Source of the DNA: Demequina subtropica
GTDB lineage: Bacteria; Actinomycetota; Actinomycetes; Actinomycetales; Demequinaceae
Assembly (NCBI RefSeq): GCF_000971235.1
Contig: NZ_BBMB01000011.1
Span: forward strand, 66,547-130,546
DNA length: 64,000 bases
Direction: 5' to 3'
Shown here: positions 1 through 64,000 of the stretch, piece by piece
Position numbering within the stretch: position 1 is the first letter of the stretch
Layout: each line of letters starts with the position of its first letter
Translations under genes and position numbers: made by a program
Notes under the pieces: model-generated
What the model was told of the DNA's origin: nothing
The model's input: only the letters and a program-made list of their open reading frames with translations
Databases searched by the model: none

Positions 1-181
1 TGACGCGGTGGAACACCAGGCCGTCGTAGAACGGGTCGTTGGACTTCTCGCCGGTCGCGGGGTTCTTCCACTCCTTCTCGCCGGTGGCGAGGCCCACGAA
101 GTTCTTCACTGTCACGGGCGCGTGGTCGGGGTACAGCTCGATGTTGATGTCCCCGGCGGTGGTCTGAAGAGTTGCGATCAT
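1..181 (-). CDS. Peptidyl-prolyl cis-trans isomerase, cyclophilin type (partial)
   Basis: The start codon (ATG read on the reverse strand at 179-181) is inside the window and the C-terminus runs off the left edge; about 60 residues are visible. They read as the first beta strands of a bacterial cyclophilin: a short MIATLQTTAGDINIELYP start, then VKNFVGLATG and a YDGLVFHRV segment, which is the conserved F-H-R active-site strand. There is no signal peptide, so it should be a cytosolic foldase acting on Xaa-Pro bonds. Many actinobacteria carry such a gene near the origin, next to the DLW-39/tRNA block. Family assignment is firm; substrates are unknown. Confidence 0.9.
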   Translation of the reverse strand, partial: MIATLQTTAGDINIELYPDHAPVTVKNFVGLATGEKEWKNPATGEKSNDPFYDGLVFHRV

Positions 182-253
182 GCCCGCTATTGTTCCATGC
201 CCCTCGCCTCGACGCGCCTCAAGTGGCACGATGGACGGAACAGCCTTCTGCCT

Positions 254-289
254 GGGGACGTTGCCCCCCGACAAGGGGGCGAAGTCCCC
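254..289 (+). promoter_or_regulatory. Nested hairpin in the leader of the membrane helix protein
   Basis: GGGGAC (254-259) pairs with GTCCCC (284-289), and inside it GCCCCC (263-268) pairs with GGGGGC (275-280) around a 6-base loop. It lies about 20 bases before the start codon, directly upstream of the AGGAGGAG ribosome binding site, so if transcribed it is a strong 5' leader structure. No U-run follows, so it does not look like a terminator. Its role is unknown. Confidence 0.45.
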
Positions 290-310
290 ACGGACCAGGA
301 GGAGCGCAGC

Positions 311-1207
311 ATGAGCAAGGTGACTTTCCAGGGCTTCGACGCCGACAAGGCGCGCGATCAGGCGGCCGATGCGGCGAAGGCGGCGCAGGAGGCCGCCCGC
401 GAGGCCTCGGTCGCCGCGCGGAAGGCCGCGAAGCGCGCCAAGGAGTGGGCGGGGCCGCAGATGGAGCACGCGAAGGAGTGGGCCGGGCCCAAGGTCCAGG
501 AGGCCTACCACTCGGGTGCGCGCAAGGCGTCGCCCTACGTGAAGAAGGCCGGCTCCAAGGCCTCCGAGTGGACCGACGTCGCGCACGCCGCGATCGTCGG
601 CGCGGCCATCCCGGCCGTGATCGCCGCGATCGAGGACGCCGCGCACGAGGAGCCGGAGCCCAAGTCGGGCCGCTCGTGGGGCAAGGTGCTGGTGCCGCTC
701 GCGCTGGCCGCCGCGGCCGGCGCGGCCGTCGTCGTCTGGGCGCGTCGCGACCAGGGACGCGACGCCTGGGCCGGCGAGGACGAGGAGTGGGAGTTCGCCG
801 CCGAGGGCGACCTCAAGGACCAGGTGCGCCGCAACGTCAACAAGGCCGTGGACGCCGCGGCCGATGCCGCGAAGAAGGCCGCGGACGCCGCGAGCGCTGC
901 CGCCGCGGCCGCCGCCGAGGTCATCACCGAGAAGGCCGGTCCCGCGTTCACGCAGGTCAAGGACACCGCCGTCACCGAGGCCAAGAAGGTCGCCGAGGTG
1001 GCCGGTCCCGCGTTCACGCAGGTCAAGGACACCGCCGTCACCGAGGTCAAGAAGGTCAAGGAGGCGGCCGACGAGGCCCGCTCCCGCGCCGCGGACGGCG
1101 TCGTGTCGACCATCGACGACGCGGGCGACGTCTGGGAGGACGCCGTCGAGGAGCTCGGCGAGCAGATCGACGACCTCAAGGACGAGTACAAGGCCGACGA
1201 CAAGTAG
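311..1207 (+). CDS. Ala/Lys-rich helical protein with one membrane segment and internal repeats
   Basis: 298 aa. ATG at 311 is chosen because AGGAGGAG lies just upstream and the protein composition is sensible only from here. Residues about 10-110 are Ala/Lys/Glu-rich amphipathic helix (repeated AAKAA-type heptads). One hydrophobic segment at about 120-137 (VLVPLALAAAAGAAVVVW) is followed by an acidic stretch and a second long Ala-rich helix. Within that helix a 21-residue unit beginning AGPAFTQVKDTAVTE occurs twice in tandem. There is no signal peptide, so it is probably a single-span membrane protein with both flanks forming coiled coil. I do not recognise a named family; similar Ala/Lys-rich helical proteins are common in actinobacteria. 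It is monocistronic and ends at a strong terminator. Confidence 0.8.
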   Translation: MSKVTFQGFDADKARDQAADAAKAAQEAAREASVAARKAAKRAKEWAGPQMEHAKEWAGPKVQEAYHSGARKASPYVKKAGSKASEWTDVAHAAIVGAAIPAVIAAIEDAAHEEPEPKSGRSWGKVLVPLALAAAAGAAVVVWARRDQGRDAWAGEDEEWEFAAEGDLKDQVRRNVNKAVDAAADAAKKAADAASAAAAAAAEVITEKAGPAFTQVKDTAVTEAKKVAEVAGPAFTQVKDTAVTEVKKVKEAADEARSRAADGVVSTIDDAGDVWEDAVEELGEQIDDLKDEYKADDK

Positions 1208-1215
1208 GCGCACGC

Positions 1216-1251
1216 GAAGCGGGGCCCGGCCGGATGGCCGGGCCCCGCTTC
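1216..1251. terminator. Bidirectional intrinsic terminator
   Basis: A perfect 16 bp stem (1216-1231 with 1236-1251) closes on a 4-base GGAT loop. It sits between two convergent genes and can end transcription from both sides. Arms carry AA/TT at the base, and there is no long U-run, as is usual in high-GC actinobacteria. Confidence 0.85.
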
Positions 1252-1275
1252 CATGTCGCGACGCGCGAGGCGGCG

Positions 1276-3573
1276 TCAGCCCGTCGCGGTCATGAGCGCG
1301 ACCGCGGCCACGCCCGCCGTCGTCCCGCCCGGGCCCGCCTCGAAGCGCACCTCGATGCCGTCGGCCGGCGCGTCGACCTCGTAGAGCGACTCGATCACGT
1401 CCCCGTACAGCGGCACGTTGCGCGCCACGGTCGACGCGGGCGCGGCGACCTCGCCGCCCAACCGCACCACCGCATCGTCCCCGCCGGACGGCAGCCCGAC
1501 CAGGGTGCGGATGCGCACCAGGTGCGGTCCCGCGACCTTCGGCTTGAGGACGTAGGAGAACCAGTCCTCCGCCATGCGCCAGCTGCGCGCGTTGGTCCAC
1601 TCGATGCGCGACGCGTGTGACAGGTAGCCGTGGTCCATCTCGGACTGCTGCTCGCCCGGCGCGACCACGTCGACCACGGCGGCGTCCTCGAGCTCGTCGG
1701 CGTCGAGCTCGGCGAGCATCTCGCGGAGCTCCTCGGCGGAGCCGCCCACCGGGAGGTAGACCGTCGCCCGCTCGTCGTGGATCTCGTTGTACGGCTCGAG
1801 CTCCAGCGTGACCGGTCGGGGAGCGTCCCCGTCGAGCCGGGTGGCGGTGAGCATCGCGCGACGGCCGAGCACGCCGACGTCGAGGGCGGCGTCCTCGCCC
1901 GCGCCCACCACGGCCGGCGTCTCGATCATGCGCCGCCGTGGACCGAGCGCGATGTGCGGCGCGTCCTTGCCGGTCGCGACCAGGCCCTCGAGATCGTCGG
2001 CCCCGTCGCGGTGCGCGAGCACGAACGGTCCGAGACGGAACGATGCCCACGGCGAGCCGTCAGGAAGGGGCTCGAGAGCGAGGCGGGGGGACAGCTCGAG
2101 GACGATGCGTGAGGTCCCCTCCCACCGGCGGTCGAGCGCGACCTCGCGCGCGTCGGGCGCGACCTCGACGATCTCCCCGTCGACGTTCACCTCCGCGCCG
2201 TCGGACCAGTCGGGGATGCGCAGGCGCACGCTGCGCTCCTGCGGCTCCCCGACGCTCACCTCGATCGTGACGCTCCACGAGGCCTTGAGATCCGCGCGCA
2301 CCTCGATCCGGATCCCGTCCCAGTCGAGCACCGCGGGCTCGTAGATCTCGACGCGCGGGCTGTCGCCGTCGCGCGAGAACAGGAAGCGGGCGTAGCGGCA
2401 GTGGCTCTCGAGGCCGCTGCCCACGCAGCACCACATGGACTCCCCGTGGCTCGAGTACACGCGATAGTGCGCGGGCCGCAGCGGGGAGAAGTACACGAAG
2501 CCGCCGTGCTCCGGGTGCTGGACCGTGAGCGCGTGGTTGTAGATCGCGCGCTCGGCGAAGTCGACCGGCCCGAGGTCGGACGAGGTCTGCCGGAAGAGGT
2601 CCGCGATGGTCAACATGTTGAACGTGTTGCACGACTCGGGGCCGAGCGCCTCGAGGATCATCGCGCGGAAGTCCTCCTTGGGATGGAAGTGCTCGCGCAC
2701 CCCGTGGCCGCCGAGCGAGATGGTGCGCTCGTGGACCACCGCGTCCCAGAAGACGTGCGCGGCATCGACCAGGTCCGCGTCGCCCGAGCGCGCGTAGCCG
2801 ATCACCTTGGGCACCTGCGTGTTCGCGTGCAGCCCGGTCAGCCGGTCCTCGCCCGCGAGCAGCGGGTCGAGCAGCAGATGATGCGACCACCGACGGCCCT
2901 CGACGGCGAGGTCCTCGCGTCCCGTGAGGGCGGCGAGCCGGAAGAAGGCGTCGTTCATGCCGCCGAACTCGGCGGTCAGGATCGACTCGATCTGCGCGTC
3001 GTCGAGCTCGGCGGAGATGCCCAGCCACCAGTCGGCCCATGCGACGGCCATCGCGAGCGCGTCGTCCTGGCCGGCCGCCTCGTACGCGTCGATGAGCCCG
3101 TTGAGCGTCTTGTGGAGGTTGTACATCGGGACCCAGCGGCCGTTGAGCGCGAACGGCTCGGCCTCGATCCGACCGGCACGCAGCTCCTCACCCAGCTCCA
3201 CGCCCCGCGGCGCGCCGCCCAGGTAGCCCGTGCCCACGGCGTCCTGGCACTCGCGCCACCCGTCGAGCATGGTGCGCAGCCGCGCGAGGATGTCCTCGCG
3301 TCCCGTGGCCGCGTAGAGGTGGGACAGCGCGGAGACGTAGTGGCCGCCGATATGGCCCCCCATCCCGCGCGACTCCCAGTCGCCGTAGCTCTCGACGACG
3401 GCGGGCAGGCCCGCCTCGTGCCGGTAGGGCGCGAGGAGACGATGCGGGTCGTGCGCGAGCGCGGTCGCGACCGAGCGCTCGAGCGCGGCGAGCAGCGGAC
3501 CGCCGGCGAGCGTGATGGAGCCCGCGGGGAAGGACCGCGGAGCGGGGTTATTACAACGTTGGAAATCGCCCAT
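1276..3573 (-). CDS. Glycoside hydrolase family 127, beta-L-arabinofuranosidase-like
   Basis: 765 aa from ATG at 3571-3573 (MGDFQRCNN); an in-frame extension upstream to 3702 lacks a ribosome binding site and runs through the probable promoter. The (alpha/alpha)6 barrel carries the GH127 signature residues: an ESCN motif (Glu and Cys zinc ligands) and WCCVGSG (catalytic Cys followed by a zinc-binding Cys). This is the cysteine-nucleophile chemistry of HypBA1-type enzymes. A beta-rich C-terminal region follows. No signal peptide, so it should act on imported arabinofuranosides in the cytosol. No sugar transporter is adjacent. A TATCCT -10 box six bases before the ATG suggests a leaderless mRNA, and a LacI-type palindrome overlaps codons 4-8. 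Confidence 0.88.
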   Translation of the reverse strand: MGDFQRCNNPAPRSFPAGSITLAGGPLLAALERSVATALAHDPHRLLAPYRHEAGLPAVVESYGDWESRGMGGHIGGHYVSALSHLYAATGREDILARLRTMLDGWRECQDAVGTGYLGGAPRGVELGEELRAGRIEAEPFALNGRWVPMYNLHKTLNGLIDAYEAAGQDDALAMAVAWADWWLGISAELDDAQIESILTAEFGGMNDAFFRLAALTGREDLAVEGRRWSHHLLLDPLLAGEDRLTGLHANTQVPKVIGYARSGDADLVDAAHVFWDAVVHERTISLGGHGVREHFHPKEDFRAMILEALGPESCNTFNMLTIADLFRQTSSDLGPVDFAERAIYNHALTVQHPEHGGFVYFSPLRPAHYRVYSSHGESMWCCVGSGLESHCRYARFLFSRDGDSPRVEIYEPAVLDWDGIRIEVRADLKASWSVTIEVSVGEPQERSVRLRIPDWSDGAEVNVDGEIVEVAPDAREVALDRRWEGTSRIVLELSPRLALEPLPDGSPWASFRLGPFVLAHRDGADDLEGLVATGKDAPHIALGPRRRMIETPAVVGAGEDAALDVGVLGRRAMLTATRLDGDAPRPVTLELEPYNEIHDERATVYLPVGGSAEELREMLAELDADELEDAAVVDVVAPGEQQSEMDHGYLSHASRIEWTNARSWRMAEDWFSYVLKPKVAGPHLVRIRTLVGLPSGGDDAVVRLGGEVAAPASTVARNVPLYGDVIESLYEVDAPADGIEVRFEAGPGGTTAGVAAVALMTATG
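3551..3564. promoter_or_regulatory. Candidate LacI-family operator
   Basis: TTACAACGTTGGAA is a near-perfect dyad (TTnCAACGTTGnAA) with the central CG step typical of LacI-family operators. It lies at the very start of the GH127 gene, about +10 relative to the presumed leaderless start site, a position suited to repression. No LacI-family gene is in the window. Confidence 0.5.
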
Positions 3574-3720
3574 GGCTCGAGGATAGACCGGCGCCGCGAC
3601 CGGGGGATCCCGGTCGCATCCGCACGAGGTGTGGCGAATCGCACACTTCCTGGCAAAACCTACATCTTGAGGGAAGTGTGAGCCTGCCGATAGGAGACGC
3701 AACAGGACATGGAGGTAGCG

Positions 3721-3750
3721 ATGCCGCAGACCGCCGAGGCCCGGCCATGA
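3721..3750 (+). CDS. 9-codon upstream ORF coupled to the next gene
   Basis: GGAGGT at 3711-3716 precedes ATG at 3721; the reading frame is MPQTAEARP followed by TGA at 3748-3750. The TGA overlaps the ATG of the next gene (ATGA at 3747-3750). The layout is that of a leader peptide delivering ribosomes to the main start by termination-reinitiation. No run of a single rare or regulatory codon is seen. It could be chance if the main gene really starts at GTG 3678. Confidence 0.4.
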   Translation: MPQTAEARP

Positions 3751-4220
3751 GCCCGTGGCCGACCGCGACGCGCGGGCGCACGGCGACGCCGACCGTCCCG
3801 TCCCCGCTCGACGACGACCCGGCGCGGCACCGCGCCAGGCTCGACCGCCTGCTGAACGGACCTCTTCTCGACGCGCGGCCGCGCCAGCGTCGGATCCTGT
3901 GCGGCGCGGTCGTCCACGTCGACGAGCTCTCCGGCCGGGTCCTGCGCTGCACGCGCGATCACGGCCATGCGGGCACCGATCACGACAACCTCGGCGCGCA
4001 GGTGCTCACCGACTGGGCCGAGTCGGGCGGCGCCGAGCTGCTCACCTCGCGCGCCCCCGTCACCCCCACCGGCCAGGCGATCGCGACGATCATGGCCCAC
4101 ATCCGCTCGTACGAAGGCGTGCGCCAGTGGCGCCTCGAGCGCGGGCTCGAGGACGATGCGGCGGCCGCGTGGGAGCGTGCCGAGGCGCTGCGGCTGCTGG
4201 TGAGGACCCTCGGGCGCTGA
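3747..4220 (+). CDS. Uncharacterised 157-aa protein
   Basis: ATG at 3747 is preferred (157 aa) because it overlaps the stop of the 9-codon upstream ORF; an in-frame GTG at 3678 with a weak GAGGGA would add 23 residues. The first ~20 residues are Thr/Pro-rich. The core has CGAVVHVDELSGRV and LRCTRDHGHAGTDH, a Cys/His-containing beta-turn region, and the C-terminal half is helical (IMAHIRSYEGVRQWRLERGL). No membrane span or signal. I do not recognise the family. It is divergent from the GH127 gene and convergent with the Cache-domain gene. Confidence 0.7.
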   Translation: MSPWPTATRGRTATPTVPSPLDDDPARHRARLDRLLNGPLLDARPRQRRILCGAVVHVDELSGRVLRCTRDHGHAGTDHDNLGAQVLTDWAESGGAELLTSRAPVTPTGQAIATIMAHIRSYEGVRQWRLERGLEDDAAAAWERAEALRLLVRTLGR

Positions 4221-4245
4221 GCCCGACCGCTTGCGCCGGGAGGCG

Positions 4246-4962
4246 TCAGCCGCTGCCGGCGACGGCGAGCGTGCCGCCGCAGCCCGGGACGGGATGCCAC
4301 TGCCATCCCTCGCCGAGCCGGCGCGCCGGCGTGCCGGGCTCGACCGCGGCGTCGGTCGCGGCGATGACGCGTCCCGCGGCGGTCCCGACCACGGCCGGCA
4401 CCGCCGCCGCATGGAGCACGCCGTCGGTGAGCCGTTCGAGGCGTGCGACGGACAGGTCCGCGCCGACCACGCCCGCGAGCCTGCCGTCGACCGTGACCGG
4501 CGCGGTGAGCGTGAGCGTGAGCTCGTCCGTGCAGAGGTAGTCGATGTACGGGCCCGTGAGGTAGGCCCCGCCTGACTCGACCGCGCCGCGCCACCACTCG
4601 AGCCGCGTGTAGTCGTGGAAGGACGCGTCGAGCGGGTTGTCCACCGAGGCGAGGCGCCGGAGCGTCCCGGGCCTGGAGCCGAGACCCACGCCGTTGGCCG
4701 CGCTCACCCACCACGCGAGGTGCCAGGGAGCGTCCTCGAGATACCCGGGCGCCGCGACGAAGCCCGCGCCGATCATGGGTCGCGCATCGTCGAGGGACGG
4801 CGCCACGAGCCACTCGACCGCCTCGTCGACCGAGGGCCCGGAGGCCGCACCCGAGGACAGCGCCCCCGCGAGGCGCTGGCGCCAGTCCGACACCTCGGCG
4901 AACACGGGCCCCAGCGCGGTGCCGAGCACGTCCGCGATCTCGAGGATCGCCTCGGCGATCAT
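4246..4962 (-). CDS. Cytoplasmic Cache (PDC-type) sensor-domain protein
   Basis: 238 aa, ATG at 4962, overlapping the stop of the GntR gene as ATGA, so translation is coupled. The first ~75 residues are helical. The rest looks like a periplasmic-type dCache/PDC domain: a YTRLEWW motif, then AYLTGPYIDY, an LTLTLTAPV strand, and VVGADLSV with the conserved Asp of the amine/amino-acid binding pocket. What is odd is the lack of any signal peptide, membrane helix or output domain; Cache domains normally sit outside the cell in chemoreceptors and kinases. Paired with a GntR regulator opposite a polyamine-type importer, it is inferred to be an intracellular ligand-binding partner. Function is not proven. 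Confidence 0.72.
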   Translation of the reverse strand: MIAEAILEIADVLGTALGPVFAEVSDWRQRLAGALSSGAASGPSVDEAVEWLVAPSLDDARPMIGAGFVAAPGYLEDAPWHLAWWVSAANGVGLGSRPGTLRRLASVDNPLDASFHDYTRLEWWRGAVESGGAYLTGPYIDYLCTDELTLTLTAPVTVDGRLAGVVGADLSVARLERLTDGVLHAAAVPAVVGTAAGRVIAATDAAVEPGTPARRLGEGWQWHPVPGCGGTLAVAGSG

Positions 4963-5720
4963 CGATCCGCCGCCTCGCGGATCGCGAGCAGCCGGTCGAC
5001 CAGCCAGCCGACCTGCTCCGAGACGATCGCGCGTGCCTGCTCGGGGCTCTCGTCGTCGATCGCGGCGAGCAGGCGACGATGCCGGGCCGCGTTCCCGGTC
5101 ACCACGCCGTGCTCCTGCAGGGCGATCCACAGCAGCGGACCGAACTCGGCCTGGAGCCGCACCTGCTCGGACACCAGGCGCGCGGAGCGCGACAGCGCCG
5201 CGACCTCGACCCGGATGCCGTTCTCGGCGCGGCGCGCGGCCACGCCGTTGGCGACGGCACCGTCCTCGATGAGCGTGCCGAGCATCGCGACCTCGTCGGG
5301 CGTCGCGAACAGCGCCGCGCGCTCGGCCGCGGCACCCGCGATGAGCCCGTAGTGGAGCCCCATGTCGCGCAGCTCGACGCGTGACAGCCCGGTGAGGCGC
5401 GTGGTGAGCGCGGCGCGAGCATCGTCCCCGCTGCCGCAGACGAAGCTGCCGCCCGCGCGGCCACGGCGCGTCTCGATCAGCCCCGCGGTGCGCAGCGACT
5501 CGAGCGCCTCGCGCGCCGTCACGGTCGCGACGCCGAACTGCCGTCCGAGGTCCTGCTCGGTGGGAAGGCGCTCGCCCTGCTCGAGCAGGCCCAGCTGGAT
5601 GGCATCGGCGAGGCGCTGCGCGACGGCCTCGGCGCGGCCCACCGGAGCAAGCGGCGCGAAGATCGCGGCATGGGTGGCGGAGCGCGCGGCGTACGCGCCG
5701 GTGCCCCAGATCAGTCCCAC
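4959..5720 (-). CDS. GntR-family transcriptional regulator (FCD-type)
   Basis: 253 aa from GTG at 5720; the out-of-frame ATG nearby is not usable, and a CACAAT box six bases upstream suggests a leaderless mRNA. Residues about 20-90 form the GntR winged helix (AVAQRLADAIQLGLLEQGERLPTE, cited here in part, then LGRQFGVATVTAREALESL). The C-terminal helical bundle with SEQVGWLVDRLL fits an FCD-like effector domain. It is coupled to the Cache-domain gene downstream and divergent from the polyamine-type ABC operon. Two copies of one operator lie between them, so it probably represses both itself and the transporter. Confidence 0.88.
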   Translation of the reverse strand: MGLIWGTGAYAARSATHAAIFAPLAPVGRAEAVAQRLADAIQLGLLEQGERLPTEQDLGRQFGVATVTAREALESLRTAGLIETRRGRAGGSFVCGSGDDARAALTTRLTGLSRVELRDMGLHYGLIAGAAAERAALFATPDEVAMLGTLIEDGAVANGVAARRAENGIRVEVAALSRSARLVSEQVRLQAEFGPLLWIALQEHGVVTGNAARHRRLLAAIDDESPEQARAIVSEQVGWLVDRLLAIREAADR

Positions 5721-5757
5721 CGCGCCATTGTGACGGGCGCTCGTCGCCCCGGAAAGG

Positions 5758-5769
5758 TCTGGAACCAGA
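5758..5769. promoter_or_regulatory. GntR-type operator, copy 1
   Basis: TCTGGAACCAGA, a perfect inverted repeat (TCTGG-AA-CCAGA), lies about 38 bp upstream of the GntR start, at the -35 region of its probable promoter. Confidence 0.7.
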
Positions 5770-5810
5770 GATTTAATCAACTCGTTACACGCGACGTCTT
5801 GCAAAAGACA

Positions 5811-5822
5811 TCTGGAACCAGA
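5811..5822. promoter_or_regulatory. GntR-type operator, copy 2
   Basis: The identical 12-mer, here extended to a 16 bp palindrome (CATCTGGAACCAGATG), lies 14 bp before the ABC ATPase start. Centre-to-centre distance to copy 1 is 53 bp, close to five helical turns, so dimers would sit on the same DNA face. Confidence 0.7.
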
Positions 5823-5835
5823 TGAATAAGGGGGC

Positions 5836-6849
<1,014 letters not shown>

Positions 6850-6901
6850 CCCACCCACCGAGCCAGCACCACCGAGCAGCATCCAACGAAAGGAATCACC
6901 C

Positions 6902-8065
6902 GTGTCGAAGTCCCCGTCCCGCACGGCCCTCCGGGCCGGCCTCGCCGCGACCGCGGTCGTGTCCCTCGCCGCGTGCGGCACCTCCAGCTCCGACGGCGGC
7001 TCGGAGGCCGCCGCGTCGCTCGGTGCCACCGAAGGCTCCGTCTCGATCCTCGCGTGGCCCGGCTACGTCGAGGACGGCTCCAACGACGCCTCGGTGGACT
7101 GGGTGTCCGGCTTCGAGGAGGCGACCGGCTGCATGGTCGACGCCAAGACGTACGGCACCTCCGACGAGGCCTACCAGCTCATGCAGAGCGGCGGCTACGA
7201 CGTGGTCGCGGCGTCCGGAGACCTGACCCTCCGCCTCATCGCCGCTGACCTCGTCGCCCCGGTCAACACGGACCTGCTCGAGAGCTACGACGGCATCTTC
7301 GACTTCCTCAAGGACAAGGAGTGGAACTCGGTCGACGGCGTCTCCTACGGAGTCCCGCACGGCTACGGCGCCAACCTCCTCATGTTCAACACCGACGAGG
7401 TCACGCCGGCCCCCACCAGCTGGGACGTCGTCTTCGACAAGGCCTCGGACTACTCGGGCAAGGTCACGGCGTACGACTCGCCCATCTACATCGCGGATGC
7501 CGCCGTCTACCTCATGACGCACAGCCCCGAGCTGGGCATCGAGAACCCGTACGCCCTCGACGAGGACCAGTTCGCAGCCGCCGTCGACCTGCTCAAGACC
7601 CAGAACGCGAGCATCGGCGAGTACTGGTCGGACTACCTCCTGGAGATCCAGGCCTTCGAGTCCGGCGACTCCGTGGTCGGCACCACGTGGCAGGTGATCC
7701 AGAACTCGATCTCGAGCGGCAACACCGATGTGGTCCTGCCCGACGAGGGCGCGACCGGCTGGTCCGACACCTGGATGATCGCGTCGGAGTCCGAGGCGAC
7801 CAACTGCGCGTACGCGTGGCTCGACTACATCGCGAGCCCCGAGGTCAACGCCCAGGCGACCGCGTACTTCGGCGAGGCGCCGTCCTCCGAGGCCGCGTGC
7901 GACTTCCGCGACGACTGCGAGGCCTACCACGCGGGCGACGAGGACTACGCGTCGCAGATCTGGTACTGGACCACGCCGGTGAGCGACTGCGTCGACGGCC
8001 GTGAGGACGTCGAGTGCGTCGACTACTCCGAGTGGACCAAGGCCTGGCAGGAGATCAAGGGCTGA
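6902..8065 (+). CDS. potD: Polyamine-type ABC transporter, substrate-binding lipoprotein
   Basis: 387 aa, GTG start with AAAGGA eight bases upstream. A lipoprotein signal ends in LAAC (about residue 22), so it is tethered outside the membrane. The fold is a type II periplasmic binding protein, with VSILAWPGYVEDGS at the first strand and WDVVFDKASDYSGKV and YDSPIYIADAAVYL later, as in PotD/PotF relatives. Several Cys residues near the C-terminus (CDFRDDCEAYH; CVDGREDVEC) may form disulfides. It delivers the ligand to the two permeases that follow after a hairpin. Confidence 0.87.
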   Translation: MSKSPSRTALRAGLAATAVVSLAACGTSSSDGGSEAAASLGATEGSVSILAWPGYVEDGSNDASVDWVSGFEEATGCMVDAKTYGTSDEAYQLMQSGGYDVVAASGDLTLRLIAADLVAPVNTDLLESYDGIFDFLKDKEWNSVDGVSYGVPHGYGANLLMFNTDEVTPAPTSWDVVFDKASDYSGKVTAYDSPIYIADAAVYLMTHSPELGIENPYALDEDQFAAAVDLLKTQNASIGEYWSDYLLEIQAFESGDSVVGTTWQVIQNSISSGNTDVVLPDEGATGWSDTWMIASESEATNCAYAWLDYIASPEVNAQATAYFGEAPSSEAACDFRDDCEAYHAGDEDYASQIWYWTTPVSDCVDGREDVECVDYSEWTKAWQEIKG

Positions 8066-8079
8066 TCCACCCCTGACCG

Positions 8080-8111
8080 GCGCCGGGCCCCGCCCCCTCG
8101 GGGCCCGGCGC
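8080..8111 (+). terminator. Hairpin between binding protein and permeases (attenuator)
   Basis: A perfect 13 bp GC stem (8080-8092 with 8099-8111) with a 6-base loop, inside the operon, no U-run. Such hairpins commonly protect or partly end the message so that more binding protein than permease is made. Confidence 0.65.
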
Positions 8112-8143
8112 CCCCATCCCCCGCATCGTCCCTCGAAGGAACC

Positions 8144-9010
8144 ATGACCTCGCATCGCGTCTCCACCTACCTGGCCCCTCGCCGGCGCCTGCAGCTCGCG
8201 AGCCTGCTGACCGCGCCGGTGCTGTGGCTGGGCCTCGTCTACATCGTCGCCCTCGCGGCGCTGCTCGTGACCGCGTTCTGGACCGTCGACGAGCTCACCG
8301 GCCAGGTGCAGATCGAGTGGACCACCGAGAACGTCGTCGAGGTGTTCACCGAGGCGCTCTACCGGACGGTCACGCTGCGGACGCTCGGCATCGCGCTGCT
8401 GGTCACCCTGATCGACATCGCGGTCGCGGTGCCGGTCGCGTTCTTCATGGCGAAGGTCGCGAGCACCCGCCTGCGCCATCTGCTGGTGATCGCGGTGCTC
8501 GCCCCGCTGTGGGCGTCCTACCTGGTCAAGGTCTACGCGTGGCGCGCGCTGCTGTCCTCGGACGGGCTCATCGAGTGGGCCGCCTCCCCGTTCGGAGGCT
8601 CGACGCCTGGCTACGGGCTCGTGGGCGTGGTGCTCACGCTGTCCTACCTGTGGCTCCCCTACGTCATCATGCCCATCTACGCGGGCTTCGACCGCGTGCC
8701 GGACCGTCTGCTCGAGGCCTCGGCGGACCTGGGGGCCCAGGGCTGGCGCACGCTCGTGTCGGTGGTGCTCCCGATGATCCGGCCGGCGATCATCGCGGGC
8801 TCGATCTTCGCCTTCTCGCTCAGCCTGGGCGACTACATCTCCACCAAGATCGTCGGCGGCGCGACGCAGATGCTGGGAACGCTCGTGTACGACAACGTCG
8901 GCGCCGCCAACAACCTCCCGCTCGCCGCCGCGATCTCCTTCATCCCGATCGGGATCATCCTCGTCTACCTCGCCGCGGTCCGCCGGACCGGGGCGCTCAG
9001 GAGCCTCTGA
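8144..9010 (+). CDS. potB: Polyamine-type ABC transporter, permease 1
   Basis: 288 aa, ATG with GAAGGA upstream. Six predicted membrane spans, starting with LTAPVLWLGLVYIVALAALL, and the EAA-type coupling loop EASADLGAQGWRTLVSVVLP that contacts the ATPase. Position after the lipoprotein and a one-base overlap with the second permease support a heterodimeric PotBC-like channel. Confidence 0.87.
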   Translation: MTSHRVSTYLAPRRRLQLASLLTAPVLWLGLVYIVALAALLVTAFWTVDELTGQVQIEWTTENVVEVFTEALYRTVTLRTLGIALLVTLIDIAVAVPVAFFMAKVASTRLRHLLVIAVLAPLWASYLVKVYAWRALLSSDGLIEWAASPFGGSTPGYGLVGVVLTLSYLWLPYVIMPIYAGFDRVPDRLLEASADLGAQGWRTLVSVVLPMIRPAIIAGSIFAFSLSLGDYISTKIVGGATQMLGTLVYDNVGAANNLPLAAAISFIPIGIILVYLAAVRRTGALRSL

Positions 9011-9816
9011 TGCAGCTCGGACGCGTCGCCCGCATCGTCCTCGGTGCCATCACCCTGGTGGTGCTCGCCCTCATCTACCTGCCGCTCGGGGTGGTGTTCC
9101 TCAACTCGATCAGCACCTCGGAGAGCCTGTCGTGGCCGCCGCCGGGCTTCACCCTCGAGTGGTGGGGGCGCGCGCTCCACAGCACGGGGGCGCTCGAGGC
9201 GCTCGGCACGTCCGTGGTCGTCGGGCTCATCGCCTCCGCGATCGCCCTCGTGCTGGGCACGCTCGCGGCGATGGCCCTCTCGCGCTACCGGTTCTTCGGC
9301 AAGGAGACCGTCAACCTCCTCATCGTGCTGCCGATCGCCCTCCCCGGCATCGTCACCGGTATCGCGCTCAACAACGCCTTCCGCACGCTCATGGGCGTCG
9401 ACCTCGCGATGTGGACGCTCGTGGTCGCGCACGCGACGTTCTGCATCGTGACCGTGTACAACAACGCCTTCGCGCGCCTCAACGCGTCGGGCACGCGCCT
9501 CGAGGAGGCGTCGATGGACCTGGGCGCGGGGCTCTTCACCACGTTCCGGCTGGTGACCTTCCCGCACCTCAAGTCCGCGCTGATGGCCGGCGGCCTGCTC
9601 GCGTTCGCGCTCAGCTTCGACGAGATCATCGTCACCACCTTCACCGCGGGCACCGGGGTCACGACCCTGCCGCTGTGGATCCTGCAGAACATGTTCCGCC
9701 CGTCGCAGGCGCCGGTGGTCGCGGTCATCGCGGTGATCCTCGCGGTCGTGTCGGTGATCCCGCTCGCGATCGCGCAGCGCCTCACGGCCAAGGATGCCGA
9801 GGCCGTGTCGCGCTGA
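9010..9816 (+). CDS. potC: Polyamine-type ABC transporter, permease 2
   Basis: 268 aa; its ATG overlaps the stop of the first permease (TGATG), so the two are translationally coupled. About six spans (for example LVVLALIYLPLGVVFL) and the EAA loop EEASMDLGAGLFTTFRLVTF. It pairs with the preceding permease. Last gene of the importer operon; the next gene has its own metal-type promoter. Confidence 0.87.
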   Translation: MQLGRVARIVLGAITLVVLALIYLPLGVVFLNSISTSESLSWPPPGFTLEWWGRALHSTGALEALGTSVVVGLIASAIALVLGTLAAMALSRYRFFGKETVNLLIVLPIALPGIVTGIALNNAFRTLMGVDLAMWTLVVAHATFCIVTVYNNAFARLNASGTRLEEASMDLGAGLFTTFRLVTFPHLKSALMAGGLLAFALSFDEIIVTTFTAGTGVTTLPLWILQNMFRPSQAPVVAVIAVILAVVSVIPLAIAQRLTAKDAEAVSR

Positions 9817-9854
9817 CCCCGCCGCACCGTCCCGCGACACCCCGGGACCAAGGG

Positions 9855-9885
9855 TTGACCTTCCAGCCCAGGGGAAGGCTTACGG
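9855..9885 (+). promoter_or_regulatory. MerR/CueR-type metal-responsive promoter
   Basis: TTGACC (9855-9860) and TTACGG (9880-9885) are separated by 19 bp, too long for normal recognition, and the spacer carries the dyad CCTTCC-N8-GGAAGG (9859-9878). This matches CueR/copA-type promoters that need a MerR-family activator to twist the DNA. The -10 element (read as TACGGT) ends six bases before the ATG, so the mRNA is probably leaderless. No MerR gene is in the window. Confidence 0.78.
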
Positions 9886-9892
9886 TCGTGCC

Positions 9893-10294
9893 ATGAACGA
9901 CACCACGCTCGCCGGCGGGACCGGCACCGTCATCGACCTCGTCGTCTCGGGGATGACCTGCGACGGCTGCTCCTCGAGCGTGCACGATGCGCTCGTCGCC
10001 CTGCCCGGCGTGCGGTCCGCCTCCGTGGACCACGCGACCGGACGCGCCGTCGTCCTCATCGCCCCGGGGGTCCTCGCGGAGGACTTCGCCTTCGAGGCCG
10101 ATGCCGCGGTGCACGACGCGGGATACACGCTCGAGTCCGCCTCGATCGCCGCGCTGGCGGCCGTCGGCGACGACGCGGGCCTCGAGTCCTGCGGCGGCCA
10201 CTGCGGCTGCGGCTCGGCGCAGGACGCTGCGCCCACCCAGGTCGACAAGGACGCCGGCTGCTGCGGCGGGGGAGCGGGCGGCAGCTGCTGCTGA
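9893..10294 (+). CDS. HMA-domain metallochaperone, CopZ-like, with Cys-rich tail
   Basis: 133 aa. Residues about 11-80 form one heavy-metal-associated domain with the GMTCDGCSSSV metal-binding motif (CxxC). The C-terminal tail has many more cysteines (CGGHCGCGS, then CCGGG and a final SCC), unusual for a plain CopZ and suggesting extra soft-metal binding. The CueR-like promoter immediately upstream points to copper (or Ag/Au) induction. No P-type ATPase is adjacent. Cytosolic; a copper chaperone/sequestration role is inferred. Confidence 0.82.
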   Translation: MNDTTLAGGTGTVIDLVVSGMTCDGCSSSVHDALVALPGVRSASVDHATGRAVVLIAPGVLAEDFAFEADAAVHDAGYTLESASIAALAAVGDDAGLESCGGHCGCGSAQDAAPTQVDKDAGCCGGGAGGSCC

Positions 10295-10331
10295 GCCGCG
10301 CATCGTCCCCGGACACCGGACACGACGAAGA

Positions 10332-10351
10332 CCCCCGCCATGCGGCGGGGG
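10332..10351. terminator. Intrinsic terminator
   Basis: CCCCCGCC pairs with GGCGGGGG around an ATGC loop, between the HMA gene and the convergent tRNA-Ala, ending both transcripts. Confidence 0.75.
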
Positions 10352-10362
10352 CCTTCCGTGTC

Positions 10363-10438
10363 TGGTGGAGCCTAGGGGACTCGAACCCCTAACCCCCTGC
10401 TTGCAAAGCAGGTGCGCTACCAATTGCGCCAAGGCCCC
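10363..10438 (-). tRNA. tRNA-Ala (TGC anticodon)
   Basis: 76 nt including an encoded CCA end. On the reverse strand the acceptor arm is GGGGCCT paired with AGGCTCC and includes the G3:U70 wobble that marks alanine tRNAs. The anticodon loop reads CTTTGCAAG, anticodon TGC. The T-arm GGTTCGAGTCC is standard. Together with tRNA-Ile it forms the pair found near gyrA in actinobacteria. Confidence 0.95.
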
Positions 10439-10453
10439 TCGTGGTCTGCTGGA

Positions 10454-10570
10454 TCAGCGGACCGGGTGGTGGACATCGTCCCACACGTCTCGATCGGAGT
10501 TCTCGGTGATGAGGATGTACGCCACGGCGCCGGCCACGAAGGCGGCTGCCAGGATCAGCGTGCTCTTCAT
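10454..10570 (-). CDS. DLW-39 family small membrane protein
   Basis: 38 aa, between two tRNA genes, with GAGGTGA four bases before the ATG. A single hydrophobic helix (LILAAAFVAGAVAYILI) is followed by a short charged tail with DVWDD, which corresponds to the DLW-type motif of this actinobacterial family of about 39 residues. Position between tRNA-Ile and tRNA-Ala is typical. Function unknown. Confidence 0.85.
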   Translation of the reverse strand: MKSTLILAAAFVAGAVAYILITENSDRDVWDDVHHPVR

Positions 10571-10583
10571 CGAATCACCTCGG

Positions 10584-10657
10584 TGGGCCCAGGAGGACTT
10601 GAACCTCCGACCTCTTCGTTATCAGCGAAGCGCTCTAACCGCCTGAGCTATGGGCCC
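10584..10657 (-). tRNA. tRNA-Ile (GAT anticodon)
   Basis: 74 nt without encoded CCA. Acceptor GGGCCCA pairs perfectly with TGGGCCC; D-arm AGCTCAGGCGGTTAGAGC; anticodon loop CTGATAA gives GAT; T-loop GGTTCAAGTCC. A promoter is seen upstream at 10685-10712, and DLW-39 and tRNA-Ala are probably on the same transcript. Confidence 0.95.
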
Positions 10658-10684
10658 CTCGCGGCATCACTGCCGCGGCGATAA

Positions 10685-10712
10685 ACGATACCGGACGCCA
10701 GCCGCGAAACAA
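10685..10712 (-). promoter_or_regulatory. Promoter of the tRNA-Ile transcript
   Basis: On the reverse strand TTGTTT (10712-10707) and TATCGT (10690-10685) are 16 bp apart and point at the tRNA-Ile 5' end about 28 bases further on. Confidence 0.5.
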
Positions 10713-10720
10713 AATCGCGG

Positions 10721-10734
10721 CCGGCGCAGGCCGG
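10721..10734 (-). terminator. Intrinsic terminator of the DUF3566 gene
   Basis: On the reverse strand CCGGC-CTGC-GCCGG begins just after the stop codon and is followed by CGCGATTTTGTTT, one of the few terminators here with a T-rich tail. Confidence 0.6.
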
Positions 10735-10735
10735 A

Positions 10736-11641
10736 TCAGTCGTCCGTGAGGGTGACGTAGACGCCGCCGACGACGGAGGAGACCACGTTGTAGAGGAACG
10801 CGCCGATGGTCGACAGGGCGGTCAGCAGCACCACGTTGATGACGGCCACGAGCGTCGCCGCCCCCATCACCTTGTTCTGCTGCACGAACTGCATGATGTC
10901 GACCTCGGAGTCGGTCGAGAACAGCTTGACGACCCACTCGTTGACGAGCGTGAAGACGCCCATCTGGTTGAGCACGGTCCACAGCACGAAGACCGCGACC
11001 ACGAACATGATGCCCGCGGCGATCGAGAGCAGGAAGCCGAGCTTGAGCGCCGACCATGGGTCGATGCGCGAGAGCAGCACACGCGCCTTGCGCGGGCCGC
11101 CCTTGGCCGTGGGGGTGCCCAGGTCGTCGCCGGCCTTGAAGCTGTCGGCCGCGCGGCCTGCGAAGTCCTTGACCTTGGCCGCGCCGGCACCGAGCACCGC
11201 GGTGCCGGTGCCGATCGCGCCGTCGCGCCGCGCGGGGGCCTCCGCCGGGGCGGCCGGCGTGGCGGGAGCGGCGGGGGCGGCGGGAACGCCCGTGGGGGCG
11301 AAGGCCTGAGGCTGCGTCGGGCGCACGGTCTGCGGCGCGCTCTGGCGGGGGGCCTGCTGGGGCGCGGCCTGCGGTGCGGCCTGCGGCGCGGCGGGGCGCG
11401 CCGTCGGGATGCCCTCGGGAGCCGTCTGCGGGCGCAGCGCGGTGCGGGTGGGGATCGAGCCCGTCGACGTCGGGGCCGCCGCGGGAGCGGACTGCGAGGT
11501 CGGCGACTGGGTCGACACCGGCGCCTCGGCGCCCACCGGCATGAAGGCGCGGCGCGCCGGGACCTGTCCGGTGGTCGGCTCCGTCGGCCGCGGCGTGTAG
11601 AGGCCGCGGGCCGTCGAGGTGGTGCGGTCGTCCGCGTTCAT
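10736..11641 (-). CDS. DUF3566 membrane protein with long disordered N-terminus
   Basis: 301 aa, ATG at 11641. Residues 1-160 are Pro/Ala/Gln-rich and low complexity (APQAAPQAAP-type repeats), probably disordered and cytosolic. The C-terminal ~130 residues are the DUF3566 core: RVLLSRIDPWSALKLGF, a membrane span, an outside loop, and a second span ending in GGVYVTLTDD. This protein normally sits directly after gyrA and before tRNA-Ile/tRNA-Ala; here about 10 kb separates it from gyrA. Function unknown; a link to cell-envelope growth is only a guess from conservation. Confidence 0.88.
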   Translation of the reverse strand: MNADDRTTSTARGLYTPRPTEPTTGQVPARRAFMPVGAEAPVSTQSPTSQSAPAAAPTSTGSIPTRTALRPQTAPEGIPTARPAAPQAAPQAAPQQAPRQSAPQTVRPTQPQAFAPTGVPAAPAAPATPAAPAEAPARRDGAIGTGTAVLGAGAAKVKDFAGRAADSFKAGDDLGTPTAKGGPRKARVLLSRIDPWSALKLGFLLSIAAGIMFVVAVFVLWTVLNQMGVFTLVNEWVVKLFSTDSEVDIMQFVQQNKVMGAATLVAVINVVLLTALSTIGAFLYNVVSSVVGGVYVTLTDD

Positions 11642-11806
11642 CCATGCTCCCTGTGTTCTGACGCGCTTCCCAGCGGTCCGGTCCGCACGCTCACGCGTGC
11701 GGGCATCATCGTCAAGGGTAACCGAGGCGCGTGCGCAGGTCATTCCCCCTGGTGGTGTGCCGCAGATCCCCTGCCGCAAGCGCCCCAGGTCGGTTAGCGT
11801 GGCCGC

Positions 11807-14146
11807 ATGGCGGCCGTGGCCTCGGATCCGGAGAGCATGTCGACCGCCGCGCGCGCCCTCGCGTTCGCGCGCCGCGTGCCGGGCACGATCGCGGTCACGG
11901 TCGTGATCCTCGCGGTGGGCGCGCTCACCGGCGCGCTGTGGACGTCCGCCGAGTCCAACGGTCTGGTCGACAGGTGGGGCTGGGGGGTCGACGAGTTCTC
12001 CGACGGCCGCTGGCTCAACCTGATCGCCGGGGCCGCGATCGCGCCCGAGCCGTGGATGTACGGCCTGATCCTCGCCGTGTTCTGCGTCGGGGGCGGCTAC
12101 CTCGAGCTGCACTACGGCACGCTCCGGATGCTGCTCGCGGTCCTGGGGACCCATGTGGTCGCGGTGCTGGCGACCGCGGGGCTGCTGCTGGCGCTCGGCG
12201 CCGCGGGGGTCGACTGGGCCGAGGAGCTCGCGCACGTCCCCGACGTGGGCTTCAGCAACGGCGGCTTCGGAGCGCTCGGCGCGGCGACGGCAGGCTTCCC
12301 GTTGCTGTGGCGCCGGCGCGTCCGGCTCGTGGTGTCGCTGTACTGCATCGCGATGATCCTCTACGCCGCCGAGATCTGGGACTTCACCCACGCGACGGCC
12401 TTCCTCACCGGCGTGCTCATCGGCCCCTGGGTGGTGGGTCGCGCACGCGAGAGCGTCGACTGGCGGTTCGGCACGCAGGAGGTGCGCGATGCCGCAGCCA
12501 TCGTCCTCGCGTTCGGGAGCCTCCATCAGCTCCTCACCCGCATCTGGCCCGGCTCGGGCGGGATCCTGGACTTCGGTGGCAGCACGGACGATGCCACCAT
12601 CACCACGCTCGGCCTCGTGGGCAGCGCGGTGGTCTCGCTCGCGTTCGCGTACGCGCTGCACAAGGGCCGTCGGGGCGCGTGGTGGGTCATCGTCGTCCTC
12701 GCGTCCCTCGCCCTCATCGGCGGCTTCTTCGCGGAGCTGACCCCCTCGGTGGTGCTCGACCTGCTGCTCGACGCCGCGCTCGTGGTGCTGCTGGTGGGCT
12801 GGCGGCGCTGCTTCGCGGTGAAGGCGTCGAAGGCCAACCGGCGCCGCGTGTGGCGGCGGGGCCTCATGACCCTGGCGGGCCTCATGACGTTCACGGTCGT
12901 CGCGATCCTGGCGCTCGGCGATCAGATCTCCCCCGCGCCCACGCTCGGCCGTGCGGTCGGCGAGGCGGCCGCTCGCGTGGTCGGCGGCACCACGGGCCTC
13001 GAGGGCACCACCGACCTCGCGCGCACCCTGCTCAGCGCGATCGGGATCGTCTGGTTCATCGCCTTCGCGATCTTCCTGGCCTCGCTGCTGCTCGCGTCGC
13101 GCCAGCACAGCACCGAGGCCGCCGTGCGGGACCGCTACATCGCGCTCCAGCGGGACACACCCGCCATGACGAGCATCGGGTACATGACCCGGTGGGACGG
13201 CATCGACCACTGGATCACCGACGACGGACGCGGGGGCGTCGGCTTCAAGCAGGTCGGCAGCACCGTCATCGTCCTCTCCGATCCCGTGGGCGACGCGGGC
13301 GTCTCCGCGACGCACGCCGAGCTCGCGGACCACTGCCGCTCCCGCGGGTGGCGCCTCGCCTACTTCGCCGTGAGCGAGGACGCGCGGATCGCGCTCGAGG
13401 AGGCGGGCTGGAAGGGCATCCAGGTCGCCGAGGACACGGTCATCCACCTGCCGGAGCTTGCCTTCACCGGCAAGGCCTGGCAGGACGTGCGGTCCGCGAT
13501 CAACCGCGCCAAGCGCGAGGGCGTGACGATGCGCACCGTGCGCTTCGCGGATGCGCCCCGCGGCATGAAGGACCAGCTCGAGGCGATCTCCGCGCAGTGG
13601 GCGGGGGACAAGTCGCTTCCCGAGATGGGCTTCACGCTGGGCGACCTTCACGAGGCGGACGACCCCAACGTCGAGATGCACGTGGCGGTCGACGCGGACG
13701 GCACCGTCCACGGCATGACCAGCTGGCTGCCGGTCTACCGGGACGGCGACGTGGTCGGCTGGACCATCGACATCATGAAGCGCCGGCTCGACGACGGCGT
13801 GATGAGCGGGGTGATGGAGTTCCTCATCGCGCAGTCCGCTGTCGAGTTCAAGGAGGCGGGCTACGAGTTCATCTCGCTGTCCGCCGCGCCGCTCAGCTAC
13901 TCAGGCGAGGTCGAGGGGACCATCGAGCGCCTGCTCGACGTGCTCGCCGACAAGATGGAGCCGTACTACGGCTTCACGAGCCTCGAGCGGTTCAAGGCGA
14001 AGTTCAAGCCCGAGCACCGTCCGCTGTTCCTCATGTACCCGGACGAGGCTCAGCTGCCCGCGATCGCGGCCGCCATCCTGCGCGCCTACCTCCCGGACGC
14101 GACCGCCGCCGACCTGGTGCGCGCGGCGGTGACGCGCCCCGACTGA
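11807..14146 (+). CDS. MprF-like protein: rhomboid-like membrane region plus DUF2156 transferase
   Basis: 779 aa. ATG at 11807 has TAGCGT six bases upstream, suggesting a leaderless mRNA. The N-terminal ~450 residues hold about 10-12 membrane spans; the first part (HYGTLRMLLAVLGTHVVAVL, GFSNGGFGALGA) is rhomboid-like. The last ~330 residues are a cytosolic DUF2156/phosphatidylglycerol lysyltransferase C-terminal domain (GNAT-type fold) with DSVGD-like VLSDPVGD, SAINRAKREGV and GYEFISLSAAPLSY. Such proteins transfer aminoacyl groups from tRNA to membrane lipid, lowering surface charge. Whether it uses lysine or alanine cannot be told. It is monocistronic. Confidence 0.8.
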   Translation: MAAVASDPESMSTAARALAFARRVPGTIAVTVVILAVGALTGALWTSAESNGLVDRWGWGVDEFSDGRWLNLIAGAAIAPEPWMYGLILAVFCVGGGYLELHYGTLRMLLAVLGTHVVAVLATAGLLLALGAAGVDWAEELAHVPDVGFSNGGFGALGAATAGFPLLWRRRVRLVVSLYCIAMILYAAEIWDFTHATAFLTGVLIGPWVVGRARESVDWRFGTQEVRDAAAIVLAFGSLHQLLTRIWPGSGGILDFGGSTDDATITTLGLVGSAVVSLAFAYALHKGRRGAWWVIVVLASLALIGGFFAELTPSVVLDLLLDAALVVLLVGWRRCFAVKASKANRRRVWRRGLMTLAGLMTFTVVAILALGDQISPAPTLGRAVGEAAARVVGGTTGLEGTTDLARTLLSAIGIVWFIAFAIFLASLLLASRQHSTEAAVRDRYIALQRDTPAMTSIGYMTRWDGIDHWITDDGRGGVGFKQVGSTVIVLSDPVGDAGVSATHAELADHCRSRGWRLAYFAVSEDARIALEEAGWKGIQVAEDTVIHLPELAFTGKAWQDVRSAINRAKREGVTMRTVRFADAPRGMKDQLEAISAQWAGDKSLPEMGFTLGDLHEADDPNVEMHVAVDADGTVHGMTSWLPVYRDGDVVGWTIDIMKRRLDDGVMSGVMEFLIAQSAVEFKEAGYEFISLSAAPLSYSGEVEGTIERLLDVLADKMEPYYGFTSLERFKAKFKPEHRPLFLMYPDEAQLPAIAAAILRAYLPDATAADLVRAAVTRPD

Positions 14147-14170
14147 GGCCGTCCGGCATCGTGCTCGCGC

Positions 14171-15682
14171 CTAGTGCCCCGCACCGAGGTGCCCGGACAT
14201 GCGGCCGTGGAACTCGCGCGACGCCTCGTTGAGGCCCACGATCTCCACCTCGATGCCGTGCGTCGCGTACTTGTGCTCGATCGCGTCGAGCGCCGCGACG
14301 GTCGACGCGTCCCACACGTGCGAGTGCGTCATGTCGATGACCACCTTCTCGGGGTCGCCCGCGTAGTCGAACTGGCTGTAGAGGTCGTTCGAGCTCGCGA
14401 AGAACAGCTCGCCGGCCACCGAGTAGCGACGGACCCCCTCCTCGATCGGGCCGCCCGTGACCTCCGCAAGGTGCGCGACGCGGCGCGCGAACAGCACGCT
14501 CGCGAGCAGGACGCCTGCCACCACGCCGTAGGCGAGGTTGTGGGTCACCACCACCACGGCGACGGTGAGCAGCATCACCGAGGTCTCCGAGCGCGGCATG
14601 CGGCGCAGCGTGGACGGGCGGATCGAGTGCCAGTCGAAGGTGGCCCACGAGACGAACAGCATGACCGCGACCAGCGCCGCCATGGGGATCACCGCGACCA
14701 CGTCGCCCAGCAGCAGGATGAGGATCAGCAGGAACACGCCCGCGGACAGCGTCGACAGGCGCGTGCGCGCGCCGCCGGCCTTCACGTTGATCATGGTCTG
14801 GCCGATCATCGCGCAGCCGCCCATCCCGCCGAACATCCCGGTGATGACGTTGGCCGCGCCCTGGCCCCAGGCCTCGCGCGTCTTGTCGGAGTGGGTGTCG
14901 GTGACGTCGTCGACCAGCTTCGCGGTCATGAGCGACTCGAGCAGTCCCACGAGCGCGAGGCCGAGCGCGTAGGGGAGCACGATGCGCAGCGTCTCGAGCG
15001 TCCAGGGCACGTCGGGCACGAACAGCCCGGGCAGCCCCTCAGGCAGCGCCCCCTCGTCACCCACCGTCGGCACCGCGATGCCCGCCCACACGGTGACGAT
15101 GGTGAGCACGATGATCGCGACCAGCGGCGCCGGCACGGCCTTGGTGAGGCGCGGCCACAGGAAGATGATCGCGAGACCCACCGCGACCAGGGCATACACG
15201 GTCCACGGCTTGTCCGTCAGATGGGGCAGCTGCGCCATCGCGATGAGGATCGCGAGCGAGTTCACGAACCCGACCATGACCGAGCGGGGGATGAAGCGCA
15301 TGAGCTTCGCCACGCCCAGCAGCCCGAGCGCCACCTGGATGAGCCCGCCGAGCACCACCGCGAGCACCAGGTAGTCGAGCCCGTGCTCCTTCGCGAGCGG
15401 CGCCACCACGAGCGCGACCGCGGCGGTGGCCGCGGAGATCATCGCGGGACGGCCGCCCAGGAACGCGATCGACACGGCCATGGTGAACGAGGCGAACAGG
15501 CCCACGCGCGGGTCGACGCCCGCGATGATCGAGAAGGAGATCGCCTCGGGGATGAGCGCGAGCGCGACCATGAGGCCGGAGACGAGCTCGATGCGCAGCG
15601 TGCGCGGCTTGAGCGCTGCGCGCCAGGACGATGCGGCGGCGGCCTCGGGCACGCCGGTGGCGGTACGGGCGGCGGTGGGCAT
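14171..15682 (-). CDS. SulP-family anion transporter with STAS domain
   Basis: 503 aa, ATG at 15682 with GGAG five bases upstream. The membrane part starts with TLRIELVSGLMVALALIPEA, followed by GVDPRVGLFASF, the SulP signature region, and about 10-12 spans. A C-terminal STAS domain covers the last ~110 residues (KVVIDMTHSHVWDASTVAAL). Family members take up sulfate, bicarbonate or dicarboxylates; the truncated loop pattern and short N-terminus do not tell which. Convergent with the MprF-like gene only 24 bases away. Confidence 0.87.
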   Translation of the reverse strand: MPTAARTATGVPEAAAASSWRAALKPRTLRIELVSGLMVALALIPEAISFSIIAGVDPRVGLFASFTMAVSIAFLGGRPAMISAATAAVALVVAPLAKEHGLDYLVLAVVLGGLIQVALGLLGVAKLMRFIPRSVMVGFVNSLAILIAMAQLPHLTDKPWTVYALVAVGLAIIFLWPRLTKAVPAPLVAIIVLTIVTVWAGIAVPTVGDEGALPEGLPGLFVPDVPWTLETLRIVLPYALGLALVGLLESLMTAKLVDDVTDTHSDKTREAWGQGAANVITGMFGGMGGCAMIGQTMINVKAGGARTRLSTLSAGVFLLILILLLGDVVAVIPMAALVAVMLFVSWATFDWHSIRPSTLRRMPRSETSVMLLTVAVVVVTHNLAYGVVAGVLLASVLFARRVAHLAEVTGGPIEEGVRRYSVAGELFFASSNDLYSQFDYAGDPEKVVIDMTHSHVWDASTVAALDAIEHKYATHGIEVEIVGLNEASREFHGRMSGHLGAGH

Positions 15683-15779
15683 GGGGACTCCGTCCGGGCA
15701 GGTGCGGGCGCGCGGCGGCACCGCGTGCGAGGAAGGGGAGGCCGGCATCGGCCGCCACCAGGGTACCCGGCGCCCCTCG

Positions 15780-15899
15780 CGCGGCTCCGCCACACGGATT
15801 CGCGGCTCCGCCACACGCCGCTCGGCGTGTCGTCGGCGTGTCGGGTCGATCAAGGCCCGGATCGACCGGTCGGGCCGTCGCCTGTGTGGCGGAGCCGCG
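15780..15899. repeat. Short repeat element: two direct and one inverted copy of a 16-mer
   Basis: CGCGGCTCCGCCACAC occurs at 15780-15795 and 15801-15816, and its exact reverse complement at 15884-15899. Between them lie shorter dyads (CGGCGTGTCG repeated; GATCAAGGCCCGGATCGACC). The 120 bp could fold into a long hairpin. It fills the gap between the SulP gene and the catalase terminator. It resembles a small palindromic repeat element; copy number elsewhere is unknown. Confidence 0.6.
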
Positions 15900-15907
15900 G
15901 GGCATGA

Positions 15908-15944
15908 CGAAGGCCCGGACCCCGCGAGGGGATCCGGGCCTTCG
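15908..15944 (-). terminator. Intrinsic terminator of the catalase gene
   Basis: CGAAGGCCCGGA pairs with TCCGGGCCTTCG, extended by CCCC/GGGG around GCGA with one bulged A. It lies 10 bases past the catalase stop. Confidence 0.8.
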
Positions 15945-15953
15945 GGGGACTGC

Positions 15954-17468
15954 TTAGACCGTCACGGGCTCCACGCCGGTGCCGGGCTCGCCGGCCTCCA
16001 CGGGCGCCTCGCCCGAGAGGTTCGCGCGGAGCTTGGCGCCGAGGTCGGCGTCGACGTTGGTCCAGTACTGGATCGCACGCTCGCGGATCTCGTCCGACTT
16101 CACCGCGCCGACGTGGCCGGTGATCTGCTCGAGGATGTGCGCCTTGCCCGCGTCGTCGAAGACCTCGCGGTACATGGTGCCGGCCTGACCGAAGTCGTCG
16201 TCCTCGGCGTGCAGGGTCGCGGCGGCGCGGACCATCTCGCCGTCCGACTCCCAGTTGCCCGCGTCACCGGCACGGGCGGCGTCGGCGTGCGCGCCGCCCT
16301 TGCTGTTCGGCGCGTACACGGGGGTGTCGGGCGAGGCGAACGAGTAGCGCATCGCGCCGTCCTTGGCGTACGAGTGACCGTTCGCGTCCGCGGCGTGCGG
16401 GGAGTTGACCGGCAGGTCGGCGTGGTTGGTGCCCACGCGGTAGCGGTGCGCGTCCGCGTAGGAGAAGATGCGCGCCATCAGCATCTTGTCGGGCGACGCG
16501 CCGATGCCGGGGACGAAGTTCGAGGGGGCGAAGGTCGCCTGCTCGATCTGCGCGAAGTAGTTCTCGGGGTTCTTGTTGAGCTCCATGACGCCCACGGGGA
16601 TGAGCGGGTAGTCGCCGTGCGGCCACACCTTGGTGAGGTCGAACGGGTTGAAGCGGTAGGTCTTGGCGTCCTCGTAGGGCATGACCTGCACGTAGAGGTC
16701 CCAGCGCGGGAAGTCGCCGGCCTCGATGTGCTCGTAGAGGTCGCGGATGTGGATGTCGCCGTCCGAGCCGGCGAGCTGGCCCGCCTCCTCGATGGTGAGA
16801 CCGTGGACGCCCTGCTGGCTCTTGAAGTGGTACTTCACCCAGAAGCGCTCGCCCTCGGCGTTGATCCACTGGTACGTGTGCGAGCCGTAGCCCTGCATCT
16901 CGCGCCACGAGCGGGGGAGGCCGCGCTCACCCATGAGCCACGTGACCTGGTGCGCCGACTCGGGCTGAAGGGTCCAGAAGTCCCACTGCATGTCGTTGTC
17001 GCGCAGGTGCGAGCCGGGGAGGCGCTTCTGCGAACGGATGAAGTCGGGGAACTTGATGCCGTCGCGGATGAAGAACACCGGGGTGTTGTTGCCCACGAGG
17101 TCGTAGTTGCCCTCGGTCGTGTAGAACTTCAGCGCGAAGCCGCGGGGGTCGCGCCAGGTGTCGGGCGAGCCGTGCTCGCCGGCCACCGACGAGAAGCGCG
17201 CGAGCATCTCGGTCTGGACGCCGTCCTGGAAGAGCGCGGCACGCGTGTACTTCGCGATCTCCGGGTTGGTGGTGGTGAACGTGCCGAAGGCGCCGCCGCC
17301 CTTGGCGTGCACCACGCGCTCCGGGACCCGCTCACGGTTGAACTGCGCGAGCTTCTCGACCAGGTAGTGGTCGGTCAGCGCGGTGACGCCGTTGTTGCCC
17401 ACGGTCAGCGAGTGCTGGTCCGAGGCGACGGGGGCGCCGGCGTTGGTGGTCGTGAACTTCTCCGACAT
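15954..17468 (-). CDS. katA: Monofunctional haem catalase
   Basis: 504 aa, the size of clade 3 small-subunit catalases. It has the proximal active-site region [20 protein letters not shown] with the distal His, the Asn in the [20 protein letters not shown] region, and the haem-ligand Tyr in [14 protein letters not shown]. It breaks down hydrogen peroxide in the cytosol. AGGAGG precedes the ATG. It is 27 bases downstream of a Fur-family gene on the same strand, the classic furA-kat pairing, and should be induced when that regulator is oxidised. Confidence 0.96.
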
Positions 17469-17495
17469 GGAGGTCCTCCTAGGAAGTGGTGACGT

Positions 17496-17951
17496 TCAGG
17501 TGGTGACGGGGACGGGGTCCGACGCGGTGACCAGATCGGCCTGGCAGTCCGTGCAGAGGCCCCAGAAGGTGACCTCGGCCTCGCTGAGCACGAAGCCATG
17601 GTCGTCGTCCGGGGTCAGGCACGGGGCATGACCGATCACGCAGTCCACATCGGTGATCGCGCCGCAGCGCGTGCACACGAGGTGGTGGTGGTTGTCGCCC
17701 ACACGGAGCTCGTACCGCGCCGGGTGGTCGCCCGGCTCGATCGAGCGGGTGAGCCCACTGCCGGTGAGATCGCGCAGGACGTTGTAAACGGTCTGGAGGG
17801 ACACATCGGGCAGCGTCTGCGCCACCTTGGCGTGGATCGCGTCGGCCGAGGCGTGCGGCAGGCCCCTGAGGGCCTCGATGACCGCACGTCGCGGCTCGGT
17901 GACGCGCAGGCCTGCCCCACGGAGCAGGTCGGTGGCGTCGCTGAGGTTCAT
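17496..17951 (-). CDS. Fur-family peroxide/iron regulator upstream of katA
   Basis: 151 aa from ATG 17951; an in-frame ATG at 17963 would add MLSR. The winged helix (LRVTEPRRAVIEAL, VSLQTVYNVLRDL) is followed by the metal-binding dimerisation domain with HHHLVCTRCGAI and a second CxxC (CTDCQAD), the structural zinc site. Pairing with katA and the A/T-rich dyad just upstream suggests a FurA/CatR-type autoregulated repressor that senses peroxide. Confidence 0.9.
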   Translation of the reverse strand: MNLSDATDLLRGAGLRVTEPRRAVIEALRGLPHASADAIHAKVAQTLPDVSLQTVYNVLRDLTGSGLTRSIEPGDHPARYELRVGDNHHHLVCTRCGAITDVDCVIGHAPCLTPDDDHGFVLSEAEVTFWGLCTDCQADLVTASDPVPVTT

Positions 17952-17973
17952 ACGGGACAGCATACGGACTTTT

Positions 17974-17988
17974 TTTGAATGACTCAAA
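17974..17988. promoter_or_regulatory. Fur/CatR-type operator
   Basis: TTTGA-ATGAC-TCAAA, an A/T-rich inverted repeat in a GC-rich region, 23-37 bases upstream of the Fur gene start. It is the obvious autoregulatory site for the furA-katA operon. Confidence 0.6.
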
Positions 17989-18081
17989 TGAAAGTTCCTG
18001 TGCCGCACCCACACACCCCCAACGAGCGCGGCCCAGCCCGCGATCCCATGATGGAGGGGTGACCAAGTACCCCCAGGTGTG

Positions 18082-18131
18082 GATACCCCGGGGGATATCT
18101 TGGTGCACAGGATCAAGTACCCCGGGAGGTA
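18082..18131 (+). promoter_or_regulatory. CsoR/CstR-like operator pair
   Basis: Two near-palindromes of the TACCCC-GG-GGGGTA kind: GATACCCCGGGGGATATC (18082-18099) and TACCCCGGGAGGTA (18118-18131). A weaker related half-site (GTACCCCCAGG) lies at 18067. The second overlaps the ribosome binding site GGGAGGT. Such G-tract dyads are bound by CsoR-family repressors, and CstR, the persulfide-sensing branch, controls enzymes like the one downstream. No csoR/cstR gene is in the window. Confidence 0.6.
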
Positions 18132-18135
18132 TGAC

Positions 18136-20637
18136 ATGAAGCTGGTCGTCGTCGGCGGAGTCGCCGCAGGAGCATCCACCGCCGCACGGGCGCGGCGTCT
18201 CGACGAGTCTGCCGAGATCATCGTCTTCGAGCGCGGCCACCACGTCTCCTTCGCCAACTGCGGTCTGCCGTACCACGTGGGCGAGGTCATCACGGATCGC
18301 TCGCGCCTGCTGCTCCAGACCCCCGAGAGCCTGCGCGAGTCGCTCAACCTCGACGTCCGCATCGCCACCGAGATCGTGTCGATCGACCGCGAGGCCAAGA
18401 CGGTGACCGCGCGCGAGGTCGACAGCGGCCGCGAGTACACCGAGTCGTACGACAAGCTCGCGCTGTGCATGGGCGCCGAGGCTGTCCGGCCGCCCCTGCC
18501 CGGCATCGACCACCCCGCCGTCGAGGTGCTTCGCCGCATCGGCGACATGGACCGCATCAAGACGCGCCTCGACTACGCGATCGCCGAGCAGAAGGCCGGC
18601 CGGCGCGGCACCGTGACCGCGGTCGTCGTCGGCGCCGGCTACATCGGTCTCGAGATGGCGGAGAACCTCCACCACCGCGGCGTGCGCGTCGACGTGGTCG
18701 AGCTGTCCGACCAGATCCTGCCGCCCGTGGACCACGAGATCGCGATCCCGGTCGAGCAGCACCTCCGCATGCGCGGAGTGGGGCTCCACCTCTCGACCGC
18801 CGCCGCGGCCTTCCAGCCGCTGGACGATGCGGATGGCCAGGGCCGCGTGAGCGTCGAGCTCAACTCGGGCACCGTCCTCAAGGCCGACCTGGTGATCCTC
18901 GCCGCGGGCGTCAAGCCCGCCGTGCAGCTGGTGAAGGACGCCGGGATCGAGCTGGGCGAGCGCGGCGGCATCAAGGTCGACACGCACATGCAGACGTCGG
19001 ACCCGGACATCTACGCCGCCGGCGACGCGGTCGAGACCCCTCACCCGGTGCTCCCGGGCCAGTACCTCGCGCCGCTCGCGGGCCCCGCGAACCGCCAGGC
19101 CCGCGTCGCCGCGGAGAACATCTGCGGCCGCGACACCGAGTACAAGAGCACCCAGGGCACCAGCATCGTCAAGGTCTTCGACATGACCGCGGGCGGCACC
19201 GGCGCCACCTCGCGCCAGCTCGACGCCGCGGGCGTCGAGTACCGCGTCGCCCACGTGCACCCGTCGGGCCACGCCGGCTACTACCCCGGCACCGCGATGA
19301 TGCACATCAAGCTGCTGTTCTCCCCGACCGACGGTCGCGTGCTCGGCGCGCAGGCGTGCGGCTTCGACGGCGTCGACAAGCGGCTCGACCTCTTCGCGAT
19401 GGCGGTCCGCTCCGGTCTCACGGTCTTCGACCTCGAGGAGCAGGAGCTCGCGTACGCCCCGCCGTTCGGCTCCGCGAAGGACCCCGTGAACATGGCCGGC
19501 TTCGTCGCCGCCAACACCATCCGCGGCGACTTCACGCTCTGGTACGCGCAGGAATGGCCGCTCGCGGACGGCGCGCGGCTCGTCGACGTGCGCACCCCCG
19601 AGGAGTACGGCATCCACCACCTGCCCGGCGCCGAGTCCGTGCCGCTGGCCACCTTCCGCGAGGCCATCAAGGGCTGGGAGGACAAGGACCAGCCGATCCG
19701 CCTGTACTGCGCGGTCGGGTTCCGCTCGTACCTGGCCCACCGCATCCTGGTGCAGAACGGCTTCACGGATGTGGCGACCCTGTCGGGCGGCTCGACCACG
19801 TTCGGCCACGTCCACGACAACCCGGCCGACCAGTACTCCGCGCGGCCCCCGATGGAGAACTACGCGGAGAAGGTCTCCGTCGCGTCGGCCGTCGCGGCCG
19901 CGACGGGTCAGATGACCGAGCTCGACTGCACGGGCCTCGCGTGCCCCGGCCCGATCATGCGCCTCGCCGACACCATGAAGAAGGCGAACGCCGGCGACGA
20001 GGTCCGCGTCACGGTGTCCGACCCGGGCTTCGCGCTCGACGGTCCCGCGTGGGCGTCGAAGAACGGCCACACGCTCGTGTCGCTCGACCCGAAGGGCCCC
20101 GGCTTCGTGGGCACCTTCCGCAAGGGCGGCGTGGAGCCCGTCGCGAGCGGGAAGGCGGTCGGGGGCAAGAACAAGACCTCGATGGTGGTCTTCAGCGGCG
20201 ACCTCGACAAGGTGCTCGCGGCTTTCATCATCGCGAACGGCGCGGTCGCGATGGGCGACGAGGTCTCGATGTTCTTCACCTTCTGGGGCCTCAACGCCCT
20301 CCGCAAGGCCGAGCCGCCGAAGCGCGAGAAGAAGATGATGGACAAGATGTTCGGCGCGATGATGCCGCGTGGCGCGGAGAAGCTCACGCTGTCGCAGATG
20401 CACATGGCCGGCGCGGGCACCGCGATGATCAAGAACGTCATGAAGCAGAACGACGTGCCGTCGCTGCCCGAGCTCATCAAGTCGGCCCAGGACGGCGGCG
20501 CGCGCCTGCTGGGCTGCACGATGACGATGGACCTGCTGGGCATGGCTCAGTCGGACCTGCTCGACGGCGTCGAGCTCGCCGGTGTCGCGACGTTCCTGGG
20601 CGAGGCCAACGAGAGCGGCACCACGCTCTTCATCTAG
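18136..20637 (+). CDS. CoA-disulfide reductase / rhodanese / TusA / DsrE-like fusion
   Basis: 833 aa cytosolic flavoprotein with four modules. Residues 1-~440: FAD/NADH pyridine-nucleotide oxidoreductase with GGVAAGAS and the CoADR active-site Cys42 (FANCGLPYH). About 455-550: rhodanese domain (LVDVRTPEEY) with Cys525 in CAVGFRS. About 585-655: TusA-like domain with Cys603 in the CPGP motif. About 680-833: DsrE/F-like domain with Cys794 (LLGCTMTMD). The chain of four reactive cysteines suits reduction and relay of persulfide sulfur (CoA persulfide or polysulfide). ATG at 18136 has GGGAGGT upstream. Reaction direction and physiological substrate are inferred. Confidence 0.9.
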   Translation: MKLVVVGGVAAGASTAARARRLDESAEIIVFERGHHVSFANCGLPYHVGEVITDRSRLLLQTPESLRESLNLDVRIATEIVSIDREAKTVTAREVDSGREYTESYDKLALCMGAEAVRPPLPGIDHPAVEVLRRIGDMDRIKTRLDYAIAEQKAGRRGTVTAVVVGAGYIGLEMAENLHHRGVRVDVVELSDQILPPVDHEIAIPVEQHLRMRGVGLHLSTAAAAFQPLDDADGQGRVSVELNSGTVLKADLVILAAGVKPAVQLVKDAGIELGERGGIKVDTHMQTSDPDIYAAGDAVETPHPVLPGQYLAPLAGPANRQARVAAENICGRDTEYKSTQGTSIVKVFDMTAGGTGATSRQLDAAGVEYRVAHVHPSGHAGYYPGTAMMHIKLLFSPTDGRVLGAQACGFDGVDKRLDLFAMAVRSGLTVFDLEEQELAYAPPFGSAKDPVNMAGFVAANTIRGDFTLWYAQEWPLADGARLVDVRTPEEYGIHHLPGAESVPLATFREAIKGWEDKDQPIRLYCAVGFRSYLAHRILVQNGFTDVATLSGGSTTFGHVHDNPADQYSARPPMENYAEKVSVASAVAAATGQMTELDCTGLACPGPIMRLADTMKKANAGDEVRVTVSDPGFALDGPAWASKNGHTLVSLDPKGPGFVGTFRKGGVEPVASGKAVGGKNKTSMVVFSGDLDKVLAAFIIANGAVAMGDEVSMFFTFWGLNALRKAEPPKREKKMMDKMFGAMMPRGAEKLTLSQMHMAGAGTAMIKNVMKQNDVPSLPELIKSAQDGGARLLGCTMTMDLLGMAQSDLLDGVELAGVATFLGEANESGTTLFI

Positions 20638-20655
20638 GCCCCCACCAAGCCGACA

Positions 20656-20688
20656 CGCCGCATCGTCCCCTCGAGGGGCGGTGCGGCG
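20656..20688. terminator. Bidirectional terminator
   Basis: CGCCGCA (20656-20662) pairs with TGCGGCG (20682-20688), with an inner CCCC-TCGA-GGGG hairpin. It serves two convergent genes and contains one copy of the GCATCGTCC 9-mer. Confidence 0.65.
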
Positions 20689-20696
20689 TCGTCATG

Positions 20697-20999
20697 TCAC
20701 CCGGCGGTGACCGCCGTGTGCGAGGCGGGATTCTCGACCTGCTGCGGCTGGCCGATCCCGAAGATGCTCACGTAGCCGACCGCGCAACCGATCGCCACGA
20801 ACGAGGCGAGCGTGGTGACGATGCCGACGGCCATCCCGGACCCGCTCCCACGGCGCACCCCGATCACCAGCGACGCGACCGCGAGACCCGCGGCGACGAC
20901 CGCCACGATGATCCCCGCGAGGGGCGCCCAGAAGAGCACCAGCGCGATGATCGCCGCCACGATCGCTCCGACGCCCAGCCAGAAACCCGCACCCGTCAC
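20697..20999 (-). CDS. Small membrane protein, DUF4190-like
   Basis: 100 aa, GTG start at 20999 with GGAGGATC upstream. Three hydrophobic segments: LGVGAIVAAIIALVLFW, AGIIVAVVAAGLAVASLVIG, then a GSGSGMAVGIVTTLASFVAIG span, and a short polar tail. The GxGxGMAVxG turn is typical of DUF4190-type proteins. Function unknown. It is separated by 63 bases from the next reverse-strand gene. Confidence 0.7.
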   Translation of the reverse strand: MTGAGFWLGVGAIVAAIIALVLFWAPLAGIIVAVVAAGLAVASLVIGVRRGSGSGMAVGIVTTLASFVAIGCAVGYVSIFGIGQPQQVENPASHTAVTAG

Positions 21000-21062
21000 G
21001 CGATCCTCCGTCCACGTCCTGTTCGGAATCTAACAAGCGTGGCGCCGGCCCGCGCGGGCGGG

Positions 21063-21782
21063 CTACGCCCGGGCGACGCTCAGCGTGGTCGGATCCGGGA
21101 ACCACACGCGGGCGGATCCGCCCTCGGAGGTGGGCACGATGAAGGCGTCGCCGTCGCGGGCCACACCGCCGAGCGCGTCGTAGTAGTCGGCGAGCTGCGG
21201 CTCGGAGAGGAATGCCCCCACCTCCCACTGCGTGTCGGTCTCGGCGGTCGCGAGCGCGGTCGTCGGATCGGCGACGGGCGGGAAGGGGATCTCGAACGAT
21301 GCGCCGTGCCCGTCGGTCACCGTGAGCGTGTCCGAGCTGAGGATGTAGACGTCGTCGCCCTCGGCGGCGTCGTCGAGCCCGGTCCGAGCGACGCGATACC
21401 TCAACCCGTCGACGACCACGGTCCAGTCGTCCTCGACGATCCCACCCGGATAGGCCTGGAGGAGCTCCTCGACCAGCCGCTCCGATCCGTCGCCGTAGCG
21501 GAAGACGTACGTGGAGCCGTCGAAGGAGAGGCGCTCGTTGCGGATCTCCGCGGAGAACCCGACGCCCGACCCGTCGAGCGTGCTCGACTGCAGCAGCGGC
21601 TGCGTGTCGCGCGCGGCGATCGCCTCCCCCACAGAGGTGGCCGTGATACCGAGCGCGGCGGCGACGACGATGCCCACGCCGATCCCGAGCGCGCGGTGGC
21701 GGCGCGCCTCGACCGCGCGCATCACCGCGACGCCGACGAGCGCCGCGACGACCACCGCGCCCGCGTATGCCCAACCCTCCAC
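21063..21782 (-). CDS. Membrane-anchored protein of unknown function
   Basis: 239 aa from GTG 21782 (GAGGGGG just upstream); an ATG at 21830 would add 16 residues without a ribosome site. Two membrane helices at about 5-22 and 34-52 precede a ~185-residue domain rich in beta strands and acidic residues (VFRYGDGSERLVEELL, WTVVVDGLRYRV). It has no recognisable catalytic motif. I do not recognise the family. It is the last gene before the gyrA terminator. Confidence 0.65.
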   Translation of the reverse strand: MEGWAYAGAVVVAALVGVAVMRAVEARRHRALGIGVGIVVAAALGITATSVGEAIAARDTQPLLQSSTLDGSGVGFSAEIRNERLSFDGSTYVFRYGDGSERLVEELLQAYPGGIVEDDWTVVVDGLRYRVARTGLDDAAEGDDVYILSSDTLTVTDGHGASFEIPFPPVADPTTALATAETDTQWEVGAFLSEPQLADYYDALGGVARDGDAFIVPTSEGGSARVWFPDPTTLSVARA

Positions 21783-21912
21783 GATGCCCCCTCGCTCCGC
21801 GTGATGATCGGAATCTAGCAGCGGCGACACTGGGCAACCACTGTGACGCGAGGACCTCCCGAGGCCGACCAGGTGCTACCACTTCGGTGGGAGGCGCGCG
21901 GGAGCGGACGCA

Positions 21913-21946
21913 CGAGGGGCCGGTCGCGTGCGCCACCGGCCCCTCG
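21913..21946 (-). terminator. Intrinsic terminator of gyrBA
   Basis: CGAGGGGCCGGT pairs with ACCGGCCCCTCG (12 bp stem, 10-base loop), 14 bases after the gyrA stop. Confidence 0.8.
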
Positions 21947-21959
21947 GGTACAGCGTTGT

Positions 21960-26781
<4,822 letters not shown>

Positions 26782-26826
26782 TCAGGCGGTCTCGCAGGCC
26801 GGGCGCTCCCGCGCCCCGTCGGCACT

Positions 26827-26870
26827 CGGATGGGGCGCGAGCGGGAGAGGAGTCCCGCGCGCCCCATCCG
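26827..26870. repeat. 13 bp inverted repeat upstream of gyrB
   Basis: CGGATGGGGCGCG (26827-26839) is exactly complementary to CGCGCCCCATCCG (26858-26870) with an 18-base loop. A further GCTCCCGCGCCCC at 26802-26814 could compete for pairing. It lies between the upstream terminator and the gyrB promoter. Confidence 0.5.
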
Positions 26871-26976
26871 TCGCACCGGCGAGCAGCGGCGCCCATGAGG
26901 CGCTTGCGACACAACGTGCAATTAACACGGTACGCCACGCGGGAGGCGCTCCCTCAGACCTCGGTCCCGGGAGACG

Positions 26977-27016
26977 CGTCGGGGCCGCGGATCGATCATG
27001 ATCCGCGGCCCCGACG
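26977..27016 (-). terminator. Intrinsic terminator
   Basis: A perfect 17 bp stem (26977-26993 with 27000-27016) and 6-base loop, starting 14 bases beyond the stop of the tandem-domain membrane protein. Confidence 0.85.
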
Positions 27017-27029
27017 GGACAGGCTGGTG

Positions 27030-27809
27030 TCAGCCGACCTTCTCGATGTCGACCAGGCCCTGGAAGCTCACCACGGAGCCGTCCTTGGCGACGACGTCGA
27101 AGATGACGTTGCCGGAGTCGCCCGTGTTGAGGTCGATGATGTCGTTCTTGGCGCTGTACTGCGAGATCATGCCGACGGCGATGAGCTGCTCCTCGTCGAC
27201 GGTGCCACGGTAGCGGCCGGCCTCGATCTCGGTGCCGACCAGGTAGTAGCTGTTCTCGAGCTCGTCGACCATGGAGAGGTTGGCGTCGGCGGTCGTCGTG
27301 ATGTCCTCGCAACCCGAGAACGAGACGATCGAGTCGGTCGCGTCCTTGATGGTCATGATGACGTGGCCCTCGGTGGTCGAGGCGATGTCGATGATGTCGC
27401 CGTCGGTGCCCTCCTGGGTGATCATGCAGACCTCGAACAGGCCGGCCTCGACGCCGGCGCGGTACTGGCCGGGCTCGATGTCGGTGCCGACGATGTAGTC
27501 GCCGTTCGCGAAGGCGGGCTCGGCCTCCTCCTCGACGACCTCCTCGGTCGGGGTCTCCTCGGGCGCCTCGGCCTCCTCGGTGGCGTCGGCGTCGGCCGAC
27601 ACCTCCTCCGTGGCCTCGACGGTGGCGTCCACGGCGACCTCGGTGCCCTCGGCCTCGACGGTGTCGGTGTCCTCGCCGCCGCCCATGTTCGCCGCGGCGG
27701 CGATCACGATCACGGCGCCCACGCCGGTCAGCACCTTGTGGCGCATGAACCAGTTCTGCTTCTTCTCGGGGGCCTCGGGGATGGGGGCGGGTGCCGGCTG
27801 CTCGGTCAT
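27030..27809 (-). CDS. Membrane protein with two tandem extracytoplasmic domains
   Basis: 259 aa, ATG 27809 with AGGAG upstream. A short Pro-rich cytosolic head, one membrane helix (VLTGVGAVIVIAAAANM), a ~60-residue acidic Glu/Thr linker, then two copies of a ~75-residue beta domain. The copies align from GDYIVGTDIEPGQYRAGV to SYYLVGTEIEAGRYRGTV, each followed by a MI-TQ/SQ strand, DIIDI/DIIDL and a VSF strand. The first copy has two Cys that could form a disulfide. The family is common in actinobacteria but has no function I know. It separates APH and DUF721 from gyrB. Confidence 0.75.
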   Translation of the reverse strand: MTEQPAPAPIPEAPEKKQNWFMRHKVLTGVGAVIVIAAAANMGGGEDTDTVEAEGTEVAVDATVEATEEVSADADATEEAEAPEETPTEEVVEEEAEPAFANGDYIVGTDIEPGQYRAGVEAGLFEVCMITQEGTDGDIIDIASTTEGHVIMTIKDATDSIVSFSGCEDITTTADANLSMVDELENSYYLVGTEIEAGRYRGTVDEEQLIAVGMISQYSAKNDIIDLNTGDSGNVIFDVVAKDGSVVSFQGLVDIEKVG

Positions 27810-28075
27810 GTTGCTTCTCCTTGGCGCGCTGCCGCGCCTGTCGCTGGACGTTCGGGGCACACAGCGTCCTTCTCATCGGGGGACGCGAACACCGCGCACG
27901 GCGGACGCGAACCCGCGGCCGTTAATTCGACACGGAATGCTGATATATGTGCGGCAGCAATCGTAGGCACGCCCACCGACACCTCCGGGCGGTTTCGGAC
28001 GTGAGAAGGCCCACAGGTCACGACTCGGCAAAAGCCCTCACCATCGCGGCGCTCCGGACGACGGCCGCGCGTGCC

Positions 28076-28846
28076 TCAGGCCGCCCAGCGCTCCAGGATC
28101 GCCTCACGTTCGGCGCCCGGCGGGTTCTCATCGAGCCGCGCCGCGGCGATCACCCTGTCCCACCCCCGCGACTCGTCCACCAGCCCCGGTGCGAGCTCCT
28201 CGGTCCGCTCGATGAAGGCGTCGAGCACGTGCCCAAGCTCCTCGCGTGACTCGGGCGCGGAGAACACCGCATGCGCGAGCAGCGTCCGGGTGCGTGCGAC
28301 GTCTGCCGCCGCGGGCGCCGCCATCGCGTTGTTCCAGTCGATGATCACCGGTCCGTCGGCCCACAGCACGTTGAGGTGGTGCAGGTCCATGTGGCACAGG
28401 ACGCGCGGGTCCGCGGCGGAGAGCGCGTCGAGCCCAGCGAGCGCCTCCTCGCGCATCGTGCCTGGCATGTCGGCCTCTCGGACCTGGAAGCCGAGGAACT
28501 CCTCGGGGAGGATCAGCGCGGGCGCGGGCACCGCACGGATGCGGTGCTGCAGCTCGGCGAGCACCGTCCCCACCCCACGCGGCCCGATGATCTCCCCCTG
28601 CTCGGCGAGCGACCGGCCCTCGACATGCGCGAAGGTGAGCGTCGGCGGGTCTGCGTCAGGCGCGGCGTCCAGGATCGCCGGCACGGGGAGCCCGGCGTCC
28701 ATCGCGACGCGAGAACCCGCGGCCTCGAGATGAGCGACGATGCTCGGGATGCCCGGGTTGAAGGTCTTCACCACGGCCCCGGGCGTACCGCGGCGCACCA
28801 CGGCCGTCGCGCCTCGGGCGATCTCCTCGCCCTCGACCCAGGTCAT
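28076..28846 (-). CDS. Aminoglycoside-phosphotransferase-like (APH) kinase
   Basis: 256 aa; its ATG overlaps the DUF721 stop (ATGA), so it belongs to the dnaN operon. Kinase-like motifs: a TAVVRRG glycine-poor loop followed by VVKTF (ATP-binding Lys), catalytic CHMDLHHLNVLW (HxDxxxxN) and metal-binding IIDWNNA. All key residues are present, so it is probably active. APH-fold enzymes phosphorylate small molecules such as antibiotics, choline or sugars; the substrate cannot be read. Placement after recF-DUF721 is unusual. Confidence 0.82.
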   Translation of the reverse strand: MTWVEGEEIARGATAVVRRGTPGAVVKTFNPGIPSIVAHLEAAGSRVAMDAGLPVPAILDAAPDADPPTLTFAHVEGRSLAEQGEIIGPRGVGTVLAELQHRIRAVPAPALILPEEFLGFQVREADMPGTMREEALAGLDALSAADPRVLCHMDLHHLNVLWADGPVIIDWNNAMAAPAAADVARTRTLLAHAVFSAPESREELGHVLDAFIERTEELAPGLVDESRGWDRVIAAARLDENPPGAEREAILERWAA

Positions 28847-29436
28847 CCGTACGTGTCCCGCGGCCCGCGACCCTTGACCGAACGCGGACCCTTGGTCCAG
28901 GAGCGCGCCGTGGGCCCGAGCACCTTGAGCTCGGTGACGATCTCACGCCCGAACTCCTCGTTGATCCGGTGACGGATCTGCCCCGACATGATCTGCAGCT
29001 GGGTCGCCCATGCGGTCGACGTCGCCTTCACCGTCAGCACACCCTCGTCGAAGCCGAGCGGCTCGCAGTTGTCCGCGATGCGGTCGCCGATCACCTCGCG
29101 CCACCTCGCGGTCACCGACGAGACCTCGATCTGCTCGGTCCACCCCATCCGGCGCAGCAGCGCCGCGACCGCGTCGCTCATGGACGCGGGATCGCGCCCG
29201 GTTCCGTACGGCACCGTGTCGCGCCGGGCCTGCTCGCGCTGCTTGCGGCCCTGGCGGGGAGTGGTGCGGGTCGCTCCGCGCATGCGCGCCGAGGCCCGCG
29301 CGCGCTCCAGGGCCTCGCGAGCGAGGCGCGCCGCATCGGCGGGAACCAGGGGCTCCGCCTGTCCGTGCTCATCCTTCTCACCGGGCGAGACGGCGGGCGG
29401 CTCCCCGACCGCATCGTCCTGCGGTGCGTCACTCAT
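28843..29436 (-). CDS. DUF721 (DciA-like) protein
   Basis: 197 aa, overlapping recF by 8 bases. The first ~90 residues are charged and Arg/Ala-rich. The C-terminal half is DUF721: LLRRMGWTEQIEVSSVTARW, then REVIGDRIADNCEPLGF and a beta strand GVLTVKATSTAWATQL. DUF721 relatives in bacteria without DnaC act as DciA helicase-loading factors, which fits its place between recF and gyrB. Direct evidence in this organism is lacking. Confidence 0.88.
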   Translation of the reverse strand: MSDAPQDDAVGEPPAVSPGEKDEHGQAEPLVPADAARLAREALERARASARMRGATRTTPRQGRKQREQARRDTVPYGTGRDPASMSDAVAALLRRMGWTEQIEVSSVTARWREVIGDRIADNCEPLGFDEGVLTVKATSTAWATQLQIMSGQIRHRINEEFGREIVTELKVLGPTARSWTKGPRSVKGRGPRDTYG

Positions 29437-30553
29437 CGCCCACCCGGCCCTTCGTCACCGGGATCGTGCGGCCCTCGAGCACCGCAGGGACGTCCTCGGC
29501 GACCGCCGCCGTGATCAGCACCTGGCTGGCCCGCTCGAGCCGAGCGGCCAGCGCCGCGCGGCGCCCGGCGTCGAGCTCGGCGAAGACGTCGTCGAGGATG
29601 AGCACGGGCTCGCCGTCGTCGCCCGCATCGGGTCCGGTGTCCGATGTCAGCATGTCGTAGGTGCCGATGCGCAGCGCGAGAGCGCACGACCACGACTCCC
29701 CGTGGCTCGCGTAGCCCTTCGCGGGCATGCCCGCGAGACGGATGTCCAGATCGTCCCGTTGCGGTCCCGCAAGCGTGACGCCACGCTCGAGCTCCTTGGG
29801 CCGGACCTCGCGAAGCCTTTCCAACAGCAGCGCCGACAAGGCCGATGCCTCTTCCGGCATCTCCTCTGCCAGGGACGATGCGTATGCGATCGCGCAGTCG
29901 CCGCCGTCCGGGGCGACGTCCTGGTAGGCCGCCCACACGAAGGGCGCGAGCGTCCTCACCGCACGCAGGCGCGCGGCAACGATGCGGCCGCCCAGCTCCG
30001 CGAGCTTCTCGTCCCAGATGTCGAGCATGGTGAGATCTCCACGCGCGTGGCGCGAGGTCTTGAGCATCGAGGTGCGCTGGCGGAGCACCCGTTCATAGTC
30101 GCTCAGGTCGCCGGCCAAGGCCGGCTGCAGCGCGACGCAGAGCTCGTCCATGAACGCGCGACGTCCCGCCGGATCGCCCTTGACGAGCGCAAGGTCCTCC
30201 GGCGCGAACAGCACGGTGCGCAGGATGCCCAGCAGATCGCGAGGTCGCGCCGCGCCCCTGTTGAGGCGCGCCGTGTTCGCGCGACCCGCGTTGAGGGTGA
30301 CCTCGAGCCCGAGCGAGCGCCCCGCCTTCTCCACCTTGGCGCGCACGATCGCCCGCTCGGCGCCGAAACGGATGAGCGGAGCATCCGACGCGACGCGGTG
30401 CGAGCCGAGAACCGACAGGTACCTGACCGCCTCGACGAGGTTGGTCTTGCCCTGCCCGTTGCGTCCCACGAAGGTGGTGACTCCCGGACCCAGCTCGACG
30501 TCTGCCTGCGTGTACGAGCGGAAGTCGGCGAGCTGGACGTGGGTGACGCGCAC
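29429..30553 (-). CDS. recF: DNA replication/repair protein RecF
   Basis: 374 aa, GTG at 30553 sharing one base with the dnaN stop (TAGTG). It starts with LADFRSYTQADVEL, Walker A GRNGQGKTNLVEA, a signature region GPQRDDLDI and Walker B VLILDDVFAELD. It loads RecA at gaps opened during replication. Coupled to dnaN upstream and DUF721 downstream. Confidence 0.97.
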   Translation of the reverse strand: MRVTHVQLADFRSYTQADVELGPGVTTFVGRNGQGKTNLVEAVRYLSVLGSHRVASDAPLIRFGAERAIVRAKVEKAGRSLGLEVTLNAGRANTARLNRGAARPRDLLGILRTVLFAPEDLALVKGDPAGRRAFMDELCVALQPALAGDLSDYERVLRQRTSMLKTSRHARGDLTMLDIWDEKLAELGGRIVAARLRAVRTLAPFVWAAYQDVAPDGGDCAIAYASSLAEEMPEEASALSALLLERLREVRPKELERGVTLAGPQRDDLDIRLAGMPAKGYASHGESWSCALALRIGTYDMLTSDTGPDAGDDGEPVLILDDVFAELDAGRRAALAARLERASQVLITAAVAEDVPAVLEGRTIPVTKGRVGDE

Positions 30554-31680
30554 TACGAGGCGATACGGATGGGCACCAGGAGGTAGCGGAAGTCCGCCGA
30601 GACCTCGCCGCCCGGCTCCGACAGGCCCACGAACTCGACCGGCTTGGTCTCCTGCGTGAAGCCCAGCTGCACGAAGTCCGTGCCGAGCGCCGACAACCCG
30701 TCCAGCAGGTACTGGGGGTTGAAGGCGACGGTGATCGGGTCGCCGTGGAGGTGGGCGGTGAGCGCCTCCGATGCCTGCGCATCGTCGCTCTGGCCGGCGT
30801 CGAGCGTGACCTCGCCCTCGGCGAAGGCCAGTCGCACCGACGAGTTGCGCTCGGCGACGAGCGCGACGCGACGCGTCGCGTCGATGAGGTCCTGCGTCCG
30901 CACGGTCGCCGTGATGGGGCTCGACTCGGGGAACAGCCGGCGCACCTGGGGGTAGTCGCCGTCCATGAGGAGCGAGGTGGTGACCAGCCCGCCCGCCTCG
31001 AAGCCGATGAGGTCCATGCCCTGGCCGGAGCTGAGCGCGACGGTGACTTCGCCCGCTCCCAGGGACTTCGCGGTGTCGCCGAGCGTCTTCGCTCGCACCA
31101 GCGCGACGGCGCTGATGTCGGTCTTCGACGGCGTCCACTCGAGCTCTCGCAGCGCGAGACGGTAGCGGTCGGTCGCGAGCAGGGAGATGTGCGAGCCCTC
31201 GATCTCGACGCGGACGCCGGTGAGGATCGGGAGGGTCTCGTCACGCGACGCCGCGGAGGTGACCTGGGCGACGGCCTGCTGCAGGGTCGCACCGTCGATG
31301 GTGCCGGAGTGCTCGGGGAGCTCGGGCAGCGACGGGTACTGGTCGACCGGCATCGTGGCGAGCGTGAAACGAGAGGCGCCGCAGGTCACGGATACCTTGG
31401 TGCCCTCGAGCGACAGCTGCACCGGCTTGTGCGGAAGCGCGTTCGCGATCTCACGGAGGAGCCGGCCGCTCACGAGCACCTCACCGGGCTGCTCGACATC
31501 GGCGGGGAACTCGCCGCGCGCCGAGACCTCGTAGTCGAAGCTGGCGAGACGGACCAGGCCCTCCGCATCGGCGGTGATCCTGACGCCCGCAAGAACGGGA
31601 ACGGGCGGACGCGCCGGGACGGCGCGCGACGTCCATGCGACGGCGTCTGCCAGAACGTCGCGCTCGACGGTGAACTTCAT
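30553..31680 (-). CDS. dnaN: DNA polymerase III beta clamp
   Basis: 375 aa from ATG 31680 (MKFTVERD) with AGAGGAG upstream. Three clamp domains can be followed, with VPVLAGVRI in domain I and FNPQYLLDGL, then YLLVPIR near the end. It is the processivity clamp and the first gene of dnaN-recF-DUF721-APH. Its leader runs into the origin region. Confidence 0.98.
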   Translation of the reverse strand: MKFTVERDVLADAVAWTSRAVPARPPVPVLAGVRITADAEGLVRLASFDYEVSARGEFPADVEQPGEVLVSGRLLREIANALPHKPVQLSLEGTKVSVTCGASRFTLATMPVDQYPSLPELPEHSGTIDGATLQQAVAQVTSAASRDETLPILTGVRVEIEGSHISLLATDRYRLALRELEWTPSKTDISAVALVRAKTLGDTAKSLGAGEVTVALSSGQGMDLIGFEAGGLVTTSLLMDGDYPQVRRLFPESSPITATVRTQDLIDATRRVALVAERNSSVRLAFAEGEVTLDAGQSDDAQASEALTAHLHGDPITVAFNPQYLLDGLSALGTDFVQLGFTQETKPVEFVGLSEPGGEVSADFRYLLVPIRIAS

Positions 31681-31787
31681 GCTTGCTCCTCTGATTCTGA
31701 CCACAGACTATGCCACGGGTCCGACGATGCAGGTAGGCGTTTCGAGGCGTCGCCGGGCCCCGAGCGCGCGGGCCCTGATGAAGGCCA

Positions 31788-32030
31788 TGTGGACAATCAC
31801 AAGAAGGTGGTCTCATGGTCGTATTAGGCACCGTGGATTCTGTGGAGTTCGTGCGTCTGCGCTGGAAATCACAAGAATCTGGTTGTGAGCGGCCTGAGGG
31901 CGAATACCGCCGGAGCTGGGGATGACCCGGGGAAGGGCGTCGAGGCGGCCTCAGAATTCTTGTGATTCTTCACAGGTCGTCCCCTGTGGACTCAGCACGC
32001 CATCCACGGGTCTCCACAGAGTTTTCCACA
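31788..32030. promoter_or_regulatory. DnaA-box cluster
   Basis: TGTGGACAA (31788-31796) is a perfect reverse-strand TTGTCCACA box, and TTTTCCACA (32022-32030) is an 8/9 match to TTATCCACA. Weaker boxes: TGTGGAGTT (31841), TGTGGACTC (31985), CATCCACGG (32001), TCTCCACAG (32011). This is the best candidate for DnaA assembly. Confidence 0.7.
31795..31967. repeat. 11-mer AATCACAAGAA, three copies
   Basis: Exact copies at 31795-31805 and 31867-31877, and the exact reverse complement at 31957-31967. All lie in the A/T-rich part of oriC; the first overlaps the perfect DnaA box by two bases. It does not match the DnaA box. Confidence 0.75.
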
Positions 32031-32192
32031 TTTGTGAGGGAAACGGCCCTGTGCGGGCCCTCAAGGCGCCTCCAGGGCGCGTGGGACCGGCCTCACCCGG
32101 GATCATCGCCCCTCGTCTGCTCGGCCGGCGACGCAATCCGGGCGACGGTTCGCACCGTCCCCCACCTCTCCCGAGGCGGGCTCGTGCGGGAG

Positions 32193-32827
32193 AATCGTTC
32201 CTGACGAACGATTTCGGGCAGTTCAGAGCCCGTGGGCGTGTCGGGGCGCCGGAAGGCCTCGAATCGTTCGTCAGGACAGCTCAGGACGGCCGCAGTCGGG
32301 AGTCGCGTTCGCGGGGCCTGCCCGACGCGGATGCCGGCCGCTCCCGTCCTCGCGCGTCCTGACGAACGATTCGACCCCTCGGCGCGAGGAGGAGGCGCAT
32401 CGGTCGCGTGGAGCCCCGAATCGTTGTCCAGGACGGCTTCTGACGGAACGGCCGCGGGCAAGGGCTGCGGGAGGCGCCGCCCCAGCTGGATGCGCAGCCC
32501 GAGAATCCTGGCGCCCGCTGAAGGCCCGGGTGAGGACGCCGTTCAGCCACGAGGACGCGCGCCACGGGAGAACGGCGCCTGACGAACGATTCCGGCCTCT
32601 CCAGGGCAAGGGGGGCGTACGACGGCCGGGGAAGGGCATATTCGTGTCTCAGGCGCCGTCGAGACGGACGGACGACGAGCCGGGCCGTGGGCACGGCCGG
32701 CACCGCTGGAGCCTCCGCGGGCGGCCGCGCCCACGGGAGCGGCTCCTGACGAAGGAATCGGGGGTGTTCTGCGCTGAGAGCGTGCCCGGGCGCGCCGAGG
32801 CCCCCGAATCGTTCGTCAGGAACGATC
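32193..32827. repeat. Iteron array in oriC (AATCGTTCGTCAGGA family)
   Basis: About eight copies in 635 bp. Complete palindromes AATCGTTC-N5-GAACGATT/C stand at both ends (32193-32213 and 32807-32827). Strong half-copies GAATCGTTCGTCAGGA or its complement are at 32261-32276, 32357-32372 and 32578-32592. Degenerate copies are at 32418-32433, about 32438-32450 and 32744-32760. Orientation varies. The arms read GTTC...GAAC, the reverse of a LexA box. The array lies directly behind the dnaA stop codon. Confidence 0.8.
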
Positions 32828-32846
32828 GAGGGCGGGGCAGGGGTGG

Positions 32847-34253
32847 CTACGCGCGCGACTGCTTGATGCGCGCGTGGATCTCGTTCACCTGGTTGTACAT
32901 CTGCCGGCGCTGCGCGATCTGGTCCTCGACCTTCTTGACCGCGTACATGACCGTCGTGTGGTCCTTGCCGCCGAAGTGCTCGCCGATCTTCGGAAGGGAG
33001 AGGTCGGTGAGCTGACGGCAGAGGTACATGGCGATCTGGCGCGCCGTCACGAACACACGCGACCGGCTGGTGCCCGTGAGCTCCTCGAGCGAGATGCCGA
33101 AGTACTCGGCGGTCTTGCCGATGATCGCTGCGGCCGTGATCTCCGAGTCGTCGTCGGAGATGAGGTCCTTGAGGACCACCTGGGCGAGAGACAGGTCCAC
33201 CGGCTGGCGGTTGAGCGCCGCGAAGGCCGTGACACGGATGAGCGCGCCCTCGAGCTCGCGGATGTTGCTCGTGATGTTCGACGCGATGTACTCCAGCACG
33301 TCCGACGGCGCCTGGACCGCATCGGCCGCGGCCTTCTTGCGAAGGATCGCGACGCGGGTCTCGAGGTCCGGCGGCTGGACGTCTGTCATGAGGCCCCACT
33401 CGAAGCGGGTCCGCATGCGCTCCTCGATGCCGTCGAGGTAGCGAGGGCTCACATCCGAGGTGATGACCACATGCTTGCCCGCGTTGTGCAGCGCGTTGAA
33501 GGTGTGGAAGAACTCCTCGAGCGTCTGCTCCTTGCCCTGAAGGAACTGGATGTCGTCGATGAGGAGGACGTCCACCTCACGGTAGGTGCGCTTGAAGCTC
33601 AGGGAACGATCGTCACGGATCGAGTTGATGAAGTCGTTGGTGAACTCCTCCGAGTTCACGTACCGCACCCGCGTCTGGGGCTTGAGATGGCGCGTGTAGT
33701 GCCCGATCGCGTGGAGAAGGTGCGTCTTGCCCAGGCCCGAGCCGCCGTAGATGAACAGCGGGTTGTACGTCTTGCCAGGGGATTCGGCGACCGCGAGGGC
33801 GGCGGCGTGGGCGAATCGGTTGGAGGGGCCGATGACGAAGGTGTCGAAGGTGTACCGGGGGTTGAGATGCGGGTCCTCGACCACGAGCGGCGCCGGCGGC
33901 TCGGGCCGGCGGACCGGAGGCCGGGGCGCCTCGTCGCCGGTGGCGTCGCCGACGGCGGGCTCGGGCGGCGTGACCGACGAGTCGACCGTGACCGCGATGC
34001 GGACGTCGCGGCCGAGCACCTCGCTCAACGCCTCCGTGACCGGGCCGCGCAGCGTGGTCTCCACGTAGTTCTTGGTGAAGTCCTCGGCGACGGCGAGGAA
34101 CACGTTGTCCTCGACCACTGCCAGGGGCTTCACGAGTCGAAGGAATGATCGCGCCTGGCCGCCGAGCGAACCGTCCTCCGAGAGGAAGTCGAGTGCTCCG
34201 CGCCAGATGGCGTCGATTGATTCAGGGGCAGGCTCTGCCGCCACTGGCGTCAC
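32847..34253 (-). CDS. dnaA: Chromosomal replication initiator DnaA
   Basis: 468 aa from GTG 34253; a TTG at 34259 would add two residues, and neither has a clear ribosome site. Domain I about 1-80 (IWRGALDFLSED), a short Pro/Glu-rich domain II, then the AAA+ domain from about 130: Walker A GGSGLGKTHLLHA, Walker B LLIDDIQFLQGKE, sensor motifs and box VII region. Domain IV has the DnaA signature FGGKDHTTVMYA for DnaA-box binding. Transcribed towards oriC as usual. The linker domain is shorter than in many actinobacteria. Confidence 0.97.
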   Translation of the reverse strand: MTPVAAEPAPESIDAIWRGALDFLSEDGSLGGQARSFLRLVKPLAVVEDNVFLAVAEDFTKNYVETTLRGPVTEALSEVLGRDVRIAVTVDSSVTPPEPAVGDATGDEAPRPPVRRPEPPAPLVVEDPHLNPRYTFDTFVIGPSNRFAHAAALAVAESPGKTYNPLFIYGGSGLGKTHLLHAIGHYTRHLKPQTRVRYVNSEEFTNDFINSIRDDRSLSFKRTYREVDVLLIDDIQFLQGKEQTLEEFFHTFNALHNAGKHVVITSDVSPRYLDGIEERMRTRFEWGLMTDVQPPDLETRVAILRKKAAADAVQAPSDVLEYIASNITSNIRELEGALIRVTAFAALNRQPVDLSLAQVVLKDLISDDDSEITAAAIIGKTAEYFGISLEELTGTSRSRVFVTARQIAMYLCRQLTDLSLPKIGEHFGGKDHTTVMYAVKKVEDQIAQRRQMYNQVNEIHARIKQSRA

Positions 34254-34475
34254 CCCCAAGGTGTTTCCACAGGTTTGCTCACAGTCGGTGCATGGCCCGT
34301 CACCTGCGCGTTACCGCGTGTTAGCGTGTCGCTCACATGGTGCGTGGCCGTGATGGTGGAGCCTATCCTGTTCGGGTGGCGGGTCCCAAGGGCGCGCCGC
34401 GATTTGACCCTAGCCGTGGATCACGCGTAACGTAAGTGCGCTGATTTGACCATGCCCTGAAACTTGGAGTTACCC
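34254..34475. promoter_or_regulatory. dnaA-rpmH divergent promoter region
   Basis: 222 bases between two divergent genes. GTTTCCACA (34263-34271) is a 7/9 DnaA-box match just upstream of dnaA, suggesting autoregulation. The rpmH promoter lies at 34404-34433. No other structure was seen. Confidence 0.55.
34404..34433 (+). promoter_or_regulatory. rpmH promoter
   Basis: TTGACC (34404-34409) and TAACGT (34428-34433) with an 18 bp spacer, about 43 bases before the rpmH start. Confidence 0.6.
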
Positions 34476-34613
34476 GTGAGCAAGCGGACTTTCCAGCCGA
34501 ACAACCGCAAGCGCGCTAAGACGCACGGCTTCCGTCTGCGCATGCGCACCCGTGCCGGTCGCGCGATCCTGGCGACGCGTCGCCGCAAGGGCCGCGGCAA
34601 GCTCTCGGCCTAA
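34476..34613 (+). CDS. rpmH: 50S ribosomal protein L34
   Basis: 45 aa, GTG start with TTGGAG upstream. Sequence is the highly basic L34 pattern ([29 protein letters not shown]). First gene of the rpmH-rnpA-yidD-yidC-jag-rsmG run; two bases separate its stop from the rnpA start. Confidence 0.97.
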
Positions 34614-34615
34614 GG

Positions 34616-34960
34616 TTGCTGCCGGCCGACGCGCGACTGCGATCGTCCGCGGAGTTCCGCTCCGCGATGCGATCGGGGATCCGCAGCGGCCGGCGCACCG
34701 TCGTGGTGCACGTGGCGCTGACCGGCGATGCTCGACGCATGGCCGGTTTCGCTGTTTCTAAGGCCGTAGGAGGTGCGGTGACCCGCAATCGCGTCAAGCG
34801 ACGCCTTCGCGCGGTCATGCAGTCGCGTCTCTCGACGCTTCCCGAAGGCACCTCGGTGGTCCTTCGCGCGTTGCCGCCTGCCGCCGAGGCGTCCTTCGCG
34901 ACCCTCGAGACGGACGTTGACGGCGCCTTGCGACACGCGATGTCAAAGGCAGGACGATGA
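34616..34960 (+). CDS. rnpA: Ribonuclease P protein component
   Basis: 114 aa from TTG 34616. Basic protein with the RNPA signature (GGAVTRNRVKRRLRAVM) and an N-terminal LRSSAEFRSAMRSG. It helps RNase P RNA bind precursor tRNA and cleave the 5' leader. Coupled to yidD by an ATGA overlap. No RNase P RNA gene is in the window. Confidence 0.93.
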   Translation: MLPADARLRSSAEFRSAMRSGIRSGRRTVVVHVALTGDARRMAGFAVSKAVGGAVTRNRVKRRLRAVMQSRLSTLPEGTSVVLRALPPAAEASFATLETDVDGALRHAMSKAGR

Positions 34961-35253
34961 GCATCGCGGGCAAAGCGCTGACCGGGGCGATCCGTGGCTA
35001 CCAGCTCGCGATCTCTCCGTTGACCGGCCCGCGCTGCAAGTACCACCCGACGTGCTCGCACTTCGCGATCGAGGCGATCCAGGTCCACGGTGCCGTCGTC
35101 GGCACCGGACTCGCCGGATGGCGCCTGCTGCGATGCAACCCCTGGAGCCACGGCGGCGTCGACGACGTGCCGGCCAAGGGCGAACGACTCTTCCGGATGA
35201 CGCGCAATAATGCCGCGATGCTGCCGGACCCGACCCCTGCACGCCCGATCTAA
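34957..35253 (+). CDS. yidD: Membrane protein insertion efficiency factor YidD
   Basis: 98 aa. YidD core RGYQLAISPLTGPRCKYHPTCS with the conserved Cys pair, then GLAGWRLLRCNPWSHGGVDDV, and an amphipathic helix for membrane contact. Assists YidC-dependent insertion. Lies between rnpA (4-base overlap) and yidC (8-base gap). Confidence 0.95.
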   Translation: MSIAGKALTGAIRGYQLAISPLTGPRCKYHPTCSHFAIEAIQVHGAVVGTGLAGWRLLRCNPWSHGGVDDVPAKGERLFRMTRNNAAMLPDPTPARPI

Positions 35254-35261
35254 GGACAACA

Positions 35262-36290
35262 GTGGACACTCTGCTCTTCCCGCTCGAGTGGGTCGTCGCC
35301 AATGTGATGGTGATCTGGCACTGGATCTGGTCGGCCATCGGCCTCGATCCCGCCGCCGGCATCACCTGGGCGCTCTCGATCGTCGGCCTGGTCATCACCA
35401 TCCGCGCCGCCCTCATCCCGCTCTTCGTCAAGCAGATCAACGCGTCCCGCGCGATGCAGGTGATCGCGCCCGATCTCAAGAAGATCCAGGACAAGTACAA
35501 GGGCAAGAAGGACCAGGCGTCCCGTGAGGCCATGAGCCGCGAGACCATGGAGCTGTACTCCAAGCACAAGACGAACCCGTTCGCCTCGTGCCTCCCGATG
35601 CTGATCCAGGCACCGATCTTCTTCGCGCTGTTCCGCGTGCTCAACGGGCTCGAGGGCAACGCCACGCCCGGTGCACCCACGGAGGGCATCGGCATGCTTT
35701 CCGACACCCTCATGGAGCAGGCGCAGAGCGCCACGCTGTTCGGCGCCCAGCTGTCGGAGACGTTCCTTCGAGGCGCGAGCGTCGAGGGCAAGATCCTCTC
35801 TGCCGTCCTCATCGTCGCGATGGTCGCGACCACCTTCCTGACGCAGCACCAGCTCACGCGACGGAACCTGCCGGCGTCGGCCCTCGAGGGCCCGATGGCT
35901 CAGCAGCAGAAGATCCTCATGTACGTGCTGCCGTTCATCTTCGTGATCTCGGGACCGAACTTCCCGGTCGGTGTCCTCATCTACTGGACCACCACCAACG
36001 TGTGGACCTTCGGGCAGCAGTGGTACGTCATCCGGAACAACCCGACGCCGGGGTCGGACGCGTACCGCGCCTACCAGGAGCGCATGGCGGCGAAGGCCGC
36101 GAAGAAGGCCGCGCACGGCGGTGCCGAGGCAGGCACCGAGGTGATCGAGGCCGAGGCTGCCGAGGAGACCGGCCCCAAGCGGTCCGGCCAGCGTCAGCAG
36201 CCCAAGCGCAAGAACCGTGGCGGAGCCAAGCCTCAGCAGCTCCCCGCCGCCGACGACCTCCCCGCCACCGATGACAAGGACCCGTCATGA
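35262..36290 (+). CDS. yidC: Membrane protein insertase YidC
   Basis: 342 aa, GTG start with TAAGGA upstream. Short Gram-positive-type YidC/Oxa1: five spans, with ITWALSIVGLVITIRAALIP, the cytosolic coiled hairpin (KKIQDKYKGKKDQASREAM) and NPFASCLPMLIQAPIFFALF. The C-terminal ~60 residues are basic and bind ribosomes or target to the membrane. Inserts proteins alone or with SecYEG. Confidence 0.96.
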   Translation: MDTLLFPLEWVVANVMVIWHWIWSAIGLDPAAGITWALSIVGLVITIRAALIPLFVKQINASRAMQVIAPDLKKIQDKYKGKKDQASREAMSRETMELYSKHKTNPFASCLPMLIQAPIFFALFRVLNGLEGNATPGAPTEGIGMLSDTLMEQAQSATLFGAQLSETFLRGASVEGKILSAVLIVAMVATTFLTQHQLTRRNLPASALEGPMAQQQKILMYVLPFIFVISGPNFPVGVLIYWTTTNVWTFGQQWYVIRNNPTPGSDAYRAYQERMAAKAAKKAAHGGAEAGTEVIEAEAAEETGPKRSGQRQQPKRKNRGGAKPQQLPAADDLPATDDKDPS

Positions 36291-36766
36291 CCGACAACAT
36301 CAAGAAGCTCGACGCCGAGGGCGACGTCGCAGCGGACTTCCTCGAGGAGCTGCTCGACATCCTCGACATGGACGGTGACATCGACATTTCCGTCGAGGCC
36401 GGTCGCGCCAAGGTCGCGATCGTCGCGGACGGCCCGAGCCAGGACCTCAAGCGCCTGGTCGGCCCTGAGGGCGAGGTGCTCGAGGCGCTCCAGGACCTCA
36501 CGCGCCTCGCGGTCCAGTCCGAAACGGGTGAGGTGAGCCGTCTCATGCTCGACATCGCCGACTTCCGTGCCGGCCGTCGCGAGCGTCTTGCCGAGCAGGC
36601 ACGCGAGGCTGTCGCTCAGGTACGCGAGTCCGGGGCACGGGTCGCCCTGCCCGCGATGAACGCGTTCGAGCGCAAGGTGGTGCACGACGTGGTGCTCGAG
36701 GCGGGCCTGTCCTCCGAGTCGGAGGGGGAGGACCCCCAGCGTTACGTCGTCGTGCTTCCCGCCTGA
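36287..36766 (+). CDS. jag: Jag/KhpB-type RNA-binding protein
   Basis: 159 aa, overlapping yidC by 4 bases. A KH-like middle (LKRLVGPEGEVLEALQDLTRLAVQ) and a C-terminal R3H domain (ALPAMNAFERKVVHDVV, then GLSSESEGEDPQRYVVV). The N-terminal Jag domain of firmicutes is absent, as usual in actinobacteria. Relatives bind small RNAs and affect cell-wall growth and division. Confidence 0.93.
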   Translation: MTDNIKKLDAEGDVAADFLEELLDILDMDGDIDISVEAGRAKVAIVADGPSQDLKRLVGPEGEVLEALQDLTRLAVQSETGEVSRLMLDIADFRAGRRERLAEQAREAVAQVRESGARVALPAMNAFERKVVHDVVLEAGLSSESEGEDPQRYVVVLPA

Positions 36767-36782
36767 CGTTTCACGTGAAACA
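36767..36782. promoter_or_regulatory. parS site 1
   Basis: CGTTTCACGTGAAACA, 15 of 16 bases matching the parS consensus, just after the jag stop and before rsmG. Bound by ParB. Confidence 0.9.
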
Positions 36783-36785
36783 GCG

Positions 36786-37427
36786 ATGACGGAGCAGAGC
36801 CTGCGGGATGACCCGCTGCACGGTAGCGACGCGGTGCGCGAGTACTTCGGCGACGTCTACCCGCGCGTCCTCGCCTTCGCGGAGATGCTCGCGGAACAGG
36901 GTGTCGAGCGAGGCCTCATCGGCCCTCGCGAGGTGACCCGCCTGTGGGAGCGGCACATCCTCAACTCCGCGGCCCTCATGCCGTTCATCGGCGAGGGAAG
37001 GGTGGCGGACGTCGGCTCCGGCGCCGGGCTTCCTGGGCTGGTGCTGGCGGCGATGGATCCGGATCGCGACTACGTCCTTGTCGAGCCGATGGAGCGCCGG
37101 ACGCAGTGGCTGCTCGAGGCCGCGCGGGAGTGCGGGATCAGCAACGTGTCCGTGGTGCGAGGCCGTGCCGAGGAGGTCACCGAGTCCGTTGAGGTCGAGG
37201 TCGTGACTGCCCGCGCCGTCGCGGCGATCGACAAGCTCGTGAAGTGGTGCAGCCCGCTGCTCACCCCGGATGGGCGCATGGTCCTGCTCAAGGGTCGCAG
37301 TGCGTCGGACGAGCTCGAGCGAGCCAAGTACACCCTGCGGAAGCAGCGCTTCGTGGGCGAGGTCCATCGCGCCGGGACCGTGCCCGGCGTCGAGGCGACC
37401 ACCGTGGTGGTGCTGACCCGCGCATGA
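36786..37427 (+). CDS. rsmG: 16S rRNA (guanine-527-N7)-methyltransferase RsmG
   Basis: 213 aa. SAM-binding Rossmann motif VADVGSGAGLPGLVLA, with LWERHILNSAALMPF before it and the KGRSASDEL end region. Methylates G527 of 16S rRNA; loss gives low-level streptomycin resistance in other bacteria. Sits before parAB as in most actinobacteria; parS site 1 abuts its start. Confidence 0.96.
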   Translation: MTEQSLRDDPLHGSDAVREYFGDVYPRVLAFAEMLAEQGVERGLIGPREVTRLWERHILNSAALMPFIGEGRVADVGSGAGLPGLVLAAMDPDRDYVLVEPMERRTQWLLEAARECGISNVSVVRGRAEEVTESVEVEVVTARAVAAIDKLVKWCSPLLTPDGRMVLLKGRSASDELERAKYTLRKQRFVGEVHRAGTVPGVEATTVVVLTRA

Positions 37428-37506
37428 TCTCCACAGGACGTCTCCACAGCGATATGCACAGCGATTCGTACGGGAATCGGCCCGTCCTGGGGCGTTTCTC
37501 CACAGG
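37428..37506. promoter_or_regulatory. Second DnaA-box-like cluster upstream of parA
   Basis: Four CCACAG/GCACAG sequences in 79 bases: TCTCCACAG (37428), TCTCCACAG (37441), TATGCACAG (37453) and TTCTCCACA (37496), all in the same orientation. They match the DnaA-box core but not its first bases. Possible DnaA-titrating or regulatory site. Confidence 0.45.
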
Positions 37507-37559
37507 TTCACGGCGGCGCTGTCAGACGTCGCAGGCAGGCTTGTGACGGCAACGAGGGC

Positions 37560-37590
37560 TTGCGAGCGGCACCTGCCGCTGGGGTAGAGT
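37560..37590 (+). promoter_or_regulatory. Candidate parAB promoter
   Basis: TTGCGA (37560-37565) and TAGAGT (37585-37590) are 19 bp apart, about 125 bases before parA; a parS site lies in the leader. Confidence 0.4.
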
Positions 37591-37652
37591 CGGAGACTCT
37601 GGCGCCATCGCGACGCGTCGGGACAGGGTCCCTCACACGAGGGACCGCGCCT

Positions 37653-37668
37653 TGTTTCACGTGAAACG
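37653..37668. promoter_or_regulatory. parS site 2
   Basis: TGTTTCACGTGAAACG, 15 of 16 bases matching consensus, in the leader of parA, so ParB binding could also affect parAB expression. Confidence 0.92.
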
Positions 37669-37715
37669 ATGACGACGGGGTCCGGCGTGAAGATCGGCTT
37701 GAGGAAGGGAACTGG

Positions 37716-38708
37716 GTGTCCAGCGACAAGACACATGACTCGATCGTGTCGGACGACTCTCGGCGTGGCGCCACCACCGCTGTTTCACGTGAAACACGTG
37801 ACCCGTTCGATCGCCTCGCTGAGGACGCCGGCAGCCCGCTGGCCGCGGAGATGATGGCCATGGAGCGCCAGCGTCGCGCACTCGAGTCGGCGGACTTCCC
37901 CAAGCCGCCGAGCACGCGGGTCATCGCAGTGTCCAATCAGAAGGGCGGGGTCGGCAAGACCACCACCTCGGTCAACGTCGCAGCGGCCCTCGCCAAGCGT
38001 GGCGCCAACGTGCTCGTGATCGATGCGGATCCGCAGGGCAACGCCTCGACGGCGCTGGGCGTGGATCACCGATCCGGCACGCCGTCGATCTACGACGTCC
38101 TTCTGGACGAGACCCCGATGGCCAAGGTCGCCCAGCGGTGCCCGGACATCGACACCTTGTGGTGCGTGCCCGCGACGATCGACCTTGCCGGCGCGGACAT
38201 CGAGCTCGTGTCCGTGGTGCGTCGAGAGTTCCGGCTCCACGACGCTCTCCGGGATCTGCTTGAAGGTCCGGGGAAGGACCTCGACTACGTCTTCATCGAC
38301 TGTCCGCCGAGCCTGGGCCTGCTCACGCTCAACGCGATGGTCGTGGCCACCGAGGTCCTGATCCCGATCCAGTGCGAGTATTACGCGCTCGAGGGGCTCA
38401 CCCAGCTCATGAAGACCGTCGAGATGGTGCGCAAGCACCTCAATCAGGGCATCCACGTCTCGACGATCGTGCTGACGATGTACGACGGCCGCACCAACCT
38501 CGCGCGCGAGGTGGCGCACGAGGTGCGCTCGCACTTCCCGTCGCAGACGCTCGAGCAGACGGTGCCGCGGTCGGTCCGGGTCTCCGAGGCCCCGGGCTTC
38601 GCGCAGACGGTCATCACGCACGACCCCCATTCCTCAGGCGCGGTCGCCTACACGGCCATCGCTCGTGACATCGCGGTGCGAGGCGCCGCAGGATCGGAGA
38701 ACAGGTGA
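37716..38708 (+). CDS. parA: Chromosome-partitioning ATPase ParA
   Basis: 330 aa from GTG 37716 with GAGGAAGGGA upstream. A ~65-residue N-terminal extension typical of actinobacterial ParA (Soj) precedes the deviant Walker [15 protein letters not shown]; Walker A' is [10 protein letters not shown] and Walker B region [13 protein letters not shown]. It drives origin segregation by binding DNA in the ATP form. A perfect parS site lies inside the 5' end of the gene. Overlaps parB by 4 bases. Confidence 0.96.
37781..37796. promoter_or_regulatory. parS site 3 (perfect)
   Basis: TGTTTCACGTGAAACA, a perfect 16/16 parS inside the parA coding region (codons about 22-27, reading CAVSRET-like ...AVSRET). 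The three sites span about 1 kb, enough to nucleate a ParB complex. Confidence 0.96.
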
Positions 38709-39709
38709 GCAAGGCGAAGCGTGGGCTTGGCAGGGGGCTCGGTGCGCTGATCCCTACCGAGCCCGAGGCGGAGAGCACGGCGGTCGAGACCCGGGAGCGC
38801 CCGCGGGACGTGTTCTTCTCGGATACCTCCACCGCGACGATCCCCACGATCACGCAGGTCTCGGAGGACGGCGAGCTCGTCCCGGTGCCTGGCGCATCCT
38901 TCGCGCACATCGACCCGAACGCCGTGGTGCCGAATCCCCGTCAGCCCCGGTCGGTGTTCGACGAGGACGCGCTCGCCGAGCTGGTCGCCTCCATCAAGGA
39001 GATCGGCGTCCTGCAGCCCATCGTGGTGCGGCCCAACCCCGCGGGGGAGGGCTACGAGCTCATCATGGGCGAGCGGCGTCTTCGCGCGACCAAGGAAGCC
39101 GGACTTGCCGAGATCCCCGCGATCATCCGGTCGACCGATGACACCGACATGCTGCGCGACGCGCTCGTGGAGAACCTGCACCGCAGCCAGCTCAACCCGC
39201 TCGAGGAGGCGGCGGCGTATCAGCAGCTGCTCGAGGACTTCGGCATCACGCATGAGGAGCTCGCGACGCGCATCGCACGCTCACGTCCGCAGATCTCGAA
39301 CACCCTGCGTCTGCTGAAGCTGCCGGCGACGGTGCAGCGACGCGTCGCCGCCGGCGTGCTGAGCGCGGGGCATGCGCGTGCGCTGCTCGGCTTGGACTCG
39401 CACGAGGCGATGGAGCACCTCGCGAACCGCATCGTCGCGGAAGGGCTGTCGGTCCGTGCCACCGAGGAGGCCGTCGCCCTCGGAGTGGACACGCCCAAGC
39501 AGCGCCGCGGCACCACGCGCGCCGGCGGACGCACGGAGGCCCTCGACGAGCTCGGGGGACGGCTCGGCGACCGCTTCGACACGCGCGTGAAGATCAAGCT
39601 CGGTCGCTCCAAGGGCTCGATCACCATCGATTTCGCGACCGTCGACGACCTCAACCGGATCGTCGCGCTCATCGATCCCCAGGAACCGGGTGTGCTCGCG
39701 CAGCAGTAG
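38705..39709 (+). CDS. parB: Chromosome-partitioning protein ParB
   Basis: 334 aa from GTG 38705 (overlap GTGA with the parA stop). N-terminal [13 protein letters not shown] contacts ParA; the CTPase/ParB box has [13 protein letters not shown] and [12 protein letters not shown]; a helix-turn-helix follows ([20 protein letters not shown]) for parS recognition. C-terminal dimerisation domain ends the protein. Terminator 15 bases after the stop. Confidence 0.97.
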
Positions 39710-39723
39710 CACCGCTCGCCGAC

Positions 39724-39768
39724 ACGTACGAAGGCCCCGGTCCATGGCGGACCGGGGCCTTCGTACGT
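39724..39768. terminator. Strong bidirectional terminator
   Basis: A perfect 20 bp stem (39724-39743 with 39749-39768) and 5-base loop between convergent parB and the ddl-like gene. Confidence 0.9.
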
Positions 39769-39780
39769 CAGGAGTGGCCG

Positions 39781-40716
39781 TCAGCCGCGCGCGGCCGCCG
39801 TCTCCACCACCTCGCGATACACCGCGCCGAGATCGAGGCCCGCAGCCTCCGCCGCCTGAGGGAAGAGAGAAGTCTCGGTCATACCAGGGGCGATGTTGAT
39901 ATCGATCACCTGCGGATGACCCTCGGCATCGAGGATGAGATCGATGCGCGACAGGTCGCGCAGGTCCATCGAGCGATGCACCTGCAAGGCGGTGGCGGCG
40001 GCGGACTCGGCCTGGGCGTCGGACAGGCGTGCAGGGGCGAAGTACTCGACCCGGCCCGGGTTGTACCGCGCGTCGTAGTCGTAGGCGCCATCGGTGACGG
40101 TCTCGACCGCCGGCAGGACGCGGGCGGAGTCCCCGGTGCCGAGCACGCTCATGGCGAGCTCGGTCCCCTCGACGAAGCGCTCCACCAGCGCCGTGTCGCC
40201 GTAGGCGAAGCAGTGGACCATGGCGCGGGCAAGGTCGTCGCGATCACGCACGATCGAGACGCCCAGCGCCGAGCCGCCTCGCACTGGCTTGACCACCACG
40301 GGCAGCCCGAACCGAGCCACCACGGTGTCGAGCACCTGCTCGGCTCCGACCTCGCGGAAGAGCGACTGGGGGAGCGTGACGTAGTCCGGGGTCGCGATGC
40401 CGTTGCGCAGCATCACGGCCTTGGACACGGCCTTGTTCCAGGCGACGCGCGCCGAGTGCGAGCCCGTCCCGACGAAGGGGAGACCCACCAGCTCGAGAAG
40501 CGCTTGAAGCGAACCGTCCTCGCCGGTGGCCCCATGAACGAGGGGCCAGACCACGTCGACAGCGCTGTGGCGGAGGGTGGGGATGAGCTCGGTGTCCACG
40601 TCGACGAGCGTGACCTTGTCCACGGCGCCCCGGAGAGCGTCGGACACGCGCCGTCCGGAACGGATGGACACGTCGCGCTCATGGGAGAGGCCCCCGGCGA
40701 GGATCAGGGCATGCAT
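39781..40716 (-). CDS. D-alanine--D-alanine ligase family protein
   Basis: 311 aa, ATG 40716 with AAGGGA upstream. ATP-grasp enzyme: N-terminal MHALILAGGLSHERDVSIRSG, then LVHGATGEDGSLQALLELVG, ATP-binding VVVKPVRGGSALGVS, and metal-binding RIDLILDAEGHPQVIDINIAPG. It is somewhat shorter and more diverged than housekeeping Ddl, so it could be a second ligase or act on another D-amino acid. Downstream of the aminotransferase by 14 bases, probably one operon. Confidence 0.82.
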   Translation of the reverse strand: MHALILAGGLSHERDVSIRSGRRVSDALRGAVDKVTLVDVDTELIPTLRHSAVDVVWPLVHGATGEDGSLQALLELVGLPFVGTGSHSARVAWNKAVSKAVMLRNGIATPDYVTLPQSLFREVGAEQVLDTVVARFGLPVVVKPVRGGSALGVSIVRDRDDLARAMVHCFAYGDTALVERFVEGTELAMSVLGTGDSARVLPAVETVTDGAYDYDARYNPGRVEYFAPARLSDAQAESAAATALQVHRSMDLRDLSRIDLILDAEGHPQVIDINIAPGMTETSLFPQAAEAAGLDLGAVYREVVETAAARG

Positions 40717-40730
40717 GAAGGTCCCTTCAT

Positions 40731-42041
40731 TCAGAAGAGGTCGGGTGAGGGGAAGTCGACGGTGTCTCCGCCCCCGCCGCCGGCCGTGCCGAAGATGCGG
40801 ACGGTCTCGAGCTCCGCGTCGACCACGGTGGCGAGCCGCCGCACCCCCTCCCGGATCCGGTCCGGGGTGGGGAAGCAGTAGGACAGGCGCAGATGGTCGG
40901 TGCCCGAGCCGTCGATGTAGAACGCGCTGCCCGAGACGTACGCGACGCGCGCGGTGATCGCGCGCGGCAGCATCGACTTGGCATCCAGCCCGTCGGGCAG
41001 CTTCACCCACACGTAGAAGCCGCCGTCGGGAACGTTCCAGGAGGCCTCGGGGATGTGCTCGCTGAGAGAGGAGATCATGGCGTCGCGACGCTCGCGGTAC
41101 TGCTCGCGGAACTTCTTGATCTGGCCCTGCCAGTCGAAGTGCTCGAGGTAGGTCGCGATCGCCATCTGGGACGCATTGGAGGGCGAGAGGATCGCGGCCT
41201 CCGAGGCGAGCACCAGCTTCTCACGCACCGCATGGGGGGCGACGGCCCATCCGACTCGGTACCCGGGAGCGAAGGTCTTGGAGAAAGACCCCAGGTAGAT
41301 GACGCCTTCGGGGCTCATGGAGCGCATCGCGGGGAGCGGCTCCTGATCGAAGCCCAGAAGGCCGTACGGGTTGTCCTCGAGCACCAGCACCCCGTGGCGC
41401 TGGCAGATCTCCAGCACGCGGGGCCGCCGCTCGAGCGACAGGGTCACGCCGCCGGGGTTGTGGAAGTTCGGGACCGTGTACAGGAACTTCACGCGCCGCC
41501 CGGCGGCGGCGAGCCGCGTCAGCGTTTGCTCGAGCGCCTCGGGGATCAGACCGTGGGCGTCCATCGGGACGTGGACCACCTCGGCCTCGTGCGCCCGGAA
41601 CACGCCGAGGGCTCCCACATACGAGGGCGCCTCGGCCACGATCACGTCGCCGGGATCGATGAAGATCTTGGTGACCAGGTCCAGCGCCTGCTGCGAGCCG
41701 GTGGTGACCACCACATCGTCCGGATGCGCGGAGATGCCCTCGAGCGCCATCACGTCGAGGATCTTCTCCCGCAGCGCGGGGTCTCCCTGGCCCGATCCGT
41801 ACTGGAGCGCGACCTCGCCCTGCTCGACGATGAGCCGCCGGCTCATCTCGCCCAGCTCCTCGAGCGGGAGGCCGCCGATGAAAGGCATCCCACCGGCGAG
41901 CGAGACCACCTCGGGGCGGCTCGCGACGGCGAAGAGCGCGCGGATCTCCGAGGCGCGCATCTGGTGCGCGCGCTGCGCATAGGACCCGTACCAGGGGTCG
42001 AGGCGCGTTCCTTCGCGAGGAGTGGGAGTGCCGTCGCTCAT
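40731..42041 (-). CDS. PLP-dependent aminotransferase, class I/II (2-aminoadipate type)
   Basis: 436 aa. Fold type I: LPLEELGEMSRRL then ALQYGSGQGDPALREKI, a YTVPNFHNPGGVTLS loop (Asn/Pro of PLP site), EDNPYGLL, and the Schiff-base Lys in YLGSFSKTFAPGYRVGW. The MocR-like aminotransferase domain appears without its DNA-binding part. Gly/Asp-rich C-terminal tail. Substrate unclear; position next to ddl-like ligase is conserved in many actinobacteria near parB. Confidence 0.86.
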   Translation of the reverse strand: MSDGTPTPREGTRLDPWYGSYAQRAHQMRASEIRALFAVASRPEVVSLAGGMPFIGGLPLEELGEMSRRLIVEQGEVALQYGSGQGDPALREKILDVMALEGISAHPDDVVVTTGSQQALDLVTKIFIDPGDVIVAEAPSYVGALGVFRAHEAEVVHVPMDAHGLIPEALEQTLTRLAAAGRRVKFLYTVPNFHNPGGVTLSLERRPRVLEICQRHGVLVLEDNPYGLLGFDQEPLPAMRSMSPEGVIYLGSFSKTFAPGYRVGWAVAPHAVREKLVLASEAAILSPSNASQMAIATYLEHFDWQGQIKKFREQYRERRDAMISSLSEHIPEASWNVPDGGFYVWVKLPDGLDAKSMLPRAITARVAYVSGSAFYIDGSGTDHLRLSYCFPTPDRIREGVRRLATVVDAELETVRIFGTAGGGGGDTVDFPSPDLF

Positions 42042-42056
42042 GGCCCAAGTCTGGCA

Positions 42057-42101
42057 CGTGAGCCGGGGTCCAGCGGTCAGCCTCGTGGACCCCGGCTCAC
42101 G
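42057..42101 (-). terminator. Terminator of trxB-trxA
   Basis: CGTGAGCCGGGGTCCA pairs with TGGACCCCGGCTCACG (16 bp) around a 13-base loop, just past the fusion gene stop. Confidence 0.85.
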
Positions 42102-42107
42102 CGGGGG

Positions 42108-43442
42108 TCAGGGGGCGACGGGCGCGCCGATGACCTCGTCGAACAGCTGGACAAGGGCGGGCTTGGGGCGGGCGCCGACGACCGACTTCACCACCTGGCC
42201 GTCCTTGAAGAAGCTCATGGTGGGGATGGAGGTGACCCCGTAGGCCATCGCGAGGTCGGGGTTGGCGTCGGTGTCCACCTTGACCACCTTGAGGCGGCCC
42301 GCGTACTCCTCGGCGAGCTCGTCGAGGAGCGGGGCGACGGCGCGGCACGGCCCGCACCACGTCGCCCAGAAGTCGACCACCACGGGGACCTCCGACTGGA
42401 GCACCTCGGCAGGGAAGGAGTCGACGGTGGCGTTCACCGGCACGGCGGGAAGCTCGGCCGCCGGCGCCGATGCGGCGGTCTCGGTGGACGATGCGGCGGG
42501 CTCCTCGACGTCGGCGAGGCTGTCGAGGAAGTGCTGGGCGTCGAGGGCGGCGGCGCAGCCGGAGCCGGCGGCGGTGATGGCCTGGCGGTAGCGGTTGTCG
42601 ACCAGGTCGCCGCACGCGAACACCCCGTCGACGTTGGTCGCGGTAGTCCGGCCGATGACCTGCACGTAGCCCTCGGCGTCGGTGTCGACCACGCCCTTGA
42701 CCAGCTCGGAGCGCGGCTCGTGGCCGATCGCGACGAACAGGCCTGTCGCGGCCAGGGTCGACTCGTCACCGGTGACGCGGTTGCGGACCCGCACGCCCTC
42801 GAGCCTGGCGTCGCCGTCCAGGCCGATGACCTCGGAGTTCCACACGAACTCGATCTTCGGGTCGGCCTTGGCGCGGTCGGCCATGATCTTGGACGCCCGG
42901 AGCTCGTCGCGACGGTGCACCAGGTACACCTTCGAGGCGAAGCGGGTGAGGAACGTGGCCTCCTCGACGGCGGAGTCGCCGCCGCCGACCACCACGACCG
43001 TCTGGTCGCGGAAGAAGAAGCCGTCGCACGTCGCGCACCAGGACACACCCTTGCCCGACAGGCGCTTCTCGTCGTCCAGCCCGAGCTCGCGGTAGGCGGA
43101 GCCGGTCGCGAGGATCACGGCCTTCGCGGTGTACGTGCCGGACATGCCGGTGACCACCGTCTTGACCGGGCCCTCGAGGTCCAGCGACGTCGCATCGTCG
43201 AAGAGGACCTCGGCGCCGAAGCGCTCGGCCTGCGCCTGCAGGGTCTCCATGAGCTCCGGACCCTGCACGCCCTCGACGAACCCGGGGAAGTTCTCCACCT
43301 CGGTCGTGTTCATCAGCGCGCCGCCCGCGGTGATCGAGCCCGCGACCACCAGAGGGGCGAAGCCTGCGCGCGCGGCATAGATGGCGGCGGTGTACCCGGC
43401 AGGACCGGATCCGACGATGATGAGGTTGCGGGTCTCGCTCAC
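42108..43442 (-). CDS. trxB: Thioredoxin reductase-thioredoxin fusion protein
   Basis: 444 aa, GTG 43442 with AAGGAACC upstream. Residues 1-~310 are NADPH thioredoxin reductase: [14 protein letters not shown] (FAD), redox-active Cys136-Ala-Thr-Cys139 (WCATCDG), NADPH motif [10 protein letters not shown], and [20 protein letters not shown]. An Ala/Pro/Thr-rich linker (~30 residues) leads to a complete thioredoxin with Cys363-Gly-Pro-Cys366 (FWATWCGPC) and the cis-Pro in TSIPTMSFF. The natural substrate is thus tethered to its reductase. Mycobacterium leprae has a comparable hybrid. Maintains cytosolic thiols. Confidence 0.94.
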
Positions 43443-43552
43443 GATGGTTCCTTGAGGTTGGGACGACCCGCCGGACGCGGCGGGGACGGCGTTTCCAGAA
43501 CAGATGGTACGGGGACGATGTTCCCGTTCCCAGCGGCGTTCGCCGCCGGTGA

Positions 43553-44941
43553 TCAGCCGGATGGGTCGGGCACGGGCTCGAGCGTCGCGGTGACGCCCGG
43601 GTTGGGGATGGACGTCGGGTCCTGCTCGATCACGATGTCGGGGTCGAGGGGCGAGTCGAGCCACCCGAGCGCGAGCATGACCGCGAACGCCACGCCGACG
43701 ATCGCGACGACCAGCACCACGCGCGCGCCGTTGAGCGGGCCTCCATGGATCGCACGCTCACGCGCGCGCCGGTGGCTCCGCGCGATGGTCGCGGATCCCG
43801 GGAAACGCCGGTGCAGCGAGGCGAGGATCATCTCCCACGTCCCGGGCTCACGGACGCGGTTCTGGTCGGCGACCATGATCTCGAGCGTGTCGAAGGCCGC
43901 CTCGTGGCGGTCGGCGGGCCTGTCGACCGCGGGGATGGACTCGGTGATGCTCTCGGGCTCGGGGGCCGGCGGGGTCTCCTGCACGGCCGGCTCGGCGAGG
44001 ATCGCCAGGACGGAGGCGTGGAGGCCGGGCTCCGAACGCTCCTCGGCGAGCGCCGCGTCGGCGGTCCGCTGCGCCGACGCCAGGGTGTCGAGCTTGACCA
44101 GTGCACGCGCGGCGGCGCGCGCCTCGGACTCGCGGCGAGCGGCCTCCTGGGCCTCACGCAGGGCTCGTTCCGACGCCTCCTGCTCGAGGCGGGGTGTCAG
44201 CGGGAGCTCGTCCACCGTCGCTGCGAAGTCGACGAGCGCGCGCGAGTCGGCGGCCACGAGCGCGGCGACCACCTGCGCGACCGTGGTGGGTCCCGCGCCC
44301 CTCAACGACGCGAGCACGAGCGACCGTGCCTGGTCGGGAAGCCCGTCGGGGAGGTCGTCGGCGGTCGCCTCGGCCGGGTCGATCCCGGTGAGCGCGCGCA
44401 CGAGCAGCTGGGTGAGCGCCCGCGCATCGGCCGCCTCGGCTGGAGCAGCGTTGAGGCCCGCGGCCGCCGCGGTCTCGCCGTCGACGCCGAGGCCGGCGAC
44501 CACCACGCGTCCGCGCGGGGAGACCGTGATGCAGGACGGGCGGACGAAGCCATGGGACATGCCATGCGCCCGCGCGACGGCGAGGGCGCGCGCCGTCCCG
44601 GCCGTGATCGCGAGGGCGCGGCGCGGGTCGATGCGGTGCGTCGCGAGGACATCGGCGAGCACCGCGCCGGGCACGTGCTCGATCGCGACGTAGGTGACGG
44701 GGCCCTGCTCCGTGTCCTCCTGGCCGGTGGCGATGATGCGCGCGAGGCGGGGGTCGCGCAGCCGCGAGGCACGGGTGGCGTCGCTGCGGACCTGGGCGGC
44801 GCACTCGCGAGGGATCACGTCGACCACGGTGCGTCGGCCCAGGCGGGAGTCCTGCGCGAGGAAGCGGCTCACCCCGGGGATGTCATGGTCGATCTGCTCG
44901 AGCAGGGTGAACCGCGCACCCAGGACCGTGCCCGATCTCAC
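43553..44941 (-). CDS. Membrane pseudokinase downstream of MurJ
   Basis: 462 aa, GTG 44941. Residues 1-~260 have a Ser/Thr-kinase-like fold but lack catalytic residues: no glycine-rich loop or invariant Lys, the HRD position reads [10 protein letters not shown], and DFG is replaced by AGLG. A coiled Ala/Glu/Arg-rich region, Pro/Glu-rich linker, one membrane helix ([21 protein letters not shown]) and a short outside tail follow. The M. tuberculosis MurJ homologue carries such a pseudokinase fused to it; here it is a separate gene 30 bases after murJ. Probably a regulatory scaffold for lipid II flipping. Confidence 0.85.
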
Positions 44942-44971
44942 CTGTTCTGTACCCCCGTGCTCTCTCCGCGA

Positions 44972-46675
44972 CTATCGTACGGTGCGCCGCAGACGGCGGA
45001 GGATCGGGCCGAAGACGTCGCCCGCCTCGGGCACCCGGAGCACGCGCAGCAGCAGGAAGTAGACCGCCCCCATCAGCGGGATGAGGACCGCCAGCGCGCC
45101 GAAGGCGACCAGCAGTGCGTTCATCTTGTCGTCGAGGTCGGGCTCGGGGATGAACCTCAGCAGCGACCATCCCACGACCCCGGTCACGGCCGCCGCGAGC
45201 GTGGCGCGCAGCATCACCGGGACGGTCCTGCGCCCGTCGAGCCCGCCGAGGCGCTTGCGCACGCCGGCCGCGCGCAGCACCACGCCCACCACGTTCGACA
45301 GGCTGAGGCTGAGGGCGACCCCCGCGGTCCACCACTCCCGGGGGAGCGCGTCCTGGGCGAGCACCATGCCCACGAGCCACGCGATGGTCACCGGGATCTG
45401 GATGTAGAACACCGCGCGCCCGTCCTCGAGAGCGAAGAACACCCGCTTGAACACGAGCAGCAGGGCGAGCGGCACGGCGCCGAGCGAGAGCGCCATGAGC
45501 ACGTGCGCGACGGACATGACCTCGTCGTTGGGCTGCACGGGGAGGGAGACGCGCACGATCGCCGGGGCGAGCGCGAACAGCACGGCGGTGGACCAGAGCG
45601 AGAACACGGTCACGATGCGCAGGCCGCGGACCGTGGTCTCCCGCAGCGCGGCGGTGTCCTTCGCCGCCGCGAAGCGGGCCATCGGCGTGCCCAGCGCGGT
45701 GACGAGCGACACCGTGACGAGCGAGTGCGGCACCAGGTACAGCATGAGGGCGTTGAAGTATGCGGCGTTCCCGGCGATCGAGAGGTCGATCTCGCCGTTG
45801 AGACCGACGTTCGCGGACGATGCGATGCGCGTCGCGACCAGCACGCCCACCTGATCGAGCAGGATGGCGCCGAGCGCCCAGCCCGCGACCGAGGTCACGC
45901 CCCGCAGCTCTCCCTTGGGTCCGCCCCACACCGGCCGCCAGCGATAGCCGCCGCTGCGCAGCGGCCAGATGAGGATGAGCGCCTGCGCCGCGATGCCGAG
46001 CGTCGCGGTGCCGGCGATGAGCCACGTGGGCCCCGCCGTCCACCAGCTGGGATCGTCGTACGCGGCACCGTTCGCGTTGTAGGTGCCGTACATGGCGAGG
46101 AACGCGCCGAGGCCCGCGATCGACACGATGTTGTTGAGCACAGGCGCCCACATGTAGGGGCCGAACTGCTCGCGTGCGTTGAGCACCTGGCCCAGGATCG
46201 TGTAGACGCTGTAGAACAGCAGCTGGGGGATGACCCAGTACGCGAAGGCGATCGCGAGCCCGCGCTGCTCCGCGCTCCAGCCCTGCGTGTACAGCTGGAC
46301 GAACACGGGCGCCGCGAGCGTGAGCAGCACCGTGAGGCCGAGCGAGCCGAACACGCCCAGCGTGACCAGCCGGTCGACCGTGCGCTTACCGTCGGGCTGG
46401 CGGAATGCGCGGACGATCTGTGGGACCAGCACCGCGTTGAGCACGCCGGCGGCCACGATCGCGTAGAGGGCGTTGGGGATCTTGTTCGCGACGTCGTACG
46501 AGTTGCCCGCGATCGTGTTGACGCCGATCGCGGCCGCGAGCATCGCGTTGCGCACGAACCCGAGTCCTCGCGAGACGAACGTGCCGGAGGCCATCACGAG
46601 CGTGTTGCGCCCCAACGATGCGGGCTTGCGCGCGGCCTCCTCCGAGCCCGGCGCGAGCGAGTCCTCCTCGGTCAT
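44972..46675 (-). CDS. murJ: Lipid II flippase MurJ
   Basis: 567 aa with about 14 membrane spans. MurJ/MOP-family features: LGRNTLVMASGTFVSRGLGF at the N-terminus, SYDVANKIPNALYAIVAAGV, and AFAYWVIPQLLFYSVYTILG. It moves lipid-linked peptidoglycan precursor to the outer face. ATG 46675 follows the DUF6049 stop directly, with GGGAGCGAGG upstream. Transcribed with DUF6049 before and the pseudokinase after. Confidence 0.94.
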   Translation of the reverse strand: MTEEDSLAPGSEEAARKPASLGRNTLVMASGTFVSRGLGFVRNAMLAAAIGVNTIAGNSYDVANKIPNALYAIVAAGVLNAVLVPQIVRAFRQPDGKRTVDRLVTLGVFGSLGLTVLLTLAAPVFVQLYTQGWSAEQRGLAIAFAYWVIPQLLFYSVYTILGQVLNAREQFGPYMWAPVLNNIVSIAGLGAFLAMYGTYNANGAAYDDPSWWTAGPTWLIAGTATLGIAAQALILIWPLRSGGYRWRPVWGGPKGELRGVTSVAGWALGAILLDQVGVLVATRIASSANVGLNGEIDLSIAGNAAYFNALMLYLVPHSLVTVSLVTALGTPMARFAAAKDTAALRETTVRGLRIVTVFSLWSTAVLFALAPAIVRVSLPVQPNDEVMSVAHVLMALSLGAVPLALLLVFKRVFFALEDGRAVFYIQIPVTIAWLVGMVLAQDALPREWWTAGVALSLSLSNVVGVVLRAAGVRKRLGGLDGRRTVPVMLRATLAAAVTGVVGWSLLRFIPEPDLDDKMNALLVAFGALAVLIPLMGAVYFLLLRVLRVPEAGDVFGPILRRLRRTVR

Positions 46676-46676
46676 G

Positions 46677-48674
46677 TCAGCCTCGCTCCCCGGTTCCGGC
46701 GTGATCGGTGCGCGTGTCCTTGCGGCCGCGACGCACCGTGCGGATCACGCCCATGACGAGCATCGCGATGAGCCCGACCGTGAACACCGCGGTCACGGCC
46801 GTGCCCCAATCCGCGCGCACGCGCACGGACATGCTCACGGGCGACGCGATGCTGCGGCCGTCGGTGTTGCGCAGCACCGTCCGCGCCTGCACGTTCGCGG
46901 AGGACACCGCGGAGACCTCGACCGGCACGGTGGTGCTCGAGCGAGGCGGCACGGTCACCGTCGGCGAGTCGCGGATCTGGAGGTTGGCCGAGAAGGACGT
47001 CATGTCGACCACCACGGTGGCCGCCACGTCCAGGTCGTTCACCACCGTGACGGGGAGCGCGCCCTGGTCCGCGATGAAGTTGATATCGGAGCCCGCCGCG
47101 ACGTGGAGGGCTCCGAGCGTCGCGTCGACGGTGGTCTGCGCATCGGTGAGCAGCAGCTCGCGGGCGAGCTCGTCACCGCGCACCGTGCGCGCGAGCGGGG
47201 CCAGCAGCGCCGCGCCGCCCGGCACGGTGATGTCCTCCGGGTCCTCCGCGACCACACCCAGGTCCGCGAGCCGTTCGAGGCGCGTCGCGATCCCGGTGAT
47301 CGCCGCCTTGCCCAGGTCGTCCTCCTCGCCGAGCAGCTCCTCGAGGCTCGCGCCACGGTCCGCCGGCGCGTCAAGCAGGTCCCCGACGCTCACCGCGGAT
47401 ACGAAGGACGCGCTGAGGAGCGCCGAGAGCGTGGTGGTCGCGCTCGCGGTCGTCGGGCTCCAGTCGTCGCCCGTCCAGACCAGCACGGGGCCGTCGTGCT
47501 GGGCCGCGGTGAGCGCCGCGGCCGCGGTCGCCATGCCTGCGGCGCCCGGGGTCGAGGACGCATCGGCCATCGCCAGCTCCGAGAGGAGGGGGTCCGGCTG
47601 GAGCAGGGTCATCCGCCACTCGCCGGCGCCCACGAGGCGCGTGGCCGACACGGGCCGGGTGTCCGGCGCATCGTCCGCATCCGGCGTGACCAGCAGCGTG
47701 CCCGCGCCGTTCTCGACCGCGTAGCGGACCGTGGCCTTGTCGAGGCTGCCGACGATGCCGAGCCAGGGGAGCCCCGCGAGCTCGCCGTCGCCCGCACCGG
47801 AGCTGAGACCGAGGGAGTAGTCGAGGACCTCGGTGCTCTCGGCATGGGCGAGCGACACGAGGTCGGGGTCCTGGGCGGGCAGGCGCAGCGTCGAGCCCTC
47901 GTCGATGTCCGCGGAGCCGCCGTCGAGCGCGGACCACGCGTTGCCGTCGACCGCGAGCGTCACGCCGTCGAGGCCCGCCGCCTCCGCGACCGCGTCCACG
48001 CGATCGGTGATGCCGGTCGCGGTCGCGAGCGTCGCGAGTGAGAGCGCAGGGATGTCGGCATCGTCCCAGGTCACCGCGCCGTTCATGAGCGTGGTCGTCT
48101 CGCCGTCGGCCCGGAGCACCACGCGGATCCCGTGCACGCCCCACGTGTCCGCCTCGAAGGGGAGGCGGTCGTCGACCGACGTGACGGTGACGGTGGAGGA
48201 CGTGCCCGCGGCCAGCCGGGTGAAGGTGTCGGGTTGCTCGGGCTCCGCGGCGCCGTCGGGCCCCTGGGTCGCGTCGGGGGTCGGCACCGGGCTGGGCGTC
48301 GGCTCGGTCATGGTCACGCCGACGTCGGTGCCGCCGACGCTCACCAGGCGTGCGTCGCCGCCGTCGAGGAACGCGGCCAGCGCCTTGCGGTTCTCGAGCG
48401 GCTTGCGCGTGATCTGGAGGATCACGCGCGCATCGTCCACCGCGGTGGTGGAGAGGTTGGAGACCGCGACGGTCACGTTCATCGCGTCGCCGGGCTCCAC
48501 CACGGGAGCCGGGGCGGACACCACGTCCGCGTCGAGCTGCGGATCCTCGCTGTCGGTGGGGGCGGCCGCGGCCGGCAGGCCGATCGCGAGCGTCGCCAGC
48601 ACCCCGGCGCCGGCAAGCGCCCGCCGCGCCGCGCGCGGGGCGCGCGGGGCGCCGCGCATCGTCCCCCGGATCAC
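46677..48674 (-). CDS. DUF6049 family secreted/membrane-anchored protein
   Basis: 665 aa from GTG 48674, overlapping the NUDIX stop (GTGA); ATG 48659 is a possible alternative. A signal peptide with Arg-rich start and LAGAGVLATLAIGLPAAAA, several beta-sandwich stretches (MNVTVAVSNLSTTAVDDARV, VTVPPRSSTTVPVEVSAVSS) and a C-terminal helix (TAVTAVFTVGLIAMLVMGVI) with a basic tail. The bulk is therefore outside the membrane. Conserved placement between NUDIX and murJ suggests an envelope role. Function unproven. Confidence 0.85.
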   Translation of the reverse strand: MIRGTMRGAPRAPRAARRALAGAGVLATLAIGLPAAAAPTDSEDPQLDADVVSAPAPVVEPGDAMNVTVAVSNLSTTAVDDARVILQITRKPLENRKALAAFLDGGDARLVSVGGTDVGVTMTEPTPSPVPTPDATQGPDGAAEPEQPDTFTRLAAGTSSTVTVTSVDDRLPFEADTWGVHGIRVVLRADGETTTLMNGAVTWDDADIPALSLATLATATGITDRVDAVAEAAGLDGVTLAVDGNAWSALDGGSADIDEGSTLRLPAQDPDLVSLAHAESTEVLDYSLGLSSGAGDGELAGLPWLGIVGSLDKATVRYAVENGAGTLLVTPDADDAPDTRPVSATRLVGAGEWRMTLLQPDPLLSELAMADASSTPGAAGMATAAAALTAAQHDGPVLVWTGDDWSPTTASATTTLSALLSASFVSAVSVGDLLDAPADRGASLEELLGEEDDLGKAAITGIATRLERLADLGVVAEDPEDITVPGGAALLAPLARTVRGDELARELLLTDAQTTVDATLGALHVAAGSDINFIADQGALPVTVVNDLDVAATVVVDMTSFSANLQIRDSPTVTVPPRSSTTVPVEVSAVSSANVQARTVLRNTDGRSIASPVSMSVRVRADWGTAVTAVFTVGLIAMLVMGVIRTVRRGRKDTRTDHAGTGERG

Positions 48675-49216
48675 GGCGCGATCGCGAGCAGGCGCGCGGC
48701 CGCCTGCGCCATCTTCCGCTCGTTGGGGTACGCGAGCTCGCGCGTGAGGTCCGCGACCGCGATCCAGCGGGCGACCTCGGCCTCGTGGTCGGGATCGTTC
48801 TCCGTGGTGATGATGCCGCCCTTGGCCTCGAGCAGGTAGTGGTGCACCACCTTGTGCACGCGGCGGTCGTCGCCCGTGAACCAGTAGTCGATGATCCCGA
48901 GCGGCTGGATGATCTCCGCGGTGATGCCCGTCTCCTCCGCGACCTCGCGGACGGCCGCGATCTCGGGGGTCTCGCCTTCCTCGATGTGACCCTTGGGGAG
49001 GCACCACTCGAGGCGGCCCGCGCGGTTGCGGCGGCCGATGCACGCGGCGTACGCGATGCCCTCCTCGACGCGCACGGCGATCCCGCCCGCGGAGGTCTCG
49101 TTGCTCACGGGAAGGTGGGGCGCACGATGCGCCACCCCCTCGCGTCGAGGCCGGACGCCGGCGCCCTGCGGGGGCATCGGCATGGGGCCGGGACGCGGGA
49201 CGGGGGGCGTGGGCAT
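48671..49216 (-). CDS. NUDIX hydrolase
   Basis: 181 aa. After a Pro-rich head of ~35 residues comes a NUDIX fold with the box G-HIEEG-E-TPEIAAV-REVAEETGI, all catalytic Glu present. Nucleotide-type or Ap4A-type substrates are possible. ATG 49216 has TAGAGT six bases upstream, so a leaderless message is likely. Divergent from the CCA-adding enzyme gene, a conserved actinobacterial arrangement, and coupled to DUF6049. Confidence 0.92.
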   Translation of the reverse strand: MPTPPVPRPGPMPMPPQGAGVRPRREGVAHRAPHLPVSNETSAGGIAVRVEEGIAYAACIGRRNRAGRLEWCLPKGHIEEGETPEIAAVREVAEETGITAEIIQPLGIIDYWFTGDDRRVHKVVHHYLLEAKGGIITTENDPDHEAEVARWIAVADLTRELAYPNERKMAQAAARLLAIAP

Positions 49217-49329
49217 GGCCCAACTCTAACGACCTCGCGGGGGCGCGAAGGGAGGCAGGACCGGGGGCGCGGCGGTCGTGGCGGCCCCCCGGCCGCGGTG
49301 CGGGACCCTCCGTCTGGGACACTGGTGCG

Positions 49330-50790
49330 GTGACTCCCGCCTCCACCGACCTCCCCACGCTCGACGTGCTGCGCCAGCGCGCGGCCGGGCTGTGGGCCGC
49401 GCTGCCACCCGAGATCACGCGTCTCGCGGAGTCCTTCGCCGCCGCGGGTCACGAGCTCGCGCTCGTGGGCGGGCCCGTGCGCGACGCGTTCCTCGGGCGC
49501 TCGAGCGCCGACCTCGACTTCACCACCTCCGCACGCCCCGACGAGATCGAGCGGCTGCTCAAGCGCTGGACCGGCGCGACCTGGGACATGGGCCGCGAGT
49601 TCGGGACCATCGGCGGTCGCCGCGGCGACCTGGTGGTCGAGATCACCACGTACCGGGCGGACGAGTACGACGGCGAGTCGCGCAAGCCGGTGGTGGCCTT
49701 CGGCGACTCGCTGGAGGGCGACCTCGCCCGTCGCGACTTCACCGTCAACGCGATGGCGGTGCGCCTGCCGTCGCTCGAGTTCGTCGACCCGTTCGACGGG
49801 CTCTCCGACCTCGCGGGCGGGCTGCTGCGCACGCCGATCGCCCCCGAGATGTCCTTCGGGGACGACCCTCTGCGGATGATGCGCGCGGCGCGCTTCGCCT
49901 CGCAGCTGGGCTTCGAGATCGAGCCGGGGACGTTCGCGGCGATGTCCTCGATGGCCTCCCGCATCGAGATCGTGTCCGCGGAGCGGGTGCGCGACGAGCT
50001 GGCGAAGCTGCTCCTCGGGGCCTCCGTGCGCGAGGGCCTCGCCGCGCTCGTGGACTCCGGCATCGCGGAGCACGTGCTGCCCGAGCTGCCCGCGCTCAAG
50101 CTCGAGGTCGACGAGCACCACCACCACAAGGACGTCTACGAGCACACCCTCACGGTGGTCGAGCAGGCGATCGAGCTCGAGACCGGTCCGGACGGTGCGG
50201 TGCCCGGGCCCGACCTGGTGCTGCGGCTCGCGTCGCTGCTCCACGACATCGGCAAGCCGCCCACCAAGCGGCTCGAGCCCGGTGGCGGCGTCTCCTTCCA
50301 CCACCACGAGGTGGTCGGCGCGAAGATGGCCGCCAAGCGGCTCAAGGCTCTCCGCTTCGACAAGGACACCATCAAGGCGGTCGAGCACCTCGTCTTCCTT
50401 CACCTGCGCTTCCACGGCTACGCGGATGCGCGCTGGTCGGACTCGGCGGTCCGGCGCTACGTGGTGGACGCCGGCGCGGAGCTCGAGCGCCTGCATCGGC
50501 TCACGCGCGCGGACGTCACCACGCGCAACAAGCGCAAGGCGGACCGCCTGTCCTTCGCGTACGACGACCTCGAGCACCGCATCGCGGAGCTGCGCGAGCA
50601 GGAGGAGGTCGACGCGATCCGCCCGGACCTCGACGGCACGCAGATCATGGCGATCCTGGGTCTCGCTCCCGGCCGCGAGGTGGGCGCCGCGTACAAGCAC
50701 CTGCTCGAGCTGCGGATGGAGCACGGCCCGCTGGGCGAGGAGCGCGCGGAGGCGGAGCTCAAGGCCTGGTGGGAGTCGCGCCAGTCCTGA
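49330..50790 (+). CDS. CCA tRNA nucleotidyltransferase
   Basis: 486 aa, GTG 49330. Class II nucleotidyltransferase: ELALVGGPVRDAFLGR with SADLDFTTSARP (catalytic Asp pair), RRDFTVNAMAVR motif and a DPLRMMRAARFASQLGF head/neck region. C-terminal HD domain: LLHDIGKPPTKR. It adds CCA to tRNA 3' ends; the tRNA-Ile here needs it. The HD domain suggests additional phosphohydrolase activity. Confidence 0.95.
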   Translation: MTPASTDLPTLDVLRQRAAGLWAALPPEITRLAESFAAAGHELALVGGPVRDAFLGRSSADLDFTTSARPDEIERLLKRWTGATWDMGREFGTIGGRRGDLVVEITTYRADEYDGESRKPVVAFGDSLEGDLARRDFTVNAMAVRLPSLEFVDPFDGLSDLAGGLLRTPIAPEMSFGDDPLRMMRAARFASQLGFEIEPGTFAAMSSMASRIEIVSAERVRDELAKLLLGASVREGLAALVDSGIAEHVLPELPALKLEVDEHHHHKDVYEHTLTVVEQAIELETGPDGAVPGPDLVLRLASLLHDIGKPPTKRLEPGGGVSFHHHEVVGAKMAAKRLKALRFDKDTIKAVEHLVFLHLRFHGYADARWSDSAVRRYVVDAGAELERLHRLTRADVTTRNKRKADRLSFAYDDLEHRIAELREQEEVDAIRPDLDGTQIMAILGLAPGREVGAAYKHLLELRMEHGPLGEERAEAELKAWWESRQS

Positions 50791-50802
50791 CCCACTCAGG
50801 GC

Positions 50803-50851
50803 TCGGGACACTCAGCACTCCTCGATCCTCGAGGACCCCGTCTCGCGGGAC
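50803..50851. repeat. Left 49 bp inverted repeat of the cassette
   Basis: Starts TCGGGACACTCAGCACTCCT and ends TCTCGCGGGAC. Matches the reverse complement of 51843-51891 at 46 of 49 positions; mismatches at repeat positions 22, 28 and 38. Confidence 0.85.
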
Positions 50852-50930
50852 GGTGAGCTCCGCGCGGTGCCTCTCCACAGATCCCAGCGGCCATCTGCCG
50901 CGCATCGAGGATCCGCGCCAGCATCGGTCC

Positions 50931-51872
50931 ATGCCCACCGAGGATCTCGCGACGCGCATGAGCCGTTCGCTCGCGCCCTTCACCTACCACCAGATGCGCA
51001 CGATGAGCAGCGCGCGCGGGATCGCGGGCGCCCTGGCCGCCGGGACCATCGAGCGGGTGCTGCCGAACCACTATGCCGCGGCGGTCCATGCGCGCTCGTG
51101 GGCGGTGCGGGCCCGGGCGGCGCTGTCATGGGCCGGACCGGAGTCGGCGCTGGGAGGGACCTCGGCTCTCTATGTGTGGGGTGCGTGGGACCAGCCCGCC
51201 GCGGTGTCGATCGCGGCGCCGTGGGAGACGCGCCCACGCGGGCCCTCGTGGTTGAGGATCCGCCGATTCGTGACGATGCCGGCGGCTCACCAGGTCGCCG
51301 GGCATCGGGCCGTCGATCCTGAGCTTGCGGTGGTGCTCGCGCACGAGCAGGTCGCGCCGCGCGATCGCGCGGAGGCGGTCTACCGGCCGATCCGCACGGG
51401 CATCGTCACGGCCGAGTCCCTGGCGGCGACCGTTGCCTCGACGCGGTTCGTCCGGGCGCGGCCCGCGCTCCTCAGGAGGATCGCCGCCGCCGGTGCAGGT
51501 GCCGAGAGCTACCTCGAGGAGACGGCCGGCGACCGTGTGCTCACCGGCCCGGATCTGGCGCACCTGGCCCGCCAGCATCTGATCGCGGTGCGCGGCGAGC
51601 TCGCCAGGATCGATGCGTTCGACCCTGCGACCCTCACGGCGTTCGAGTTCGACGGCCACGCGGCGCACGGATCGCGGAGCGCGCGGCGAGCCGACATCGC
51701 GCGGGATGCGCTGCTCGCGACGGTGGGGATCCAGACGGTGCGATTCGACTACCGGGATGTCATGGAACGGCCGCACTGGTGCCGTGAGGTGGTGGTCGAG
51801 ACCCTCCGCAGGCGGCGACTCGCGCCGCCTGCGGAGGTGGATGTCCCGCGAGAAGGGGTCCTCAAGGATTGA
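50931..51872 (+). CDS. AbiEi antitoxin-like / DUF559-type protein
   Basis: 313 aa from ATG 50931 (MPTEDLATRM). N-terminal region (LAPFTYHQMRTMSSARGIAG, then IERVLPNHYAAAV) fits the AbiEi-type winged helix; the middle has GGTSALYVWGAW, and the C-terminal part has the DUF559/Vsr-like pattern FEFDGHAAHGSRSARRADIA followed by ARDALLATVGIQTVRFDY, with D-x-RD-x2-L-x3-G-x-x-V-R. No partner AbiEii nucleotidyltransferase is adjacent, so it is a solitary copy. Its last ~10 codons (VPREGVLKD) are within the right inverted repeat. Function uncertain; defence or antitoxin role is only suggested by the family. Confidence 0.7.
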   Translation: MPTEDLATRMSRSLAPFTYHQMRTMSSARGIAGALAAGTIERVLPNHYAAAVHARSWAVRARAALSWAGPESALGGTSALYVWGAWDQPAAVSIAAPWETRPRGPSWLRIRRFVTMPAAHQVAGHRAVDPELAVVLAHEQVAPRDRAEAVYRPIRTGIVTAESLAATVASTRFVRARPALLRRIAAAGAGAESYLEETAGDRVLTGPDLAHLARQHLIAVRGELARIDAFDPATLTAFEFDGHAAHGSRSARRADIARDALLATVGIQTVRFDYRDVMERPHWCREVVVETLRRRRLAPPAEVDVPREGVLKD

Positions 51873-51891
51873 GGAGTGCTGAGTGTCCCGA
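51843..51891. repeat. Right 49 bp inverted repeat of the cassette
   Basis: Mirror image of 50803-50851 (46/49). Its inner 30 bases encode the C-terminus of the cassette protein. Confidence 0.85.
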
Positions 51892-51900
51892 CCCGTGAGG

Positions 51901-53001
51901 TCAGGCGCTGATCGCGTGGGCCAGGTGCGGGAAGATCGCCGCCACCGGCTCGTGGACGATGCTGCCGCCCACCGTCGCGAGGCCGCGGGCGAGCGCCGGG
52001 TCCTTGGCGGTGGCGACCTCCCAGCCGTCATTCGCGAGGCGCAGCGCGTAGGGGAGCGTCGCATTGGTGAGGGCCAGGGTCGACGTGTTGCCCACCGCGC
52101 CGGGCATGTTCGCGACGCAGTAGAAGGTCGATCCCTCGACCGTGTACGTGGGCGCCGCGTGCGTGGTGGGGCGCGAGTCCTCGAAGCATCCGCCCTGGTC
52201 GATCGCGATGTCGACCAGCACCGAGCCGGGCTTCATGCGCGACACCAGGTCGCGCGACACGAGCGTGGGGGCGCGGTCGCCCGCGACCAGCACCGCGCCG
52301 ATCACGAGGTCCGCCTCGAGGCACGCCCGCTCGACCTCGTAGGACGAGGACACCACCGTCTTCACGCGGCCCGCGTAGAGCGCGTCGAGCTGACGCAGGC
52401 GCGCGATGGAGAGGTCGAGCACCGTCACGTCCGCGCCCATCCCCACGGCCTGCGCGATGGCGTTCTGGCCGGACATCCCGGCGCCGAGCACCGTCACCTT
52501 CGCGGGACGCACGCCGGGCACGCCGCCGAGGAGCACGCCGCGTCCGCCCTGCGAGGACTGGAGCGCGAAGGCGCCCACCATGGTGGCCATGCGTCCGGCG
52601 ACCTCGCTCATCGGGGCGAGCAGCGGGAGGGAGCCGTCGGCGAGCGCGACCGTCTCGTACGCGATGGCCGTGGTGCCCGAGGAGACCAGGGCGCGCGTGA
52701 GGGCCTCGTCCGCGGCGAGGTGGAGGTACGTGAACAGCAGGAGCCCGTCACGGAGGTAGCCGTACTCGGACGCGATCGGCTCCTTGACCTTGATCACCAT
52801 CTCGCACGCCCAGGCCTCGTCGACGGTGCCGAGCGTGGCGCCGGCGAGGGCGTAGGACTCGTCGGAGAAGCCGGACCCGCCGCCCGCGCCGGCCTGCACC
52901 ACCACGGTGTGGCCCGCGGCGACGAGCTCGTGCACGCCCGCCGGGGTCGCGCCCACGCGGCGCTCGTTGTCCTTGATCTCTGCCGGGATGCCGATGCGCA
53001 T
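51901..53001 (-). CDS. ald: Alanine dehydrogenase
   Basis: 366 aa. MRIGIPAEIKDNERRVGATP start, substrate residues in VKVKEPIASEY-like MVIKVKEPIASEYGYLR, NAD motif VLGAGMSGQNAIAQAVGMG, and the signature region MKPGSVLVDIAIDQGGCFED with the catalytic Asp/His region HAAPTYTVEGSTFYCVANMP. Interconverts alanine and pyruvate with NAD. Divergent from a Lrp-type regulator that probably controls it. Confidence 0.96.
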   Translation of the reverse strand: MRIGIPAEIKDNERRVGATPAGVHELVAAGHTVVVQAGAGGGSGFSDESYALAGATLGTVDEAWACEMVIKVKEPIASEYGYLRDGLLLFTYLHLAADEALTRALVSSGTTAIAYETVALADGSLPLLAPMSEVAGRMATMVGAFALQSSQGGRGVLLGGVPGVRPAKVTVLGAGMSGQNAIAQAVGMGADVTVLDLSIARLRQLDALYAGRVKTVVSSSYEVERACLEADLVIGAVLVAGDRAPTLVSRDLVSRMKPGSVLVDIAIDQGGCFEDSRPTTHAAPTYTVEGSTFYCVANMPGAVGNTSTLALTNATLPYALRLANDGWEVATAKDPALARGLATVGGSIVHEPVAAIFPHLAHAISA

Positions 53002-53160
53002 CGCCGCTCCTCCCTGGCGCCCGGGGGCGCCGCTCCTTCATGACCTGAGTGCCGCTGCCGTACGTTCTTCGTCCGACTCCTACAATTCTTGGAGGAAGTT
53101 CTCCCAGATCAAGCAATCGTGAACCCGGGGCCGGATTCGGCCGGAAATGGAGAAGGATCG
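53002..53160. promoter_or_regulatory. ald-lrp divergent control region
   Basis: 159 bases. Contains an imperfect dyad GACTCCTACAATTCTTGGAGG (one base trimmed in sense: ACTCC...GGAG) around 53075-53098 and a TACAAT -10-like box, plausible binding and promoter elements for the Lrp-type regulator. No further structure seen. Confidence 0.4.
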
Positions 53161-53691
53161 ATGGAGCAGAGCCTGCGAGAGGGCCTCCGGGCGAAGGGTG
53201 TTCGGCTCGACGACCTCGACGAGCGGATCCTCTGGGAGCTCATGCGCGACGCCCGCATCCCCAACGCCGCGCTCGCGGCCAGGCTTCACGTCGCACCGTC
53301 CACCACGCATACGCGTGTCAAGGCGCTCCGCGAGGCCGGCGTGATCCGCAGCGCCCACATCGAGGTCGACTACGAGTCGCTCGGGCTCGACGTGCAGGGC
53401 ATCGTCTCGGTCCGCCTCCGCGCGCAGGCGCGCCCCCAGATCAAGAGCTACGCCGCGAAGGTCATCACGCTGCCGAACGTCCTCTCGGTGTTCTTCGTGG
53501 GCGGCACCATCGACTTCCTCATCCACGTCGCGTGCACCTCGACCGCGCAGCTGCGCGACTTCGTGGCGAGCGAGCTCAGCATGGACCCGGCGGTCGCCTC
53601 CACGGAGACGAACATCGTCTTCGACCACCTCATCGGCCACGAGCACCTGGGCGCCGGCGGCCTCGCCGCCATGCGCGACACCATCAGGTAG
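53161..53691 (+). CDS. Lrp/AsnC-family regulator
   Basis: 176 aa from ATG 53161 (GGAGAAGGATCG upstream); an in-frame ATG at 53089 would add 24 residues ahead of the helix-turn-helix. HTH: LDDLDERILWELMRDARIPN, then LAARLHVAPSTTHTRVKAL. C-terminal RAM domain (VLSVFFVGGTIDFLIHVAC) binds amino acids. Divergent from ald, so a probable alanine-responsive AldR-type regulator. Confidence 0.92.
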   Translation: MEQSLREGLRAKGVRLDDLDERILWELMRDARIPNAALAARLHVAPSTTHTRVKALREAGVIRSAHIEVDYESLGLDVQGIVSVRLRAQARPQIKSYAAKVITLPNVLSVFFVGGTIDFLIHVACTSTAQLRDFVASELSMDPAVASTETNIVFDHLIGHEHLGAGGLAAMRDTIR

Positions 53692-53725
53692 GGACGATGC
53701 CGGGGCCGGGCGGGCGCATCGTCCC
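53691..53725. terminator. Terminator built from an inverted pair of the GCATCGTCC element
   Basis: GGGACGATGC (53691-53700) pairs with GCATCGTCCC (53716-53725) around a 15-base GC-rich loop. It immediately follows the Lrp stop and faces the convergent MFS gene. Confidence 0.75.
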
Positions 53726-53728
53726 CCG

Positions 53729-55018
53729 TCACGCCGGAGAGGGCACGCGCGGTGCGCGCGAGAACAGCGCTGCCACCGCGAGGTAGGCGACGCCGATGCC
53801 CGCCATGACAGCGCTCGAGTAGCCCGTCGGGGGGAGCAGCAGGGCGGCCACCGCCGCGCTCGACACGAACGCGACGTTGTAGGCGACGTCGTAGAGGGTG
53901 AAGGCGCGACCGCGGAAGTCGTCCGCGGTGTCCCGTTGGACGATGGTGTCGACCGCGATCTTGGCACCCTGAACGGCGATCGAGACGATCACCGCGGCGG
54001 AGAGCAGCGCCCAGCGGGCCGACGAGGCCGCGAGCAGCGCCTGGCCCCCGGCGCCGAGCAGCAGCGCGCCGACGATCCATCGGTGCGGGCCCACGCGCGG
54101 CGCGAGCCACGGCGTGAGGACGGCGGCGGTGCCGAAGCCGACAGCGGCGAAGCCGAGCACGGTCGCGAACTCGCCGATGGACTGCTCGGGGTGCGCGGGA
54201 TCGCCCAGCACGTGCCGCGACATGAGGATCGAGGCGACGAACATCATCCCGTAGAGGAGCCGCTGCGCCGCCATGACGGACAGCGCCTGCAGGGGGGTCA
54301 CGCGGCGGTGCAGGTAGCGGACCCCCGAGGCGAGCTCGGAGGCGAGCGCACGCAGCTGGGCAGCGAGGTGGAGGGCCGCGAGCGGTTCTGTCGGGCCAAG
54401 CTGGCGACGCGAGAGCAGCGTGGTCGCCCACGCGGAGGAGGAGAACGCGAGGGCCGAGCCCACGAGCGCCGCGAGGGCGAGCGACGAGTCCGTCGCGGTC
54501 GGCACCACGAGCGTCACCACGCCGCCGACGGCCGCACCCGCGGCCGCGGCGATGGTGCCGAGCGTGGGCATGATCGCGTTGGCGGCGAGCAGCTCGCGCG
54601 CGGGCACCACGTTGGCGAGCCCGGCGGACATCGAGGCGAGCAGGAAGCGGTTGACCGACAGCGTGAGCAGCGCGAGGCCGTACTCGATCCAGGACGGGCC
54701 GTCGAGGAGCACCACGGCGCCGATGGTCAGCGCCAGCGTGGTGCGGACCAGGTTGCCGATCAGCAGGATCCGCTGCCGCTGCCACCGGTCGATGAGCGGG
54801 CCGACGAAGGGCCCGACCAGCGTGAAGGGGGCCAGCAGGATCGCGAAGCCGAGCGCGATCTGGCCCGGCGTCGCCGCCTCGGTCGGGTCGAAGAAGAAGG
54901 CGGTCGCGATGCCCACCTGGAACATGCCGTCGCCGGTCTGCGACAGCAGCCGCACGAGCGTGAGGCGGCGGAAGCCGCGTGCGTGCCACAGCCGGGCGAG
55001 GTCGCGGGCCAGTGTCAC
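53729..55018 (-). CDS. MFS transporter
   Basis: 429 aa from GTG 55018, with TACGCT seven bases upstream (leaderless candidate); an upstream extension to 55198 is unsupported. About 12 spans; MFS features RLTLVRLLSQTGDGMFQVG, PFVGPLIDRWQRQRILLIGN (motif A) and a central cytosolic loop. Resembles MFS_3/drug-efflux proteins. Substrate unknown. Divergent from the oxidoreductase gene, with a palindrome between. Confidence 0.83.
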   Translation of the reverse strand: MTLARDLARLWHARGFRRLTLVRLLSQTGDGMFQVGIATAFFFDPTEAATPGQIALGFAILLAPFTLVGPFVGPLIDRWQRQRILLIGNLVRTTLALTIGAVVLLDGPSWIEYGLALLTLSVNRFLLASMSAGLANVVPARELLAANAIMPTLGTIAAAAGAAVGGVVTLVVPTATDSSLALAALVGSALAFSSSAWATTLLSRRQLGPTEPLAALHLAAQLRALASELASGVRYLHRRVTPLQALSVMAAQRLLYGMMFVASILMSRHVLGDPAHPEQSIGEFATVLGFAAVGFGTAAVLTPWLAPRVGPHRWIVGALLLGAGGQALLAASSARWALLSAAVIVSIAVQGAKIAVDTIVQRDTADDFRGRAFTLYDVAYNVAFVSSAAVAALLLPPTGYSSAVMAGIGVAYLAVAALFSRAPRVPSPA

Positions 55019-55095
55019 GGCACCCAGCGTAGGGGGAGGTGCCGACAGCGCCCGACGGTGCCCGCGGGATGCGCCGGATTCGTGGGCGATCCGGG

Positions 55096-55109
55096 TTGCA
55101 GCGCTGCAA
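55096..55109. promoter_or_regulatory. 14 bp perfect palindrome, candidate operator
   Basis: TTGCAGCGCTGCAA, between the divergent MFS and NAD(P)-binding genes, 22 bases before the latter. Size and symmetry fit a repressor site; the family is unknown and no regulator is adjacent. Confidence 0.5.
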
Positions 55110-55130
55110 GCGTCGGGCCAGGGTGGAGGT

Positions 55131-55802
55131 ATGAGCATCCCGGCGCGCGTGGCGATCGTCGGTGGGGCCGGCAAGGTCGCCCGCCGCCTCATCCCCATCC
55201 TTCTTCACCGGGATCACGAGGTGGTGGCGCTCGCGCGCAGCGACGAGCAGCTGCACGAGCTCGCAGGCATGGGCGCGGCCGCGCGTCACCTCGACATCGA
55301 GGCGATGGACGAGCCGGACTTCGCGGCCGCCTTCGGGGGATGCCAGGCGGTGGTGTTCGCGGCGGGCGGGGGACCGGACGGCAACGCCGCACGCAAGCGC
55401 ACCGTCGACCTCGAGGGCTCGCTCAAGGCGCAGGCGGGAGCGAAGCTGCGTGGCATCAAGCGGTTCGTGCAGGTGTCGGCCATCGGCGTCGACGCCGATC
55501 CCGACCCCGCGCGCGGCGACGTCTGGACGGCCTACGTCTACGCCAAGCGCGAGGCCGACATCGAGCTGCGACGCTCGGGGCTGCAGTGGACCATCCTGCG
55601 GCCCGGGATCCTCACCGACACGGTCGGCACCGGTGCGATCAGCATCGGCGACATGGTGGTGCCCGGACCCATCCCGCGCATCGACGTCGCGCAGACCATC
55701 GCCTCGTGCCTGTCCCGACCCAGGACGGCCGGGCACCAGTGGGAGATCGTCACCGGGCCGCACCCCATCGGGACCGTGCTCGACGAGCTGACCGCGACGT
55801 AG
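55131..55802 (+). CDS. Atypical SDR / NAD(P)-binding protein
   Basis: 223 aa, ATG 55131 with GGTGGAGGT upstream. NAD(P)-binding ARVAIVGGAGKVARRLIPIL start (GGxGKVA variation), a VVFAAGGGPDGNAARKRTVD loop, and YVYAKREADIELRRSGLQWT with the Tyr-x3-Lys of SDRs; YwnB/YtfG-like atypical SDR. Probably a reductase or redox sensor. Divergent from MFS. Confidence 0.85.
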   Translation: MSIPARVAIVGGAGKVARRLIPILLHRDHEVVALARSDEQLHELAGMGAAARHLDIEAMDEPDFAAAFGGCQAVVFAAGGGPDGNAARKRTVDLEGSLKAQAGAKLRGIKRFVQVSAIGVDADPDPARGDVWTAYVYAKREADIELRRSGLQWTILRPGILTDTVGTGAISIGDMVVPGPIPRIDVAQTIASCLSRPRTAGHQWEIVTGPHPIGTVLDELTAT

Positions 55803-55894
55803 ACACGCGCCTCGCCGCCGCCGCATTACCAGGCACCCAACCTTTTCGGTGCTTGCATCCCTCCTAGGGCCAGAGCCGTGAGGGGGGAGTGGCC

Positions 55895-56440
55895 ATGGCG
55901 GCATGGGAGCCGATGCTCCAGGAGCTGATGACGGAGAGGTATCCACGTCTGCTGGCGCGCGCAAGGATGCTCGCGGTGTCGCGGGCCGAGGCGGAGGACC
56001 TGGTGCAGGACGCCCTCGTGGCGACCTTCCAGCGTCCCCGGCGCTTCGAGTCGATCGGGCAGGCCGAGCAGTACGTGAGGCGGGCGATCGTGACGTCCTT
56101 CGCCGCGGCCGCCCGCAAGGGCGTGCTCGAGCGCCAGCGGTGGGAGCGGGTGGAGGTCGCCGAGGCGGCTCCCGATCCGGCCGTGAGCGTCGCGGGCGCG
56201 CTCGACGCGGCCTCCGCCGTGGCGGCGCTGCCCGCCCGGGTGCGCGCGTGCATCGTCCTGCGGTACATGGACGATGCATCGATCGCCGATACGGCGCGCC
56301 TCCTGTCGCTGAGCGAAGGAGCGGTCAAGCGGTACTGCGCGGATGGCATCGCGGCGCTCAACGCCGCGCTCGGCACGGCCGCGAGCGTGGACGGACCGGT
56401 CGGCGTGCCGGTCACGGTGACGAAGGGGGGTGCCCGATGA
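55895..56440 (+). CDS. Sigma-70 family factor, SigE/ECF type
   Basis: 181 aa from ATG 55895 (AGGGGGGAG upstream); GTG 55889 is too close to it. Region 2: RYPRLLARARMLAVSRAEAE, then DLVQDALVATFQRPRRF. Region 4: LPARVRACIVLRYMDDASI and LLSLSEGAVKRYCADGI. Resembles the SigE-family of extracytoplasmic-function factors in actinobacteria. Coupled (ATGA) to a membrane protein that is its likely partner. Confidence 0.88.
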   Translation: MAAWEPMLQELMTERYPRLLARARMLAVSRAEAEDLVQDALVATFQRPRRFESIGQAEQYVRRAIVTSFAAAARKGVLERQRWERVEVAEAAPDPAVSVAGALDAASAVAALPARVRACIVLRYMDDASIADTARLLSLSEGAVKRYCADGIAALNAALGTAASVDGPVGVPVTVTKGGAR

Positions 56441-57798
56441 CCGGGCACGAGCTGGAGCGGATGCTTCAGGAGGCCGAGGACGCGTATGCCGCCGACGAGC
56501 TCGGGGCGACGATGCCGGAGCTGCGGGCGCACGCCACGATGAGGGCGGCGCGCCTCGCGAGGACCAGGCGGCGCGCGGTCTCGATCGCGGCGGCATCGGT
56601 CGCGGCGATCGCGTTCGGCGGGGTGGTCTGGGCCTCGCCCGCGTTGCGGACCGCGCCGGTTCCTGCGGTGACGCCGTCGTGGTCGGAATCGCCGACGCCG
56701 GTGGCGACCGCTTCGCCGACGCCCGAGCCGTCGGGCACTGCCGAGCCGCAGGCGACGCCGACCGCATCGTCCTCCTCGACGCCGGTTCAGGGACCGGTCT
56801 TCGACGAGGTTGCGCTCGCGGACCTGGTCGCGGGGCTGGATGCCTCGCTGTACCCGGCCGGGCTCGCGCCGATGACCGATGAGGTGTGGGCGACGGTCGA
56901 TGCGACGTGGGTGCTCGCCGGCTACGAGCCGTCCGTGCTGTCCGGCGAGCCGCAGGGCCCGCAGCTGGTCCTCGCGCTCTCGCCCGCCGGTGAGGCGTAC
57001 GCGGTCACCGCGCTGTCCGACGACCTGGTGGTCGTGGTGACCGCGTGGACGCCGGGCGAGACCCGGGTGTACGCGCACACGTACACCGAGCGTGTGCGGC
57101 GCGCCGGCGCGGAGGGTGAACCCGCGGTGCTCGACCTCGCGACGGGGGAGCTGGCGGGACCGGACGGGGCGGAGCCCGCCATGTCGGTGCTCTCCCTGGT
57201 CTCGGACGACTTCACGCGGCGCGGCTTCCAGGCGCAGGCGGGTGCGTACGACTGCCTGGAGCTGGCGGCGCTCGACGGCGGTCGGCTGGCCTTCTGCCAC
57301 GACTCCGACGCGAGCATCTTCGACTCCGGGGTGACGTACGAGGACCTGGATCCGTTCGTCGGGGTCGTGGCGTTCGACGCCGACGAGACGGTGACCCGCC
57401 TCTACGCCCTCGACCCCGACGGGCTGTGGCCGTCGGGAGCAGTCGCGGGCCCGACCGGCGAGGTGGTGGTGACCGGCGAGCCCTCCTCGGGGTGGACCTC
57501 GGGGTACTACTACGGGGACGAGGTCCCCATGGTCGGTCGCGTGACGGAGAGCGGGATCGCCACCCTGGGCCGCGCCGACGAGCTGGGCGGCCTCACGCCC
57601 GAGGAGTGCGGCTTCAACGGCCTCGGGGCCGTCGGGGTCGACGGCGGGATCTGGGTCATGTGCGGCATCGGCCAGGAGCCCATGCCCGCGCCGGTGTTCT
57701 TCCTGCCGGATGCCGGAGCCGCCGCGGTCGCGGTGCCGCTGCCGGCGGACCCCTCGGTCCGGCTCAGCACCCTCTGGATGACCACCGCGACGCGCTAG
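56437..57798 (+). CDS. Membrane protein coupled to the sigma factor
   Basis: 453 aa, ATG overlapping the sigma stop. A ~55-residue cytosolic head (HELERMLQEAEDAYAADELG), one membrane helix (AVSIAAASVAAIAFGGVVWA), a Pro/Thr/Ser linker, and a ~330-residue outside beta-propeller-like domain with conserved Cys pairs (YDCLELAALDGGRLAFCHD). No zinc-binding anti-sigma motif is visible. A signal-sensing anti-sigma role is inferred from gene coupling and topology. Confidence 0.72.
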   Translation: MTGHELERMLQEAEDAYAADELGATMPELRAHATMRAARLARTRRRAVSIAAASVAAIAFGGVVWASPALRTAPVPAVTPSWSESPTPVATASPTPEPSGTAEPQATPTASSSSTPVQGPVFDEVALADLVAGLDASLYPAGLAPMTDEVWATVDATWVLAGYEPSVLSGEPQGPQLVLALSPAGEAYAVTALSDDLVVVVTAWTPGETRVYAHTYTERVRRAGAEGEPAVLDLATGELAGPDGAEPAMSVLSLVSDDFTRRGFQAQAGAYDCLELAALDGGRLAFCHDSDASIFDSGVTYEDLDPFVGVVAFDADETVTRLYALDPDGLWPSGAVAGPTGEVVVTGEPSSGWTSGYYYGDEVPMVGRVTESGIATLGRADELGGLTPEECGFNGLGAVGVDGGIWVMCGIGQEPMPAPVFFLPDAGAAAVAVPLPADPSVRLSTLWMTTATR

Positions 57799-57828
57799 CC
57801 GCGACGCGCATCGTGCCGGGAACGGCGA

Positions 57829-57862
57829 AGGCCCGGATCCCCCTCAGCGGGGATCCGGGCCT
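57829..57862. terminator. Bidirectional terminator
   Basis: AGGCCCGGATCCCC pairs with GGGGATCCGGGCCT (14 bp, 6-base loop), between the sigma-partner gene and convergent ino1. Confidence 0.85.
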
Positions 57863-57888
57863 CGTGATGCCTCAGCGGGCCTGAGCGC

Positions 57889-58980
57889 TTAGCGCTCCAC
57901 CTCACCGGCGATGAACGACTCGAGCTGGTTGCGGCCCTTCGTGTCCTCCATCTGGACCGGCGGCGACTTCATGAAGTAGGTCGACGCGGACAGGATCGGG
58001 CCGCCGACGCCGCGGTCCTTGGCGATCTTCGCCGCGCGCATGGCGTCGATGATGATGCCGGCCGAGTTCGGGGAGTCCCAGACCTCGAGCTTGTACTCGA
58101 GGTTGAGGGGCACCTCGCCGAAGGCCGAGCCCTCGAGGCGGACGTACGCCCACTTGCGGTCGTCGAGCCACGCGACGTAGTCCGACGGGCCGATGTGCAC
58201 GTCGCGGCCGTCCTTGATGCCACCGAGCGGGCCGGTGAGGTTCGAGGTGACGGCCTGCGTCTTCGAGATCTTCTTGGACTCGAGACGCTCGCGCTCGAGC
58301 ATGTTCTTGAAGTCCATGTTGCCGCCGACGTTGAGCTGGTACGTGCGGTCGAGGCGCACGCCGCGGTCCTCGAACAGCTTCGCGATCACGCGGTGCGTGA
58401 TGGTCGCGCCGACCTGCGACTTGATGTCGTCACCGACGATCGGGACACCGGCGGCCTCGAACTTCGCGGCCCACTCGGGGTCCGAAGCGATGAAGACGGG
58501 GAGCGCGTTGACGAACGCGACCTTGGCGTCGATCGCGCACTGCGCGTAGAACTTGGCGGCCTCCTCGGAGCCCACGGGGAGGTAGCAGATGAGGACGTCG
58601 ACCTCGCGGTCCTTGAGGACCTGGGTGACGTCGACGGGGGCCTCGTCCGACTCGACGATGGTCTGGCGGTAGTACTTGCCGAGGCCGTCGAGGGTGACAC
58701 CGCGCTGGACCTGGACGTCCGTCTTCGGCACGTCGCAGATCTTGATGGTGTTGTTCTCCGAGGACTGGGTCGCCTCGACGAGCTCCTTGCCCACCTTGAG
58801 CGAGTCCACGTCGAAGGCGGCCACGAACTCGATGTCCGAGACGTGGTAGTCGCCGAACTGCACGTGCATGAGGCCGGGCACGGTGTCCTCGGGCTTGGCG
58901 TTCTTGTAGAACTCCACGCCCTGGATGAGGGACGTCGCGCAGTTGCCCACGCCGACGATGGCGGCACGAAGCTTGGCCAT
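57889..58980 (-). CDS. ino1: Inositol-3-phosphate synthase
   Basis: 363 aa, ATG with AAGGAG upstream. NAD-binding [17 protein letters not shown] and the substrate-site region [20 protein letters not shown] typical of actinobacterial enzymes. Makes myo-inositol 3-phosphate from glucose 6-phosphate, for phosphatidylinositol, mycothiol and related molecules. Lies 15 bases after a PadR regulator on the same strand, probably in one operon. Confidence 0.95.
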
Positions 58981-58995
58981 GGTGTTTCTCCTTGA

Positions 58996-59583
58996 CTAGT
59001 GGTCCGCTGGCGCGGAGCCGTTGTTCTCACCGCCGCGGGCGGATCGTTCATTCTCGATGAGGCGGTCGAGCCACTGGACCTCGCGCTCGACCTGCTCGAG
59101 GCCGTGGCGCTGAAGCTCTGCGGTGTAGGCGTCGTGGCGCTCGTGCATGCGCTTGAGCCCGTCCGACACCTCCTCGAGCCGTTCGGAGAGCCGGCTGCGC
59201 CGCCCCTCCAGGATCCGCAGCCGCGTCGCGGCGTCGGTGTGTGCGAAGAGAGAGAAGCGCACGTCGAACGCGTCGTCGTCCCACGACGATGCGCCGGCGT
59301 TCGCCAGCTCCTCCGACAGTCGGGCGCGCCCCGGGTCCGTGAGGCTGTACGCGATGCGCGCGCGCCGGGACGATGCGGACGACGAGCCCGCGGGCTCCTC
59401 GCCGGAGGCCTCGATGAGGCCCGCCTCGACCATGCGACGCAGGCACGGGTACAGCGACCCGTAGCTGAGGGCCCGGAACGGGCCCAGCTCGGCACCCAGC
59501 CGCTTGCGGATCTGGTAGCCGTGGAGGGGCTGGTCGCGGAGGATGCCGAGGATCGCGAGGGTCAGGACATCGGTCTTGGCCAT
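58996..59583 (-). CDS. PadR-family transcriptional regulator
   Basis: 195 aa from ATG 59583 with GGAGG upstream. Winged helix DVLTLAILGILRDQPLHGYQ, then FRALSYGSLYPCLRRMVEAG, and a long C-terminal helical (Vir_act_alpha_C-like) domain. Its gene precedes ino1 in the same operon, as in several actinobacteria, so it probably controls inositol synthesis. Two palindromes lie just upstream. Confidence 0.92.
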   Translation of the reverse strand: MAKTDVLTLAILGILRDQPLHGYQIRKRLGAELGPFRALSYGSLYPCLRRMVEAGLIEASGEEPAGSSSASSRRARIAYSLTDPGRARLSEELANAGASSWDDDAFDVRFSLFAHTDAATRLRILEGRRSRLSERLEEVSDGLKRMHERHDAYTAELQRHGLEQVEREVQWLDRLIENERSARGGENNGSAPADH

Positions 59584-59638
59584 GCCATGCTCCTCCCGGC
59601 TCGGGGCCCGCATAGCGAGCCGATCTCACGAACAGTTA

Positions 59639-59651
59639 TATCGCTCCGATA
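59639..59651. promoter_or_regulatory. Candidate PadR operator overlapping the promoter
   Basis: TATCG-CTC-CGATA, a perfect inverted repeat in an A/T-rich patch; on the reverse strand a TATAAC -10 box (59640-59635) overlaps it. Confidence 0.55.
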
Positions 59652-59666
59652 CATCGGGCACCGTAC

Positions 59667-59682
59667 ATCACGAGATCGTGAT
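59667..59682. promoter_or_regulatory. Second palindrome upstream of padR-ino1
   Basis: ATCACGA-GA-TCGTGAT, perfect 7 bp arms, 15 bases further upstream, near a possible -35. Could bind PadR or an independent regulator. Confidence 0.5.
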
Positions 59683-59819
59683 CCGCGAAACCGGCTCGCC
59701 GGGTCACGATGCGGCGTCGCCGCGCGTTGGGGGAGCATCCGGGGCGCCGCCCCAGCCGGCGGGACGCGCGCATCGTCCCGGATCGGGGCGTGCGCCCCCT
59801 CAGTCCTTAAGGTGGTCAC

Positions 59820-62189
59820 GTGACCGAACGACCCAGCTCGCCTCAGCGCGTCCCCACGCGCCGCCCCGTCTCGACGTCCTCGCGGACCGCTTCCGCGGGT
59901 CAGCAGCCCACGCGGCGCAGCACTCGGGCGACGCAGCCGACCACCGGGTGGGCGGCCACGGGCGTGGCGGAGAGCGCCCCGGTGACGCAGGCCAAGGGGT
60001 CCGGCGCGGGGTCCGGCGGCTCCGGAGGCAAGGGCTCGGGTGGCAAGGGCAAGGGCGACCAGCCGCGCTGGAAGACGATCCTCAAGATCACGGGCCTGTC
60101 GATGCTCGTGGCGCTGTTCGTCACGATCGCCGCCGGCGCCATCCTGATGATGGTCATCTACTCGAAGCTCGAGGTGCCGGCCGCGTCCGACGTCGCGCTC
60201 GCGCAGTCCTCGACCGTGTACTGGTCCAACGGCACCACCGAGATGGGCAAGGTGGGCGAGGTCGATCGCGAGATCATCGACTGCGCGGACCTCAACGACT
60301 ACACGTCGCACGCCGTGGTCGCGGCGGAGGACCGCACGTTCTACACCAACCCCGGCATCGACTTCGCGGGCACGGCCCGCGCGCTGTACAAGACCGTGGT
60401 CCAGGGCGACAAGCAGGGCGGGTCGACCATCACGCAGCAGTACGTCGAGCGCTACTACGTCGGCGAGACCACCACCGACATCCCGGGCAAGATCAAGGAG
60501 GCGCTCCTCGCGCTCAAGGTGGACCAGGAGCAGAGCAAGGACGAGGTGCTCTGCAACTACATGAACACCATCTACCTGGGCCGCGGCGCGTACGGCATCG
60601 AGGCGGCGGCGCAGGCGTACTTCGGCAAGCCCGCGTCGGAGCTCACGCTCTCCGAGTCGGCGATGATCGCCGGCGTGATCCCCGCGCCGAGCGCCTGGGA
60701 CCCGCGCGTGTCCCCCGCGAAGGCGGAGCAGCGGTGGAACTACGTGCTCGACGGCATGGTGACCACCGGCTTCATCACGCAGGCCGAGCGCGACGAGCAG
60801 GAGTTCCCCGAGACGATCGAGTACGGCGCCACCAACACGTTCGGCGGCACCGACGGCTACCTGCTGCGCACCGCGCTGGACGAGGCGGTCGGCCACCTCG
60901 ACCTCACGCAGGAGGAGCTCGAGATGGGCGGCTACCAGATCATCACGACCTTCCGCCGGGGCGACCAGAAGGCCGTGGTCAAGGCGGTCACGGACATGCC
61001 CGACGACCACGCCGACAACCTCAAGGTCGCGGCCACCACGGTCGATGCGCGCACGGGGGCGGTGACGGGCATGTACGGAGGCCCCGACTACCTCACGGTG
61101 CAGCGCAACGCCGTGACCCAGGACGTCGCGCAGGCGGGATCCACCTTCAAGCCGTTCGCCATGATCGCCGCGCTGTCCAACGGCTACTCGCTCGACACCA
61201 CCTTCCTGTCGAACAGCGACATGGTGATCGAGGGCTTCGAGAACCCGGTCCGCAACTACGGCGGGACCAACTACGGGTATATCGACATGGTCGAGGCGAC
61301 CAAGCGCTCGGTGAACACGTACTACGTGCAGCTCGGCGAGGCGGTGGGCCCGCAGACGGTCATGGACACCTCGATCACCGCCGGCCTGCCCGAGGACACG
61401 CTGGGCCTCAACGCGGAGCCCTCGAACGTGCTCGGCGCCGCGTCCCCGACCGCGGCGCAGATGGCGCACGCCTACACGACCATCGCGTCGGGCGGTATCG
61501 AGAAGGAGAGCTACACGGTCCAGGAGATCATCGGACCGGACGGCGAGCCCGTGTACGTCCACCGCGACGACTCGGAGCGCGTGTTCTCCGAGGACGTCAT
61601 GGCCGACACCACCTACGCGATGCAGCAGGTGGTCCAGGGCGGCACGGGCTGGAAGGCCGCCGAGCTGGGCCGTCCTCTCGCGGGCAAGTCCGGCACGGCG
61701 AACGACAACAAGTCGGCGTGGTTCATCGGCTTCAGCCCGCAGATCGTGGGCGTGGTCTCGATGTACCAGGTGGGCGAGGACGGTTCGGTCGAGTCGATCA
61801 CGCCGTTCGGCGGCTACCAGTCGATGACGGGAGGCTCCGTGCCGCTCGACATCTGGGTCGAGATGATGGGACCTGTGCTCGAGCGGTTCAAGGTCGAGGA
61901 GTTCCCGGACCGCGCCGACGTGGGCACGGAGCTGAGCACCAGCCCCTCGCCCGAGCCGAGCGAGACCGTGTCGGAGGAGCCGTCGGCGTCGCCCACGCCG
62001 GAGCCCTCGGAGACGAGCACGCCCAAGCCGAGCAAGACGAGTACGCCCAAGCCGAGCAAGACGAGCACGCCCAAGCCGTCGAGCACCACGCCGGAGCCGG
62101 TGGTCACGCCGTCCGAGACGACCGATCCCGATCCGGTGGTCACCCCGACCGCCGACGCCGGCGGCGGGGCGGCGGACGGCGGCACGTGA
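59820..62189 (+). CDS. Class A penicillin-binding protein
   Basis: 789 aa, GTG 59820 with AAGGTGG upstream. A basic Thr/Ser-rich cytosolic head, one membrane helix (LSMLVALFVTIAAGAILMMV), glycosyltransferase domain (VVAAEDRTFYTNPGIDFAG with catalytic Glu, GSTITQQYVE, NTIYLGRGAYGIEAAAQAYF) and transpeptidase domain: active Ser in AGSTFKPF, SVN in KRSVNTYY and KSGT in LAGKSGTAND. The last ~80 residues are Pro/Ser/Thr/Lys repeats (TPKPSK units). Polymerises and cross-links peptidoglycan outside the membrane. Confidence 0.96.
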   Translation: MTERPSSPQRVPTRRPVSTSSRTASAGQQPTRRSTRATQPTTGWAATGVAESAPVTQAKGSGAGSGGSGGKGSGGKGKGDQPRWKTILKITGLSMLVALFVTIAAGAILMMVIYSKLEVPAASDVALAQSSTVYWSNGTTEMGKVGEVDREIIDCADLNDYTSHAVVAAEDRTFYTNPGIDFAGTARALYKTVVQGDKQGGSTITQQYVERYYVGETTTDIPGKIKEALLALKVDQEQSKDEVLCNYMNTIYLGRGAYGIEAAAQAYFGKPASELTLSESAMIAGVIPAPSAWDPRVSPAKAEQRWNYVLDGMVTTGFITQAERDEQEFPETIEYGATNTFGGTDGYLLRTALDEAVGHLDLTQEELEMGGYQIITTFRRGDQKAVVKAVTDMPDDHADNLKVAATTVDARTGAVTGMYGGPDYLTVQRNAVTQDVAQAGSTFKPFAMIAALSNGYSLDTTFLSNSDMVIEGFENPVRNYGGTNYGYIDMVEATKRSVNTYYVQLGEAVGPQTVMDTSITAGLPEDTLGLNAEPSNVLGAASPTAAQMAHAYTTIASGGIEKESYTVQEIIGPDGEPVYVHRDDSERVFSEDVMADTTYAMQQVVQGGTGWKAAELGRPLAGKSGTANDNKSAWFIGFSPQIVGVVSMYQVGEDGSVESITPFGGYQSMTGGSVPLDIWVEMMGPVLERFKVEEFPDRADVGTELSTSPSPEPSETVSEEPSASPTPEPSETSTPKPSKTSTPKPSKTSTPKPSSTTPEPVVTPSETTDPDPVVTPTADAGGGAADGGT

Positions 62190-62207
62190 GCCGGTCCGCC
62201 GTGGGGC

Positions 62208-63251
62208 TCAGCGGGCGACGGCCCGCTTGAGCCTCAGGGCGGCCACCAGCGCGCGGTAGCGGAGGGGCTTGAGCGGCACGTCCCAAGCGCCGTCGCACTC
62301 GACGATCTCGCCGAGCTGCTGCTTGAACTCGCGCACGCCCATGAGCTGCGGTGCGCGCGCGGAGCCCACGCCGAAGAGGTCGTACTCGCGCACGCCCTCC
62401 GCCTTGAGCGTCATGAGGATCTCCCACTTGATGCGCAGGGCCGCGTTGGTGTCGCGCGCCTCGAGGTTGTTGGCGGCGTAGTAGTCGGTGCCGCCGTCCT
62501 CGTGCACCACCGCGAGCACCCAGGCCACCGCGCGACCCGGCGCGAGCGTGCCGTCCTCGCCCGCATCGTGCCGCCGCGCGACCCAGATCCGGGTGTGCGG
62601 CGCGAGCGCGTCGAGCATCGTGAGGTACATGTCCGCCGGGAAGATGCCGAAGCCGGCGCCCTCCGCCGTCTCGCGGTAGATCGCGTAGAGCTCCTCGAAC
62701 TGCTCGGCGCTCAGGCCGGTCTCCTCGGTCACCGTCATGGCCTCGTCCTTAAGGGTGCGGCGGATCTTGTAGCGGCCGCGCTTGGAGAACGTGGACATGA
62801 TCGTGTCGCTGTCAGGGGTGAGGTCGATGATGACGGTGTGGTCGAACGTCACCGTCTGGAGCAGCTCCCGAAGGTCGGGGGCGGCGTGGCGCGCGTGCAT
62901 GCGCAGGAACGTCGCCCACGGGTAGCGCACCTTGAGGTCGGCGACCAGCGCGTCGCGGATGGCCTTCTCGTTGCCCGGGGTCCGCTCGACGAGCGGGATG
63001 GGGCCGTGCTTGGCCCACACGTACGGGAAGCCGCGGACCTCGTACCGCGACACGGAGACCACCGCGACGGGCGCATCGTCCGCCGCCAGGACCGCGAGGC
63101 GGTCCAGGTGCTCGCGCCCGGGCACCGCGGCGTCGTAGGCGTCCCACGCCGGGGCCTGCTCGATCGGGACGGGGTGGTCGGCGCGACGCGCGAGCTCCAG
63201 GAAGCGCTCGTCGGACACGACCTCGACGCGCAGCGGCGTGGGAAGGCTCAT
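62208..63251 (-). CDS. FemAB-type peptidoglycan bridge aminoacyltransferase
   Basis: 347 aa. FemX/FemAB family with two GNAT-like halves: EQAPAWDAYDAAVPG, VAVVSVSRYEVRGFPYVWAKHGPIPLV start-site region, TFSKRGRYKIRRTLKDEAM and AIYRETAEGAGFGIFPADM. Uses aminoacyl-tRNA to add amino acids to lipid-II stem peptide cross-bridges. Next to an ATP-grasp ligase in the same orientation (18-base gap), suggesting mixed bridge building. Confidence 0.9.
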   Translation of the reverse strand: MSLPTPLRVEVVSDERFLELARRADHPVPIEQAPAWDAYDAAVPGREHLDRLAVLAADDAPVAVVSVSRYEVRGFPYVWAKHGPIPLVERTPGNEKAIRDALVADLKVRYPWATFLRMHARHAAPDLRELLQTVTFDHTVIIDLTPDSDTIMSTFSKRGRYKIRRTLKDEAMTVTEETGLSAEQFEELYAIYRETAEGAGFGIFPADMYLTMLDALAPHTRIWVARRHDAGEDGTLAPGRAVAWVLAVVHEDGGTDYYAANNLEARDTNAALRIKWEILMTLKAEGVREYDLFGVGSARAPQLMGVREFKQQLGEIVECDGAWDVPLKPLRYRALVAALRLKRAVAR

Positions 63252-63269
63252 GGGCCGAGCCTAACGGCG

Positions 63270-64000
63270 CTAGAAGCCCGAATCCGTGGGCCGCGGGTAG
63301 TGCTCGAGGTACTTCTGCACCAGCCGCAGGTCGAGCGCGCGGACCCACAGGCGGCGCTTGAGGGAGCCGTCGCCGCGGTAGCGCAGCGGGTGCGCGACGC
63401 CGTGGCGGCGCTTCGCGGCCTTGACCTTCGCGCGCAGCGCGGGGTCCGCGACGTAGCGCAGCAGGAACCGGTACGGCACCACGGAGTAGAGCACCTGGTC
63501 CTGAGGGACCTGCGGCGCCACGGGGGCCTCGCCGGTCACGGTCTCGGGCAGCAGGTCGCGCGCGACCACCTCGGCCACGTTGACGCCGGCGGCGGTGACG
63601 TAGAAGTTGTTGCGGCCGATGCGCGGGTTCACCTCGAAGAAGATGCTCTCGCCGGTGCGCGACGAGACCTTGTAGTCGAAGTTGGCGAAGCCCTGGTAGC
63701 CGGCGTGGTCGAGGAGGCGCGCGGCGGCGTCGAAGGCCTCCTGGTCGACGTGGGTGAGGATCGCGGCGGGGATCCCGAGCGTGCCGGGGGTGTGCTCCTC
63801 GAGCAGGACCTGGCCGCCGCCCACGAGCGTGACCGCGCCCGTGCGGTCGCGGTAGGCCGTGAGCGAGCGCATGCACGTCTCGTCGCCCGGGACGAACTCC
63901 TGGAGCAGGAACTCGCTGGGGTACGCCGCCGCCTCGAGGTGGCCGAGCACCGCGGCGATCTCCTCCGCGGACGTGAAGTGGTGGATCTTCTGCTTGCCCG
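63270..64000 (-). CDS. ATP-grasp ligase, carboxylate-amine type (partial)
   Basis: The C-terminal ~243 residues; the N-terminus is beyond the right edge. ATP-grasp features: FLLQEFVPGDETCMRS, FANFDYKVSSRTGESIFFEV followed by NPRIGRNNFYVTAAGVN with the metal-binding Glu and Asn. Related ligases include D-aspartate ligases that attach D-amino acids to lipid II. Together with the FemAB neighbour it suggests a bridge with a D-amino acid. Family firm, substrate inferred. Confidence 0.8.
   Translation of the reverse strand, partial: GKQKIHHFTSAEEIAAVLGHLEAAAYPSEFLLQEFVPGDETCMRSLTAYRDRTGAVTLVGGGQVLLEEHTPGTLGIPAAILTHVDQEAFDAAARLLDHAGYQGFANFDYKVSSRTGESIFFEVNPRIGRNNFYVTAAGVNVAEVVARDLLPETVTGEAPVAPQVPQDQVLYSVVPYRFLLRYVADPALRAKVKAAKRRHGVAHPLRYRGDGSLKRRLWVRALDLRLVQKYLEHYPRPTDSGF

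Follow-up and report, generated by a model that had tools for sequence, protein, structure and literature searches.

The window analysed here, a 64-kb stretch of DNA around the origin region of Demequina subtropica, from a genus of soil and marine actinobacteria, carries 31 exact copies of the 9-mer GCATCGTCC between positions 1472 and 63081. Their positions in the window, strands and settings are as follows.

1472..1480, plus: GCATCGTCC with C before it
2100..2108, minus: motif copy
4151..4159, minus: motif copy
5419..5427, plus: motif copy
8123..8131, plus: motif copy, intergenic
9032..9040, plus: motif copy
10300..10308, plus: motif copy, intergenic, gene end 6 bp before
12586..12594, minus: motif copy
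15626..15634, minus: motif copy
18822..18830, minus: motif copy
20660..20668, plus: motif copy, intergenic
22423..22431, plus: motif copy within 887-aa ORF 21960-24623
24719..24727, plus: motif copy within 667-aa ORF 24613-26616
25940..25948, plus: motif copy within the same 667-aa ORF
29411..29419, plus: motif copy
29873..29881, minus: motif copy
42486..42494, minus: motif copy
45815..45823, minus: motif copy
47668..47676, plus: motif copy
48058..48066, plus: motif copy
48430..48438, plus: motif copy
48656..48664, plus: motif copy, intergenic
51954..51962, minus: motif copy
53692..53700, minus: motif copy between convergent genes, forming the left arm of an inverted pair
53716..53724, plus: motif copy, right arm of the 53692/53716 pair; hairpin -24.3 kcal/mol, z -1.3
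56250..56258, plus: motif copy, left arm of inverted pair inside ORF 55889-56440
56269..56277, minus: motif copy, right arm of the 56250/56269 pair; hairpin -20 kcal/mol, z -2.8
56764..56772, plus: motif copy
59368..59376, minus: motif copy
59770..59778, plus: motif copy, intergenic
63073..63081, plus: motif copy

Dinucleotide shuffles of the window gave an expectation of 1.84 copies, with a maximum of 7. The excess described in an earlier note on this DNA is thus genuine, while its count of 30 has to be corrected to 31. A C directly precedes 23 of the copies. Seven lie between genes by the gene calls made here, matching the approximate number given before, and the two inverted pairs reported in the note were both found. 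The near-misses, on the other hand, had been put at about three: the window has 12 copies of GCATCGTCG, and in 524 kb of the source genome this form, too, exceeds expectation, by 2.9-fold (115 observed, 40 expected). This portion, 17% of the genome, served for the Markov and coding tests, and words were counted genome-wide. Islands were considered as the cause of a 12.6-kb gap in the motif (29.9-42.5 kb) and rejected, since the gap covers the origin region; the chance of a gap this long anywhere in the window is about 16%.

Across the source genome (3.08 Mb), the 10-letter word CGCATCGTCC was found 1,079 times (527 + 552), against three times (2 + 1) for the reversed-word control. In the comparison with a third-order Markov model that had been proposed as a check, the 9-mer was observed 220 times against 19.3 expected in the 524 kb, far from the near-expected counts that would have spoken against a signal. 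Most copies are intragenic, and their density in the same 524 kb is 0.38 per kb in coding and 0.84 per kb in noncoding DNA (P = 5e-5). Close pairs, counted in eight genomes, comprise 22 inverted and 7 direct ones, and the hairpins that paired copies can form (-20 to -35 kcal/mol) are often between genes, some of them perfect and placed after genes; no T-run was seen at them, so that a role as terminators is hypothetical. The 7.9 kb absent from the sister genome G019 contain 1 copy of the motif in all, versus 0.51 per kb, and relative to G024 the density is 0.34 versus 0.50 per kb; both figures are weak evidence for a scarcity of the motif in acquired DNA.

In Demequina genomes a lineage-specific 10-letter word is present in hundreds to two thousand copies. 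All spellings fit the common frame (A/C/G)GC(A/G)TCG(T/G)(C/G)C, with the variants CGCATCGGCC (G013 and G034), GGCATCGGCC (NBRC 110057), AGCATCGGCC (D. flava), GGCATCGTCC (D. sediminis) and ACAGCGTCGGGC. GCATCGGCC reaches 2,018 copies per genome, while AGCGTCGGGC has 908 copies in G009 and 254 in G011 and stays at about control level in nearly all others. The dialects are sharply distinct, with the neighbour's word near background, and their distribution tracks the phylogenetic tree. Conservation in sister species, another check suggested in the note, was found at aligned sites: between genomes of the same dialect at 83% identity, 25 of 47 sites (53%) are kept versus 26% for 9-mers of the same composition (P = 0.0002), and between the source genome and G019, 39 of 58 (67%) versus 52% for the control (P = 0.02). 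With a genome of another dialect, none of 37 sites is kept versus 16% for the control (P = 0.003). A comparable excess was absent in about 400 other actinobacterial genomes, where the highest count was 102 copies and most were below 60. An uptake-like word in Cellulomonas, TGTCGATGT, was rejected: it occurs on one strand only, at homologous coding positions, and its apparent enrichment is therefore an artefact of pooling orthologous loci.

The com and type IV pilus genes that the note proposed to look for are present. pilB was found in 37 of 37 Demequina genomes, comEC in 36 of 37 and dprA in all five genomes tested, and the source genome has a complete type IV pilus operon, comEA, comEC and dprA. 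The operon is of the classical type, pilB-pilT-pilC-pilM-pilN. Three genomes, G001, G003 and G027, have a type IV pilus and comEC yet little or no motif, so this machinery is not sufficient. An orphan ComP-like pilin, the only such orphan found, adjoins metE in about 27 of the 37 genomes and is the best candidate for the receptor. Beside metE it is missing in the source genome, G019, G026, G018 and G031, while G013 has a broken copy, and most of these six genomes still carry 800-1,250 copies of the motif; its absence from the source genome and several strongly marked species led us to reject it as a necessary receptor. Its C-terminal domain also occurs on the operon PilA and on membrane proteins that we take, from reading their sequences, to be DUF2510-like and DUF4190-like, so that presence of the domain alone is uninformative. 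The minor pilin types of the pilus operon do not track dialect, and they were rejected as its sole determinant since G006 and G016, which share a word, differ in their minor-pilin sets.

Could the word simply reflect codon or peptide usage, mutation bias or the spread of a small mobile element? Many copies read as Asp-Asp-Ala or Ala-Ser-Ser. However, the copies stand in several frames, with three main readings, both orientations and intergenic copies besides, and synonymous shuffling yields 34 copies where the real coding count is 184. As the note had claimed, the word is used even where it forces the rarer GAT codon: GAC-GAT spells 124 of the 221 Asp-Asp-Ala (56%) but 55 of 506 other Asp-Asp (11%). 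The tripeptide Asp-Asp-Ala is itself in excess, with these 221 occurrences against 122 expected. The flanks beyond the 10-mer are nearly information-free and the surroundings of the copies unrelated, which shows that they were not spread as elements. Flanks, readings and synonymous shuffle already contradict this explanation, and we give it practically no chance. An oriented site for recombination or segregation, chi-like or of the AdnAB, AddAB, RecBCD or FtsK type, fits a short non-palindromic word with hundreds of copies in the core genome, kept within species groups. Such sites are disfavoured because strand polarity is missing: 15 copies are on the leading and 16 on the lagging strand in the window, and 115 on the plus and 105 on the minus strand in the 524 kb, with an even balance on the largest contigs. 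The close pairs are chiefly inverted, and at least five changes of spelling inside one genus run against the slow evolution expected of chi recognition, which leaves this reading very improbable.

A nucleoid-associated, condensin-like or regulatory protein of drifting specificity would agree with the intergenic excess, the genome-wide spread and the perfect hairpins after genes. Against it stand the mostly intragenic position of the copies in several frames, the tripeptides bent to fit the word, a spacing close to random (CV 1.03) and the sharpness of the dialects, and we regard such a site as scarcely likely. Lineage-specific words are typical of defence systems, and the word might be a protective methylation or anti-restriction tag, or owe its persistence to restriction-modification or some other form of defence; but restriction-type systems usually deplete their own words rather than enrich them, and contiguous non-palindromes of 9-10 bp are unusual for methylases, making this extremely unlikely. 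Finally, the word may be a decaying relic, fixed by a past competence system now unused in the source lineage. The lack of the orphan pilin in the source genome and its sister and the only modest margin of site conservation between them over the control point in this direction. Yet in the source genome the forms that differ by one base within the six-position core mostly show no clear excess over expectation (for example GCATCATCC, 7 versus 11, and GCGTCGTCC, 27 versus 40), unlike the tolerated changes at the last positions, and we consider a relic unlikely.

The uptake reading draws its strongest support from the lineage dialects with a common core, which neither chi or nucleoid-protein sites nor codon bias would predict. 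The uptake signal first suggested in the note has withstood the available sequence tests, and CGCATCGTCC is quite probably the local dialect of a Demequina DNA uptake sequence (DUS). The DNA-binding part of the type IV pilus/ComEA-ComEC machine would prefer double-stranded DNA with the word in either orientation, and recombination of the preferentially imported fragments would spread and repair copies where protein and regulatory constraints permit. The word would thereby increase DNA uptake, the pilus would be the route of entry, and receptor change would drive dialect change. It also seems reasonably likely that this is a DUS system with at least five lineage dialects in a Gram-positive actinobacterial genus, which arose separately from the systems in Neisseriaceae and Pasteurellaceae, with a sequence-specific receptor in the form of a type IV pilin whose domain family is restricted to Demequina, and with dialect change acting as a barrier to interspecies transformation. 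We know of no demonstration of transformation in Demequina. Our literature search found no paper linking Demequina with DNA uptake and no overrepresented DNA uptake sequence reported for Actinobacteria or any Gram-positive; a motif-discovery survey leaves Actinobacteria, Demequina and Cellulomonas unmentioned.

The flanks of the Haemophilus USS are AT-rich, unlike those in Demequina, which are nearly information-free beyond the preceding C. For Micrococcus luteus no uptake word is known to us, and it has a Flp/Tad pilus, unlike Demequina with its pilB-pilT-pilC-pilM-pilN operon and strong word. Natural transformation of M. luteus (PMC4322843) offers a parallel among actinobacteria, a competence system in which com genes are combined with a filament of the type IV class. 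The Pasteurellaceae USS (AAGTGCGGT type; PMC1626085, PMC1939737) resembles the Demequina word in its 9-bp core, about 1,000 or more copies on both strands, terminator-like inverted pairs and clade variants. The likeness to the Neisseriaceae DUS (PMC3630211, PMC3868556) extends to a non-palindromic 10-12 bp word with hundreds to thousands of copies on both strands, within genes as well as between them, inverted pairs, a type IV pilus and several phylogeny-tracking dialects with a short common core. The sequences are unrelated, the core being GC-R-TCG in Demequina and CTG in Neisseriaceae, and Demequina is a high-GC Gram-positive without an outer membrane; the receptor in Neisseriaceae is ComP (PMC3630211, PMC3868556), and here a ComP-like pilin is only a candidate.

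Self-specific DNA uptake has so far been described in two proteobacterial families, which raises the question of whether it is a peculiarity of these or has a recurrent origin. The claim is directly testable, as many type strains are held in culture collections. If it is true, uptake words would be independent of an outer membrane or secretin, given the single-membrane, high-GC host, and a third independent origin would become available for comparing the co-evolution of receptor and word. Dialect would then also seem to be one of the factors that delimit species within Demequina.

The window (GC 70.7%; within contig C13 of a 3.08-Mb genome) contains 31 copies of GCATCGTCC against 1.84 expected (100 shuffles, maximum 7), 23 of them preceded by C. 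Across the genome, forward and reverse counts of the resulting 10-mer CGCATCGTCC are 527 and 552, and its reversed-letter control has a count of 3. Word counts were genome-wide, and Markov, coding and alignment tests used samples of 40 to 524 kb. In the 524-kb sample the 9-mer was observed 220 times, against 19.3 (order-3 Markov) or 33.4 (order-4 Markov) expected, and the 10-mer 161 times against 7.4; by z-score the word ranks first in over-representation among both 9-mers and 10-mers. When aligned to G024 (a Demequina genome, 83% identical), 25 of 47 copies were intact, compared to 26% of same-composition 9-mers (P=0.0002); for the sister genome G019 (90% identical) the figures were 39 of 58 and 52% (P=0.02). 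By contrast, none of 37 aligned copies was intact in G014 (NBRC 110057), which uses another dialect, or lineage-specific spelling (16% for same-composition 9-mers, P=0.003). The uptake-like word, which the earlier note would have abandoned on counts close to third-order Markov expectation or on lack of conservation at aligned sites, thus withstood both comparisons.

The copies show no polarity (115 vs 105 by strand in the 524-kb sample; 15 leading and 16 lagging around the origin region inside the window). Close pairs (<60 bp) are predominantly inverted: 10 inverted and 1 direct in this genome (P=0.006), 22 and 7 in eight genomes (P=0.004). Some form strong hairpins, e.g. TCGCATCGTCCCC-TCGCC-GGGGACGATGCGA (-26.4 kcal/mol), and the inverted pair at 53692/53716 sits between convergent genes. 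No T-run was seen after the hairpins, and therefore we do not claim a terminator function. The longest motif-free stretch of the window (29873-42486, 12.6 kb; a gap as long has about a 16% chance and is not significant alone) covers the apparent origin region, with ORFs starting like recF, dnaN, dnaA, yidC, jag, rsmG, parA and parB, and three parS-like sites GTTTCACGTGAAAC at 36768, 37654 and 37782.

Could the word be a by-product of something else? Spread as part of a larger element is ruled out, since flanks outside the 10-mer carry nearly zero information. Of the 220 sample copies, 184 lie inside genes called with a simple codon model (87 along the gene, 97 opposite), where the word encodes Asp-Asp-Ala (90), Ala-Ser-Ser (47), x-Ile-Val-x (33) or other peptides. 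Protein or codon usage does not account for the word: synonymous-codon shuffling within genes left 34 copies of the 184; 36 copies are intergenic, with a density of 0.84/kb in noncoding versus 0.38/kb in coding DNA (P=5e-5); and, as the earlier note had remarked, the word is used despite requiring the rarer GAT (11% of Asp codons), GAC-GAT encoding 124 of 221 Asp-Asp-Ala but 55 of 506 other Asp-Asp (P=1e-36). Asp-Asp-Ala is itself in excess (221 observed, 122 expected); therefore proteins are bent toward the word.

Across 37 Demequina genomes CGCATCGTCC is bimodal, with 711-1,564 copies in 12 (including this one, the TCC group), 235 in D. sediminis (G026) and 10-123 in the remainder. Unbiased k-mer scans of the non-CGCATCGTCC genomes yielded alternative words, those of species sampled at about 21 kb being provisional.

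Dialects found by k-mer scan
CGCATCGGCC: G013, G034
GGCATCGGCC: G014 (NBRC 110057)
AGCATCGGCC: G010 (D. flava)
GGCATCGTCC: D. sediminis
ACAGCGTCGGGC: G009

GCATCGGCC reaches at least 580 copies in 14 genomes outside the TCC group (maximum 2,018, G014; reversed controls mostly 40-110) and merely about twice expectation within it; GCATCGTCC occurs 10 times in G014 (5.5 expected). AGCGTCGGGC is concentrated in G009 (908 copies) and, to a lesser degree, G011 (254), the other Demequina genomes having about 6-52. All words share the frame (A/C/G)GC(A/G)TCG(T/G)(C/G)C and track clades on a protein tree (alaS, mltG, aroE, pilB). Within a sister clade, G004 retains the TCC word, which the remaining members lost or changed, suggesting that the word predates that split. 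No strong word was found in G001, G003, G005, G012, G027 and G032. Elsewhere in the order, 22 genomes from other families have 3-37 copies of the 10-mer; among about 396 actinobacterial genomes across the phylum, those outside Demequina have at most 102 (mostly <60).

A pilB-type ATPase is present in 37/37 Demequina genomes and a comEC match in 36/37, the exception being 85% complete. The present genome has the order mltG-aroE-pilB-pilT-pilC-pilA-three minor pilins-pilD-pilM-pilN, along with comEA-comEC and dprA; its nearest PilC relatives are from Demequina species (D. gelatinilytica top, 95%). The full type IV pilus operon 3' of mltG and aroE at loci L041/L042 (G000:C12:40001-80000) has PilC relatives widespread in Cellulomonas and Actinotalea. 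In one dialect clade the minor-pilin genes of the pilus operon come as two sets dissimilar from each other (L050 in G006, L053 in G016), which suggests cassette exchange. comEC is apparently split over two frames in G009 (G009:C1:2039413-2040200), despite its 908 copies of its own dialect, and appears interrupted in D. sediminis (one TGA, two frames; G026:C1:423579-424363); this could be assembly error or real competence loss.

Outside the operon, an orphan pilin-like gene (131-171 aa) adjoins metE in many Demequina species, from clades distant from one another.

metE-linked orphan type IV pilins
L208:1483-1899
L209:1366-1881
L217:1444-1905
L219:1189-1599, minus strand

The protein evolves fast past its N-terminal helix, has two invariant cysteines and was repeatedly lost or broken. 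Its small size, orphan location and two C-terminal cysteines are reminiscent of ComP, the Neisseriaceae DNA uptake sequence (DUS) receptor, a resemblance only. It was not found in the present genome, G019, G026, G018 or G031 and is broken in G013, and therefore cannot be the sole receptor. Its ~95-aa domain is nearly confined to Demequina and also occurs on the PilA of this genome; such domains (WC...C) are carried by pilins as well as by membrane proteins whose N-termini are DUF2510-like or DUF4190-like (L271, L272 and others).

In the literature searched, such a word is not described for any Gram-positive bacterium; to our knowledge none is known, nor is a demonstration of transformation of Demequina. 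Neisseriaceae have eight DUS dialects, which limit cross-species transformation; these share a CTG core, a role that in Demequina falls to the GC-R-TCG frame. The Demequina word shares features by which the DUS of Neisseriaceae and the USS of Pasteurellaceae were recognised (PMC3630211, PMC1626085, PMC1939737). The likeness to an uptake signal proposed in the earlier note appears to hold, in that over-representation, occurrence on both strands, inverted pairs and dialects match these hallmarks. The Demequina word may be said to work like a DUS, and would be counted as one if an uptake assay bears this out.

Follow-up and report, generated by a model that had tools for sequence, protein, structure and literature searches.

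Between dnaA and dnaN, the genome of Demequina subtropica carries an ordered array of inverted site pairs that directly adjoins the core replication origin (oriC) with its DnaA boxes, on the side that faces dnaA. The usual picture of a bacterial origin is one of DnaA boxes together with a few sites for shared global regulators; what we describe here is a large, ordered site array that a conserved origin gained at a single point within one genus. We place about even confidence in reading it as a lineage-specific, once-added set of duplex DNA sites for a sequence-specific protein, which would build an ordered complex on them and most likely modulate the initiation of replication.

Architecture of the array and its locus

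Within the window, that is the whole stretch of 64 kb that was analysed, eight matches to the array motif at ≤3 mismatches were found between 32193 and 32821, compared with 1.06 expected over the entire window (Table 1). A weight matrix built over the relatives added a degenerate copy at 32640 and one half of a palindrome at 32813. A preliminary description of this DNA had reported about eight repeat copies in 32193-32827, and these proved to be real and more regular than claimed. Eight non-overlapping sites of the AATCGTTCGTCAGGA type alternate strictly in orientation and form four inverted pairs, with start-to-start spacings within the pairs of 63, 62, 63 and 63 bp. The same description had rightly placed palindromes at both ends of the array (32193-32213, perfect, and 32807-32827, with one mismatch). 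These palindromes represent versions of an outer flank that varies, and not all relatives have them at both ends. It had also suspected longer duplicated units from the GCGCCCACGGGAG neighbourhood; this neighbourhood belongs to a longer conserved outer flank, which extends the unit to around 105-110 bp.

The dnaN side of the gap is occupied by the core oriC. In most members of the genus a DnaA box is found 346-350 bp before dnaN, and the usual dnaA-dnaN gap across the genus measures around 380-530 bp. Because this box position and gap size are widespread in the genus, we consider the core oriC of around 380 bp to be ancestral. Beyond dnaA, the window contains rpmH/rnpA/yidC-type genes on the plus strand, as well as three canonical parS sites near parA/parB-like genes, some 4-5 kb from the array. 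A sub-threshold match to the Rfam family AsdA (antisense RNA of dnaA mRNA) was detected antisense to dnaA at window positions 33667-33749 on the plus strand (34.7 bits against a gathering threshold of 52; E = 2e-4), which may merely mirror the sequence conservation of dnaA.

Table 1. Features of the dnaA-dnaN region and its surroundings (window coordinates).
Feature	Position	Strand	Remarks
dnaN	30553..31704	-	likely start 31680; translation MKFTVERD..., conserved in relatives
dnaA-dnaN gap	31681-32846		1166 bp
Core oriC	31681..32060	.	~380 bp, dnaN side of gap; retained in nearly all of the genus
DnaA box TTGTCCACA	31788..31796	-	exact match
DnaA box TTTTCCACA	32022..32030	+	1 mismatch; position conserved in genus
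Overlapping half of end palindrome AATCGTTC-N5-GAACGATT	32193..32207	+	
Site 8, pair 4	32199..32213	-	exact AATCGTTCGTCAGGA
Site 7, pair 4	32262..32276	+	exact; 63 bp from site 8
Site 6, pair 3	32357..32371	-	exact
Site 5, pair 3	32419..32433	+	variant AATCGTTGTCCAGGA, 22.0 bits; 62 bp
Site 4, pair 2	32577..32591	-	1 mismatch
Site 3, pair 2	32640..32654	+	degenerate ATTCGTGTCTCAGGC, 13.9 bits; at expected position; 63 bp
Site 2, pair 1	32744..32758	-	2 mismatches
Site 1, pair 1	32807..32821	+	exact; 63 bp; 26 bp after dnaA stop codon
Overlapping half of second end palindrome	32813..32827	-	weight matrix
dnaA	32847..34259	-	Pfam PF00308 and PF08299
parS	36767-36782		canonical
parS	37653-37668		canonical
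parS	37781-37796		canonical

Conservation of motif, spacing and polarity

The nine genomes in which the array was detected contain 67 sites, while shuffled array regions average 0.12. Orientation alternates in 53 of the 58 neighbouring sites, and every array comprises three to five pairs in a row. When neighbours in -/+ orientation are read in the dnaA-to-dnaN direction, 28 of 31 lie at a distance of 62-64 bp, corresponding to six helical turns, and the remaining three at 85, 85 and 97 bp. Between one pair and the next, gap lengths concentrate at 94-95 and 103-105 bp and extend up to 167 bp. Helical phasing between successive pairs reached an R of around 0.8 on raw counts and, when relatedness was allowed for by using unique or clustered gap lengths, p values of 0.03-0.14, so that this phasing is suggestive only.

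Each arm has a core of 15 bp, flanked on both sides by weaker conserved positions from about -8 to +25, including purines at -8/-7, T-C at +20/+21 and, at 0, a G. In left-type sites these are followed by G-A at +24/+25, and the TCAGGA half recurs at +10; right-type sites have T at +23 instead. Since its two arms differ, the unit has polarity. Within a site, the conserved positions return about every 10 bp.

Pairwise identities within the array clade amounted to 63-87% at site positions, 50-63% between sites and 78-89% in the core oriC, and spacers in relatives have drifted to about 50-75%. For the fourfold degenerate sites of dnaA the corresponding identity is 59-79% and, because the identity of the spacers resembles theirs, the spacers evolve much like neutral sequence. 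As judged from these alignments, the motif and its spacing are held by selection while the spacers drift.

Distribution and history of the array

In the 3.08-Mb genome of D. subtropica, the motif is found nowhere outside the array at ≤1 mismatch, and there is one copy at two mismatches, which lies within a predicted coding sequence. Candidate second copies elsewhere in this genome (contig C12) were rejected, being near matches within predicted coding sequence that look like chance. Comparison of the dnaA-dnaN regions of relatives retrieved the array in eight further species of the genus, so that it is not absent from close relatives; in all, nine species among 47 genomes of the family possess it (G000, which is D. 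subtropica, G019, G002, G265, G016, G022, G030, G024 and G025). A model of the whole unit, 108 positions in length, produced strong matches solely in the dnaA-dnaN gaps of these nine genomes, and its best match outside those gaps in the 47 family genomes had an E value of 5.9e-4. No further array, just scattered copies, was found in 396 genomes sampled from the order. Similarity to the array was not significant in plasmids and phages, and viral contigs yielded 23 single exact 15-mer matches, never more than one copy per contig, which we took as chance. A full-text literature search for the letters of the motif returned unrelated papers only.

In a tree of dnaA and dnaN, the nine array species form one clade. 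The nearest species outside it (G026, G028 and G021) are all without the array, and these three sisters, like the remaining genus, have kept the core oriC of around 380 bp alone. Based on this ancestral core and the distribution by clade, the array is a later addition gained once. It amounts to around 500-950 bp of extra sequence between dnaA and the core oriC, acquired in the ancestor of the nine-species clade and kept in all nine descendants examined. Because most members of the genus manage well with no such array, it is dispensable for initiation as such. The species that possess it and their array-free sisters lend themselves to comparison.

Some other gaps of the genus have features of their own. 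Those of G004 (L034) and G035 (L035) measure 986 and 952 bp, over double the normal length; they were considered as further arrays and rejected, for they hold ORF-like sequence, apparently a small gene (by eye, GNAT-like in G004 and TPR-like in G035), and no array. The gap of the array-free sister G021 (L017) contains a single inverted pair, built on another motif (GATTCCGTGCGCAGTGTCC) at a spacing of 76-84 bp, as well as a 15-bp direct repeat (GCGCAGTGTCCGGGA / GCGCAGTGTCCAGGA), both features lying 16-130 after the dnaA stop; the inverted pair is possibly an analogue of the array. In G026 (L174), dnaA falls into two disjoint matching segments that differ in frame, the first of which contains a stop; this finding at the N-terminus suggests a frameshift or an assembly error.

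Duplex DNA sites or RNA hairpins

The symmetry of the units could in principle reflect RNA hairpins, that is, a row of terminators or a set of REP/BIME-like palindromes. Single units fold well, several windows have strongly negative folding z-scores, and the position of the first unit straight after dnaA would suit a terminator. However, the arms pair like shuffled partners, both within genomes (0.798 for the core, compared with 0.803 for arms shuffled inside a genome) and across units, where paired cells in the 27-unit alignment amounted to 63.9% against 63.6% after shuffling and two-sided changes were not in excess. RNAalifold predicted no pair on the same alignment. A terminator-like T-run was missing from the array region, and no tRNA or Rfam family was found within the array. 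Scattering of the repeats around the genome as terminators, which the preliminary description had named as a point against its own reading, was looked for genome-wide and did not occur, nor would REP/BIME-like palindromes be expected to stand out, as these units do, solely in the dnaA-dnaN gap. We consider the hairpin explanation very unlikely. Because the arms do not covary, the sites are better regarded as duplex DNA sites than as RNA hairpins or terminators, and the best explanation for their symmetry is that the duplex is read by two protein copies.

Comparison with known origin sites

The repeats had been described from the start as distinct from DnaA boxes, parS and LexA-type sites, and our matching tests in the array were negative for all three. 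No DnaA box at ≤1 mismatch was found in the array, the boxes being confined to the core oriC. It could be argued that the array sites are unusual DnaA sites of low affinity, as the variant TTGTCCAGGA has seven bases in common with the DnaA box TTGTCCACA, but the consensus TTCGTCAGG departs from this box at several positions and has no CACA end, and domain IV, with which DnaA binds DNA, hardly differs between species that possess the array and species that do not; of all the readings considered here, this is the least probable. Sites resembling parS (TGTTTCACGTGAAACA-like) are absent from the array and present elsewhere in the window, and the arms, read from 32193-32213 as GTTC-N5-GAAC, differ from the GAAC-N4-GTTC of the LexA (SOS) operator.

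Regulators that bind oriC include AdpA, MtrA, CtrA and Spo0A (PMC4285127). Using the MtrA and AdpA consensus sequences given in the same source (PMC4285127), we found no match to the MtrA box (GTCACAGCG-like) at ≤1 mismatch in 31681-32846 and no match to the AdpA box TGGCSNGWWY in the array. In the dnaA-dnaN origin of Mycobacterium tuberculosis, MtrA boxes are present as several GTCACAgcg direct repeats (PMC4285127). The array sites are similar in that they contain a GTCA core along with a partial direct repeat of 10 bp but, unlike MtrA boxes, they form inverted pairs 63 bp apart, have a long and different consensus and lack further genomic targets. AdpA binds the 5' part of oriC in Streptomyces coelicolor, where it limits initiation (PMC3411110), and thus provides an actinobacterial example of a non-DnaA regulator at this part of the origin, as the putative binder of the array would be. 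It is, however, a pleiotropic regulator, whereas the array sites are restricted to oriC, numerous, arranged in pairs and set at regular distances. For CtrA the consensus is TTAA-N7-TTAA (PMC4285127). Its sites at the Caulobacter origin resemble the array in being multiple sites for a non-DnaA regulator at a chromosomal origin. CtrA nevertheless has many genomic targets, in contrast to the array sites.

Plasmid-like iteron control, which the preliminary description had also put forward, found no support. Iteron origins (RK2, F and R6K) and the Vibrio cholerae ori2/RctB system, in which spacing and helical phase matter (PMC10797057), share with the array the presence of repeated sites beside an origin. 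Iterons, however, are close direct repeats with an initiator encoded nearby, whereas the array supplements an ordinary DnaA origin with strictly alternating inverted pairs, whose two sites are separated by about six helical turns; instead of direct repeats at short regular spacing, its sites lie 62-64 bp apart within pairs and 94-167 bp between pairs. A Rep_3 initiator (PF01051) was not found in any of the nine array genomes, although positive controls were detected. The Replicase family (PF03090) likewise gave no match, but its positive control failed too and the result is uninformative. The array might still be what is left of an iteron replicon or mobile element that once integrated, with initiator control of the plasmid type, as its iteron-like look near the origin and its lineage-specific gain would allow, yet with its pairs inverted and far apart, no Rep_3 initiator and no similar array in plasmids and phages, we regard this as highly improbable.

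A candidate target of an origin-binding protein

Site conservation, spacing and location all fit a candidate array of origin-binding-protein (oriBP) sites. The preliminary description had likewise suggested the target of a sequence-specific origin-binding protein, and this is the best reading of an array that is origin-confined and common to close relatives. In the mechanism we propose, one putative sequence-specific protein would bind the double-stranded sites of the array. With the arms of a pair facing each other at 62-63 bp, the protein on both arms would meet on the same face of the helix, and adjacent pairs would join into a single ordered complex. By bending, looping or covering the part of the origin next to dnaA, this complex would most likely modulate DnaA access or unwinding at the core oriC.

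A protein bound to these sites could also serve other purposes. The array lies between dnaA and dnaN in the direction of transcription, and inverted pairs are usual in repressor operators, so that it could be a large operator for dnaN transcription or dnaA read-through and not an element of replication initiation. We think this unlikely, given that the sites are found around 520-1150 bp upstream of dnaN, past the entire core oriC, that 8-10 sites are many for a single promoter, that no sigma-70-like promoter was found in the array region and that a second target promoter was not seen in the genome. An equally unlikely role is that of a centromere-like or anchoring site, which would position or segregate the origin through a partner other than ParB. 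A chromosomal anchor would be expected to look like this, with repeated sites near the origin that are unique in the genome; however, a segregation system exists already, with canonical parS sites at 36767, 37653 and 37781, and nothing ties the array to a segregation system.

By analogy, and considering the location of the array, we regard initiation control as its most likely role; the precedents are AdpA, MtrA and CtrA, among which we gave most weight to AdpA, with its position 5' in the Streptomyces oriC. As the array sites are restricted to oriC, the putative binding protein is possibly dedicated to the origin. Rather more tentatively, we suggest that the clade may have evolved a dedicated origin-binding protein, whose sole chromosomal target would be the polar inverted pairs, six helical turns apart, beside oriC, and which would provide a recently acquired layer of replication control over an unchanged DnaA origin. 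Being unique in the genome, the array sites represent a clean bait for such a putative protein.

A dispersed 12-mer in array genomes and their sisters

Each of the nine array genomes also contains between 145 and 471 copies of the 12-mer GCGCATCGTCCC (172 in D. subtropica). It is present in the array-free sisters as well, with 156 copies in G028, 242 in G021 and 66 in G026; the reversed control gave 0-2 copies, and other members of the genus that were tested had around 1-35. Copies on the plus strand of the window are located at 10298-10309, 48654-48665, 53714-53725 and 59768-59779, three of the four between predicted genes, and a few copies lie within the oriC arrays of relatives. The 12-mer and the array motif both contain ATCGTYC, yet they are separate. 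From its distribution, GCGCATCGTCCC looks like a dispersed short element, often intergenic and sometimes in close inverted pairs, which may be an uptake-like, REP-like or regulator site.
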